Source: Sclerodactyla briareus (lineage: Eukaryota; Echinodermata; Holothuroidea; Dendrochirotida; Sclerodactylidae). Taken from it: a stretch of DNA of 64,000 nucleotides. Where the stretch lies: the NCBI GenBank assembly GCA_026419785.1, contig JAODTK010004854.1:1-64000 (forward strand), written 5' to 3'. The notes under the pieces are model-generated. The model had not been told where the DNA came from. It did not search any database and worked only from the letters and a program-made list of their open reading frames with translations. The position numbers were made by a program, and so were the translations under genes. This document shows, piece after piece, positions 1-64,000 of the stretch (position 1 is the stretch's first letter; every line of letters begins with the position of its first letter).

Positions 1-698
1 TGAATAGTATTTTTGGCACTGTTTTTCAATTTGGGAAAGCTGGAAGGTTGGGCAACTCTGTATTATAATCTACTATGTCAAATAGCGCAGTCCAGACCAT
101 AATTACAATAAACAAGTTCAAGTGGTACATTTTTGTTTCATTCATATAAAATTTCACAACGTAAATTCGACAGGGGACATGAAAAATGTTTTTCTAAAAT
201 TTGTAAAGGCCATATTTTCCATTTTATGTAACAATGCCTATCAAGTCGTTCCTGATGTATCCAACCATTGGACAAATGTACTGGTCATGGTGGAATCCAT
301 ACATTCCCTAGTACTTATTACCATTGCTGGTGCAAGAGTCCCCTGTGAAAAAGAGGACACCTAAATTTACACTAGGAACAAACTTTTGTTTGGAGCAAAT
401 GGTCATGTCACAGATTACCTTCAAACTAAGCTACAGGATGCAAAGGGGGCATGTCAAAATCCGAATCCGACACCCGTTCTAGCATTGCCATGTTGCGTAC
501 TCTCACAATTTACTTTCAAGAAATTGAGGAATGTGACAACAAAATAACGAAAGAAGTATTAACTTTGGAATGCATAAGATCATTCTTCAATATTTGCGTG
601 AACTTTTTATTCTACTCCCATCTATAGTTTCACGTTTTAATAAGGTTGGCAAAAGGCACGTTTTACATGCGACATGTTTATACGGGGGATCCTGTGGT

Positions 699-726
699 CC
701 CCCCCCTCCCCCCCCCCCCTCCCCCC
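699..726. repeat. C-rich homopolymer tract
   Basis: A run of C broken by two T. Copy B has a shorter pure C run at the equivalent place (57312-57327), so tract length differs between the two duplicates. Confidence 0.95.
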
Positions 727-1125
727 GTAATGTCACAAGGCGAATTCCGCATTAGTTCATGACCTAACTTTATTGGTTCACTCGGATCAGCTGAAATATT
801 CGTATGGGTGAGGTTTCGGCTAGCCATAGTTAATAAATAGCTAATACCAAAAGTGAAGTCCTATTTACATATGACACTAGCCATTAATGCCTCAACCTGT
901 AAAGGAATGTGAAGTTTCCACCAAAGATAATTTTTATTGTAACTTCAACTCTACTGTTGAACTAATCTTTCCTCCGAGTAGTGATGCCATTTCACGTCCC
1001 GCGCGTTGAGGGGAACGGCGAGGCTCAACCAACCCGAAGGTTGGGGGTCCCATGCCAATTTTGGGTGCGCAAAGCAGTGATGAAAAAAATTCTGTGGGTC
1101 CAAACGTTATGTATGGTCGGCCCTC

Positions 1126-1627
1126 ATAATGGTGCGTCTTTCCGAGCGAGTATATACCGTAAAGTCAAGATAAAACGCACGAGTTTTTTCGGTACACACG
1201 TGGTGACTTTGAGTCGTGACTTTGGGACTTACCAGATTACCCTATCCATTCCACGACTTGTTTAAAAAATGGCGACAATTGAGACTCCAATTCAGAAATC
1301 GGAGAGTCATCCCGAAATGTTCCATCCATGATAGGTATTCATGTTAATACTTTTGTATATGAGAAATTAAGGACCGAAATTCATGCCGTGAATAAAAATA
1401 CATACGTATACAATTCCATTTCAAACTAGTGCAGCGTCGAACGTCGAAAAGTGTGGTTTTTTCGCGTAACCACTACCCTATTCATTGCAATGATACAGTG
1501 GAGTTTTAATATTTCCTCAATGCCCCTGTATCGAACAAGTGTTGGTGTCGAAAAACGCACTCTCACCATTTGTGAACGTGTAATGTTATGGTAAATTCGA
1601 GTTCGAAGATCGCAGCTTCAGTCATCA
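1126..1627. mobile_element. Copy-A-specific insertion, possible MITE
   Basis: Roughly 500 bp present in copy A but missing from copy B, where the flanks meet at about 57735-57745. Near the junctions the sequence reads GGTGCGTC (from 1132) and GACGCACC (ending about 1641), an exact 8-bp inverted pair such as a short DNA transposon could leave. The interior has a stretch of alternating GTGAC/GTCGTGAC words at its left side and no convincing coding frame. The exact ends and a target-site duplication are not clear because the flanks are diverged. A deletion in copy B is the alternative. Confidence 0.35.
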
Positions 1628-2104
1628 GAGTCACGACGCACCGCCCCCATTGGTTGGCGACGGCGGCCAGCGTCGTTCGTCGCTGTCACCGTTACGCTCG
1701 AACAAGAATAACGGCTTTGTCAAATATTGTGGAACATACTCTTTCTCTTTTTGTTTCGAGAGTTACTGTGTAAAAAAAAAAAAAATCGATGGGTGATTCG
1801 CGGGCGTAGGCAGACACCTGTTCGGAATATACACGCCGCTACTTAGTTTCAATCAGGCCACACGCCGTTGTCGAGAAAGAGCTCGCTGGTCTCATTTACA
1901 AGTAAATAGTTGAATACACGGGCTTAAATCATCGCTGCCAAAGCATCCCTTCAAAATGATTTGAAAATAATCGGCGACATTCTGAAAAAAAGATTCAAGT
2001 ATAGGCCTACCCAATCGATGAGATCACGTAAGCCATCCCACTGATCTGGATTTTTTCGTGTCACCCTCAGTTCGGGGTCTGTCTTTCCACTTTCAACGAA
2101 TAAT

Positions 2105-2700
2105 CAATCAGTTTTGTTGACGTCACCGTATCGCCGCGCGATAATCACTGTGTAGCCGTAGGGGGGGGGGGCTTGTACCAAAGATTGAAAGGGAAAATGG
2201 GGAAATCGAAGGCTTAACACGTGAAATGAAGGAGGAGGGAGGAGGGACAGGAAATTGAATAAAAAATAAACAGCTCCAGTAATTTTGGAATTAATCCAAT
2301 ATGGCGCGGATGAGTGGGCTCAAAGTGGCATTGGGGGTAATGGGGGTATGGTGAGGGTACTAAGGAGCCCGCTTTGGGCGAAAGCCCTCATAAGTTCTCA
2401 TCCCCCCCCCCCCCCTCCCCTCCTCCCACTTATTCCCCCGGCTCTCATTTTCGTCAGTAGAGGGAAACAACCCAGCTACGTGGCCTGCATGGACAACCAT
2501 TGTGAGAAGTACAGTTTCCTGAGCTGAATTCCGGACCTCGTCGGATGCTCGTGGCAACGTATTGGCCCCTTCATTATGAAGAACAATGTGCAGGAGTAGT
2601 CGTCCGCGATTGTCAGTGACCCTCCGGCTGGTTTATACATAATTGAGGTTAAAACAATTGGCATAGTTTAATATTTCCGCCGATTGTATCCAAGTGCCTC
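2105..2700. other. Copy-A-only segment, no gene seen
   Basis: This replaces the equivalent segment of copy B (58210-58900). It contains a G10 run at 2161-2170, a GGAGGAGGGAGGAGGG stretch near 2231, and a C-rich tract at 2402-2431. Short open frames on both strands here lie over the C tract and have no recognisable features. Confidence 0.6.
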
Positions 2701-3205
2701 TCGATTACTGGAGTGCCCATATCAGGATACCCCGAGGTGAATCTATCTCACGCTGATGCGAGTAACTTGCGACAGTATTGACTGGCGTGATGAGCCCCCA
2801 CGAATTTTTACGATGAAAATCAGTTCTATGTTAACAATTTTTGACTTGGTTTCCACGGAATCCATAGAGCTAATTAGGGCTCATCAAGGAGTTGGTCGTG
2901 GGGGTTCGTTGATGAGCACCGCCGAACTCGCCGTCTCTCTCGACTAGTGCGCAACTTTTATCGAGCTGCTGGTTTAACCATTCCCAACCTGCTCTTGGTA
3001 CGCCATTGTACTTCCCCATTCAAGGGACGATCAGTGAACTTCGGGAACCGACCACTTTCTCGTACCAGAAGGACGGTAGAATATCGGTCCCGAACATGAC
3101 TGTCATCAGCCAACCATGGCAATTATTTCAACTATCCCGTAGCAAACCACAGAACCCCCTACATTACAAATGAACCATTATAGGTTTACCTCCAACACCC
3201 CTCTC

Positions 3206-3441
3206 AACCCCCCCCCCCCCTCGCCTTCACCCCACCCCCCCCTCCCCCCCCCTCCCCCTCCCCCGCCATTGAATTAATAAACAGGAAGTTTATCTTGAAG
3301 AGTCCTTGAAAAAACTTTTAAACCTGGATGATACATTTCCCCCCTGAAATCTTGAAATTCCCATCAGGGTAAATTTCCCCCTGGTTGGAACCACTGACCC
3401 TAGAGGATGCGTCCCATGGCTACTACTATAAACACTGATAC
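3206..3441. other. Copy-A-only segment with long C-rich tract
   Basis: Starts with a polypyrimidine tract (3211-3264, almost only C) and continues into ordinary sequence until collinearity with copy B resumes at 3442. Copy B has a 2.2-kb segment at this place. Confidence 0.6.
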
Positions 3442-5664
3442 CAATCACGTGACCGAGGGCTATTGTTGTTGTTATATATACTATACCCATAGAGAGTAAT
3501 TGCACAAAAAGCTTTAGGATCGCTACATTTTGTTCAAAGATCGCCAATATATTCAACAAAGACTCGACCTCATCAGACATTAACGCTGTTAACAGCAGCC
3601 ATCTCATTCCAGATCAAGATTAATATAGCACATTAACTCTGTGTAATCTAATTGCTTTCCTATAACGTATTTTCTCGATGGACAACCATTTAATACACAC
3701 ACCTGATCAAGAAATTGGAAGTAGTACAATCTTTTTTAATTGAACCAACGGCTCTTATAATAATATAAGGTGTGCATTAGCATCCCCATAGCCTAAGTAT
3801 AATATTGAAGTTGGTCTGTCTATTCATTCGGTTTCTGTTGGGTCGAATCAAAGTTGCCGCTTGCCAAGAGTATTAGCATGCTTTTAGCCTCCATCAGATC
3901 AGTAATTCCATTTGGACTGAAGCGCTGTACAGTAATTAGGTTGCATGGTTCTCGTGTTTGTGTTAAATTGAAAGATGTTCCATTCACCAACGGCAAGGCA
4001 TTTTAATTCATTTGGAAAAAATCCAACTCTAATAGCCCCATTATAAATATCATCCATGTCCATCCTGCCATTCGCATTCGATCGGGTATAACCGTCACTA
4101 TATATATCAATGCTACATAACTAATATACCGTGATGTCGAAATACAAACACTTGGCTTATTTTCCCTCCCTGTGGGCTTCATGTCGCGCGCAACGTCGTT
4201 TATTCGGATGGATGTTGCGAGACGATATTTTCCCTTTATTAAATACTGGAATAAGCAAAAATCGAACAATTTGAGAATAGGCGGTTTGTTTACCAGATTG
4301 TGAAACTTGAAACAGGTCAGATAGGTGCAAACCATTACAAGAAATGTTGGCAGTTCCACTTTTTTTTTTGTTGGATTGAGAAAAAAAACCACCCCCACCT
4401 CCCTGGCTTGTTCACGTTCACTAATTCATTTATCGATCCCCATTTCAGATACTCATCATTCCTATGGTAATATGAGTCCTGGCCATTTGCCATGTTTCAT
4501 AATATAATCCTGGTCGGAAGTCATATAATGTGGGTTTTGGGGCCATGCATGTCCACATTTGTCACTTAAACTAATACTCTCATCCGACCTATTTAGATAG
4601 ACAACTTCCTCCTTTGAAATTCATGCCATAGGTCGAAAACAACGCTACAAGATCAGGCTGTCAGGGATAATCGAGTGCTTTGTGAGCCTCTTAGCGTCAA
4701 CAGACCATCGCTATGACTCGCTACTCTGACTGCTTGCTTCAAAATTTTCATCAAGCTTTCCTCACTCCCACTTCTTTTACACTTCGTGCAACAATCGGAA
4801 AAGATCACAAACGGTATCAAATCAGTTGGGCCACAGACACGTAAACCCTGGTTTATAACCCTGACTCACATTCAGGTTCCCATACCTGTCCCAATCTTCC
4901 TCAATTCGATCGAAATAGGTAACGTAATCCTTCAACATTGGAATCTTTTATGGCCTTTTGATATCGAAAAAGTACTATTTCCACTAATATAATATTCGAA
5001 TTGAACCCGCGGTCTTTATCACAACTAGGATATGAATACTGCAATCTTCATTTTGCCGTGCGGCGGCATTGCATCCATGAAGTCCGAAAAATACAACCAA
5101 AACAACATAATCGAAGAACGAATTTGTCAATCGTTCACAGCATTCATTCTGACAAAAGTCACAACACCCTCCGAATGAATAGGCATTCATATACCAGGTA
5201 GTTATTACAAAGGATTGGACAATACACGAAATTTATACGTACTTATATCCCTGAATCATATCATTCGACAATCAGGTAGCAGAAACAATATGACAACCGT
5301 TCCTCTTCGAGATATTATTCCTTTATTTCACATCATCTTCATAAAGCCATATTCATAACACGCGGTGAACTTATTCTTTTTTGTCAACCTTCTCGTTAAC
5401 ATATCCACAAACAATGTCTGATTCCTTCTCATGAGCCAACACACTTTTGATTGGTCGAGACAAATGTTGATCTGATCCTCTCAAATTATTGCCAACGAAC
5501 ATTTCATATTCATAGTAATAACTATCATCATTCAATATATTTAGAAAAAATATCGTTCGAACAGCAGTCATGCCGATTCACGTTATTATACAGGAAATGA
5601 ACTCATCATTCGAAATTGAATTGCTCTCAAAAATTAGGGCCTCTTTCCAACCATTGTCCTTAAA

Positions 5665-6460
5665 CACAGGTTGATCATATAAACTATATCCATAATAGTT
5701 GGGATAAATTAAGCGCTAATCATTAATATAAGTAAGTTTGCCATTTCATAATTCGAGCAATGAAAAAAAATTTAAGTTCGATGGGGAGATGAGGTAATCA
5801 CGCACCCCTGGTTTGCGCATACAGCGCGTGAATACCCTTCAGTCGAGGAATGGGCTACGGTGACCATAATCGTCGACTGGGATTCCGTGCCCCCATACCA
5901 AGATGGCGCTGACAGTCACAAAACATCCATTGACCCCCCACCACATCCTTTTCCGTGCACCCTAACGTTGGACACAACAGTCGTGCCATTTTGTAACCAA
6001 GGATTGCATGCATGATAGGCTAGAGATTCGAATACCATCTCCGCGGACACCAACAGTTCTGTGGAAATCTTTCGGCTACTCTTTTTTCCCCCGATTGGTT
6101 TACTTCCAACTAATTTATATACGCTTTATTCGTTAATTACAGAATGCCGTATTAGTCCCGAAAACCTTGAGCACAATTCTATTCCTACAGCTTGAAGGTT
6201 ATCGGGTAAGTCCGTTGAACACTGTTGTTGTATTTTTTCTCAAATATCTGTCAGTCTGTATAAAATCATTGCTTTGCACAGGAGTATTGAGTGAATTGAC
6301 AATGTGCTACAGCTTCCTACTGATGTATCAACGTTCGTAACACGAAAATAGACAGGGCATTGGGGGGGAGGATTAAGACTGTATTGGACTCCAAGGCTAT
6401 ACAGAACCATTCAATATTTCTAATTTCAGATGGCAAGAATATATGTTTACCGGAATATAG
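5665..6460. other. Intergenic, nothing recognised
   Basis: A/T-rich sequence after the visible end of copy A alignment. No coding frame, tandem repeat or family member was found. Confidence 0.5.
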
Positions 6461-6463
6461 AAA

Positions 6464-7364
6464 ATGATAGGACTTTATAGAGGTTCCCATGTAATAAATA
6501 GACCATGGAACCACTTCAGGGTCAGTATATTTCACAGTTGTGAATGCGATGGAACAGGCACTATCAATCGAAAATTTGGAATAACCAAATCAGACATGTC
6601 TCTTATAACTTTCAGATCCAAACACCCCCTCCATTGGCCGTCAGAAGGGATCGTCCAAGGCGATCCAGCGAATCATCGAGATGTGGACGTCATCACGGTG
6701 TCCCAAGCCACTGTCCGGACGCAACTCGACTCAGTTTTGCTATAGCAAGTATCACATGCGATAAATCCCTGTGCTCGGCGCATTTCGTGTTTCTGAAAGA
6801 GCTCTCGCCGGCTGTTAGTGGTTCGCTTTCTCCTCCAGAGCGATCTGAGGCAGGCCAGTACGCCAAACACCGTCGGTCGCATCATGGCTATCCACGGATG
6901 TAACGTAGAACACCGGGCATGCCTTCATCCACTCTTCTGGAACACCCGGGCGAGAGGTCTGGGAGGTACTCTGCAGATCTCTGTCTCTACTGGCAGGGAA
7001 GAGAAAGTCCTGTGCCTTCAGGAGCGATCGTACAACGAGGAAATCTTCTTGCCACGAGTTCGCCATGGTATCCACAAGATTGCTCTCACTACTGCCGTCC
7101 CGGGGTACAACACCAGACTCACCAACGCATACAACAGCGCCAGACGTCGGGGGCTCTGGAGGAACACGTACGCCGACGACAAGTGATGAAAACTTCGCAA
7201 AAGGGGTACAGAGTTCTTTAACGTCGAATCGCCGCCCGTGTTCGGGATCGATAACGATATAGATAGCGGGAGGAACTTGCCAGATACGACCCAACATTGT
7301 AACAACTTATCAGAGAAGCTTTCCCGCTGCATGAACGGCATCGTGGACAGATGCGCAAATCAAG
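6464..7364. CDS. Uncharacterised coding-like GC-richer patch, strand uncertain
   Basis: This is the most GC-rich unassigned stretch in the first 10 kb, and several frames are open on both strands. The longest is on - (6815-7297, 160 codons) with no recognised domain. On + a Thr/Ser/Pro-rich frame runs from about 7065. A second + frame ends with a Cys-spaced segment (C-x9-C-x7-C around 7286-7355), immediately followed at 7365 by GTAAAT, a plausible donor site. I lean to the + strand because of that donor. The Cys spacing recalls small extracellular helical Cys-rich domains, but that is inference only. No frame is open throughout, so this may be an exon disturbed by indels, an old gene remnant, or chance openness caused by base composition. 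Confidence 0.3.
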
Positions 7365-7369
7365 GTAAA

Positions 7370-8520
7370 TACTTGTCTACGAAAGCAGTTAATTTCGCGA
7401 CATGTTTCACGTATAAAAAAAACACTAAAACCAAAAAAATAAAAAAACTGCGGATCCAAAAGGGTTCAAGTATTGGCTGACCCAACTTAATAAGGGCTTT
7501 CGGGGCAGTCAGACATCGTTAAGGACGTGACTGATCGTCAGGTCAAAGGTAAAATCTTAGTTGTAGGCATAATCACTGCTTTATCATCCGTGAGATATAT
7601 TGTCATGCGCAGTACGCGCTACTCGGTTACATGTGGGTATTTTCATTGCAAAAATCCCAGCAGGGACAAGCACGTTCACAACAATTAAATGTTGACTACT
7701 CCTTTGATACACATCAGACCTCCCGAAGAATCGCCTACCTAAATTAAGCACATCACCGGCCTCCTTCTTAATAATAAAATGACTGTCAATGTGACGGATA
7801 GCCCTACAGTGAATGAATTGTTCGTTAGTCCAGACAGTATAGACTCGTAGTGCAAATAGGTGAATGGGTATGGTGAGAACCCCACGAGAGAAGCTATTCT
7901 ATATCATGCTTGGCAAGGCACATTCATATCAGTAGGAAAAAAAAAAAAAAAACAAACCCCCCCCCCCCACCGCCCCCCCCCCCCCCCCCCCAACTGCCCC
8001 CAAAAAAAAACAAAAAAAAAAAAAAAACCCCCCCCAACAAATACTAGAGGTAGGCTATCATTCGACTACATATCTGTGTTTTATGAGTGCTCGCAGATGT
8101 CAGTACTCAAGTGATAGTTGAACTATAAAGGTATAATTTTGTCATATCGAACGCTTAATTGGCCTATCGACTGATTTGTTGTTCAGCCATCCTTTATCGA
8201 GTAAGTTTGAAAATTGACGGATTAAGCAAAAATGGTACTTTACTCGACGTCATGAAGGATCAGATTCGAATGGAATGTTTGTGAAAAACAAGATGGCATT
8301 TATTAGATCATCGGTCCGAAGAAAAATGCATGGGGAATATTGGATGAGAATAAATGATGAGATATTGTAGTGACTTTGCCATTTCACTAGATTCACTGTT
8401 GCTGGTGCCATAAGAAACGGTTGCCTATGTAACCATAGTGGTGGTGAAGTATATCCCTGGGGTACCATGGTGGGGTACCCCTGCGTGCCGGGTGATCCAG
8501 CAATGAGGTGCACTGCAAAG
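7370..8520. other. Intergenic with A/C homopolymer block
   Basis: No gene seen. Positions 7937-8036 form a block of alternating pure A and pure C runs, which yields a meaningless Lys/Pro frame. Confidence 0.7.
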
Positions 8521-8530
8521 TTCCGTTGTT

Positions 8531-8564
8531 GAGTGTGCGTGTGCGTGTGTGTGTGTGTGTGTGT
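8531..8564. repeat. (GT)n microsatellite
   Basis: A GT dinucleotide run with two C interruptions, directly before an R-A repeat body. Confidence 0.97.
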
Positions 8565-8689
8565 TGTTTGCGTTTCCGTCTGATTTTGGTGGTTTTTCAC
8601 AAATATCTCGATTTTGGAATGGCTGAACAAAGTAAAATTTTGCACCAACTTGATAACTCACAACAAAACACATATTTTTTTCAAGAATA

Positions 8690-9300
8690 AGGTGGGAAAA
8701 CTATCAAAATTGTGGAATTTTTTTTAGAGAACAAAAAACGAATTTTGGGGCAATTTCTCAATTTTACCAATTGCACTATTTTTCACGATATTCGCTGATA
8801 TCGAGGGCTGAATGATTTCAAACTTGTAGCAATGTGAAATGGCACAAATTACAACTTTTCCCATGCAATCAGCCGAAAATTACCAAAAGTGTGGATTTAA
8901 GGTGTAAATTGGATTTTGGGCCAAATTTTGGAATTTCGAAAATCTGTTCTGTTTTCAGTATATTCAGAAATTGGGAGGACTGAACGATTCCAAATCTTAG
9001 AACAAGGTACAAAGTATCAAGACAAAGGGTTCCCCAGAATTTATGCTGTAAATTTACTGAAATTTAGATGAATCTGAATATTAATTGGGGAAAACAGCGG
9101 TTTCTAGACTTATTTTGATAAATTTCGTCTATTTGTAACTCGCGAAAAGGCAGCAGGTAGAAACAACTGATTAGTTCCACATTTGCCGATGAGATCCTGC
9201 AACTCTGGGGATTGCCCTCTTGTTATGCTTTTTTCTTCAGATCTCATATCCAGAGCAACCCAGAGAATGAACTGTGACGGGTCAAGTTTGGATTTCACTT
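8690..9300 (-). repeat. Dispersed repeat R-A, copy 1
   Basis: An A/T-rich sequence that aligns with 10365-10790 over most of its length. Shared words include 'GAACAAGGTAC.AAGTATCAA' near 9002 and 10539, and 'GATGAGATCCT.GCAACTC' near 9189 and 10723. Weaker matches occur at 23690-24110, 25825-25885 and 60640-60890. Strand is given so that the tRNA-like segments at 9640-9790 and 10790-10920 are at the 5' end. There is no coding capacity. I interpret it as the body of a non-autonomous element of unknown class. Confidence 0.75.
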
Positions 9301-9306
9301 CTTTCC

Positions 9307-9344
9307 TGTGTGTGTGTGTGTGTGTGTGGTGTGTGTGTGTGTGT
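9307..9344. repeat. (GT)n microsatellite
   Basis: A GT run with one GGT interruption, inserted between the R-A body and the tRNA-like segment of copy 1. Copy 2 lacks it. Confidence 0.97.
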
Positions 9345-9639
9345 AACTAGCGCTTATGTGTGTGAAACTAGCGTGGATATAAATAGCAATATAAAATAAT
9401 ATAGAAAGGTGGTGGAACGTACCGCATCACTCAACTGAAAGGTACTGAAGAACAAAATTGGAGAGAGAATATTCCCATGCATTTTACAATCAGTACTGCC
9501 TGACATAAGTTACAGATACGCCCTTCCATATATACTTTTTCTCCTGCACGGATAATATAAAACGACTTTCAATCAGATATCCAAATGAATGAGCAGTTGA
9601 ATGAATAGAAGAGACATGTCACCTTATATACACCTCCTC

Positions 9640-9790
9640 TTACTTTCTAAGCACTGGGACCGGCACAGGCACGGGTACTGGTGGGCGGCCTGGGGACCAA
9701 TGCCAGGATTCGTACCAATATTGCCTGTCTTGTGCAGGCAGAGGGGAGTGTGAACGGAACCCGACTTGTATGTTGGAAAACTGAAGGCTG
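9640..9790 (-). repeat. tRNA-like SINE head next to R-A copy 1
   Basis: Read on -, this contains 'GGTACGAATCCTGGCATTGGTCC', close to a polymerase III B box (GGTTCGANTCC) followed by acceptor-stem-like sequence. The segment at 10790-10920 has the matching 'GGTTCGCGCTTGCATTGTGGTCC'. Both lie on the same side of an R-A body. No clean cloverleaf can be drawn, so this is not an intact tRNA gene. Confidence 0.45.
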
Positions 9791-10364
9791 AGCTATTCGC
9801 AAATGTAAGTAGGCTATATATATGAACAGCAAACAGCAAAGGTCGGAGGACAAATCCACCGCCCCCTCCCCCGCCCAAAAAGTCGTTCGTCATTCACTGT
9901 ATGTCATTAGATGATCAACCTGATGCATCGGCAAATTGTACTATCATCAAAATATTCAGGCAATCTTTTCACTCCGCTTTATTACCCGCCGAGTTTCTTA
10001 GTTCGATCCCGAGTTTTCTCTTTTCCCGAATCTCGGAAGTTCTAATCTTAAGAATTGGGGAATTTGTCGTCACCTCGATTGTACGCCAATGTATGAAACT
10101 CCGCGTAAGCATCGGTGTAGAAAAAAAAACACCATCAGCTAGAAGAAGGTGCGGGCTTCGCTAGCTACAGGAGGTTTAGAACTAGAGGCAAAACACGCAA
10201 CCTAGCCCTACAAATCTACTTGGTTATCTCTAGGGTCCGGATGAGATACTGTGGCCAGTTTGCCATGTCACCATACTTACTCTGTGCACGCGTTTTGCTC
10301 TAACCGTAGTGGTGGCTAAAACTTCAAACTGAGGGGTACAATATGGTTGGGTGAATCGGAACTT

Positions 10365-10790
10365 CAGGGGGGGGGGGGTAAACACATTTTGGGGGCAAAT
10401 TTTTCACTTTTACCAAAATAACAAAAAATGCGGATTCAGGGGGAGGAAATGGATTTGGGCCACACTTTGGGATTTTTGAAAATGGGGTTTTTTCAGTATA
10501 GTTAGAAATGGGGAAAGACTGAATGGTTTTCAAATTTTGAACAAGGTACCAAGTATCAAATTTAAGGGCTCCCCAGCTTTATGTTAAATTTCTGGAATTC
10601 TTGAATATGGATAGTTTGGGGGAGGGAAACGACTATTTTCAAACATATTTTGATAATTTTGATCTGTTGGCCAACATGCAAAATATTTGCAGTAATGTCG
10701 AATGAATAGTTCCACACTTTGCTGATGAGATCCTTGCTGCAACTCGGAAATTGCCTAGCTCTTGTCATTATTATTTGTCCTGTTTCTACT
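10365..10790 (-). repeat. Dispersed repeat R-A, copy 2
   Basis: Aligns with 8690-9300. Here the body joins the tRNA-like segment at 10790-10920 directly, with no microsatellite between, which is the best evidence in the window for the element's overall structure. A G10 tract lies just left of it (10369-10378). Confidence 0.75.
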
Positions 10791-10920
10791 CTAGGTACTG
10801 ATACAGAGACAGAGGGGGGCCGGGACCACAATGCAAGCGCGAACCAACCGGTGTACGAGCTGGGCAGCTCGAGGTGAATGCCAGAGGAATCCACATACTG
10901 CGCCTACCTACTGCCAGCGA
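10790..10920 (-). repeat. tRNA-like SINE head next to R-A copy 2
   Basis: On - it reads through a B-box-like word (GGTTCGCG) into GGTCCCGGCC, parallel to the segment at 9640-9790. The position directly upstream of an R-A body suggests a tRNA-headed SINE about 0.5 kb long. Confidence 0.45.
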
Positions 10921-11039
10921 AGATTGCAGGCAAGTGTCAGTAACATATCGCCATCTAAATAATAAATAGCGACACCATGAACACCAGAAGTGTGCGAAAG
11001 AGGTTGGATACAAGAGCGGGGACAGAGAAAATTCCCGCT

Positions 11040-12610
11040 CCCCTAAATTGCATTTACTTCACTAGACAGTTTTGTCGTTGTGTTCAATATATAAGACTGT
11101 TACTGAACTGAATATCGAATTCAGTGAAGTGGTCGACATCCTACGCTGGAGCAGGCCCTTTATTCTTCCTGCCTTATTCACTCTTAGTTGTGCGAAAACG
11201 GGCATAAATTATGCAGGGAAGAGTGCGTTATAACGAGAAATCAAATTAAGGTTACAGGTGAACTGAACAAAAGCCAGTTGCCGCCCGCCATTTACAACTG
11301 TTGGTGTACTTTTGATTCATTATAGTTGACTGCCCGATACTAGTTCATGTGTTTGTAAATCGAGGGCGCGCGTATAATTTTCTAAGATGGCTGAGAGGCG
11401 CGGTGCATACCATAAACTATTTCGTGAACAGACTTTGCCAGAACCTAACTATAGTGACAACTACGGGCTGTGAATTGATGGGCATAACTTGGATTTGGCG
11501 GTATTGCGCTGCATGCTATCATACTGGATGGTCATGTTGAATAAATTCCAAAAAACGATTAAACCAACACGAAAAGGTGCTTAGGTTCCAAACGAGGGAG
11601 GATGGTATAATCAGCTCATTGATTTAAAGTTTGATAAGGTAAAGTTGAGTCAGCGAGGTCATGTTCCCTTTTAAAGAAACGAAATGATTTTGCCTCAGTA
11701 TGTTGACCGGAATAAGTCGAACACTCATGTAATATTCCAGAATTTAGACATGCCTACAGGACATCCGACTTAGGTGGGTTTGAAAAACATGGGACTCAAA
11801 GTGAGAGCGAGGAAAGCTAATAGTTTCACCATAATACATTATATGATTGAGTGTTCGTCGTTCATATGTCAGTATGGGACTTATTATATTGGAACCTTTC
11901 AACTGCTTGTGGGCCATGGCCAAATGTATTTCTATGTTTAATGTACAGATGTTGTAGCAAGTTTTGTTCGCCGGGTATAAGGTTAATAAATCATCGTTCA
12001 CAAATATCACGTCATTCGAGTCACTGCTTTGTTGTGGGCAAAAAATGTTCGCCATTCGGAGATTTGGTTTCAAGCCTGCAAGCAGGGGTAGAGGTCCGCC
12101 TTTGTGCCCGGCATTGGTATATCTAGGTAGTTACTGGTTTATGCCTAATTGTAATCCCATTTCCCATGAATCAAGGGCGCACCACTGGGGGAACGTGAAA
12201 ACATAATGTCTGGGGGACCACGAAAGTTGGGGAATAACTGACCACCCCCCCCACCTCTTGTGCTGCGCCTCTTAGGCTGGAGGAACCACTTCGTTTGTAA
12301 TTTGAGGAACTGCGGGACTGTTTCCTTAAAGCATTGCTACAGTGACAGCAGAAAAGGGCTCAGGGCAGTTATGTGGTATGATTCGCGACAGGGTTTTTCC
12401 TATACCATTAATTTCGGTTTATATTTTGGTAGTTGATATACACCCGTCCAAAAATGAAGCGGGATATTAGAATGCAACGGGGAATCAACAGTCGAAGCTC
12501 AACACTCAGGATGACCCGTTGACGATCGAATCCGCAGGTTGCCTTGAATGAATGCGGGTTCAGCTCTGTCCACGCCCGACAGTAATTGTTTGTCGTAAAG
12601 TCAGATGCTG
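11040..12610. other. Intergenic, no gene seen
   Basis: Short overlapping open frames on both strands (for example 11744-12206) but no domain, splice or repeat evidence. Confidence 0.5.
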
Positions 12611-12611
12611 G

Positions 12612-12630
12612 AGGGGGGGGGGGGGGGGGG
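12612..12630. repeat. G homopolymer
   Basis: A run of about 18 G. Similar G or C runs of 10 or more occur at 15401-15416, 16041-16050, 20692-20702, 24597-24608, 42360-42376, 43258-43274, 43519-43531, 49109-49118 and 54742-54753. Confidence 0.95.
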
Positions 12631-12700
12631 CACGACCAAGGCCAGGCAATGCGCGCTGAGATTGGCCATTCCACGTCATACCAAAATCATAATGATCATG

Positions 12701-12971
12701 CACTGCAGTAGTTTTGTTCAGTTATGTTACATTGCTGGACCTCCGCTTACAATTGAGGTATTTATAGACATATAATTGGCAATGAATGGGAAGTACCATG
12801 ACCTGTATAAAGTCAGCTTTAAAGTCGTGCTTGACTCATCTGCAGTAGTTTTATGTCCGTTCATGTACCTTGCTGACCCTACGATTACCATTGAGGTCAT
12901 TTATAGACATTTAATGGCAATGAATGGGAAGTACCATGACTGTATAAATGTCAGATTTAAAGTCGTCTGAC
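12701..12971. repeat. Two-copy tandem duplication, about 135-bp unit
   Basis: Units at about 12701-12834 and 12838-12971 share 'CTGCAGTAGTTTT', 'ATTTATAGACAT' and 'GGCAATGAATGGGAAGTACCATGAC'-type words, with scattered substitutions and small indels. Non-coding. Confidence 0.9.
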
Positions 12972-13139
12972 TAGCTCTGGCGAAAACCTTTCCTGGGCTC
13001 AGCAGCTCTCGGAGGGGAAGTTTCAATTTAGACCTGTGAGTCAAAAATGCCGGGTGAGCGTGATCAGGGTCCTGTTCAATCTGCGATGGATTTATGCCTT
13101 TTCCAGGAAGTATTAATTTTCCTATTTTGGAAACGGACT

Positions 13140-13560
13140 AAAGCCCCGTTTCCCACAGTTGAGAATTTGATCACGACGGCGCTACGGATTAGCAATTTTT
13201 CCCAAGGTTGGATTTCGTGAACACATTTTGGTTGATCGTGTTCATCGTAGTGGCGCCGTAGTAGCGGCCTCTGATCGTCGCAGTGATTCTTAACGCTGTC
13301 GCGAGCGGCGAAGGTCTACGTTTTTTTTCTTCAAAAAAGTCGTAATGAGTCAGAGAGGCTTCTCAATTCGTGACATCGAATTGGACTTCGTAGCGGTTTT
13401 TTGTCGCACTAGTCGTAAGCGGCCTTTGGTCATTCGTATGATCGTGAGGCTAACATTGGTGACGAGGGCGCGCCTACGATGGCCAAGCGACTTAAGTTTC
13501 CGAATGACGCTCAAATTTCTGCTAAGGCCAACAAGAAAAAAGTCAAGAGGGGAATAAGTG
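13140..13560. repeat. Palindrome-rich GC segment, MITE-like
   Basis: Begins with 'AAGCCCCGTTTCCCACAG' and contains imperfect inverted words built on GGCGCTACGG and CGTAGTGGCGCCGTAG (13171-13265). Openings of the type 'GCCCCGTTTCACAC' followed by repeated CG-rich palindromes are common in short DNA transposons of invertebrates. No transposase frame is seen, and the ends are not defined. Confidence 0.35.
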
Positions 13561-13599
13561 TATACTACATCGTTGAAAAAAACATTTACGTTTGTTTTA

Positions 13600-16020
13600 A
13601 TCATCTGCGAATTTCTTCTACCAGATGCCCCCACGCATACCTTGTTGCTTCATAATGAAGATGGTATAGCATAGTGCAAGATTCTGGAAACCTCTTAGTG
13701 AGAGTACCCTGTTTCAGAATGCGCAGGAAAGTCGACGATCTATTACGGACAAAAAAAAAAGCACAGAAACAACTAATCAATTCGGGAATGAAAAGAAAAA
13801 TCGATGCGCCTCGGCAGAAAACCGTATAGGCAGTAAAGTTATAACAGTACGATGTGAATTAGAGCTTATTAATGCGAAGTTCGAATAAGCGGAGGCTGTC
13901 AAACAGAACGTATTCTAATCTTTTGACGAGATGCGAATCATATCGCCCGAATCACGTCACATTAACATACTTATAAGTGCGGGCGCTTGTTCGGGGCTTA
14001 GCGGACACGGTTCATACGACTTCTGCTCTGCATAGAGCTCCAGTACCGGCATGGTCCAAGTATGTTGCCACAGATCGAGGAATGTTTTATAACTCGAGGG
14101 GTTTATTGCAGTGGAAAAGGGGCAGGACACCATAGTAGACCCTATCGCTATAGTTCTCCACAAGTGAAAGGTTGTTTTCCAGCTAAACTCAGTTGAAAGT
14201 GTTTACCATGAATCGGAAGTCATTTTTATCCATGAAAATTGAAAAATAACAAACACACTGTGTGATTGAAACTTAGGCACTGTTTTCGAAAAATACATGT
14301 TTTATTACTCACCGGAATAAAAAAAATGGGTTAGTATTCCAAGCCTAATCAGGGATTCGTATAAGTGTTCCCCTAAACAAAAAACTTGCCTAACAGCAGC
14401 AGTGATCGTGGGCTAGAGAAGTGTCTGATGTTTTGCATTGTATGTATAGGGTTAGGAGTAATGTGTGCTTATCATTATTTTCCTGATGCGTCCTCCTATG
14501 TTTGCCTGAGGTATTGTCAAGCTGGACATTAGTTTCAGTTTGGCCAATTATAATAATTTACAACGTTTTGAAATTCAGGTTGGGAGCTTGCAGAGTGTAT
14601 AGGCCGTTATTGAATAATGTTATTCAAAATATTCAGTATCAATTCATCAGAAATATCATCTGCCCTTATGAGCCACGCCATCATTATTTGCGGACGATTG
14701 AGCTAAATGAAGGAGCGCGAAGAAATAACAATCAAGGTCCCTCTGGACAAGACTACCATTCAACTTGTATCAGGGGGATGAGCCCATGGTGTTTTGCAAC
14801 GAACAAAACTAATTATCCTTGGTATCTCCCAGTCAATAATGCAAAAAATGTTGAAAGACAGATTTTTAGTTCATATGAAAATAAAGGTTTTATGGGAAAT
14901 GGCAGTTTGAATAGACACGTAAATGGATGTGCCAAAATATCTGGAAGAAGGAGGATCGATACGAAAGCGGAAGGGAGGGTCTCATCATATGTTAGTTACT
15001 ATAATTAATAGGCCTTATACTGGCACAAACTTTGCGGACAATGAGGGTACTCAAAACGTATTCGGGTGACTCGATCTATGAATACTCCAGAGCCAAAAAA
15101 AGATCAATCTGACTCGAAATACTCATTTGATTGAGTGATGAATGATTACCGACTTATTTGAACGATTTTGAACACAAAATACAATATGGCAAACAAAAGG
15201 TAAGAATGTGGCTCAGGGTTACTACAGAAATCGTATCTCGTTCTGATATAGCGCTTTTGCCACGTGGAAAACATGCTCAAAAAGGCTTCACAATATGACC
15301 ATGATGATAGATAATGACTTGTCACATCTGTGATTATAAGCACGCACCTCGTGCTGGTTCCATCCCGACCAACACTTACTGTCGTAACTCGTCGTGTCCC
15401 GGGGGGGGGGGGGGGGTCCATTAGGCTGCCACCATACGGCACGCTCGCTACTGTTAACAAGTGACCAACATGAACCGCTTCTGGGTGGCGTGGTACATTC
15501 CAGGAGACATGCCTTGTCCAAAAGCACTGCGGAAAAGTCCTAGGCTTACAATGGGCTACGAAACTAGCTAGCGTTATTGTGCAGTCTGGGAATCTAGGGA
15601 TACCGACTGAGCGAAACGCCCTCCCCGAAAGCTACTGCAAGTTTGTAAAATTGATAAACCCACTACGTAAGTGTGGATGATGAAATGAGAATCAAGAGAA
15701 TGTGGAAACAAATGAAAACGCAAACCACCCACCTACATACATTTACCAAACGTAGTAGCAAGTTGAACGACACCGATCACATTTGCTGTACTACAATATG
15801 TTCTTTCATTTTAAGCTTGAAAAATGCTATAGTCTGCGGACTTTAAAAGTTCCCTTAGCCTTCATTTCATGACCTTTGCAGCCAAGACGCTACCCATACT
15901 GTAGTATCATTGTGTTGACTGATACGAAAAATACAATTGAAAACGATTGTGAAACGATAATATTCATAATTTCCGTAAATTTTGATCCATAATAAGTCAA
16001 TAATGTCCAGTCAGGCGCGC
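13600..16020. other. Intergenic with unassigned open frames
   Basis: Holds a 168-codon open frame on + (14502-15008, no ATG at its first codon, no domain recognised, Asn/Arg-rich C-terminal half) and a 69-codon frame on - (13957-14163). In an A/T-rich 64-kb window a few frames of this length are expected by chance. There is a G16 tract at 15401-15416. Confidence 0.4.
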
Positions 16021-16029
16021 GGACATTTT

Positions 16030-16225
16030 TTGTCGTATATTGGGGGGGGGGGTGGCTAATGGAATGTTACACTATCTAAGCGTAGCGCCACCATTGGTTG
16101 GCGCGAAGCGTGCACGAAATTTTGGGGTTTTCCAGCCCTCTAGCTGGCCGGAAACGGCATTTGCCGAAGTGCCGGTGCTACAAATATCTAGGCATAAAAT
16201 TCAGGTCTCATGTGTGAAATGGCAT
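16030..16225 (+). repeat. Dispersed repeat R-B, copy 1
   Basis: Aligns with 36225-36415. Both start with a G run, then share GGTTGGCGCGA, GGCCGGAAAACGGCA-like and CCGA-GTGC-like words, and end near 'GTCTCATGTGTG'. Function and class are unknown. Confidence 0.55.
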
Positions 16226-16649
16226 GAATATCAGAAACAAATCAGAGAAAAAGTGCAATTGAATATAAGTTTTTAATACAAGTTGAATGAAAATGTCACT
16301 CCGTACAAGAAATTCATTTGATCCAGCCTATTTACATTTAAAACACCCTTTCTAAGTATGGTACGTGTTGACAGGTTGAGATGCGCTGTCGTTTCCGTGA
16401 ATGTATAGCTATGCCCATGTGCATAATCTAGGCATATGTTAAACAATACATTTGAAATTGCAAAATTTGAAGATTGACCGACCAAAGTAATCCTTACACT
16501 GTGTGGATGAGGGTGATCCCACAGAAATTTTTATTCTTTAAATTTGGTATGCTTTTTTGCTGAAATATAGCCTACCAACTTACTGTACATCAAGAACGAC
16601 CATTTTTCAAAATGGATACTTTCCATAATAGTTACTTAATTTTTAGCTG

Positions 16650-17000
16650 CGGGAGAGCAGCTCTACAAGTCATCATGTCGCTCCGTCTGTACGTTCGTTC
16701 GTTCGTTCGTTCGTTCGTTCGTTCGTTCGTTAGTTCGTCCCGTCTGCTCGTCACGTTCATTCATAACTTCTAAACCGTACGTCCGATCAGGTTAAAACTT
16801 GGTAGGAGGATGGCGCTCGCTACTGGCTAGGCTGAGCCACATTTATTTTCTCCAATAGTTATTAGATTTTAATTAAATCCAATTGTTTACCCCAATTTCT
16901 AACTTCCATTCAGCTCTCTGACTGTGAGAGTGTCAGGAGTGAAAGCATCGCAACCTCGATTGATTCGATTTGATGGGTCGCCTGGAGCAGTTCCCAACGG
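16650..17000. repeat. Dispersed repeat with internal (TTCG)n
   Basis: A (TTCG)n microsatellite (16690-16738) sits inside a longer unit reading 'AGTCATCATGTCGCTCCGTCTGTACG ... AACTTCTAAACCGTACGTCCGATCAGG'. I recognise this organisation as a widespread non-coding dispersed repeat of marine invertebrate genomes. That is recollection, not a search result. Confidence 0.6.
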
Positions 17001-17364
17001 GCTATGTAATAATGTGGATATAGGACATTAGCGTGTACATAGGCTCAGTGATGGTGCACTGGGTGAAATAATGCAGAAGAAGAACAGTGAATATGTTCCA
17101 AACCGATAGCGACGGCAGTACAGGCTTCTGCTCACGAGTATCACAGTACGGCCATTACGGGACCTCAAAAAGATTGAAATGAAGATGACTATATGCGATA
17201 TATCGCCTACAGAGTGCTTAATATATGATTGATCGATCACTATCACGAGTATTCCTAGAAATGTGAAATATAATTTAAACAATCAGGCGTGAGATTTATA
17301 TACATACATTGAATGTTCTGAACACTCTTCAAATATTGGGGGATAACAAGCGTGTTTCCCCTCA

Positions 17365-17440
17365 TTTTTCAATGGGGGGGGGGGCTGATGAGCCCCCCAC
17401 AAACCCCGCCCCCCGGTTCCGCCGCCACTGGTCCTCCAGT
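17365..17440 (-). repeat. G-tract dispersed repeat ('GGCGGAACC' type)
   Basis: On - it reads AGTGGCGGCGGAACCGGGG, then alternating G and C tracts. Related sequences lie at 24664-24720 (+) and 47300-47384 (-, AGTGGCGGAGCCAGAAG). This accounts for some of the window's poly-G runs. Confidence 0.5.
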
Positions 17441-17529
17441 AGAGTGCTCGTATCGATTTTGGTACAATGTACAATGGTTTATTTCTGCGTGTTTTTCTGT
17501 ATGAATAGATACGGAGGGGCATGAAATTG

Positions 17530-18540
17530 GAGTTATGAATTTGATGTAATAGTAGTCAAGTTTAAACTTCAACCTCAAATGATATTGAAACAAGCTTGGG
17601 GTACATTGTTTCAAAAGAATTTTCGGGTATATAAAAATTGGTTTTCGTCGTTGTAATCGCTATATTCTCTATTTTTGCATGACTCACTCCCTTCAAACCC
17701 ATTTTTGTATTAAATTCAATCAAATCCATCAGTTCGGAGGATATTCTCTTGCTCAGTGATTCAGTGTCTCCTTATGTATGGCAAATGTTCTCCGTGACGG
17801 GGTACCTGAACATGACACGGGACACAAGGTTTGGTTCGGACCCCTCATTATAAGAATATGGATGTTATAAGCAAATAATGTTTTGATTGTTAAAGTTGGA
17901 ATAATTCATAGCATGATTTCGCGAAGGAATATAACCAAATTAAACGAGAAAAATCAGAATATGAAGATAGTTTTTATTATCCACGTGTAAAAACATTAAA
18001 ATGACTGAATACCGAGTAGGCCGGACGAAAATGAGCCCCATTTGGATTAAATGCAATTTCAAAATGTTTGGTAATCACACCCCTATACCGAAAACCGGCA
18101 CGGAAACAATGAGTCAGTGAGCTAATATTACACCACTCCGTAACACGTGTAATGTGATACTTGCATCCGAAGTCCTAGCTGATGCCACAGTGTGACGTTG
18201 GTATGGATGCACATTGTAACAGCCGTTGAGGGTCACGGTCTCGCGTGTGAGCTGTCACTTTGTGGTTTTTCTTGCCAGTAGGATGGTAGTACACACTCAC
18301 GATCCTGTGAAACTATTTAAATAGTTGTTCGTCCATAACGTCGACTTATTCCGTTCCCACGCAGCTCAAACGGGCATCTTTAAGCTGTGCTCTTGACGTG
18401 CAGTGTGGCTGACGATTGTACTCACGTAGCTCCTGACACGCCCTGTCTCGTGATGTGAGCCTTTGCTGGGGTTATCTGACCAGTGTGTTGCGGAAGTTGG
18501 GGTAAAAATTGTGCTCTCATATATTCCCTTGTCCCGTCCT
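17530..18540. other. Intergenic upstream of the 18.6-kb gene
   Basis: No coding frame seen. The last part (about 18380-18548) could hold promoter or 5' untranslated sequence of the following gene. It ends in a pyrimidine-rich stretch and AG at 18548-18549, a plausible acceptor. Confidence 0.35.
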
Positions 18541-18549
18541 CCTGCACAG

Positions 18550-19563
18550 AAGAGGAAATTTACGCCACCATGAAGAGGTAAGGCAGGATGTATGTATGTA
18601 TGTATGTAGGTTATGTATGTATGTATGTATGTAATGTATGTATGGTAGTTGTATGTATGATTTCTGCACCTATGAGACCTGTAATAGCCGAACCCACTTT
18701 TTGAAATTGATAGTTGACCCCATTTAGAGCCTGTAACAGACGGAATTTCCACTAGGCCTGAATGTTAGAAGCTCATACGTTGTATTTTGGTTCCCCCTCA
18801 GAAATAGTGACGATACCTATCGTGTTGGGAAGTTATATGCCTTTCACCAGCACCAGACCTCTGCGGGCGGGTTTTTCTCTTTCAAGGTAAGGACCTATAA
18901 ATACGAAGGTGTGCAGTCCTTGAAATCGGTTTTGATTGAACGTTCACTGACGTTTGGAGTTCTTCAATATCGAGAAGATTAGGTAAGATTATGGTTCAGA
19001 TCCCAATACCTAAGCGAATCTATGAAGTCCTCGTGACTCGCTTAGGGTCAAAAGTTAACCTGGTTCGTGTTGAGTTAACAGATAATTACGGACCTGACTC
19101 AGTACGTTGGCGTTTCTGTCCTCTGGAAGAATTCTTCTCACCAGTCGCAGATTTGAGCTCGATGAAGAAAATAGTGCATACTGGTTCTATCTACCTATAA
19201 GATACACGAAATGGTCCCTACAATTTACAACATTTCGCACTGCCACACGCCTACATCTTTCCTCAAATAGATATATTGGCTCCAATCATTATCAACGTCC
19301 ATGATGATACCTCCCATGAACCCTTGTTAACCGTGATGTCGTTGTTCAGAGAGCATGCTTCTTACCTTGTCGGTACACCGATCAGGGTGGAGCAGTCGAA
19401 GTTGGCAGATCGAGTTATTAATTTAATTTTCCGTTTGAGGGCCAGGTTATACAAATACCAAGACTTCAACCAGAATGCCAGCAGCCGCAGTGCTCCCGAC
19501 GGCCCACACTTGAATATTGACGTTCAAACTCTAAACATTCAAAGCAATTTCAATGTGGTCTAG
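18550..19563 (+). CDS. Unrecognised gene with three predicted exons
   Basis: Exon 1 (about 18550-18577) carries GCCACCATGAAG, an excellent Kozak context, with ATG at 18570 and a GTAAGG donor at 18578. The 224-bp intron contains an (ATGT)n microsatellite. Exon 2 (18802-18886, 85 bp) follows a textbook acceptor (TTCCCCCTCAG) and completes the split Arg codon in frame. It ends AAG before GTAAGG. Exon 3 opens at 19000 after TTCAG in the same phase and reads to a stop at 19561-19563, with a single in-frame TAA at 19198-19200. A second frame is also open across 19107-19301. The last 95 codons are polar and rich in Ile, Asn and Arg, with no signal peptide or membrane segment. I do not recognise the family. 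The phase agreement across both introns is the main support. Confidence 0.45.
18588..18660. repeat. (ATGT)n microsatellite inside predicted intron 1
   Basis: An imperfect ATGT array with GG and AA interruptions. Confidence 0.95.
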
Positions 19564-19569
19564 TTTGTT

Positions 19570-22130
19570 TTGGCTACTTTGGACATATCGTTTTTATATA
19601 TACAATATTTATTATAATTTTCGAGGGGTGCTAGCTGTATGGCGCAGACCAACAGATAAGTGAAATGTTTGAATCCTGTATCAGAACCGATTAGATTTCC
19701 GGTTGCTCTTGTGTAGATCTTTTTGTCCTCAATGCACCGCCAACCAACCCAGGCGTTATTTGACGTAACCCGTGAGCCCTAGTTGAGGTACTTTATTAAC
19801 ATTTTGATACATCGAGGTTAATTTTGAAGAATCCGTACTTGCGGCTAGGTTCTTCACGAGTATTATCGCGGCAGAATGCGGAATTGGTGAGTCTATATTT
19901 GGGTAACTAATGTGAATATTGGCATTGAAGGGGTATCATCTTTTAGGTCTTGGCTATTTGTTACTTACTAATGTTTTTTAATTTTGTTGAACTACTACCA
20001 TCTAATTCTACAATCTAGTTGAGTGGTCAAAAAATGTAATAATTTCTGTAACTTTAAATTACATCAATTGGCCATATATATTTTAGGAAAATGTGTGACA
20101 TTAAAAATTAGGAAGTCATCTTCGAATATTGTTTTTGGATTTTATTGAATCATTTTTTGAAATATGTTGTGATAATATACAATTTACTATTGAATTAGTT
20201 TTTGGTGGGAAGTTCTGTATACTCACAGTTAAGGGTCTCAACAAAATTCCATCTCCCTTTACAACACTGGGAAGTTTTGCACAGAATCATGGTAATAATT
20301 CATATGCCAAACCAACCGACCTAACATCACGCGTACAGTTTTTGGAGCTTTACCGGTTGATAACCATAAAGTTTGAAAGGAGAGTTTTTCCACCGAAACA
20401 GAAAATAATACGGGTCTTTTTTCAATTCATAATACCATCATCATGTCCTCTGTCAAATTTACGTTGTGAAACATTACAAGACACCTGTACCCTGAACTTT
20501 CCTTCTATGCAATTTGGATTGAGCTGTTTGTTCAGAGTAGGTCCTACAGAACACAGACATGCTAAAGCAATGCTAATAGTTCATATTGTACATTCTTACA
20601 ACATACAACGGTGAATTTATGATTGTTGCTCAATCATTGAAATGAATCATATGGCAGCGAATAATTCTTCTGTAAGCTTTTGGATGTCTTCCCCCCCCCC
20701 CCCTCTTTGTTGTGTAATTTTCAATGTGGTTACAATCCAATGCAACACTAATTTTACCATGGGGAACCAATAATTTTTTGGACAGTGACAATTCGGATGA
20801 TGTCTTCAATTTATATGAACAAACCTCAATATGAATTTATATGAATGACTCCGGAACGCTTTTCTTAGGCTAGAAAACTGATTTTTTTTTTTTTTATAGA
20901 CTATTGGGGTCGTTAGCTTCCAGGAGAAGCCTTGTTTGATGTCCTGATCAATCCTTAACGCGGCGCGTCCCCGCCTGTTCTACCAATCATCAAACTTACC
21001 TTGGACTAGGATGCTTCCGCCCCGCAGAAGTTGAACCAATGAAACCAGTCCCTTCCATTTAGTGAGGGCGCCATCAATGCTTCTTTGATCACCATTGGTC
21101 TAGCCTTCTCCCGACCAATCTTCACATGACGCTTTCCTTGTGAGAAACACGTGAAAGTAAGTCTAACACGCATGTGACTGCGTTGAAGGTCTCTAGACTT
21201 CATTCCGGCTACAGCTTCATGGGATCTAGCTATAGAGCGGACTCTCCTGCCACTATATAGGTTGTGGTCTTAATATGGCGGTGGTTTGGGCTCAGAACAC
21301 GTGGGGCTCTGGGCCTTGCTTCAGGGTGGGGGTGCCGAGGCACTGACTTATTCCCCACACTTGTATTAACGATAAAATCTCATCAGTCGCTAAATCAACA
21401 GGCCCCATACCGCTGTAAAAAGTAAATCACCTCTTAAACACTGATAATTTCACAATTTTGATATGCCTTAGCAACGAAATATTTTAGGGAGTTAACGTAA
21501 TGGAGAAATTTGTTCGTCCGTGCAAACTACATCCGGTGACCTACTCTGACTTCTTCTGACCTTTTGACCTCATTTAATCTAATGACTTGTGACTTTCTTC
21601 TGGGTCAGTTCGTCGTAAAGACCAGATTCGTCATGTTGCAACAAACCAATAAGTCATTACACTGACGTACTGAAACACTTCTATCACCAGTTACGTCCTC
21701 AGTAAAAGGGTGAAACAACTTTGGAACACTGATAAATTTCATGTTGGACATTGACTCCTCGTTTGTTTACAATTTCTGATTTGATGATCAGAGGAAGGAA
21801 CTTGTTACTTGCAAGTCAATAATTGACAACACAATTCAGCTTGTTGTGCTGGTCGAATTTATTGATCTATTTAATCTATTGAAAGCTGATGGCCCGGCGG
21901 TACAACTGGCGCTGATATAGCAGCCAGTACTTCCCGGGTTTCAAATGAGCAGAGGTAATGATTGTCAAACAGCGCCTTGATCAGCTGTTAGCTGGATACG
22001 TGCGCTATATAAAGCTACTAATTATCAACATTATCAATGTCTGACTGCATAGACTAATATTCAGATGATGGAAGTACCAGACGTTAAGGTGTCATTTTTG
22101 AAGAACATTTAGATATAAATAGGCCTAATT
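19570..22130. other. Intergenic; one long A/T-rich open frame
   Basis: 20129-20614 (+) is open for 161 codons but lacks an ATG start, domain hits or splice context, so I do not call it a gene. A possible exon on - ends at 21000 with CCAAG followed by GTAAGT, but its frame is not persuasive. There is a C11 tract at 20692-20702. Confidence 0.4.
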
Positions 22131-22141
22131 GAGTAATTTAC

Positions 22142-22305
22142 CGATACAAAACCTTGATCTTTGGGCAGTTCTGATGGAAACCAGAACTTCAATGACGTCA
22201 CCAAACCGGAACCGATATATGCCGTACTGCTGACTGATAACTAGCTCGTATCTCTGTCCAACTTCAACCTCGTCGATGAAATAGGTCGACGGATTCGGCT
22301 TATCC
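22142..22305 (-). CDS. GHDC: GH3 domain-containing protein, one internal exon
   Basis: This exon lies between a good acceptor (CTGTCTGACAG, ending 22306) and a donor GTAAAT at 22141-22136. It encodes a segment rich in GH3-fold signatures: EVEVGQRYELVIS, then YGIYRFRFGDVIEV, and in the next frame GFHQNCPKIKVLYR. These match the family pattern VG..YE.V.T...GLYRYR.GDVV.VVGF...CP...F.YR that binds the acyl-adenylate substrate in plant GH3 enzymes. Animal GHDC is a poorly understood ER or secretory-pathway protein of about 500 residues. One base is missing between the two parts, just before the GF, and no other conserved change is seen. I found no neighbouring GHDC exon, so this is either one exon of a gene with long introns or an isolated gene fragment. 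Confidence 0.85.
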
Positions 22306-22309
22306 CTGT

Positions 22310-23460
22310 CAGACAGATGGAACGAGAAATGTGATGTAGGTATGAATACTGACTAAAGAAGACATTTCAGACTTTGTGATTCTTGCAATGAAAATTTTAA
22401 GATGACACCGTATCGGCATTGATGCGGCAGTATTATTAATGAAAACCTGATAATTTTTGCATGTTCACTGGACTGGAAAGGGTGTTGTGAGTGCTGTGGA
22501 GTGTGTTGGTGGAGTCTCGGACTTCCTTCCCGTCTTTCGCTAAGTAGGAAATAGATTTTCCGGTAACGACTGCGCTGATTTTGTTTTTTTCATCTCATTT
22601 TATTTCAGCTGTGCATAATAATAACATACAGTCTTCTAATGATCTCAGGGTCAACCATAATTTTATAATATGAAACAATCTCGGAAATGATATAACCGAG
22701 GGTATAACTTTTTCTTATGAAGAAGAAAATACTCAATTTCTAAACATGATCTAAATTATGAGAAAAATGAACCACGTTTAATGCTTTTCCATTTTCCATT
22801 TTACACGAAAATTTGAAATATTTCACATGAAGAATGAAAAAATTAATAGGATGCTTCAAGTTTTCTAAATACCGGGCTAAATTTAGAGTAATTGAGTAAG
22901 GTGTCTTCAAACAAAACCTGATTTGAACGAATTGATAACTTAGCTAATCGTTTCCTATGTTTTTCGACAATATGAAGATGCCAATTAGATTCTATTTCTG
23001 GAGATGGGGAGGGTGTAAGATACCTCCTCTTCCTGACTAGAAAGCGTCACACCAGTTTCATATTCATCACACCAGACATTCTGGATCTACAGTGTTTGAA
23101 AGGTTTAAGACTCTGGCCTCTGTTGACCTCGGATAACCTGTTTTGACTAACGAAAAAAAAAAAGATTCATGTACCCAGCATGGAGAACATACAAGTTTGA
23201 ACTTAATCCACACAGACATGGTTGAATGTTCCTAGCCGAAATTGCCCAAAATATCTTTTCGTCATACAAATTTCAATCTTCTACCGTATTACCTTCCGAA
23301 ACTGCTTTTTTACATCTGACCTAGTTCTGGACTTACAGAAGCCGTATAGAGGTTCTCATCTTGATCGTGCGAACCATCCTAGGCTAATCGTGTTCACTAG
23401 GTTTGAGACGTCTATTGTTGACCTTTTTGTCTTGAAATGACCTCTGACCACTAGAATTCA
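22310..23460. other. Intergenic or intron of the GH3 locus
   Basis: No further exon recognised. Positions 23000-23460 contain 'CTCTGTTGACCTCGGATAACC' and 'TTGACCTTTTTGTCTTGAAATGACCTCTGACC'-style words, like the array at 36985-37530, so probably a degenerate member of that repeat. Confidence 0.45.
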
Positions 23461-23541
23461 TAGGAATATATATACCAACAATTTGTATTCTAGCCTGGCA
23501 TGGTTAGATTATCACACACACGCGTTAGTACTTGTTTTGTT

Positions 23542-23601
23542 TTGTGTGTGTGTGTGTATATATATATATGTATGTGTGTGTGTGGTGTGTGTGTGTGTGT
23601 G

Positions 23602-23635
<34 letters not shown>

Positions 23636-23638
23636 GTT
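23542..23638. repeat. (GT)n/(TA)n compound microsatellite
   Basis: GT array with an internal TATATATATATG block, about 95 bp. It produces Cys/Val- and Thr/His-rich pseudo-frames on both strands. Confidence 0.97.
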
Positions 23639-23689
23639 CGTTCGTGTGTTCGTCATATTCTTTTTTTATAGTTTTGCGCGAATATCTCC

Positions 23690-24110
23690 ACTCTCCATTC
23701 ATTTTGCACACGCCTAAATAGTAAGAAACACAGGTCTCCTCTCGAAGTTAGACATATCTTTCCCTAATCCATGAGATTCGGGGGAGGACAATTTGCCATT
23801 TGGGGGATTTCTCTTCTAATTTTTGACGATTTTTCACGGTTGTTCAACATGCTTGGCAATTACAAAACCATACATACCCGAATAATTAAAAATTTCCTAA
23901 CAAGGCAAAAAGTGAAAAATGCTAACTGCTTTCTTGCATTCAGGAAAAATGCCAAAATTGTGAATTTAGGGGGTACCACACCATTTTTCGGCCAACTATT
24001 ACTAATATAACTAAATTGTGATGAGACAAAACGCCCCGAAACACAGATTTTAACTTGAATTTAGTAAATTTTATCATAAAGTATGGTTTTGGAAAAAACC
24101 TGATTTCCCA
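23690..24110 (-). repeat. Dispersed repeat R-A, copy 3 (degenerate)
   Basis: Shares with copies 1, 2 and 5 the order 'TTTTTCAC...', 'TTGCATT.AGG.AAAAT.CCAAAAT.GTG', 'TTTTCGGCCAA' and a GT array on its left side. Similarity is patchy. Confidence 0.5.
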
Positions 24111-24239
24111 TCTTTCCCCTCCCCACTGGACTGACCCAGAGAATGACTAAGTGTGAGGGGATAGGGTAAAGAATTGGAAGGATCTTCTCATTGATTAGTT
24201 ACCACAAATCAGAGCGAGACAAACCTGGCACTGGGAGCT

Positions 24240-24490
24240 CCCAAATGGGCGTCAACATGTGTGCAACTGAAAGTTTCATATGAATCCGACAAGGCACTAG
24301 GGAGTTATTGTACAAACACTATCAATTCAGTTTCGTTAAAAATCCAGATGGCCGCCGCCATAATGGTCCCGCGACGCCCACATTGAACTCACTCTCCCTG
24401 AGATTTTGTAAGGTGAACATGTGTGCAGAGTTCCGTGTCAATCAGAAATGTGTTAGAGATTATTGCGTTCACACGAAAATCGTCCGGTGC
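24240..24490 (+). repeat. Dispersed repeat R-C, copy 1
   Basis: Contains 'GATGGCCGCCGCCATAATGG', 'GCGACGCCCACATTGAACTCA', 'GAGATTTTGT', 'CATGTGTGCAGAGTTCCGTGTCAATC' and 'ATTGCGTTCACACGAAAATCGTCCGG', in the same order as at 41330-41690 and 58500-58650. It stops right after CGTCCGGTG and lacks the hairpin tail of copies 2 and 3. Confidence 0.8.
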
Positions 24491-24596
24491 ACATAGCATA
24501 ACTACATATACTCAACGAACCCAACATGTGAAAACAACTCTCTCTCTCTGGGTCACCAGTCAACAATCTAGAGCGAGATGAGTTGATAGACAAATC

Positions 24597-24720
24597 CCCC
24601 CCCCCCCCGGACAATATGTTTTATTGTCAACTAGGCTTCGGACCTGTACCTTCTGACAGATAAGCAGGGGCGCAAATATGGGGGTGTGGGGTGTTGCACC
24701 ACCACCCCCACCCCCTGAGA
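24597..24720 (+). repeat. C tract and 'GGGGCGC' G/C-tract repeat
   Basis: C12 at 24597-24608. From 24664, AGCAGGGGCGCAAATATGG continues into facing G- and C-rich runs that can fold back on each other. Related to 17365-17440. Confidence 0.45.
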
Positions 24721-24905
24721 TATGAAAGTCGGGTCCCAGTAGCGGCAAAAAATCGTCTCTTAACGACCAAAGCCGATTTTCAAAAAAAAAGGGGGGAACC
24801 TGAATAGACCCCGAAAGATGAATGTTTGTGAACGAAGAATTGGACAGAAGCCACCACGGAAGCATTGGCCACCTACCCCCCCCCCCCCCTCCTCTCCCAC
24901 CACCA

Positions 24906-24964
24906 CCCCCACCCCGTCGTGAACGTCACCACGACCCCCACCCCGTCGTGAACGTCACCACGAT
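24906..24964. repeat. 29-bp unit, two tandem copies
   Basis: ACCCCGTCGTGAACGTCACC begins at 24911 and again at 24940, with identical sequence. It follows a C/T-rich tract at 24876-24910. Confidence 0.95.
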
Positions 24965-25149
24965 CGCCGAAAAAACTGGGAACATTACGAAATGTCAATC
25001 AACAAACGCGTCTCAGACTTCACCACACGCATCGCCGAAGAAAACTTACAATATATCATTCAAAAAATGCAAAAATGCAGCTAGAAATAAACTATGTATA
25101 GTAATGACTGCCTGGAAAGCAACAGAAAGAAATGAAGAGCAAAGCTAAG

Positions 25150-26530
25150 AGAAGAATGGGTTAAAATAGGTCTACGTACCGGGTTCGAAGGGTAATTTTC
25201 TCACATTACTTATCACTGCGCTGATACTGATAAATAATTGAGCAAAGCTAGCTCGCTACTCACGCACTAAGACTGGGAATCTTTTTTTTTTTTTATAAGA
25301 GCATGGACAGATGCACGAATAAATTGGTGTCACTGTTACTTGGGTGAAACTCATGAAAGTCGAGTGTAATTTTTCCTCTCTTTTTCAACTATCAGGGCAA
25401 CAATGTCACATTAGGTGTTTTGCGATATAATGATTAGAACACGTATTTACTCACTGTTGTGATACCTAGGGTGGCCCCATTTAGCGGGGAATCAAAATTG
25501 GAACCACCTGTAACATGGAGTTATCAATTGTGTTTTTTTAACCCGATTTTAAATCAGAGAGGAGGTGGGGGCACTGGTTGGTTAAGGACCCCGGATGATC
25601 GAATTGTTGCCAGTTGCGACGCTGGCGTCACAGGCTGGGCCTGATGTGTATCAGAGATTTTTTATCCTTATATCATATTCTCCTATTCAATTTTATTTCG
25701 CCGAGCGATCATACCTATGCCTATCCGCTCATTGTCGTGTTTTGAACGAGTTTTTATTTATTTTTATTTTTTTTATTTCTTAGGCATTGTTATTTGCAGA
25801 ATATTTAGAGATTGGGATCATCATTTTTCAGAGATGCCGTGAGAGATCCTGCAACTCCAAGGAATGGCTCTCTTGTATTTCATAATGCGATCGATTTCGA
25901 TATTAGCCGGTTACATGAACAAATTCAAATGGTCATAGCTGATATCGTACCAGTCTGGGTTTGGACATTGTTCAAATTTTGCGCCTGTGTTTCTTCTATT
26001 CCTTAATGTAGGCGCTGTGTAATTGCGTTGTGTAATTCTTTGACAGACTACGGTCAGTGTGAGTGGAAGGATTGTTATCAGTTTTAATAAGAATATCTAC
26101 TAGCTAGAAACCGAACCCTGTGAGTTTGTTACATACATGTCGCCCTCCTTCACGAATTCGTAGATTACTTGCGAGGATTGAGGACATATTCTGGAGTTCC
26201 GACTTCAAAATGGCCAGAGATTAAGCCCATCGGACAGAGTGCGCTGCTGCGACAGGAGCAGTGAATTCGATACCTGTGAGTAAGAGAAACATAGTAGAAA
26301 ACGTTTTAAAAATGAATAATATAAATCATACATCAAAATGTCGCAGTTTTTGTTTTTGGGGGGGGGGTGGGGTACAATCACGGAGGTTCTCCAGCAGCCT
26401 TTTAATGGGAACTGCTGTCGGGAATGGAAGGATTGTGAATGTTATTTTCTAAGAAAAAATGTTACTGGTGCAATTCCCCAGTGTGGATTGCGTTGTCGAG
26501 GTTCCAGTACAATGTATCGAGTGACAACCA
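25150..26530. other. Intergenic; short R-A fragment at 25825-25885
   Basis: No gene seen. 25825-25885 repeats the R-A core (GAGATCCTGCAACTC, then CTCTCTTGT), so it is probably a fourth, truncated copy. 26230-26285 has a weak B-box-like word (AATTCGATACC) that may be part of a SINE head. Confidence 0.4.
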
Positions 26531-26540
26531 GGCAACGCTG

Positions 26541-26815
26541 TACATATCGAGTACCCGCGCATATCGAGTACCTGCACATATCGAGTACCTGGCACATATC
26601 GAAGACCTGAACATATCGCGTACCTCGCATATCGAGTACCCGCCGCATATCGAGTACCTGCGGCAATATCAGGTACCTGCACATTCGGTGCCTGTCCTGC
26701 AGATATAAAATACCGGCGCTATCGAGTACTGCACATATCGAGTACATACGCATATCGAGTACCTGCGCATATCGAGAGAAATACCGCACATATCGAGACG
26801 CCCATATCGATTGCC
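26541..26815. repeat. Minisatellite, about 16-bp unit CATATCGAGTACCTGC
   Basis: About 16 tandem units, each built on CATATCGAGTACC with a variable GCGC/TGCA/CGC joint. Units toward 26690-26740 are more degraded. Length varies from about 14 to 19 bp per unit, so reading frames in it (His-Ile-Glu-Tyr-Leu on +, Arg-Tyr-Ser-Ile-Cys-Ala on -) are interrupted or accidental. Confidence 0.95.
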
Positions 26816-27329
26816 ATTTCCTGCAAATGTCCGTCGATGTTGCACAAACCATGCAGAGTATTTTACAGCTGTTTATCAAATATTATTATACTACGGGGAT
26901 TCTTTCTTCTCTTTTTCGTGAAGTTTGCCCTTAATGCATCTACCAAGTTCAAATCTACTCATGTATGACTATGCAATGATATGACGGACAGGCTAATAGA
27001 AGAAGAGAATGGCGTACATGGGCTCCTCCCAGTAATGTTAAAAGTAGCAGATCGTAGGAAATTAATAATGGTTGAGTAAAGAGCTACGGAAGTGACTACA
27101 AAAATTGGGATGTGATGGTTGAGAGATGGACAAAGAACATCAATGTTCAAACAGTTAAAACACACGGACGATGAAGGGAAAAACATGGAAGATTGAGGGC
27201 CACCTACTTTGTATAAATGAAACATGAGTAAACGTAGGTGAAATCTTGGGGAATTATAGACAGAGAGGCAGGAGCGCCGGAAAAGTGAAAGTGAAAGTGT
27301 ATAACTACCGGTCATATAATTTTCAACCT

Positions 27330-28420
27330 GTATGCTGATATTGGAACAAGCGCAGAAATGAGATAGAATAGATCTTGGTCATTCTTTTCAACCTGAAATT
27401 ACTAGAGACGCTGGCTTCACGCGACGTCTCATTGCCTACCTTTCGCATGATCTTCAAGGACCCCCTCAATCCGGCAATATCAATTGTGGTTATGAAACCT
27501 GTTGGGCCACAATTCTTCAGATCCATCGATGCCCTTCTCGCATTCCAAATGGACTTCCTTAGCCGCGGGGGAGCACCTGATCCCATTTTTTTGGATCTCA
27601 GAGACTAGCTCGGATCTCGGGCTCAAATTCATGTCCGAATTTATTGATCCTTCCGCGAGGTCCTTCACTAGTTTCTTCCAGTTTTCCAATAAGAATTGCA
27701 TTAAGGTCTACCAGCGTAGAGTAAACAGTATGAGCGCGGACCGAGTTCTCTGTCTCTCAGTGCGAATAATAGATCAACGTAGCTACGCCTCTTTGATGGA
27801 GCTACAGCTGGCCAGCACCGGATGGCGTTTACGGGTCAAAGTTCTTCACCATGTACGGTTCAGTGCGGTCGCAGGGAAAGGCTATGCCCCTCAGCCGGGC
27901 CTTTAGGGCCCTCCATTCGTAGTACTTTCAACACCGACTGCAATGGTCCCAGGTTTAGGGAATAGTTCAGGTTGCAAGGCTTCTATGGTGGTGAACATTT
28001 TGTCGCCGAATAGTCGTTGCGGAATTAGTTTTGCTTTCCAGTTGTACCACTTGTGGTGACAAAAGGGTTATGTTCTCAGTCGACATGACATTCCTTTCTC
28101 CCCTGGCGACTCTGTCCACGAAGTCTGATATTGATTGTACTCACTAATGGGATGCTTCTGCCGAAAGTCGTTCAGCGAAGATATCTCTCCAGATTAAGGG
28201 GCTTCCATAATCGGTGTCTTTATTCTCTTGATGATATATCGAGAAGTGTATCTTGAGCCTCTCTGGGATTCTCGAAAGTAGCTCGCATTTGCGGAGTCTT
28301 CTGGAACCCACGTCAATCGGTTAGTACTTGATCACGAGGTCGCAGCGCGGAGAAAATGGAGTGTGTTTAGCAATCCGCTGAGTTGAGATGAAGAAGAATT
28401 GCCCGGGGGGGACACACTAG
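27330..28420 (-). other. Coding-like patchwork, family not recognised
   Basis: Over about 1.1 kb the - strand shows successive open stretches with protein-like composition in changing frames. Examples are an Arg/Leu-rich stretch near 28290-28200, an acidic/polar one near 28110-28010, and 27480-27701. The + strand is also open for 134 codons (27502-27906). No single frame is open across the region, and no diagnostic motif (zinc finger, catalytic triad, polymerase motif) was recognised. It could be a decayed gene or the remains of a mobile element. I make no functional call. Confidence 0.25.
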
Positions 28421-28429
28421 AAGGTTCAA

Positions 28430-29220
28430 TGCGCTGTAAAACCTGTCGGAAATGCCGATAGAGTTAGGAATTACACAAAAGATATAACAACATGAGTGTG
28501 ATAATAATAACAGATATTTAGTATTACCAAGCTGAAAGGAAGCCTATTTGTTAACTCGAACAAGATAGCTCAAATCATAGTTCACCTCTGCATAAAGTGG
28601 CGATTTGCGAAGCGATATATTTGAAAACAAAAACATACATGGTTCCATAGGAATTCTCTCCGACGCACGACATGTGATGGGCCATATAGGCTGTGGTGAA
28701 TAACTTTGGCTGACTGGTTGTATTAGGTGGTGAGATTATACGCAGAACAAAATTGAGTGGCGATAAACCATTAACTGCATGTCACAACCCATCTGATGTC
28801 TCTGCATTATCCTGATTCTATCGACGCAGCGCCCTCTCATTATCATCCTTCCTTCTACATCATCCCATCTGTCAGTATTAATAATTTGCTCTCATGCCAC
28901 ATTTATAGAAAGAGAGGGAAACATAGCTTATCACACGAAGATCAGAACTGAAATACACCGTGAAACTTGGTCAGTCTAATCATCACCAGTGGAGCATAGG
29001 GGCTCAGAAAAGATTACAGGTAAAGGTATCTAGGGGTCATTTTAGCAAAAATGAAACTTTTTATTCATGTTGTTGAATGATATTGATCGCACAAACAGTT
29101 TAGGCTAACCTTCAAGAGTCAACAGTGGATAGGGCTGGTCGATTAGATCTTATGATATGTGAGCATGTGTGATAATATTATCAAAGGCGTATAGTAGGCC
29201 AAGAGCATTAGCTCAAAAGA
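28430..29220. other. Intergenic, no gene seen
   Basis: A/T-rich, with no repeat family or long frame found. Confidence 0.5.
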
Positions 29221-29224
29221 TGAC

Positions 29225-29510
29225 ATGTCTGGTAACAAGTGATTTTTTCAGCATAGGTTCAGAAAAGGTGTAGATTAACATACTAAAACTCCTCGAAAAC
29301 CCCAGTTGTGGAACCTTGCATTCCAGATGGCGCCCAAAAATTGCGCCATTATCACGGTTGGCACAACTTGTCTCAAATTATCACAGGGATGACAAAAGGT
29401 GCCCAATTTATATGTTTGAGGCATGAGGAATGCAAAAAACAGTTTATTAGTAATCAGATGCTTTAATAAATGCATTAAAACAAGATGGCGCCCAAAAAAT
29501 GTATTAAAAA
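29225..29510 (-). repeat. Inverted-pair repeat, left copy
   Basis: The reverse complement matches 33085-33395. Shared words are 'CACAACTGGG.TTTCG.GGAGTTTTAGTATGTTAATCTACACC', 'TTACCAGACATGTC' and two 'GGCGCCATCTTG' blocks about 155 bp apart. Non-coding. Confidence 0.85.
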
Positions 29511-29519
29511 TGGCCAGTC

Positions 29520-31990
29520 AGTTCTCATTTCGGCCAGGAAGATGCCTCCAGATTAGATGAAAAGTGGAAAGGTGTGGGGATCCCATGCTTATGATGTATA
29601 ACAGATCAAGTGAATAGGTATCCGAAAACTCGCAAGGATGCATGGACCAATTCTTTGCCTTGGAGCTATATTCGCCAATAGGAAAAAAAATTATATCGAA
29701 TAAACCAAAAATCCTGTAAAAGAGATTTTTGCCACTGAAACTCTCTTAAACAATAATCTAATTATAGGATGCATGAGGAAACCCAACAGTAATTCTTCTC
29801 TTGCAGAGTGTAACAAACAACGAAATAATAAAAAATGACGGAACAAGTGAGCACTTCTAAAAAATAGTGGAACCGCTCTTGTGATGTCTCATGCAATACA
29901 TCTTTCATCGTTCTGCTTTAATTATCACAATGTACAGGAATGAAGATGTGATTCTGTCAGCGGAAATGTTCCATTGGAAATATCATGTGGATCGAATTCA
30001 AACGAAATCAAAATAATTGAAACTTAGTCGAATGCCAGTTGACGGATTACGATCCTACACTGTGGACAGTATAGCATAGAATAGCCTAAGCGGTGTTATC
30101 ACTTAAAAACCCGGTAGAGTTATGTGGTACACAGTTCTCAATTTGCAATGGAAAACCACAGGCATCAATGGCGGTTTGACTGCCAATTCTTCAAACATGC
30201 CGTTATGGGGAATCACCCCCTCCTCCACGACTGATCATGGAGTGACACACACTGGGCATATATTGGGAAACAGTGGCGTAAACCAGTCTTTTCATTCCAG
30301 TGGGGCCGTAGCGGCGGGAGAGAAGGGTTGGGCGAAATCAGCTGATTCTGCATATTTTTTCTCGTGGATTCTTAGGGGTAAGACTTCCATGGGGCGGCAC
30401 AGCAACTCCTACCCCTTGTTATGCGGTAGCCATGGCAGAAACTAACAAATTGCCGTGGGAATAAATATCACTAACCCACTCACCCACTAATAGAGTACAT
30501 GCCTGGATTAAACCTATCCACATCTGACCGCCGCCCCCAATCGCCTGGCTCCTTCAGGCAAACGGCTGGGACTGGCGCTACCCCTACCGTCAACTCCCAA
30601 GGTACCGAAGCTGCGTGGTCGCGTTCACACGGTACATGGTGGGCAGGAGCTTCTGCCGGAAGGCGTGCCATATGCCCCAAGAAGTCCAGGTGTTGTTCGA
30701 GCGCGAATCCGGCAGCTGAACTCCATCATCCCTGTCTCCCGAGAACCCTCCCATCTAACACTGTCGGCTCAGACCAACAATGTGCTTCCAAGCCTCACTG
30801 TACTAGCAGTCATAGTATACTGGATGAACAAACAGAGCAAAACACGGAGCATTGGTCTTCTGCTCAGTTATTGCGACCGCCACACACAACAAGTGACTTG
30901 ATATGCCATTGAAAGCTTCTAATGACCTCGGCTACTAAGGGACACCCGGGGGTAAACTAATGACTAGTGACTTTCACGTTCTCGCTCAACACCTGAACAG
31001 ACCTAGCAGCACTGTCTAAAATTCACCAAAAAGACTGGCTTCCAGTCTTGTCCATGACTAAGTGTTCAAGGGCATCAACCAGAAGAAGCCAGATCGCAAA
31101 CAATGCAGCACCATCCGCGAAGTCTGGAAACTCCACCGAATGACCTGCAAACTATCTCCACACACATCCAGTTCATACATGTGTTGAGAGCTAAGTTGTC
31201 TACCTGTATAACACCTGTGACATACCCCGGGGGGACAACCAATAAACTCCACCAGCACGCCTAACAGCGCACTCACTCCAGAATAATCTGAATACAGAGG
31301 ATATCAGGTGAATGAGACGGGTTGGCACACTACGTGCCTCAATAATTCTCCAGGAGCCCTTCCTACACACAAAGACAAAGCATTGCGGAACTTCCAATTA
31401 TAGGCCACAAGAAAACCTCTACAGAATTTCCCAGTATCGCTCAGACAGGACACAGAGAGCCGAGATGCATATCCACAGTGGGTGATTGGGAGTGAAACCG
31501 AGTTTGGGACGCTGATGTACAAGCAAGTGGCAACGTATTTTGTTTGGGATTGATACTAGTAATGACGCCAGATATGAGAGGAATGTAAAACTCATCTATG
31601 GCCGTCCCGAGTATTGTATCACCTTCCCTACTGGATGATTGGGACAGGTAGTCGTCTCGGGTGTAGGTCATGCCCTTCAATTGATCAATGCTTAACGAGT
31701 GTCCTCAATAGGAGGCACGTCATAGTACAGTCTACAAGCAGTTTGGCCACAAGGTTGCAACACCATTCTTTCGAAAATGTTCGAACTTGGAGCTCAGCTT
31801 CGTACGCATCCTCAAAATACCCAGCAATAAAATTGCTGAGGGTATATACTCTACTTCTTGCTAACTTGTGTATGAGTGCAACTGGTTCTGCAAGGGAGGC
31901 CCCACATGCCCATACACCACTACATTCCCGGCGAATAATGTGTAATTTAAAATTCGATTGTCCATCCTTTGGGGTAAATTTGAGCTAATG
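29520..31990. other. Unassigned; GC-richer coding-like stretch 30480-31990
   Basis: Frames of 60-137 codons are open on both strands (for example 30499-30912 + and 31441-31680 -). The + frame is Ser/Pro/Thr-rich and no motif was recognised. It may be a decayed mobile-element coding region. No splice evidence was found. Confidence 0.3.
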
Positions 31991-32611
31991 CTCTTGGCCT
32001 AAGGATCGTCTTTCTTTCTATCTACTTATTACTTTAATAGCGGTTTTTTATGCGTATTGTGATGCTACTGAAGACTTAAGTGAAATGATATTGGCAGCTG
32101 CGGGCATGCGAATCTTCCGATAATGTTCGTTCATTGAACATGTACTCTACAACAATGTTGTTCTGTTTGCTCTTTTATTCCCGTTCTCTCCCTAAACCAA
32201 TATGCATTGTCTGGTAATTTGGGGATCACTAGTTGTATGTGAATCCCTTTTCGCCTTTTGGGCGATCTTGTTGCAATCAGCTTTTGAGCAAACATCTGTT
32301 CATTTTGTAATGTATAGTTAAAATTATGGTTCTCTGTTCACCAATAAAAATTGTTATGTGCTCTCTGATACATATACTAATTGAATTGATCCCATTGTTT
32401 TGCCACTTATTCATGGAAAATGTGTATTGTCTTGCATTCATATTTGAAGAATCCAACATGTAAGAAGACATGCAATATTTATGTTACAAGTACTTACAAA
32501 AGAGCAATGGGCCTGCAGAATAAATTTCGGAACCATGTTTCCTTTGAAATCAATTCGTGAATACAGGCCAAATATCCTGTTGCGTCTCACTCCAATTAAC
32601 AGACAAGGGAG

Positions 32612-32821
32612 GTGTCTTGTATGATCTGCAACCAAAGCTCACCTGGGTCTTTAGTAGTTGGGGTTACGAGACTAGCATTTTGTGAGTGCAAATCCGATGG
32701 ATGCAGCAATATGACTTGCTGCTGTAAGAAACGGGGCCGGGGAATGGCACTTCCATGTGCAATAAGTAACAGTGGCCATATTATGTTAGAAACACAATTC
32801 CGTACAACAAGATGGCGATGA
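32612..32821 (+). CDS. Cys-rich C-terminal-type fragment
   Basis: Residues around 32675-32725 read FCECKSDGCSNMTCCCKKRG. This pattern (CxCxxxGCxxxxCxCKK) resembles the Cys-rich tail found at the end of many uncharacterised invertebrate proteins, several of them linked to repetitive elements. Only about 20 residues of the pattern are visible, and the continuation needed for the full tail (further C..C pairs) is not in this frame. No start, exon boundary or upstream domain was found, so this is at most a fragment. Confidence 0.3.
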   Translation: MSCMICNQSSPGSLVVGVTRLAFCECKSDGCSNMTCCCKKRGRGMALPCAISNSGHIMLETQFRTTRWR

Positions 32822-33084
32822 TAAAAAGATGCACCATTAGCCTAGAGGGTCGAATGAGGACGATCTGTCACACACCGGATATGCTGAACCCTCACATCCA
32901 TGCACAATCGGTTTCAGTACTTGCTTTTGTATTGAATTTTTGGAGCACCACCCTGAATATGCTCTATAGCATTGCTTACTTAGGTAGCACTTACCTAATT
33001 AATATAATTCCTCATACATAAAACAAATATTTAGACAGCTGTTCCAGTACTGAATTGGTCAAGAAAATTAATTACATACAGTGA

Positions 33085-33395
33085 ACATGGCGGCCATTTT
33101 GAATCGATTTTTGGACGCCATCTTGGTTTTATGTCATATAGAAGCGTCGATTACTACGATACTTTTCATTGAATTCCTCGTGCCTTAAAAAATATAAATA
33201 GACACCTTTTTGCATTCCTATTTGTGATCATTTGGGACAAAGTTTATGCCAAACAGTGGAAGAGCGGCCATTTTGGACGCCATCTTGTGATTTCCAAAGT
33301 TTCCACAACTGGGATTTCCGGGGAGTTTAGTATGTTAATCTACACCAGTTTTCTGACCTATGTTGAAAACATCAGCTGGTTACCAGAAATGTCCA
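33085..33395 (+). repeat. Inverted-pair repeat, right copy
   Basis: The matching partner of 29225-29510 in opposite orientation, with 'GCGGCCATTTTGAATCG' at 33091 and 'GCGGCCATTTTGGACGCC' at 33265 marking two internal units about 170 bp long. The two copies are 3.6 kb apart and could pair as a stem in a long transcript. Confidence 0.85.
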
Positions 33396-33399
33396 TCTT

Positions 33400-34990
33400 A
33401 TATCTAATTCGGCATTCGTACTGTAAAACTCGATTGGATGAACCAATTGACCACGTATTAAAAATGTTTGTGTAGCTGTAAGAAGCCCTGCCCAGTCGTA
33501 TGTTTAGAGGTCTTTTGTTGCATTATACAAAGGACCGAAGATAGACTCATCATGGAGCTTAGAACTCCTAGAAGAAAATTGTACATCCTACTACCAAGCA
33601 CAAAACTTTTACAGATGGTCCCCATACTCATTACGATATCATAGTACAAAAAATTGAATGAATCGGTTCAGTTTTTAAGAAGAGTGGTGCAGTTCAAAAA
33701 TAGCGTATAAAATGACGGGGGCATAGAGAGAATCCCATCGATACCACCTGAACAATTACGAGGCGTGAATATTAGGGTACTTTCCCAGTAATTTTGGGAC
33801 CATCATGGACCATTCAGTGTAAATACAAACTTATTTCAAGAATATGAGTGAAATGTCAATCTTGTTTTATGTTGGCTACAATTTACAAATTTCTCATTCT
33901 CCTATTTCATTCTCCTGTCTCGTTGATCGATTTTGGGGTTGATGTATGTATCACGGTTAGCTTTCCCTACTCATTACATTGAATTGTTATGCCAGTATAA
34001 ATATATATAAGTTCGTTCAGGAATTCGACGTCAACGGTCATCCAGTGTTACAACCGTTAATGATATAACTAACTGAATCTTGAATGATATTGATATAACA
34101 CTTTGTCCATCATATCGACCCGACGGATATGGTAGAAAACGAACTCCGACTGATAATGAAGTAACTTTTCTAACCGATAATGAATCATACCTTCACAACC
34201 GATAATGAATCACACCGACATCATTAACCGACATCATAATTTTCTTTGATCAGGTCAGGCCATTCAGGTCCTGTCTATATGCCGCAACTTTACAGTCCCA
34301 TCATGGACGAGGCATGAACCCAAACCATCCCTTTAGTCGTTCAGTTGCCGCGGGATCACTGAGCCCTTGGCTCTTGTGTCTTACAGGCCGAACATTATTA
34401 TCATATCCTTTCTCATTTTAATCATCTGTACCTATGGGATGTTCAAGGATTTACAGTCATATTTATTTAGTTGTGTGAGTCATATTGTAATAATGGTGTT
34501 TTTCACAGGTAAACTGGTGAGTTGATCATCATGATAGTAACTAGGTTTATCATATTTTGCTCAATAATTGAAGGTTGAGTTGAGTTGAAGGTCATTTTTT
34601 GTCAACGGTTTTCACTTATTTTTTTTCCCCAGTTCAGGAATAAGATAATATCAACACAATAAGGTCAAAGGGCTGTTCAATCGCCAAGCAAAGGAAAAGC
34701 TTCTACAAATAACTAATTGATAGATTTATAGTCACATAAGGTCACATAACCATATAACTAGTGAAAATCATCGCTGGTCATATATCGCTAGTAGATTAGC
34801 GAATCGTCAGGTATAGGAATTGTGGTAACCTTGCTCATGATCATCATAATCACAATTATTTCACTGTGGCAACTTCCAAAGTGTTTCGTTGCTGAGACGC
34901 TGAATTGTTTTCCCTAACATATCGTTGGGAGAAAAGTGGACTTGTAACACTCGGACAAGAAGTACGTACGTTTCGTTTAACCTGTCCAAT
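33400..34990. other. Intergenic; small 25-bp tandem at 34150-34225
   Basis: No gene seen. Three units of ACCGATAATGAATCA-type sequence occur at about 34150, 34174 and 34199. Confidence 0.55.
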
Positions 34991-35046
34991 AATCGGTTGG
35001 CCGTGAGCTGAGCTTCTCCTCAAGGAGTGGGGCTATTCTGATGAAG

Positions 35047-35075
35047 TGCCTGGAATGAAAAACACACTCCAGGCA
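35047..35075. other. Short perfect hairpin
   Basis: TGCCTGGA and TCCAGGCA are exact inverted arms around a 13-nt loop. No T run follows on either side, and in an animal genome a terminator reading would not apply. Function unknown. Confidence 0.4.
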
Positions 35076-35239
35076 ACGCCTAAATTGAACTTTTCAAACA
35101 ATCCATTTGCACAACTCGGCCACTCCTTCTTATTTAGGCAAAAGTGCAGGTTGGGCGCATGCGACAAGTTCCAGGGTCGGAAGTTGTTTTTTGCATACAT
35201 GCTATCGGACTACATCAACTGTAGCTGAAGAATGACTGG

Positions 35240-36220
35240 GGATTTCAAACGACATTGTAATCCATGTTGATTCGAAAGTGGGGATTGTTTGGGTGTGACA
35301 ATTCAGCTGGGTAGGAACTGCCTACGGCGAAAAGTCTCACTTTTCTTCGGAATGGTGTTCGTCTATTGCCATTTCCGAATGGATTCGTTTTTCGTGAGAA
35401 TATATATAATTTTTTCTTTTATTATATGGTCTTAACTAATATAATTAATACTAATAAAACATTCGTGTCGCCTAGCCTGGAACTCTCCTTCTGGAGCTCT
35501 ACAATAAGGAAAGGGAGCACAGATTGTTCGTTCGATTTTTCGATTATGGTGAAGATACGTACCGATTACGGGTATAATTACACAACGCAGTAATCCCCCA
35601 AACGTCGTTGCGAGACGCTCAGTACAACCGCTGGGGGGTAGACATGAAAAAGATAGAGGCATATACAAACTTGGTGTTCCGCGCCATATTGATCAATCAG
35701 GTGGTGCATGTACCGTTTGTCAATAGCCCAAGTACCGCCAGCACTGAACTATTGTAGCAAATTACTACTTGGCCTTTGGAATGGGTCTAATACATGGGAC
35801 TTTCGTAATTTTTTTTTTTCTATGAATTGCCAGGTCCGTCACACCCCCTAATCGCTACGGTAATTAGTACGGTATCTACCGTACCACTTTTCAGCTAGAA
35901 AAACCATTAGCGCAATCGTACCGTTTTGTAGCTGCGGGCAGATGCCATATGCCATGAATAGTCAGGGATCCACTTTTAAATACCGTCCGAACCTGCCTGG
36001 TCAGCTAAGGGGAGAAGAAGACATATGTTGAAGGAGATCGGGTAATCTTTTAGGGTGATTCTGCTCAGTGAATGAAACAAATACTCGATAGTCGATATGC
36101 GTATTCACCATGAAGTACATGATCCCTATTGTATTAGCGTCATCAGAGGGCATCTGAGGTATACAATCTAATTTGTCGGACCACTCAAACAAATCGACTG
36201 TAATCAGAGGCACGCCAGGG
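35240..36220. other. Intergenic, no gene seen
   Basis: A/T-rich with several inverted CGGTA/TACCG words at 35858-35925. No long supported frame. Confidence 0.5.
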
Positions 36221-36224
36221 TGGA

Positions 36225-36415
36225 AAGGTGTCTTCGTGGGGGGGGGCGGGGTGTTTTAGGACTTCCGGAACGTCACTATAGGTTGGCGCGAGTCACAGAA
36301 GACTTTTTTGGCTGTACGAAACTCCGATGGCCGGAAAACGGCACTTCCCGAGCGCTAACCTGTAATATAACCCAGCCCTTGAAATATAGTCCTCATGTCT
36401 GCAAATTCCTCAAAA
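36225..36415 (+). repeat. Dispersed repeat R-B, copy 2
   Basis: Partner of 16030-16225 in the same orientation, again headed by a G run (36237-36246). It contains the imperfect palindrome GGCCGGAAAACGGCACTTCCC. Confidence 0.55.
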
Positions 36416-36984
36416 TCAATGTGAAATTTTAAAAAGAAAATAGTACCAGTAATACATATCACATGGTACTGCGTTACAAGATCATTATGTTATAAGAATA
36501 TTATCCCCATGCAATGTCCCTATTCACCAAGGTGCAGTCTATAATTTCATTCCTTTTACCAAAAAGGAACCGCAAATTTCACTCCTAAAGCAAAAGGCTA
36601 AGATAGAATTTTAAGTGTATATTCCCGACACCATCGAAGTAGAGCGCACTTTGTTAAAGACAATCACTAGGCACTTTCAATGAGAAGGGGAAATGCCGTA
36701 AGTTCCCTTCGTTGATGGATTTGTTAGGCTCAAACAAACTGTCACGCAATCAGATCACCGGATTCGCAGCAGTTGCACTTTTCACCTGTTACAGGCCTGA
36801 AACCAGGTAAAGACACGTGGAGAAGACGAGAGTGAGGGCCGAAAGCATATATAATGTTGGCTTCCATGTATTGGATATCAGTGGGCGGTAATCGGAGAGG
36901 GCGGGGAAAAGTTGAGGCGTGTAGCGCGCTGGAAATTCATTAACTGTTTTGGCTGGGGTTGGAACAAAATCATATTTCTGTAGG

Positions 36985-37530
36985 AGTTAGAACTGCTTGA
37001 CCATTCAAACAAATGACTGAAATTGACCCCCAATGCCTTTGAATCTGAAATTATTGAACACCCTGTATGTATGATCGGTCAATGATAATACGGAACTATA
37101 TACCTCTCCTTAATTTAATCCGATCGTTTCGTAGAGGCCGATTGACCGTTCAAACAGAATGGCTGAAATTAAGCCTAGATGACCGTTGACCACAAATCAC
37201 GAACCCCCATATTTAACTACTAGTTCATAGTGACTACTGTAACTCTTATTCCATAACAATTCAATCCAGTGTGGAATGGGAAGCATTTTGTTTCAATATT
37301 ACCCCAACAGAACCTGGTGGCCCAAATGACCCTTGACCTCAAATTCATAAAGCAATGGGTTATCGATAATACTGACCAACTTTCATGATACCTGATTCGA
37401 ACTGTAAGAGGAGAGGCATTGTGCGTATTTCCACAAAATGAACCAAAATGACCACATATGACCTCTGACCACAACTCTGTGTGAACACCCCAACGACCCT
37501 CCACGTCATCAATTTACCTAAGTTTCATCA
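36985..37530. repeat. Degenerate tandem array R-D, about 145-bp unit
   Basis: About four diverged units, each with a 'GACC.TTCAAACA.AATG.CTGAAATTAA' or 'CCAAATGACCCTTGACCTCAAA' core, at about 37000, 37145, 37310 and 37435. Runs of 'TGACCT' words of this kind are familiar non-coding repeats of marine invertebrates. The same style recurs at 21540-21600 and 23100-23450. Confidence 0.6.
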
Positions 37531-37577
37531 TGATCCGTCAAATGATGTAGTCTAATCTAAGTATAGTAGTATATAGA

Positions 37578-37579
<2 letters not shown>

Positions 37580-37652
<73 letters not shown>

Positions 37653-37868
37653 CTACGACTATATGACTACTACTACAACTACTACTACAACTACTGCTGA
37701 TACTTCTGCTACTACTACTACTACTACTGCTAATATAATAATAATAATAATATTAATAATCAAAATAATACTCCACTACTTAAAACTACTACTACTTACT
37801 ACGAACTACTACTGTGCTACTACTACTATACTAAAAAAAAAAAAAACAAAAAAAAAAAAAAAAAAAAA
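37580..37868. repeat. Compound microsatellite: (GATA)n, (ACT)n, (AAT)n, (A)n
   Basis: Contiguous blocks are (GATA)18 at 37580-37652, ACT/ACTGCT arrays at 37653-37732, AAT at 37733-37760, ACT again at 37770-37830, and almost pure A at 37831-37868. Confidence 0.97.
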
Positions 37869-38234
37869 CTATACTGATATACTAATAGTGCTATAATATT
37901 AACAACACGTTCAGTTGGTTTATTTTCTGTGGTATATACAGTTTGATATGCCATTTTACAGCAGGGGCGCCGTTTCCCGCAGGGACACGGGACGCGTCTC
38001 CACAAAACATTTCAGTGGTGGGGACATGGTATATACCAGGTCCCCACCATCTTGTGAGTGAATTTTGGAAAGTTCCGAAATCCATGATTATCCTGCCATT
38101 ACCGCGTTAGTCGCAACGATCCCCAGTACCCATTAGGCGTTAGCAAAATAAGCAACAAAACTGCTGAATGAGCGGCGAAATGCAAAAGATGTTTCAGGTC
38201 CAACGGATACATTCCCCGAGGTCTGTTTAAATAC

Positions 38235-38700
38235 GCAACGTTAGAAAAATCGCACGATTAAGGCAATTTTGACCTCCTGTGCCTGAATTGACATTCATGT
38301 TGTTTTAGGAATAACAACAGGTTATATTCAACGAGTTCTGTTCAAATGTTACCTCTGGTGACTTGAAATCAACGTCAGTTTTTCGGGACCAAATTTGGTC
38401 CCTACCCACAAAGTTTCCTGAAACCGGAATTTCAACTCGGTATTTTCGTTGTAAAACTGCAAAATGGGGGCAACAGAATTGCAGTGATGCGCCACTTTCG
38501 AAGCTCTTTCGAGATTTCACTAGGGCGGGACACGTGTACCAGTTCAGATCAATCGGATAAAAACCATTGAAGAGTTATTGGTAACGGATAGAGTTTCCGG
38601 CGGCGGACTGGGATTGGCGGCGGAAGAGACAGAGACGGCGGCGGTTACACCCCAAAAACAAATACCGCGGACAATTCCAGTTGTCGCGGGATATAATGAC
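38235..38700 (+). repeat. Dispersed repeat R-C, copy 2, with hairpin tail
   Basis: Order of parts: a 'CCTCTGGTGACTTGAAATCAACGTC.GTTTTTCGGGACC' unit (38350), 'GCAGTGATGCGCCACTTTCGA', 'GAGATTTCAC', 'ACACGTGTACCAGTTCAGATCAATCGG', 'GAGTTATTG', then a GGCGG-rich stretch and a hairpin at 38665-38689 (CCGCGGACAA facing TTGTCGCGG), followed by GATATAATGA. Confidence 0.8.
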
Positions 38701-38789
38701 GCAGCGGTGTATCTGAAAGCTCCCGGAACTGACGTCGACTTCGAGATTGACCTTCAAGATTGTAATGTGAATCGATGACCCCAAAGTCA

Positions 38790-40440
38790 CAAAGGATTTT
38801 CAACAAGTTGAACGTTTACTTAGAATCTCCTCGTCAATCCATGCAAGTTCTTGCACAGCTGAGAGATCATTAGTTTAGGGAGACGGACTAACAGAGAAAG
38901 ATGGTTGAGAAGACGATGACACAATCAAGACTCAACCACTGATACTGCCCTCCAAAGACTGATCGCTAACATATCTTATAGTTAACCCTGTTCGCCTTTC
39001 TCCAGCACGAATTCTATTCATCTGTTTGTTTATTTTCTTGTTATTGTTGTCTGGGAGCTAATTCAGAACCCAGCGGTTTCGCAACCAGGAGGGCTAAACG
39101 ACGCGCTTTTTCGGTCTTGTTTGTTGTATCCAGTTGTTGTTTTTGTTGTTGCGGTCAACTTGCGTGTAAGCTCCCAGCACATATTAATGGGCCCCACGCC
39201 AACCTACCCAAAGGGCGGTGAAGGAAGATGAAGGTGATGAAGGAGGTGAAGGTGGACTTAATTCCTGTTTTATATCGCCTCTTATGATGTTTGTATTCAT
39301 TAATTTATCATCAGTTAACTCTTTTTCTGAATTTTTAATTACTAATTTCCATGAAACGTTGAAATCGTGAAATATTGAAATGAATGACCCATTTCATTAT
39401 CATAATTTGTGTAGCGGAGGAATGCCATTTCCGGCAATCTGGGTGTACATCGTACAGAACATTTCTGCTACCACTCCGCTGAACAATGGTCGCTTCGCTC
39501 AGATAGTCACGTCCCCACCAATTTGCAAAACAAAACGGCGCCCTGTTTTACCGCATGCTTGGGGCGTCATAATACTGATGTATAAGTGGTACCGAAGCTT
39601 TTTTGTTTTTTGAAGCGTGTTCAAGGACACCGTCTTGAACAAAAGACTACGAGGCTAGGATTCCATTGATGCGGAGTTTGTGCAGTGAAAATCATGTTTT
39701 GCGACTGGGGTTGATATTTTAGGAGGAAATAAACTGTATAATAATGTAACAAGGTCATAGACTCACTCATGAAAGGGTCGTTAGATGCTATACTAGGAAG
39801 ATATTCCATAGAATCATTTCTGTGAGGCGTGTTCGTATTCGCTATGGTATCATGACGCGGCTAGGAACTCGTCTCTATCTCAAACTAATCGCAGATGATA
39901 TAAATCTGATTTAGATGATGTGATTCATAATATGTGCTCGCGTGAATCCGCTATTCACGGGTCAGGCCGACCCCCATCTGTACCTAGAGAAGTCCCAGCC
40001 TTATGGTCCTCAAAACGCGCGTCACACATACAATTTAAAAGTGGACCTCTAGTTCTCTTTGCAATGCAGTGGTTAATGCTCAGCACTGACATCTGATTCG
40101 ATCACAGGAGTCTTATTAACTGGAAGTCGAGTTTTGTCGCTTATGCGCTTTTCTTGGAATGCCTCCAGAACGAGGATTGCGCAATAGGCAATTCCACTCC
40201 CCAAATCAAATCGACCACGGAACTAATGCCAAGAAGTCCAATAATTGTATGTACAAAGGAGGGGGGATTTATTATATAAGCGAGTAGGCAAGGAATCTTG
40301 CCTCAATATCAACATTTAGGCTATTATAGAGGCTAATGAAAATGGTGTTGTAGCGTGGGTTTCATAAAATAAAAACTATTCCATGATTAGTTTGTGCTCT
40401 CCAAGGAATTCTTTTACAATATAAGGGCCTCCTACCTCCA
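38790..40440. other. Intergenic, no gene seen
   Basis: Contains GAAGGTGATGAAGGAGGTGAAGG-like purine repetition at 39222-39252. A possible weak tRNA-like B box (GATTCGATCACAGG) lies near 40098. No supported coding frame. Confidence 0.45.
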
Positions 40441-40443
40441 CTT

Positions 40444-41300
40444 ATGAGGTGCACTTTTCCACACACAAAAATCATCACTGTTGGATACGGGGTTCTACTA
40501 GAAAAGCCTACAATATGTATCTATGCCATGGGCTGCAATGTGGACACTCATATGAACCTCAGTCATTTTGCCAGCGGTGCCTACGTGGGCCCCACGTGGA
40601 CACACTTTAATGGGCTCATGAACATCTACCCACATGGGCCCTAAGGAGCTAAAAAATGGCAGGGTGGTTTCAGTGACGCTTTGCAAGCAAACATTCCGGG
40701 TTCGAATTCCAGCAGTCACCGGACCCGTTTTTCCAGGGGGGCTCTAATGCAGTGATTATGGAGAAGGGTCTTGGTCTCACTTCTGTTCCGCTGCAATGCC
40801 AGTAGACTAGTAGACTTTCTTGGTTACTGAGGTCTGTTACGGGATATTTGCAAGTTTCGCTCCTCCAGGTTCCGAGAAGTGGTCGGGTCCTGGAGTTCAC
40901 TGATGGTTCCTTTCGGCAGGGACGTATTATCGTCGCGCAGATTGGGATTAGTTGAACCCCTGCGTTGATATCATCTTAGCACTAGACGAGAAGAGACGGC
41001 GAACGAGTTGTCGTCATGTGCACGATCAATACGACCAGTGGTGACGACCAGGGTTCCTTGATGAGCTTTACTTGGCTTCCTGAACGCATAGAATTCGAAT
41101 CAAATAAAACCCTTCACATTCTGCCCACTCGAAACCTACATGGACCTCATCAAAAACCCCAGCCCATTATTCTCATGAACATATGTCCAAACCGACATGG
41201 CTCATCCACAGGTCAGCCCATCATTCACCTACAACTCAAACCCCACATGGGTCGCATCATCAGCTGCAGATAATTGCCCATGAACATATGCCAACCGACA
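40444..41300. repeat. 'CATGGGCC/GGCCCATG' palindromic repeat blocks
   Basis: Two clusters, about 40525-40645 and 41150-41300, are rich in CATGGG, GGGCCC, CCACATGGG and TGAACATATG words, many of them self-complementary. They flank the tRNA-like segment and unassigned sequence at 40655-40930. Confidence 0.5.
40655..40725 (+). repeat. tRNA-like SINE head (Ala-TGC-like)
   Basis: Reads GGTGGTTTCAGTGACGC, TTTGCAAGCAAACATTCC, then GGGTTCGAATTCCAGCAG, giving D-arm-like, anticodon-like (TGC) and B-box-like parts in tRNA order. The segment at 59505-59590 on - shares 'TCAGTGA.GCT.TGCAAGCAAACATT.CG.GTTCGA.TTCCAG'. The B-box loop has one extra base and there is no closing acceptor stem, so this is a SINE head or tRNA relic, not a functional tRNA. 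Confidence 0.6.
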
Positions 41301-41329
41301 TCGACACAAGGAAGATTGGGCCATGCCTG

Positions 41330-41690
41330 TCGCGATGAATAAAAAATCAGCGATAAAAAGTTTCCAACAAAATCCAGAATGGCCGCCGGGTCGGGTCACA
41401 GGGGCGGAAACAAAAGTTGGTCCCAATACGATCGCCATGTTCCGAAACGCGCAAATCAGCGATAAAAAAGTTCCGCCCAAAAAAAAAAGATGGCCGCCAA
41501 CGTGGTGGTGCGGCGACGCCCACTACGAACTCATCCGAGATTTTTATCGATAAAACATGTGTGCGAAGGTTCAAGTCGATCCGACAATGCGTTGGAGAGT
41601 TATCGCGCTAACACGAAAATTCTCCGGCGGCGGCGGCGCTGGCGAAGACAAAACCATGATATCCCCATGTGGGGATATGATTACTAAGGC
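41330..41690 (+). repeat. Dispersed repeat R-C, copy 3, with hairpin tail
   Basis: Two tandem 'AAATCAGCGATAAAAA.TTCC' units (41343 and 41455), then 'GATGGCCGCC', 'GCGACGCCCACTACGAACTCATC', 'AAACATGTGTGCGAAGGTTCAAGTCGATCCGACAATGCG', 'GAGTTATCGCGCTAACACGAAAATTCTCCGG', (GGC)n, and the perfect hairpin ATATCCCC-ATGT-GGGGATAT at 41659-41678, followed by GATTA. This is the most complete copy. Confidence 0.85.
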
Positions 41691-41699
41691 TGGGATCCA

Positions 41700-43980
41700 T
41701 AGATGCGTATGCGTGTCCGGGCTGGATGTTTGTGAAAATCAAATATTTACAGAAACAAAGTTGGTTTCAGAAGAGAAAACACTATGAGTGTAGCGGAAAG
41801 ACCATAAAGGCAGCAGTCATTCATATGGTCGTGCCGGGCTTATTAAGGAAGTATTCCGTAGAAATAATTTCAGCGTTTCAGCCAATTCCACCGTTGGTTT
41901 GCCTTCATTTAATTTTGGCTTCTGTGGAACCAATATTTATCTTTGCAAACTCATAAAGTAGAACATATTCACACACTGGCCCCGCGCAGTTCACGTAAAT
42001 TGTCGATTTTTCACGTACGCATACCCATCCATGGACTCCTAGCCTTAAGCTGATGTCACACACGCTACTTAGTTCATATAACCTAGGCTTGATGATCTCT
42101 TAATTGTAATCAGTGTTTAGTGGACGGAGAAGCATTTGTCTCGGACAGCTAGGCGCCTCATATTTTGTGAAATAGTGGGTACTGGCGCAGCTGCATGAGA
42201 CTGTAATGGGGGGTTAGGTGTGATCCACCTCCTAATAATGTGTTAGAGGTACGTGGGCCCCTGTTTTAATCTTTCATAATGCCGGAAATTGTAGATCTGA
42301 TACAGAAGCTCTCACTCTGAAAAAAGGTTGTTCCCTTCTCATCGCCATCCCAGCCCACGGGGGGGGGGGGGGGGGGTTACAACAACGAAGAGTACCCACA
42401 GCCTGAAACGTTCAACCAGTAACCCTTGTACTGTCTATTGGAGCAGTTTGTTGCCGTTCTAGTCACCATCTTGCCAAAAGGCATACAACTATAAATACAC
42501 AGTTTTGTGTGAGAAGGTATGTCCGACTGACTGGGAGTGGGAGAGCGCTATTGCACTGGTGGTCACAAGGTTGCATATTTTGCGGATTGAAGACCTATCC
42601 AGTCAATATAAGATTGGGTTTTATCTAGCCCTGCGCAGAAGTCAATGGGAAGCCGTGTTTATTAGCCCCCCCCAACAGCGCCTCATTAACAGTAGGTTTT
42701 AGTGACATGTGATTGGGCGACATGATCCGCATTTGTAATATAAGAATATGTTCCGTTGACAGCCTTCGCTAGTTCGAGCTCTCCATTATAGCTCTAGTTC
42801 GTCCGTGATGTTAAACTTCACGCCTAGATGGTGTTTCTGCCAGACGCAATCGATTTGTTTTTTCGAAATTTATTACGTTGTTTCTATGCTTCCGTAATGA
42901 ATCGTCTGAGTTATTATCAGCGTATTCTGAAACAGGGTAACAATCACTGATGATGTTCCAGATTTTAACATTATGACATACCAACATCACTTTGAAGCAA
43001 CAAAGGTAACTTCGGGCATATGGTGGAAGAAATAAAGATAAAAAACAAACTAACTTTGTTCCCACGATACGCACACAATGAGCGCCTCCAGAGCGCCTCC
43101 TCACTTTGAGTTCGTGGTCTCTGACGTGACTTTGAACAGCTAGGGCACACAATACGCAGTCCACCCGTCCTCTCCCAGTTGATCATCACAGTTTTCCATG
43201 GTCTCGATTGACAGAGATCGCGGGGTATATAGCTCTATGGGTGTAGCCGGCAGCGGGAGGGGGGGGGGGGGGGGGATGAGCTAAATTTAGGGGCGCGAAA
43301 AAACCGTAATCGAAGCGTGAAGCATCTTGAACAAGACTACAGGTACTGAAAAGTACGGTGCGCTTATGCCTGCTCAGACTCCTTGAGAGTAGCATACAAC
43401 CATTCAGTGATGCTTGATGCTTCGCGCGGAGTAGGTCTCGGTCTAATTATTCCTTGCGCATAATAGATTGGAACACGAAACGAAACCAGTGTTTGGGATA
43501 GAGGGCCGTAGCTTCTAGCCCCCCCCCCCCGCCCCACGCCCAAATATTCTATCCCAACTTTGTCCAGTCCCACACACTGTCTCCAAACAAAAACAACCTA
43601 CATTAGGTTGTTTTAGTGATATAATGATCTAAATGATATGGAATGAATTCAATTTTTCAGTGGTATGTTATTCTGTGGTATCTTATATTGTACAATTCAG
43701 ACACAACCTGTTCATATTTGAATTGTGCGAGAACGAAAAGAAATGAAGTGAAACTTCGTTCGCTGAATCCTCAAAACTTCGCTTCGGGCGTGTGTAATTC
43801 GCTATGATTAGTCTTACATTCCCAACGATGAATATTTGTCAGTACAACACCTTCCATATGTAGGACCTTGTTACTACTTGTTAGACCCGAAATGAATGGT
43901 GCACAAGGTACACAAGCCTTGCATTGAGCAAGAGATTACTGCCTGCATGAAGTGTCGTTCCTGCAATCTGTGGAAGGGGG
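41700..43980. other. Intergenic; G tracts and short hairpin
   Basis: G tracts lie at 42360-42376 and 43258-43274. A small hairpin AACAACCTA-CAT-TAGGTTGTT lies near 43595-43616. Short open frames (for example 42811-43164 -) have no recognisable features. Confidence 0.5.
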
Positions 43981-43984
43981 GGGG

Positions 43985-44165
43985 GGAGTGTTATGCTGTC
44001 CACGCGGCCAAACCGATTGTTATCGTGGCCGACTTTATTCTCCGACAAGGAATAGAACATTTACACGTGGACGACGAAAGTGGGCCAGAAAGTCGCGCTC
44101 GACAAGATCGCGCCTGAATTTCGTCGTACACAGGTTCGTCGTACAGTGTGAATGAGCCTTCAGAG
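43985..44165 (-). mobile_element. Possible MITE, end 'AGGCTCATTCACACTGTACGACGA'-like
   Basis: On - the segment begins CTGAAGGCTCATTCACACTG, then GTACGACGAACC and repeated CGACGA/TCGTCG words. Termini with GGCTCATTCACACTG and CGACGA runs are typical of short non-autonomous DNA transposons. The far end is not well defined, near the G10 run at 43976-43986. Confidence 0.4.
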
Positions 44166-44530
44166 TCCATAGCGAACACTATTGCAAATTCAAGTTAATG
44201 CCATTTCTCGTGCCACTTCTACAAAATTGTCTGTGCACGGGCCATGAATGAGTGGGATGCATTGAAAAATTAGGGGGAACATCAAATATATTCATCCTAG
44301 GGTTCCTGCTACGGGTACCAGTTGTCTTTAGACCTAAACATATTTGAAAATTTATCAGGACACAAATAAATATAACATAGATGCCTAAATATTGCGGTCT
44401 TAAATTCGCTACTGCAGTACCATATGCTTGCAAAGTTTTCTTCGCCTCACACCAATATGTTGCGTTGAACTTAGGCTAAAGACGTTCTTATCATATCATC
44501 ATCGGATTCTGACCTCAAACCACGTGACTG

Positions 44531-44824
44531 TCAATTCAGCAGTTCCGCGAATATAGGTACTTTAAAAAAATCTTCGCACCAACTGAGCCATCCTCTACCT
44601 TCATATTGATCATGATACTCCAAGGCGCCCATAAGACATTTGATGGAGGGATAGGTGGTGTGCAGAAACGCAAATTTATTGGTCATGTAGCCAAGTATCA
44701 ACTGCTCTCTTGAGGCATTCTCATCATCCAGTCCAGCAATGATTGGAGGGAGCTTATTCCATTTGATATATTTTTGAAGGATTGTGTGTTCGAACGACCA
44801 AATAGCGAATCGCTGAGCACGCAA
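44531..44824 (-). CDS. Unrecognised open frame, possible terminal exon
   Basis: A 97-codon frame ending in TAA, with a balanced protein-like composition and several aromatic/charged stretches (IWSFEHTILQKYIKWNK, LSWCEDFFKVPIFAELL). Just upstream on - a pyrimidine-containing stretch ends TGCGTGCTCAG, so the exon could begin at about 44815 with RFAIW. No domain family is recognised and no partner exon was found. It could also belong to a mobile element. Confidence 0.3.
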   Translation of the reverse strand: MRAQRFAIWSFEHTILQKYIKWNKLPPIIAGLDDENASREQLILGYMTNKFAFLHTTYPSIKCLMGALEYHDQYEGRGWLSWCEDFFKVPIFAELLN

Positions 44825-45249
44825 GCTCAGGGAACATCGATAATGTCATTCAACCTCGTCTACCCCGCGAACTCGTAAATCCGTCTGAAACCGTCTGTAT
44901 ATAGTCTATATGCCGTACCCTAGTTTCGCAACTGTGGTCCAGACGATTTGGAAATCTGCCTCACGCGGCAATGGGAAATATACGATAGTGGTTCCTCTAG
45001 AATGGCCCAACTCTAACTTACCTCCCACGGGCTTCGACCCTTGTTCCCAGCAGTGGAACTGCGGTTAGGTATAGTATCCCTCTATACGCCTATAGCTGAA
45101 GGCGCAATAAAGGCCGGCAAAATATCTCTGTAAATACCCCTAGCTGTTGCCTGAAACCCATGTCAGGGCAAAAAAGTCGCATCGCATCAACCTGAGAATG
45201 CTCCATCACAGCCGCGGATCCATGAGAGCCAAGACATGACTCATAACCT

Positions 45250-45410
45250 TTCCGTTCCGCACCTGAAGGGGAGGATTGAAACCCACCCTTAGTGACAATG
45301 ACAAGTGGAAGCAACATTGCACACGGAGTTGGGCGTGGAACTCTCCTTCCACTGAGCTATCGTCTATAACCCCGGAGCATACAAGCCACTGAATAGAGAC
45401 AAAATACCCA
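45250..45410 (-). repeat. tRNA-like SINE head
   Basis: On - it reads GATAGCTCAGTGGAAGGAG, close to a tRNA A box and D arm, and about 80 bp later GGTTTCAATCCTCCCC, close to a B box. The spacing is longer than in a tRNA gene and no acceptor stem closes, so a SINE or tRNA relic is more likely. Confidence 0.4.
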
Positions 45411-45414
45411 CGGT

Positions 45415-48400
45415 GTGTGGCTGGTCCGAGTGACAATATCACCAATTGTTGATTGGTTTGGCACAGCAAAATCCACCCTGCAATATCGACGCCAGGCCTA
45501 CGAAATTCTCTTGACAAGACAGGCAAAACAGGTATATCATGAAACGGAAGGATTTCCCAGGAACCAAATCGAGCAGATTGAATTGAATTGGCGACCAGTG
45601 CGGAGAGGTGAACGACACCTCAGCATGCACCACCATCACAGTGCCAACTACAAAACCACGAACGTCAAGTTCTCTCATTTTCCAGACTGGGCCACTCTGG
45701 TTCCGAATGCTCTGCCCGAACCCATCACGTGACATGTCGCCCTAGGTGGGCGGTTTGACTGTGTTTCCCCTTTGTAAACAGCCCCTCATTCACCTCATAT
45801 GTGCAGTATGAACGCTTTTTTTTAACCAATCGGAGATTCGCCTAAACAAATATGTTGGTAATATTCGACCATGGTATGTCCCGAAGAGTGACAGCCCTCT
45901 CCTTTTAAGGAACGGATTCCTCAAATCTTCCTGCTTTAGCCGGCTATGGGCGGCAGCGATCGTAAATTAGCTGGCAACATGATTACGAGGTGGAATCTGC
46001 GTCAAGTGAAAGGAGGGGGGTGGTAAAACCCACCCTCCCCTGGCTACATTCTCGTGAGAGGAGTCCAATCGAGGCTCGAAAATTCGGCTATGCTAGCCTA
46101 GTGTTTCCTGGCGTCCTTTGAAGTAGAAAATGAACCCGCATCCCGGGAAAGTCATTAGCAAAATATATGTTGCTCAGATTGTAATGGAATTCGCATAATT
46201 TAAACAACCTATCAGTCTAGATTGTGGCTTGAAGGAAACGCGATCATCGAGAATATCTACCTCCATCCACACGGTCGATGTTGTCGACAGTTGTGATATA
46301 CATACTGCAACCCTAGCCGAAAATCCGCGCTAGTCCCATTGAACTGGACTCGGCTCAACCACTTCAGCAAGACTGAACTAGATTTGGTTAAGAACCAGGT
46401 GAGTCCACTTCGGTCCCACTGGATCCAGTTTCAGTCCCAGCTGATAGTCCCCAAAAATACCCAATTGGAATTTCAGCTGGGTTCTCTATTGAAAAGTCAA
46501 TGGTGATATATCCCTATATATGGCATCTTGTTTCGGTGCTGTCTGTTTTCATTTTTTTTCTTTCATCAGTTTTGACCACTACCAAGAGCACAGAGGAATA
46601 CACGAAACTGGCAACACACCGAGTACCAGTGGTAAGAATGTGTTGTCATGACTTTAACATTCCATTAAAGCAGTTCTTTCATTACCTGAGGACATTTTAA
46701 TAACGTGCTCTTGGCATGTTGCTAAAAATCTGAATGTGTCGTAAAATGTTATCTGATTTGGCTTAATCGGTTGATTGAAATTGGTCTAATATATATCACC
46801 CTACTCTATCATTTGATGAGGGTTAAAGTACTCTTAAGATACTAGGATTTGTTTCTCGAATCTCCTAGAAATAGAATGGTACACATACACGCAAAACTAT
46901 GACATTAACCAGCAGAGAAGTCATTCCTGGTGTGCAATTCCACGACCACGGGGTTTTTAAACTCTTCATCACAATTGCACGTTAAAAATTCAGCGAAAGA
47001 AGAAGAAGAAGAAGACGAAGAAACAAAGTACCGCACAAGTAAGATCCAATTTGACATATCAATTTTATGATATAAGTTGACACTGATTGATGTGGTACCG
47101 GTAATCATTTGAAATACAATGAACATTTACTAAATTTGTTGAAAACATCAATCAGAGATATGCTACTCTAGCATCAGTGACCTTCCACGCAATTGCGGTA
47201 ACTAATTAGGGAGACACAAATAATGCCTTGATTTATAAATCAATATTTCGTCGTCCCAGCTAATTGCCGGGAACCGTATATGGAGGCAATTTGGTTCATA
47301 TATTTTGCGGAGATGGAAGGCATCATCCCCCCACTCAAAGATACGTAACCCTTATTCACACTTCTGGCTCCGCCACTGAGAAGAACTGTGGACACATACA
47401 AAATGCAGAGATTGACATCAAACCTCTCAGTGTTAACGATTTACGCTATGGGTCATAATGGGTTTTCTGTTTACTTTAAGAAATGAACATTCTAAATTTC
47501 ATTTTTTTTTTTCGCAAAATGACTCATTCAGCGTTCGCAAATACGAACCCGGCAAAAATGGCTCGTTGCAGATTCGCGAACGACACTGTTGGCTTTGGTC
47601 ATAGACTGCTTATGTATATCTCACATGATTGACCTGGGCTTAAAATATTGTCAATGTATTCGTCGTGGTTGCCGCGTCCTATTTCCGGCATCTCTCTGAT
47701 CTGTTGGGACAGTGATAAGGTGTCAGAAGAACAGCTTATCCAGCATCGTCGTCTTCCAACACCAGCCGGAAATGGACGTTGCCGTTCGTATCGCTTCACA
47801 TTAGAAATCCATCAACAACACGGTATATCGAGATCATATTGAACTGGACTACTAGAGTAACGATCTCCCGTGTAAATCTGAATAGAAATGCACTTAGACT
47901 ACTTATCGTCTTACATGAGGTCATGCGAACGGCGTCGACACTTCTCGCCAGTAAATGCCAGAAGGTCTTGCTTCTGTAAAATCAAACGATTGGCTTGGGC
48001 AAGTTTATACATCTTGTTCTGCGATCGAAGTCTTATTTTACGCAACACTGATTTCCACTTAATATGGAGTTATTGACTGGGTGCCCATCCAAGCAAGAAA
48101 TAGTTCATTAATACCACAGATTATGCCATGAAACAGTATTATTGACATACCAATGACTGCCTGTAGACGATTTTAAACATGAAAATATGGTCGTTATTGT
48201 ATATATATATAAGGACATATCAGTATTTCTCATGCAGTTTGGAACAATACACCTCATGTATCAGTACTAAGATATTTCAAATAAGACACTGTGTGTTTAA
48301 TAGCGAATCAGATGAATTAATCATATGCCATAGTTACGCGACAAGCAAGAGTATGAAGATTGTGAAGATACTACGAACTGCTCCATTGTGTGTTCTCCCC

Positions 48401-49410
48401 CAAGCACGAGCTCCATAATGATAACTTGTTTCACACAGTGAACTGATTGTGCCCCGTAACACTGAATAATATGTTTTTTTTCCACGGATAATTTTCATTG
48501 TACGATGGAAAAAATATGGGCAAGCATAGCAACTGATTGAGTAGCAAAGGTAAGAAATGCTCATAGATGTATATAGTTGTATATGAAATGATCTTATATA
48601 TGTTTATAGTTTCGTTACAGTATTTCAGGCTCATCAGAATTGGTAACCTGCTCGTAGTCATTTAAACTGTCAGAAAAATTGATGTATAATATCGTTGAAA
48701 TAATTTTGAACTTTGATAAATGAGACGTTCTGAATAAGTGAGCGTTCAACACATCCCATACAATATTTTCCTTCATTTTGTAATAATATTGTCACTTGAT
48801 CCAGATATACCAGATATTATACCAGAAAAAAATTAAAAATAATACATTATATTTTAAAATTTTCAGGAACCACCGCAACTAATATTTACAAAGAAACTGT
48901 TCGTTCTCGAAATCGCCTATTCAATTGAATAGAGCTCGAACTCATGACAATTGTTGTCGTAAATTATAAATTGTTATAGGTCTACATTAAGTAAAAAACA
49001 AAACGATATATCTCTATACACCCCAAATTTACAACCGTATTGAATTGAAATATAAACTATTCTGCTTTTATGTACATAAAGCACCTGGAAATTTTTAGAA
49101 ACAACATCCCCCCCCCCCCGAAAAAAAATCCCAAAATTTCTTTCACAAATTCTTGCGAACAGATATTTCAATGAATACCCAGTTGACAGTTATATGTGCG
49201 CATGCCCCCAGGGTGAAAATAAACAGAGAGTATAAATTATAGCCAGGCCTGGGCTCATATAGCATGAAGGTACTGTACTAATAATTATTCCATTTGGGAA
49301 ACGTCAACAAGTAGAAACAGAAAATCTATTACCAAATTAATTCTTTGCCAGCATTAATATTCCGAAAAGCACCATTAGATGAATTAGGAAATTTAAAAAA
49401 ATTATACAAG
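45415..49410. other. Intergenic, no supported gene
   Basis: Frames of about 100 codons overlap on both strands at 45415-45735 without motifs. The 47300-47384 stretch (on -) belongs to the 'AGTGGCGGAGCC' G-tract repeat. The remainder is A/T-rich, with a C10 tract at 49109-49118. Confidence 0.45.
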
Positions 49411-49423
49411 AACAGAAATCAAG

Positions 49424-50335
<912 letters not shown>

Positions 50336-50559
50336 ATACGGTGAATCTACCAAGATTTCACATTCTATCAGTTAGTTCTGGCATTCAGTGTTAATGTTCT
50401 CGTTCTCTCGGAGGATGTACTCGAAGCCGTCCTCTTCATGGTCCGTGCCGCGAAAGCGATCAATTCTGAAGCCAGGGGGTTGGCCAAAATTATTTCGAAG
50501 AAGACTGTCTTAGCTCCTGTGGTATAGGCACACCTGCTGACGGTTGATACTGTCAACCA

Positions 50560-51400
50560 CTAACAGCACTGTTCAAGTAAATGCTTCCATTTCGAACTCG
50601 AGGTCGTATACTTAGTAGCAACAATTAGAATAGCCAAACTGAAACACCTAGCTTCAAATAGGAATTAGTGGTTAGTGGAAAATGTAAGGTCCAAATCGGG
50701 AACTTCAGTCTGTTTTGTCAAAATTATATTAAATGTTGACGAAATACTGCAACGTTACTGTTAGACATTCAGTCGAAACGAGCAATTTGATTGTCACTTA
50801 TCAGGCGGGGTATTCAAGGTAATGTACTGGGAATCACTCTGAAAAGCTGAACAAGTGTTGTCTAGTGGTGAAGCAGTGGTGAAGCGAATAGCTGACTGAT
50901 GTGATGCCTGGAGCGATAGAAGTTTATATCACCCTGATTGCCTCAGTATAACTTCCGCCAGTAGTTCAATCACTACGTCATCCGTGTTACTAATATTCCT
51001 TTTCGGGAAACTGACCATGTTGACGACTCTTTCATTCCAACGAATTGCCACATGTCATTCTGGGGATGAACGCGCGTATTTACCATTACACCCATGACTG
51101 CCTAAACCAGGGCAGGGGGCATTCCTGGGTCAACCCGTGACTAGGCTGTTGAGGTTTACAATTCGTGTTCATCCCTACTCCTTACTTGACAAAGAAATGG
51201 TAGTTAGGGGTCGGTCAAGTTTACACCCAATAACGGCTAATATTTAACTGCACTTTCTCCACTGCACCTCAAGTTGTAGTGTTTAGGCCTGAAAACCCCC
51301 AAGCCCCCAACGCCCAACTACAACAAAACGAAATATTGAGAGGTGACGCTGTTCGTCATTTTCATTCTTTTGCGGAAGGCAGAAGGATCTATGCAGTCAC
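50560..51400. other. Region upstream of the astacin gene, no exon seen
   Basis: Should contain the promoter, signal-peptide exon and pro-region if the gene is intact. I could not identify them. Contains a direct repeat TGGTGAAGCAGTGGTGAAGCG at 50869-50886. Confidence 0.4.
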
Positions 51401-51402
51401 GC

Positions 51403-51543
51403 ATTGTGTGTGTGTGTGTGTGTGTTTGCGTGTGTGTAGTGTGCGTGTGTGTAGTGTGCGTGTGTGGTATGTGTGTGTGTGTGTGCGGGTGTGTGTGGTC
51501 GTGTGTGTGCGTGCGCGCGTGTGTGAGGCTGGTGTGTGTGTAT
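51403..51543. repeat. (GT)n microsatellite, long and interrupted
   Basis: About 140 bp of GT with GC, AG and TA interruptions. Confidence 0.97.
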
Positions 51544-51549
51544 GTGACG

Positions 51550-54500
51550 ACTGTTTTGTAAGACCGATATCTAAAGAACGCAAGCATCTATTGAATTCGA
51601 ATTAGACCCGTAGTATAACGGGGAACCCTCTATTGTTTTTTCGTCTGAGGATCCATAGAGTCAAGACAGGTCCCATTCTGGGAAAGCCCGTAAAATCGGT
51701 AAACTGAACAACGAACGAAAATGATGTAGAGAGCTTAGAATTGGCACGAAAGGTTGTCACGTGGAGATGATGATCCTCGTCGTGTTGGTGACAGTAGAAG
51801 GTCACATCAGGTCTGTTTACGTGAATTTACAGATCCCAGTGAGGAAGGCAATAAACCAAAAAGCATCTTCAGTCGTCAGTGCGAGCAAAAAAAAAAAAAA
51901 AAAAACACTGAGCCCTGGGTTTTGTTAAATTCTGGCCGCAACCAGAACCCGAAGTCGTTTAGTTCACGATTACCTACCATTCAGGTCAGAAAATATGTAT
52001 CAGTGCTAATAGTTGTAATTTTATGTAACTCTATAGTCTCTTACACAATACACATCTTACAGCAAAAGCGCTCCCTTTATGTTCGTCCAGTTTACATTCA
52101 TTGCTCCAAGGACATATCGGTCTAGTGAAGCAATAAATTGGTTTACCAGGTCTGCGACCTAGCATTGTGGATTATTCCAATATGCACAGTAGCTACAATT
52201 CAACCTCTTACCAGCCTTCTATGCGTCGAATATAAATTCATCTGTACAAAATACAACCATCAATACAACCCACTTAAAATAGTTACAGATAAGCAGTATA
52301 GAGGTGTTATCGCTCGAAACACAGGAACCGAAGAATACGGTAATGGACAAAGACTATACCGACTAGCGAGTATAAGCGTGGTTAGAAGCAGCAAAAAGAC
52401 GGTGCCATGCAGGCCTAGCTTCGAATCCGGGGATTAGATAGGGGATTATTACGTGGATTAGATAGCTAGATAATAATCCAATATCAAACAATGGGTCTTA
52501 TCAATAAGCCTCACGGTTAATGGGATTAATTTTCTATTGTGTCAAAGGTCAGTTCGACGTTGCAAGGACGGTGTGCCGACAGAACTTCCGAAACCCTCTC
52601 AAATGAAAAATGAAACATCCCCCCCAGTACAAGTTTAACAGAATTCCCCCATGATGATCAGTTGTAACATCCGAAAGATGGGATGAATTGTTTGCGTTTC
52701 AAGAGTGATGACAGTCTCCAAATAGGCCGTAATGATAGAGCGATGGGAGAATCTCGTCTGTTCTCCCGAGCTGTTTAGAATGAGCATGCGCACTTACAAC
52801 CTGGAAAAGGATTCTCTGTCTGTACAGGCAGGGTTAGACCTATATCACGGGTGTGGTTCTCGTTTTCCAGCCGACTTGGGGGGAAGGGGGTGTGGTGACG
52901 AACAATATAAATGTTCAGAACAATGGATAATAGAGTGGACCGTAGGTCTCGATCGCAAAAGATAACATTACCATAGATCCCCAGTTATACACAGATTAAA
53001 CAACGACCGATGTGATTGGTTGTTTGTATTGTATGATAACCATTGTACTCATGTTAGGGCAATGATTAGCGTGGATAAAATGAAGAGTTTTTAATGCAGC
53101 AATATTCGAAAAAAAAACGCACTGACCCTACATCATGAATAGTGAATTTCATACTTACCTAAATAACGTCCGTCATCGGCAATACGTAGAGGATGTGGGG
53201 AGAGGCAAGCTGGCCACGAAAAAAAAAACAATAGAGAGAAAGATCGTACAGGAAAAGAGGGCGTAGCACTTGGGGGATGGGGTCGGACCCCCAACCTTTA
53301 TGAGAGGCCTCCATTACATGAAGGCTCTTTCTCCCACCACCGTCCCAAACATTCAACAAGTAGTCAGTAAAAGAAAAATGAACTATGACCTTCCTGATGA
53401 ATGTCCGGGAAAAAAAACGGCCCACAGCAGGTATTTTGTAAAGCGAATTTGTGACAAAAGAGCAGGGCAAAAAGTACGCCCCCTTTCCAATTGGATGTTT
53501 CTTGTGGGAGAAGAAACAGGTGGCAATATGGTGTACAAAAACTCGTTATATTCCTAAACTAAGGAGTTGAAAATTATTGTCACCCAAATAACTGCCTCGA
53601 AAACACTATACAGATGGTGGAAAACAAATTACCAATGATACAGATGACCATAGTGAACACTATGAAAAGAAGGTAATGTCACTTTTGAAATTCCAACACA
53701 AATACCTTCATTACAATGAAACATACGTATTCACGCAGGACACATTACTTTTATTATAATGGCAAGAACTGATATGCCAATAACTAAATTTATATGTCCA
53801 TAATTGTATGAGTAATAAGGTTCAAAGGACAACCCTGCAGTATCAATAAAACGAGGCTAATATAATAGCTAGGCAAAACTTAATGATGTCGTTCAAAACC
53901 ACCACGTTTCAACGAGTTTCCAGTAGTGGAAGTAGTACCTTTGAGATCGTGCATTTGTATTCGCAAGATCGAGAAGCATGCCAACATGCAATAAAAATGA
54001 TGTCATAATTACCCTGTAAATATTATTCGTTGTTCTAATTGAAATTTACCCAATAATTTAACTTAGAAAATTATATCCTAAGAGGGATTTCTGTGGTGGG
54101 TGGTATCTATGATGGTTACTTTCGTGGAAGAAAGATGAAATAGAAGCTCTAGGAATGTTGAGTTATTTAAAAACATAAAACAATAGAATATCATAGGTAC
54201 TTAGTCAGTGTTTGTTGATTGAACGTCAGCATTGTGCACATAGGGACTCTCCGGAAGTTCTCTGCATAATGGACCAAACCTTGAAGGTCAATAACTCCAC
54301 ATAGAAACATCGGATTGAGCTGTGGTTTGGATTTGTAGATAAAAAAAATAAATATCCCCTACACTGGTACCTTCGCTTGCCCACCCATCATGCAGATGTC
54401 TCACCAAACAAATGCCGATACAAGATTTCAGTGTACTGTGAGGATTATAACATGCAGGGGCGCCAGGAATTTGCCAGACGGTCTAGCAAGGTCACGATAG

Positions 54501-56630
54501 AAAGGCAAGAGAGGGAGGCGTCCATGCGTCATGCCCGGGACATGTAGACCTTACCCTGCCTGCCGCAACGAAATATTCTGGCCTTCTGGCCTTCTGGCCA
54601 AATTTTAAAAAACAAAAAGTCTCCAACCATTTTGAGAAATTTCCCTCGTCCGGGCTAGGGGGGGGTAGAGGCACCGAGAATATGCTCAGCCTTCATATTT
54701 GACTCGCGTTGAATAAAAGGAAGTACAATAGGCTCTCGTGGAGGGGGGGGGGGGCACAATTTATATCAATACTACAGCCCCACCCCCACCCCCACCCCAC
54801 CCCTTTTCGCTCTTCCAGTCAGAGTTACATCATCAGCTTCCCGGTCTTTCGGCACTATCAGGTGCATTATTTGGATTTGATCTTGATGAGTCGATTTAAT
54901 ACCTGCTATGTGTCCGCGTAAGTTGAATTAATTCCTCGATATTAATCAAGTTGACCTCCGTTGTCGAGGGATGCGGTAGATTCTGATCCATGAAAGCAGC
55001 CGCCTGGCAAAATCAACAGTTCAAAAAAGCACCAAATAGAACCTCCGTTTCAGTTCCATTTGTACCTATAATACAACGAACAAATCGCGAAAGCGAGTAT
55101 GTTCCAAATCAATCGCACATACGAAATGTATTTTCTCCGCGAACAAAGAAAGTTAAAAAGTAACTTTTCGAAGCTACGCGTCAACTAGTAGTAGGGCGCT
55201 CCGCTCAGATATTCACGCGGGAAGTGTGATGAGCCTGAACCCAACGTGTACTGGTTTGACGCTTCAATTTCAGATACGGATTGGAGGGGATAATCGGTTT
55301 GTTCAGTTATTCCCTCCCCGGATAACGCGTCTGCAGACGGACATCGGAATCCCTGTTTTTACTGTATGGCGTGGCCTCTGTTGTGTGAGGGTGTATGTAG
55401 AGACGAAATGCCCAACCCTTGAATTTAGATTCAACTAGTGGCATTCTTTGTGGATTACACAGATCATTAGTGTTTTTAGTTTCATAGTTTCAGCCACCAT
55501 AACCGTTTATACTAGTTCTCAATTCTCAGCGAGGAGTATGATTGGCCCCTGCGTACGCCCAATAAATTGGAAGAAAGAAATAAAAACAAACGCCACACAA
55601 TAGCATACCAGTAATGGGAATCATGTGTCAGTACGTACACCTCACTTAAACGTCATAACTTTTGTGTCGTTATGTTATGGATCGGTTCCACCTAATGTAA
55701 GGGAGTTCTATATATTTAATACAAAATCTGACAACTTAAGACGTATAGAATACAATAATTGTACACATAAGAAATATTGATATAACAAAGCACTCCTCGA
55801 TTCGTGTTCAAGGTATACGTTTCTCCAAATCGTACATGCGCTACGGTACATCCCTATTTTTCTATATTGGGCAAAAATGACATACACTGGTTATCTTAGA
55901 AAACGGGCTAAGGGTACATTGAGTGCAAAAGACACGTACAAAAAAACAAACACAATTTTGTTCATTATTCTTTGAAAAATTCAAAAAGTTTATGAGTTGA
56001 TAAAAAAGCATGTGTCTAATAAGGAGGCGGTAAATTTAGAGGGACAAGGGGAGTGAGCGCTGGATGGTGGAAAGATGGCCGTTTGGTGTTAGTGTTCACT
56101 GTATATGACGTAGCAGAGCTCGTATCGGGATAACTCGTTTGCAGCATGTAAAGGCATTATGATTCAATGAGTAATAACTAAAAATATACACGGTAAGACG
56201 CCTCATTCATGAACCGTACTTAAAAGCGAAGACATGCAATCATGAAACGAACGTCTTGTGTCATGGGTAATTCCATAAACAAGGGGAACCAAAACCTTTG
56301 AATAGACATTTTAGGGTTTAATTCAGGAATAGGTGATTTGTAATGTATGAAAAGAAACCAGTATTCTCCAATAATGTCTGAGAGTCATTTTCATAGATCT
56401 GGATTGACTATAATCCTCTTAAGAGAGTTGTCGCATTCCATGAAAATTAATAGTTTCCCTTATGTAAAGGGAACATAAATTTGAACCACATTTTGATATT
56501 TTACACAATTTTTATGTAATTTTCTTTGAAGAGAAAGACAAGCTGACGCTAACAATAATTCAATAATTCGCTGTCATGCCTCAAGGTTATGAGCATATTA
56601 TGGATTCCCCGTGTAAATGTATACAGGGAA
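51550..56630. other. Intergenic to start of copy B, no gene supported
   Basis: Contains an A17-type run at 51888-51904, a CCTTCTGGCCTTCTGGCC mini-repeat at 54582-54599, a G run at 54742-54753 and CCCCAC repeats at 54780-54800. Short frames such as 53270-53557 (+) and 52138-52437 (+) have no domain or splice support. Confidence 0.5.
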
Positions 56631-58224
56631 ACATGAATTAGTATTTTTGCACTATTTCAATTTGGGAAAAGCTGGAAGGTTGGCACACTGTGTATTACAA
56701 GTCATACTATGTCAAATAGAGCAATCCAAAATGACAATAAAAACAAGTTAGGGTACATTTTTGTTTCATTCATATAAAATTTCACAACGTAAATTCGACA
56801 GGAAACATGAAAATGTTTTTCTAAAATTTGTAAAGGCCATATTTTTCATTCTATGTGAAACAATTCCTTCAAAGTTTTCTGCTGTACATAGCCATTGGAA
56901 AAAAATGTACTGGCATGAGTAAATCCGACATTTACTATGGACTTATTACCATGTGTATGGTGCAAGAGTTCCTTCTGTAAAAGAGGACAACTAAATTTAC
57001 ACGAGAGCAAACTTTTGTTAGAGGCAAAAGGTCATATAACAGATTTCCTTCAAACTAGCACAGGTGAAAAGGGGGCATGTAAAAATTCGACCACCCCGAG
57101 GTTCTAGCAAGTCACTTCCAAGAAATATTTGAGGAATGTATGACATGATAACAAAAATACGAAAGAAGGTATTAACTTTGGAATGAATAAGATAATTCTT
57201 CAATATTTTATGAACGATCCTGTAGGTTTTTATTCGACTCCCAATCTATAGTTGAAGGGTTTGCAAAAGTACACGTTTTACCTGACATGGGTTATACGGG
57301 GATCCTGTGGTCCCCCCCCCCCCCCGTGATGTCACAAGGCGAATTCTGCAATAGTTTGTGCCCTTACTCATTCGGATCAACTGAAATTCGGATGGAGGGT
57401 CGGCTGCCATAGTGGTAAATAGCTAATACCAAAAGTGAAGTCATATTTACATGACCATCAGCCTGTAAGGCCCTCAACTGTAAGAATGTGGAGTTTCCCA
57501 CCAAAGAGTAATTCAATTGTAACTTCGAAACTGTACCGTCTTACATCAATCTTCTCCGGAGTAGGATGCCAATTTTACTCCTCCCGATCGCGATTGAGGG
57601 CAACGGCCAAGGGTGCAATCAACGTCTGAAGTTTGATGGTCCAAAGCAAATTTTAGGAGCGCAAAGCAGTGATGAATATTTTTGTGTCGGCAAAAAAAAC
57701 TCTATGTATGGCGGCGCTCATAAGATTTTGGGGTCACGAACCACCGCCTCCAGCTGGTTGCGACGACGGCCAGCGTCGTTCGTCGCTGTCACCGTCTTTG
57801 CCAAATATTGTGGGGACATACTCTTTTTTTCTATCTCTCTCTTTTCAAGAGTCACTCTGTGAAAAATGAATATAAATGGTGATTCTTTGAATATTTGAGG
57901 GCGTAGGCAGACACCTGTTCTGAATATATGGCGCCGCTACTTAGTTTCAGGCCACGCGTTGAAAGAAGAAAAAAGAAGGAGCTGCTGGTCTCATTACCAG
58001 TAAAGAGTTGAATACACTGCTTAACATCGCTGTCAAGGGTTCTCATTCAAAATGAGCTGAGAAAAATATCGGCGAAATTCTTTTGAAAAAAGTAAAAAAA
58101 AAAATGTCATAAGTAGGCCTAACTAATCGATGGAGATCATCCCCACTGATCTGGAATTTGTCAGGTCACCCTCAGTTTGGGGACTGTCATGAGTACTTTC
58201 AACTAAGATCAAGACCAACTGCAG

Positions 58225-58650
58225 TTCACATTCTCCAAGTTTCGTTCGAATCTGACAGAGTTAGAAAAATCTCGAATAAAACGCAAATTTGACCTCTGGT
58301 GACCTTGAAATTACCGTCATTTTTTCGGGACCCACTTTTGTCCCCACTCATCAGTTTCATCCATGTTAAATCGACTAACTCTGTATATTCGCAAAAAACA
58401 ATAAATTTGACTTCCGGTGACCTTGAAATCACCGTCATGTTTTTCGGGCCATTTGTTGTCCCCACCCACCAAGTTTCATGTAAATCGAACTAACTCTGTT
58501 TTTCCGTTCAAAACCTGCAAAATAGAGGGCAGCAAACATGCAGTGACGCCCACTTTTGAACTCATCCGAGATTTTGCCAGGACAGACATGTGTACCAAAT
58601 TTCAGATCGATCGGCTTAAGTGTTAAAGAGTTATTGCGCTATATAAAAGA
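58225..58650 (+). repeat. Dispersed repeat R-C, copy 4, inside copy B
   Basis: Two and a half tandem units of about 125 bp, built on 'GGTGACCTTGAAAT.ACCGTCAT.TTTTCGGG' and 'GTCCCCAC.CA.CAAGTTTCAT', lie at 58300-58500. Then 'GCAGTGACGCCCACTTTTGAACTCATCCGAGATTTTG', 'GACATGTGTACCAAATTTCAGATCGATCGG' and 'AAGAGTTATTGCGC'. Absent from copy A, so it differs between the duplicates. It lacks the hairpin tail. Confidence 0.88.
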
Positions 58651-58870
58651 GCAGATAGATATGGAAAATATACTTTACGGATGCTGTCAAATCATATTTA
58701 AGCCATCTGATATTCAAATCTTCTTAAAGTTCCATTCAGCCTTTGAACTATTCGAGAAAAGAAGCATCATTGATATTGAAAATGAATGTCATCGTTCGAT
58801 AACTCATCTACAAGAAGCACTTCAGTCAAAATCACAGTACTCAAACCATTTCTATTCTCGGAGAAAATGA
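58640..58870 (+). CDS. Short coding-like fragment, unassigned
   Basis: About 75 codons following the R-C copy, ending TGA at 58870, read as a helical, Ile/Glu/Ser-rich peptide (for example SIIDIENECHRSITHLQEAL). It is present only in copy B and starts within or just after the repeat, so its true 5' boundary is unclear. No family recognised. It may be an exon carried with the inserted DNA, or chance. Confidence 0.25.
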   Translation, partial: YIKEQIDMENILYGCCQIIFKPSDIQIFLKFHSAFELFEKRSIIDIENECHRSITHLQEALQSKSQYSNHFYSRRK

Positions 58871-59504
58871 TGGATGGATGGTGCCCGCCCCCCTGGTCCC
58901 TTCTATTACTGGTGCCCATAGCAGGATATACCAGGTGAATCTATCTCACTGCTGATAATAGCGATGACTCGCGACAGTATTGACTGGCGTGATGAGCCAG
59001 AATTTTACGATGGGAGGGGGTGGGGAGGATAACTGCGCGGCAGTCGTGGCCAGACTCCCGTCAACCGAACCCTCCACCAATGAATCATTGCTATGTTAAC
59101 ATGTTTTTTTATTTGGTTTCCACGGGTTCATAAAGCCGATTAGGGCTCATCAAGGAAGTCTGGTCGTGTTGTTCGTAGATGAGCACTGCCGAAAAACTCG
59201 CCTTCTCCTCCCGACTAGTTCTCAAATGTTATCGAGGCTGGGGTGTTGCTGTAACCATTCCCAACCTGCTCTCGGGACCGCCATTGTACTTCCCCATTCA
59301 AAGAGACGATCAGTAAATCCGGGAACCGACCACTTTTCTCGGTACCAGAAGGAACGGTAGAATAAAGTCCAACATTACTGGTCAGAGCCAACCAATGGGA
59401 ATTATTGATAATATCCCGTAACAAACCACAGAAACCCACTATACATTATAGAGGAACCATAAGGTAACGACCAACACCTCCACCATGTAATGCGAGTACA
59501 TTCA

Positions 59505-59590
59505 CCTAGAGGATACGACCACTGGAACTCGAACTCGCAATGTTTGCTTGCAGAGCTTCACTGATACCAGTCTACCACTCTTCCTCCCAA
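59505..59590 (-). repeat. tRNA-like SINE head, second copy
   Basis: On - it reads GAGTGGTAGACTGGTATCAGTG (A-box/D-arm-like), CTCTGCAAGCAAACATT (TGC anticodon-like) and GAGTTCGAGTTCCAGTGG (B-box-like). It matches the + strand segment at 40655-40725 over about 50 bp. Confidence 0.6.
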
Positions 59591-60639
59591 TGAGCAGTAA
59601 TGTTATGACTAATAACCTCTTCAGCAAATATTTCTGGACAGCATCATCCAGGTCTTACAGGACATTCAACGGTCTCTGGTACCAGCGATTCCTACATATC
59701 TACATGCACTAACCGTTTTTTTGTAGATTCTCTCCGGCAGGCCAAATCACGTCTATCTCTCTAGAATACGAATGGTATCGGAGTAAACCAGTCCTAAGAC
59801 CCCCAGCCGTTGTTGACACTCTAAGATCACCTTGTTCATGAACATTGATTAGGACCCACAACACTCAGCACGTTTTTGCGTCACCAACTGTACTATCTGA
59901 CTGCCCAGGTCCAATTTTCATCACGTTACCCGACACAGCAAAGAAATGGAACGTTGAACGCTACCAATTTAAAGTTGAAGTTCTCGCGCTGCTCGAAACT
60001 GCGAGCAGCTTACGCGCTTCTCCGGACGCATCAAGAGATGATTGGTGTAGCGTAACGAGCGGAACGTGCACATGGCTGACTCGTGGATAACTCGTTGAAT
60101 GTTCAGTTATTTCTGAGACAAAAAAAAAATATCATTGCGTCAGTGAGATATACATGTGTATATTCGCACGTTTCTCTCTCGTAATTCAAATCAAATCATT
60201 TCAGGCGTTCGATTAAGAGTTCGTGCATGCAGTAGAGGTTCGTGCATTTTATTTAGGAATGTGGTTCGTTTCAGACACTTCGATTTTGAGAAGGTGTTGT
60301 GATGGTGCACTGTATTCATGGAATTATTACCTCACAGGCCCTCTTCTCCCTGGTTCAGCTGAAATCTGAAGAGATCGTGTAGCAGAACGATAAACCTGAA
60401 TCTCCACCCTAAGGTTCTCATGCGAAATCCATCAGACAGAAGTCAGCTCGCTATTTCACTATTATTCACTGTTACTGGTCGTCATAGCAGTAGCGGTTGC
60501 TATATAGTGACAGTTATGGTAGATGAAGATCTTGAGGTTACCCTATATTGGGGTACACATGGGTGTATGGTGGTCCTTCGATTAGGTGTACTGCAAGGAG
60601 AAAGCGTTTTTATCAGAAGATACTCCGAGTTTTGATATA

Positions 60640-60890
60640 ACTGAACGAATTCAAATTTCACGCAAGGTTAATTGTCTCAAAACACATGTTTGGATTGAAA
60701 TTTGTAAAATTTAGGGTGGAAATTGGCATTTTGGACTAGCATTTTAATTATTCTACAATCTTTTTACCGTACGCATAAGTGGTGGTTACTGGTTACAATA
60801 GCCAACTCATCTTTTTCCTTGCATTTAGGCAAAATTACCAAAATCGTTCAAGGGTAATACGTTATTTTCGACTGTCTCATTGTGCGTGAA
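60640..60890 (-). repeat. Dispersed repeat R-A, copy 5 (degenerate)
   Basis: Shares 'TTGCATTTAGGCAAAATTACCAAAATCGTTCAAGGG' with copy 3 (23934-23975) and 'AATTTAGGGTGGAAATTGGCATTTTGG' with the copy 1 region near 8895-8925. Present only in copy B. Confidence 0.5.
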
Positions 60891-63800
60891 TATCAATACA
60901 CTACTGAACATGGAACACGGAATGTAACAGCTACTCCAGCACTACTCCAGTACTATATGTTATAAGCTTATCAAACGAACTATAGGCACGTGAATTATTA
61001 TCAGGGTTGGTTGGCACCGAGAATAGGTAGATGAAAAAGGTTCACAGGGAGACACATTGATATACCTGCGTGAATAACAAAAAGTTAATGTTATATATAC
61101 TTTCTTGCGTTGCAACTGTACTGAACTTTCGTTTTAGTCGCCTCTTGGAATGGAATATTCTATACCACTCTGAATTCACATTGGAGTTGGAACCAAAGAC
61201 CGTTCAAGCCAGGTGTACCTTCTTGTGACATATGCTTACCGGGCTACTGGTAACTCAGAAAGAACGAGTCATTGGAGAACTAATCACGAAGAAGCACTAA
61301 CATAATGATGACGGTATACCTATCTGCTAGGATGTCACCGCTCTTTCTGCATATTAACGCTGACCAGAATCCTTGGTAATCCCTATAATTATCGGCGCCT
61401 GGTCGTGGCAATGTGTTCCGAGGCTTACAATATGACGTCACCCTATACCAGCGATTCGTGACGTCATTCACATCTCACCAGGGGCCGTTTTATCACAGGA
61501 AGTAGCCTGTAGACCTACAGCGACGATCAGCTATGTTTCCTGTCAGCCTCGACCCCTGCTGGTGATATAGATGATATGGGCCGCGACGACTATACCCAAA
61601 TATGATGGGTATACGTAACTCACAGTCGAGAAAATCCAATCACAATCGACCTTTAACACAGTGAAAACAAATCCGTTATATAGAACACGGGCATTTTCCG
61701 TCGACTCATTGCTTTTGGAGCGAATGAGATGGTAAATCACGTGACCGAGGGCTCTTGTTGTTGTTATATATTCACCCCAAGAGAGTAATTGAACAGAATA
61801 AAAGCTTTAGAATCGCCAATATATTCAACAAGACTCAACCTCGTCAGAAATTATTAGCGCTGCTACACAGCCATCCAGCCAAGAATACCGCAACAATTAC
61901 TCCTGTGTAATCTATTCATTTCCCTATACGTATTGTCTCGAGGAACATCAGTTATACACCACTCCCGATCAAGGAATTGGTAAGTACTACAATACTATGT
62001 TTTTGATTGAACCAACAGCTCTTATTATATAATTATTAGCAGCCCAAAGCCTTTAGTATAATATTGGAGTTGATATGTCTATTCATTCGGTTTCTGTTGG
62101 GTCGAATCGAAGGTTGCCTCTTGCCAAGAGGTATTAGCAGCTTTAGCCTACCACCAGATCAGTAATTCCATTTGGACTGAAGCGCTGTACAGTAATAATT
62201 GTTGCATGGGTCCGTGTTGTGTTAAATTGAAAGATGTTCCAGTCACCACAACCGGCATCATTGGTAATTCCTTGAAATCCAACTCAATTACCCCATTATA
62301 AAATATCATCCATGTCCATCAATGCCATTCGGCATCGCGTCTGGTATACCGTCACTATGATAATTCAATGCTACATACATATACCGTGATGTCGAATGAT
62401 ACACTTGGATGTTTTTTTCCCGTTACGTCATGTCAGTCGCAACGTCGTTTATTGGGACGGTTGGATGACGATATTTTCCCTTCCCTTAAAACTGATTAGG
62501 AGCCAATCAAACACCAATATGAGATAGCGTTTTTAAATCATATTGTAAAAATTAACAGTTCAGTAGCAAACATTGACAAAACTTTGGAATTCCATCCACT
62601 TTTTTGTATGTGAATTATAATCCCCCTCCCCCTCACCATCCCACCCCCCCCCCCTGTGTCCTTCACGTACATAGGTTTGTCTTCCCTTGACTAATTGCAT
62701 TTTAATAATCCCCATTTAAGATCCTTATCATTCCGATGTACATAGTCCCTCCGTTTGTCCATGTATTGCTTACATTTACTCACTGTTTGGGAAGTCAATA
62801 ATGTGTTTTGCATTCATGCCCACATTTGTCATTAAACTGAAATACGCTCCATCACGACATAATTAGGGAGACAAACTTCTCATTTGAAATCATGCCATTA
62901 GGTTCGAAAACAACGCTACAAGATCGGGGCTGCAGATAACGGATGTTTGCTATTAGCTCCAGCAGACCATCGCTATAGACTCGCTACTAACTGCTTCAAA
63001 ATTGTCATCAACCTTTCCTCTACTACCTCCCACTTCTTTTTTACACTTCGTGTATATACCTATTAGCGATTGAATCTACACCAAACCGTACGATCACACC
63101 TGTATCAAATCATTGCAACAGGAACGGTTTTTCCCTGGTTTATTAGCATGACTCACATCCGGTTCCCCATACCTTCCAATCTTTCGCTCAGATTCGTTTC
63201 TAAAATACACACTTTGTAAGCTCAACAATACTATTAAATAAGTACGTATTCGTCCACATTTGGAAGGGTCTTTATGGTCCCTTTGAATAGAAAAATGTAA
63301 TATTTCACTATGATAAGTTTCGAATTAAACCCGCGGTTCCTTATCACACACAAACCAACAGGTTAAATAAGGGATACTGGGAATCTTCATTTGGTCAGTT
63401 GCTGCGTCATTGCATCCATGAAGTCCAAAGAATACAACAAACAAAAATCGAAGAACGAATCTTCATTTGTTCGAGCACTTCATTCTAAACAAAGTCACAC
63501 ACCCCAGAATGAATAGCATTCATATTACGCAGGTAGTATTACACGGATTGGACATACACGATTATTACTTATAACAACTGATTTTCATATCATATCGAAC
63601 AATCAGGAGCAACAATATGAGGACTGTTCCTCATTCGAGATATTATTCCTGTATTTCACCTCTGCTTGCATAAAGCCATATTCCTAAAACACGCGGTGAA
63701 TTTATTCATTTTATTTTTATTTTTTTAACATTCTTATTTAACATATCCACAAACGAATTTCTGATTCCTTCTCAATCTCATCGCCACACAATTTTTGATT

Positions 63801-64000
63801 GGTCGAACAATGTGGTGATCTAGCTCCTCTCAATTATTTCCAACCACATTTCATTAGCACTATCATTCAATGATATTCTACAAAAATATCGGTCAACATC
63901 AGCAAATAACTGCCTGATTAATTTGATTAACTAAAAATGAACCATCATTTTGAATTGAATTGCTAAAACATATTAGGCCCTTTTTTCAACCATTGTCCAT

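Follow-up and report, generated by a model that had tools for sequence, protein, structure and literature searches.

The window, a stretch of 64,000 nucleotides of Sclerodactyla briareus DNA, contains two same-strand, collinear copies of a single segment, the second of them only in part. Self-BLAST of the window and of the whole contig (162,947 bases) places copy A at 1-13,523 and copy B at 56,634-75,595, at approximately 71-82% identity depending on the block. We see about an even chance that the pair is a real direct segmental duplication in two copies, at least 13.5 kb long and of fairly recent origin, embedded in a poorly polished, probably long-read draft assembly. A false duplication, consisting of alleles or a misjoined contig end, is its close rival. 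Most of the apparent difference between the copies looks like sequencing error, so that the pair is either a recent duplication of an ordinary kind or an artefact of assembly, and nothing new.

Layout of the two copies

Copy A (+ strand) spans 13.5 kb, including its private insertions, and copy B (+ strand) spans 19 kb; approximately 43 kb separates them, and their starts are 56.6 kb apart. The left end of A coincides with the first base of both contig and window, and A is therefore cut off on the left. Within the window, A 1-5,659 corresponds to B 56,634-63,998 on the same strand at offsets of 56.1-58.3 kb (best block, E = 1.9e-160). Five same-strand blocks make up this homology: 1-1,129 with 56,634-57,723, 1,630-2,107 with 57,733-58,212, 2,694-2,815 with 58,896-59,012, 2,818-3,199 with 59,083-59,478, and 3,443-5,659 with 61,735-63,998. 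A preliminary description had reported a direct duplication about 56.6 kb apart with different insertions at about four places. The block boundaries bear out the insertions, and self-BLAST confirms the duplication and enlarges it to A 13,523 and B 75,595. That the copies frame the window is partly a coincidence. A starts at contig base 1, and the window part of B (56,634-64,000) ends at the window edge. The homology itself runs past 64,000 to A 13,523 and B 75,595.

The same description had proposed an old tandem duplication with a unit near 56.6 kb. The two copies stand, the tandem unit does not, and the old age is not supported, given an error-like mismatch spectrum. After 64,000, only 5.7-13.5 kb recurs, and the next 87 kb has no collinear match to 13.5-56.6 kb. 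In the whole-contig self-BLAST, the sequence between the copies (13,524-56,633) has no collinear second copy, including in 75.6-163 kb. A tandem array of a 56.6-kb unit is rejected, as the homology stops at 13,523 and 75,595 with nothing collinear beyond.

On their right sides, A and B border on unrelated sequences, and a letter check found no N in the contig. Together with the collinear same-strand homology, these features count for a real duplication, whereas the start of A at base 1 of the contig counts against it, since assembly artefacts tend to cluster at such ends.

Copy number and flanks in the assembly

A 4.5-kb core block (3,443-7,938) matches only A and B in a search of the 319-Mb assembly. 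Segmental duplications, or low-copy repeats, are at least 1 kb long and at least 90% identical and are not high-copy repeats. The two copies (13.5 and 19 kb, with the core block present twice) have the length and the low copy number of this class; their identity as assembled, 71-82% by block, lies below its 90% threshold, and the mismatch spectrum suggests that most of the differences are errors. For two flank pieces, no collinear second copy was found: 19,000-23,500 has none among the best 40 of 1,109 candidates, and the 4.5-kb piece 84,001-88,500 has none among the 40 candidates scored.

These searches bear directly on another suggestion of the preliminary description, namely that the pair forms the long direct ends of a very large mobile unit. 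The two long direct copies and the unrelated sequence that they enclose speak for such a unit. However, a mobile element should occur in more than two copies with shared ends, and the core block lies at two places only in 319 Mb; the intervening piece 19,000-23,500 has no second collinear copy among the candidates scored, and nine long reading frames of the contig lack a Pfam domain, although only two of them fall within the duplicated segment. We reject the mobile unit on the core-block result and regard it as extremely improbable.

The flanks also bear on the rival reading in which A and B represent a single locus, either as two alleles or as two versions laden with errors. Copy A would then be a contig-end fragment that was wrongly joined, possibly via the repeat at 13,569-14,026, onto sequence whose proper place is 43 kb leftward of B. 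This false duplication is a substantial possibility that falls somewhat short of an even chance. It accords with the start of A at contig base 1, with the repeat only 46 bases from A's right edge, and with a core-block search that returned no third or fourth copy standing for other alleles. Low true divergence combined with many large presence/absence insertions would also fit alleles of a very polymorphic species. Errors of this kind are frequent: false duplications accounted for 4-16% of the three earlier assemblies considered in PMC9516828, were mainly heterotype with sequencing errors as a minor source, and lay on the same scaffold in 7-24% of cases. In a heterotype duplication, however, the flanks are allelic to each other, and here the right flanks are unrelated, the two flank pieces lack a collinear second copy among the candidates scored, and the contig has no N. 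A misjoin, which could account for the non-allelic flanks, must therefore be added to this reading. The suggestion that two haplotypes were left in one contig survives as a possibility with this addition.

Insertions and repeats separating the copies

Several large insertions divide A from B, and at least two of them are multi-copy repeats. Copy A carries a MITE-like insertion at 1,129-1,629 (+ strand), a dispersed element of approximately 490 bp recognized from assembly matches and junction letters, for which B has an empty site at 57,723/57,733. This element is the target of 39 of the 44 matches listed for query 1-3,000, all on other contigs at 73-80% identity (best 40 of 475 candidates scored), and its inverted terminal matches appear as opposite-strand matches at positions 443-483 of a related copy. 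In the self-BLAST, A 2,108-2,693 and B 58,213-58,895 do not match each other, reflecting replacement or independent insertions; the B segment carries a dispersed-repeat piece (58,284-58,641) that recurs at 38,343-38,580 and contig 154,271-154,508. A B-only segment of approximately 2.25 kb (59,479-61,734) faces 243 unmatched bases in A (3,200-3,442). Besides itself, this segment matched only a 142-bp dispersed repeat (60,251-60,392) among the best 40 of 248 candidates, and B 60,441-60,596 is similar to A 8,369-8,518. The latter lies in an A-only insertion of approximately 930 bp (8,288-9,219; self-BLAST and junction letters), where B has 8 bases and of which the greater part is similar to contig 147,892-148,752. 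A 138-bp unit occurs twice in A (12,703-12,966, + strand) and once in B (70,528-70,657). The repeat 46 bases past A's right edge (13,569-14,026) has an inverted copy at 42,635-43,068 in the self-BLAST and is a possible breakpoint repeat.

Copy B also harbors a 4.4-kb multi-copy insertion, which faces an empty site in A at about 13.0 kb and for which 14 shorter matches start at most 4 bases from the same end as four near-full ones. Five peptide pieces from this insertion gave no Pfam match at E up to 1; by motif, they presumably resemble LINE reverse transcriptase. Because truncated copies share an end and the pieces appear to carry these motifs, the insertion is probably a LINE-like element.

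In the genuine duplication that we favor, the segment would have been duplicated in direct orientation fairly recently, leaving copies that are now approximately 43 kb apart, and the copies would then have taken up different insertions, among them the MITE-like element in A and, in B, the multi-copy element that is probably LINE-like. The 13.5-kb junction would be real, and the repeat near the right edge may have taken part in the duplication. Such large insertions are numerous for a young paralogous pair, which counts against a recent real duplication.

Error or age in the base-level differences

The low A/B identity is probably not due to age. Transitions constitute 428 of 1,270 A/B mismatches (0.337, against 1/3 for random change), and the 11,775 aligned columns contain 776 gap openings, or 0.61 per mismatch. 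This count leaves out 9,220-9,285/66,660-66,727 and 12,840-12,966/70,528-70,657 (the second unit of the tandem pair), as well as the non-collinear matches 8,369-8,518/60,441-60,596 and 8,856-9,234/68,229-68,615. Two adjacent histone-cluster units on contig C1362 of the same assembly show a similar pattern (transitions 0.33, gap/mismatch 0.74), whereas copies of a dispersed element on six further contigs, compared as 15 pairs, show 0.573 and 0.25. When evolution at 0.573 is simulated with similar gap rates, 0.46-0.49 is recovered; simulated error gives 0.33-0.34. Because the spectrum is error-like, most A/B base differences would be consensus errors of the draft rather than mutations, and the real divergence by substitution probably does not exceed a few percent.

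An old segmental duplication whose copies truly diverged by approximately 25% would account for the measured identity of 71-82% and for the several large insertions that part the copies, and the islands of 41-58 identical bases in the A/B self-BLAST could be constrained elements. A pair of repeats, one of them within B (58,405), also appears error-free (87.6% identity over 242 columns, with 0.81 transitions in 21 mismatches). However, transition bias is absent from the 1,270 mismatches and also from the isolated ones, of which 57 of 156 are transitions (0.365; interval 0.29-0.45) against 0.571 in the reference element. The gap/mismatch ratio of 0.61 is about double that measured for nine further repeat pairs of the contig (0.32). 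In addition, A's MITE-like copy has a mean identity of 75.9% to the 24 targets common to both element searches (targets listed by one search only were left out), 12.7 points below the 88.5% of the related copy L003. An old duplication is therefore improbable. Less probable still is that the differences are real mutations, in a lineage whose neutral DNA has no transition bias and approximately 0.6 indel events per substitution; a duplicated segment there would lose alignability chiefly through small indels.

Several observations qualify the error-based account of the genuine duplication. The isolated mismatches alone would allow about half of the differences to be real. The nine further repeat pairs of the contig have a transition fraction of approximately 0.41, which is distinct from both 1/3 and 0.573. 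The MITE-like element used in the noise comparison is absent from B, and A's copy may just predate its relatives. A few-gap MAFFT alignment of A and B gave 0.404 transitions, a value that simulation renders uninformative (error 0.381, evolution 0.427). Runs of at least 35 identical bases number 8, against 0.9-3.1 simulated. The noise is uneven, as illustrated, besides the pair at 58,405, by a 358-bp tandem pair at 110.8 kb that is 97.5% identical and by a 111-bp array at 120.1 kb with 0.07-0.09 gap openings per mismatch. A high gap/mismatch ratio is not peculiar to A/B because a tandem array at 123.9 kb shows 0.90-0.93 under two of three scorings. Noise confined to A was considered and rejected: in a four-way comparison of one stretch of approximately 380 bases, a repeat common to both copies and two further sites, 33 substitutions and 6 indels are private to A and 42 and 5 to B (19 changes unclear), without asymmetry.

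Coding content

An RNA gene is rejected, as the window has no Rfam match at the gathering threshold and no tRNA. A separate tRNA search, with a top score of 48.7 bits among the best 63 of 18,062 candidates, covers too little for use. Of the nine long reading frames, five come from the window (two of these from A) and four from elsewhere in the contig; none has a Pfam match at E up to 0.1. In a six-frame comparison of A with B, the short matches among the best 40 rows were spread over several frames and both strands, which makes no coding case. The preliminary remark that the DNA looks non-coding is hard to judge, given how often frames are broken in this assembly. GPCR-gene frames are interrupted without introns on 16 contigs, a count that uses the 73 of 126 rows sharing a contig with another row and leaves out several far-apart rows on the same contig.

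Relation to known duplications

Duplications in two copies are commonplace, and so are assembly duplicates. The pair resembles a segmental duplication in being long and low in copy number, with both copies in direct orientation on a single contig and carrying different transposon insertions; it differs in a measured identity of approximately 75%, probably from assembly error, and in the truncation of A on the left. The pair is also like the heterotype and homotype false duplications of genome assemblies (PMC9516828; purge_dups, PMC7203741) as two near-copies retained in a single error-rich draft, of which one sits at the end of a contig, and unlike them in that 43 kb of other sequence and no gap lie between A and B.

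The biological weight of the duplication is small, and its value is one of caution. Because error breaks frames and mimics divergence, 75% identity in this assembly need not imply old age, and a non-coding appearance need not imply non-coding DNA. The transition fraction and the gap/mismatch ratio together provide a quick, read-free test for error-inflated divergence.

Extent and layout of the two copies

Self-BLAST of the window (bases 1-64,000 of contig C2504, which has 162,947 bases) bore out the preliminary description of two collinear, same-strand copies, A starting at base 1 and B at 56,634. Comparison of the whole contig carries the homology past the window, to 13,523 in A and 75,595 in B. 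The eight larger blocks, all on the same strand, are 1-1129/56634-57723 (76% identity), 1630-2107/57733-58212 (71%), 2694-2815/58896-59012 (82%), 2818-3199/59083-59478 (80%), 3443-7938/61735-66404 (75%), 8061-8287/66413-66651 (78%), 9281-12837/67067-70666 (76%) and 13046-13523/75148-75595 (74%). Because A starts at contig base 1, its left end lies outside view.

Insertions separate the copies. The ~490-bp element of A at 1,129-1,629 is classed as MITE-like because it has inverted terminal matches and relatives on many other contigs; in B the corresponding site is empty. A second insertion in A (~930 bp, 8,288-9,219) is mostly related to contig 147,892-148,752. B carries insertions of 339 bp (66,728-67,066), ~2.25 kb (59,479-61,734, of which only a 142-bp dispersed repeat was matched elsewhere among the 40 of 248 candidates scored) and ~4.4 kb (70,668 to ~75,050). 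An assembly search with the first 3,334 bases of the last returned 52 match rows, one being the insertion itself, with near-full matches on four other contigs (78-79%) and 14 shorter rows starting within 4 bases of the 70,668 end. Judged from sequence, this is the pattern of a putative LINE with truncated copies. On its minus strand are putative reverse-transcriptase-like peptides; none of five peptide pieces matched Pfam.

Copy number and flanks

A large tandem array, one reading in the preliminary description, fails the test proposed there, a repeat continuing downstream: in the whole-contig self-comparison, the 43 kb 3' of A and the 87 kb 3' of B showed no collinear match. Across the assembly (319,486,128 bases, 3,171 contigs), the core block 3,443-7,938 gave three matches, one being A itself and the others two segments of B (two first-look candidates), and this restriction to A and B argues against a multi-copy element. 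Off-contig matches of bases 1-3,000 all belong to one dispersed element, and the remainder matches contig C2504 only (40 of 475 candidates scored). That A and B are the long direct ends of a very large mobile unit is highly improbable. Neither the 4.5 kb between the copies at 19,000-23,500 (40 of 1,109 candidates scored) nor 84,001-88,500 to the right of B (40 of 323) gave a collinear second copy, only dispersed repeats.

Mismatch spectrum of A and B

The A/B alignment spans 11,775 columns and contains 1,270 mismatches and 776 gap openings, which gives a gap/mismatch ratio of 0.61. Transitions account for 428 of the 1,270 mismatches (0.337; random change gives 1/3) and for 57 of 156 isolated ones (0.365). 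The MITE-like element, compared in 15 pairs from six copies on other contigs, gave 441/770 (0.573) and a gap/mismatch ratio of 0.25; this reference comes mainly from one element family, and a genome without neutral transition bias would erase the contrast. Adjacent units of a histone array are expected to be nearly identical. Two such units on contig C1362 (15.9 kb) are 69% identical, with a transition fraction of 0.33 and a ratio of 0.74.

When evolution was simulated with 0.573 transitions and similar gap rates, the fraction recovered was 0.46-0.49 (0.54-0.59 for isolated mismatches); simulated error gave 0.33-0.34 (isolated, 0.31-0.36). Since simulated evolution reads back higher than simulated error, the low A/B fraction is not an aligner effect. 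Binomial tests gave p = 0.79 against 1/3 and p = 3e-64 against 0.573, values that serve as guides only, the sites not being independent of the alignment. The A/B differences are error-like. From the upper confidence limit (0.364) and the simulations, about a fifth of the mismatches could be real substitutions, or roughly 2-2.5% divergence; isolated mismatches alone (upper limit 0.446) would allow about half to be real. A few-gap MAFFT alignment gave 605/1,496 (0.404), a setting under which simulated error and evolution gave 0.381 and 0.427 and cannot be told apart. Identical runs of at least 35 bases numbered eight, against 0.9-3.1 simulated, a result that speaks against the error reading. A truly old duplication, with most differences real, is improbable.

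Signs of uneven error in the assembly

There are further signs of error. The four histone-family matches each cover only 56-91 of 122 positions, and at three of the four loci H3- and H4-like fragments are spread over several frames. Contig C1362 (15,884 bases; pieces L024 and L026) is likely unpolished and read-like, its adjacent histone units showing error-like differences. The GPCR family PF00001 has 126 matches; two reach at least 250 of 260 positions, with seven stops in each. Matches that follow on from one another, with too little space between them for an intron, lie in different frames in 19/19 pairs on 16 contigs; the count took in 73 of the 126 rows and includes three pairs from one locus. 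The proportion is in part a product of the method, as same-frame neighbours would be merged into one match; it is the number of loci that matters. Against the same 24 targets, the MITE-like copy of A averaged 75.9% identity, versus 88.5% for a related copy (L003). At one repeat common to A and B, neither copy is cleaner, because private changes are similar in number (substitutions, A 33 and B 42; indels, A 6 and B 5).

Several results run counter to the error reading, and error is uneven across the assembly, as the tandem arrays at 110.8, 120.1 and 123.9 kb described below also show. One repeat pair, aligned over 242 columns and with one member inside B (58,405), has 87.6% identity, and among its 21 mismatches the transition fraction is 0.81; nine repeat pairs elsewhere in contig C2504 have an intermediate transition fraction (~0.41). 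Contig C2424 (L019, L021) carries two HSP70-like multi-exon genes in direct orientation, ~74 kb apart. Their exon pairs show transitions of 0.61 and 0.48 and a ratio of 0.17, with single-base gaps also present; the genes are probably real paralogs, because the two aligned exon stretches are 83-86% identical at 0.48-0.61 transitions. Thirteen of the 14 HSP70 matches in the assembly fall on C2424, which is odd for a complete animal genome.

Origin of the duplication

We propose, with roughly even confidence, that A and B are the two direct copies of a genuine segmental duplication of fairly recent date. This is the likeliest reading; an old duplication and a mobile unit are less likely. A close rival, which we regard as distinctly possible, is a false duplication at the contig end, whether heterotype or homotype in the sense of PMC9516828; A does begin at the contig end, but a misjoin at 13.5 kb would be required. 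A real duplication may have been aided by the repeat at 13,569-14,026, which lies 46 bases from the right edge of A and has an inverted copy at 42,635-43,068. The finding is ordinary as such, and its use is as a caution against reading age or gene absence from this assembly.

Other repeats in the contig

The 1.85-kb segment at 85,323-87,177 (L011:1323-3177) is a dispersed repeat; the candidates scored include dozens of long copies of it on other contigs (~73-81% identity). Two 358-bp tandem units at 110.8 kb (L013:6815-7531; contig 110,815-111,531) are 97.5% identical, in an otherwise noisy contig, possibly as one-read stutter or a clean patch. In the 111-bp array at 120.1 kb, gap openings number 0.07-0.09 per mismatch; around it, at 118,833-121,825 (L014:4833-7825), open frames of 246, 237 and 183 codons are among the longest of the contig. 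They gave no Pfam match, and the region is a candidate exon, its frame broken, encoding a repeat protein. Two more tandem arrays, at 123,531-125,554 (L014/L015) and 140,176-142,082 (L016), have offsets near 232 and 318 bases; for the array at 123.9 kb, two of three scorings put the gap/mismatch ratio at 0.90-0.93. At 37573-37868, ATAG and TAC microsatellites adjoin each other, and an A tract comes after them.
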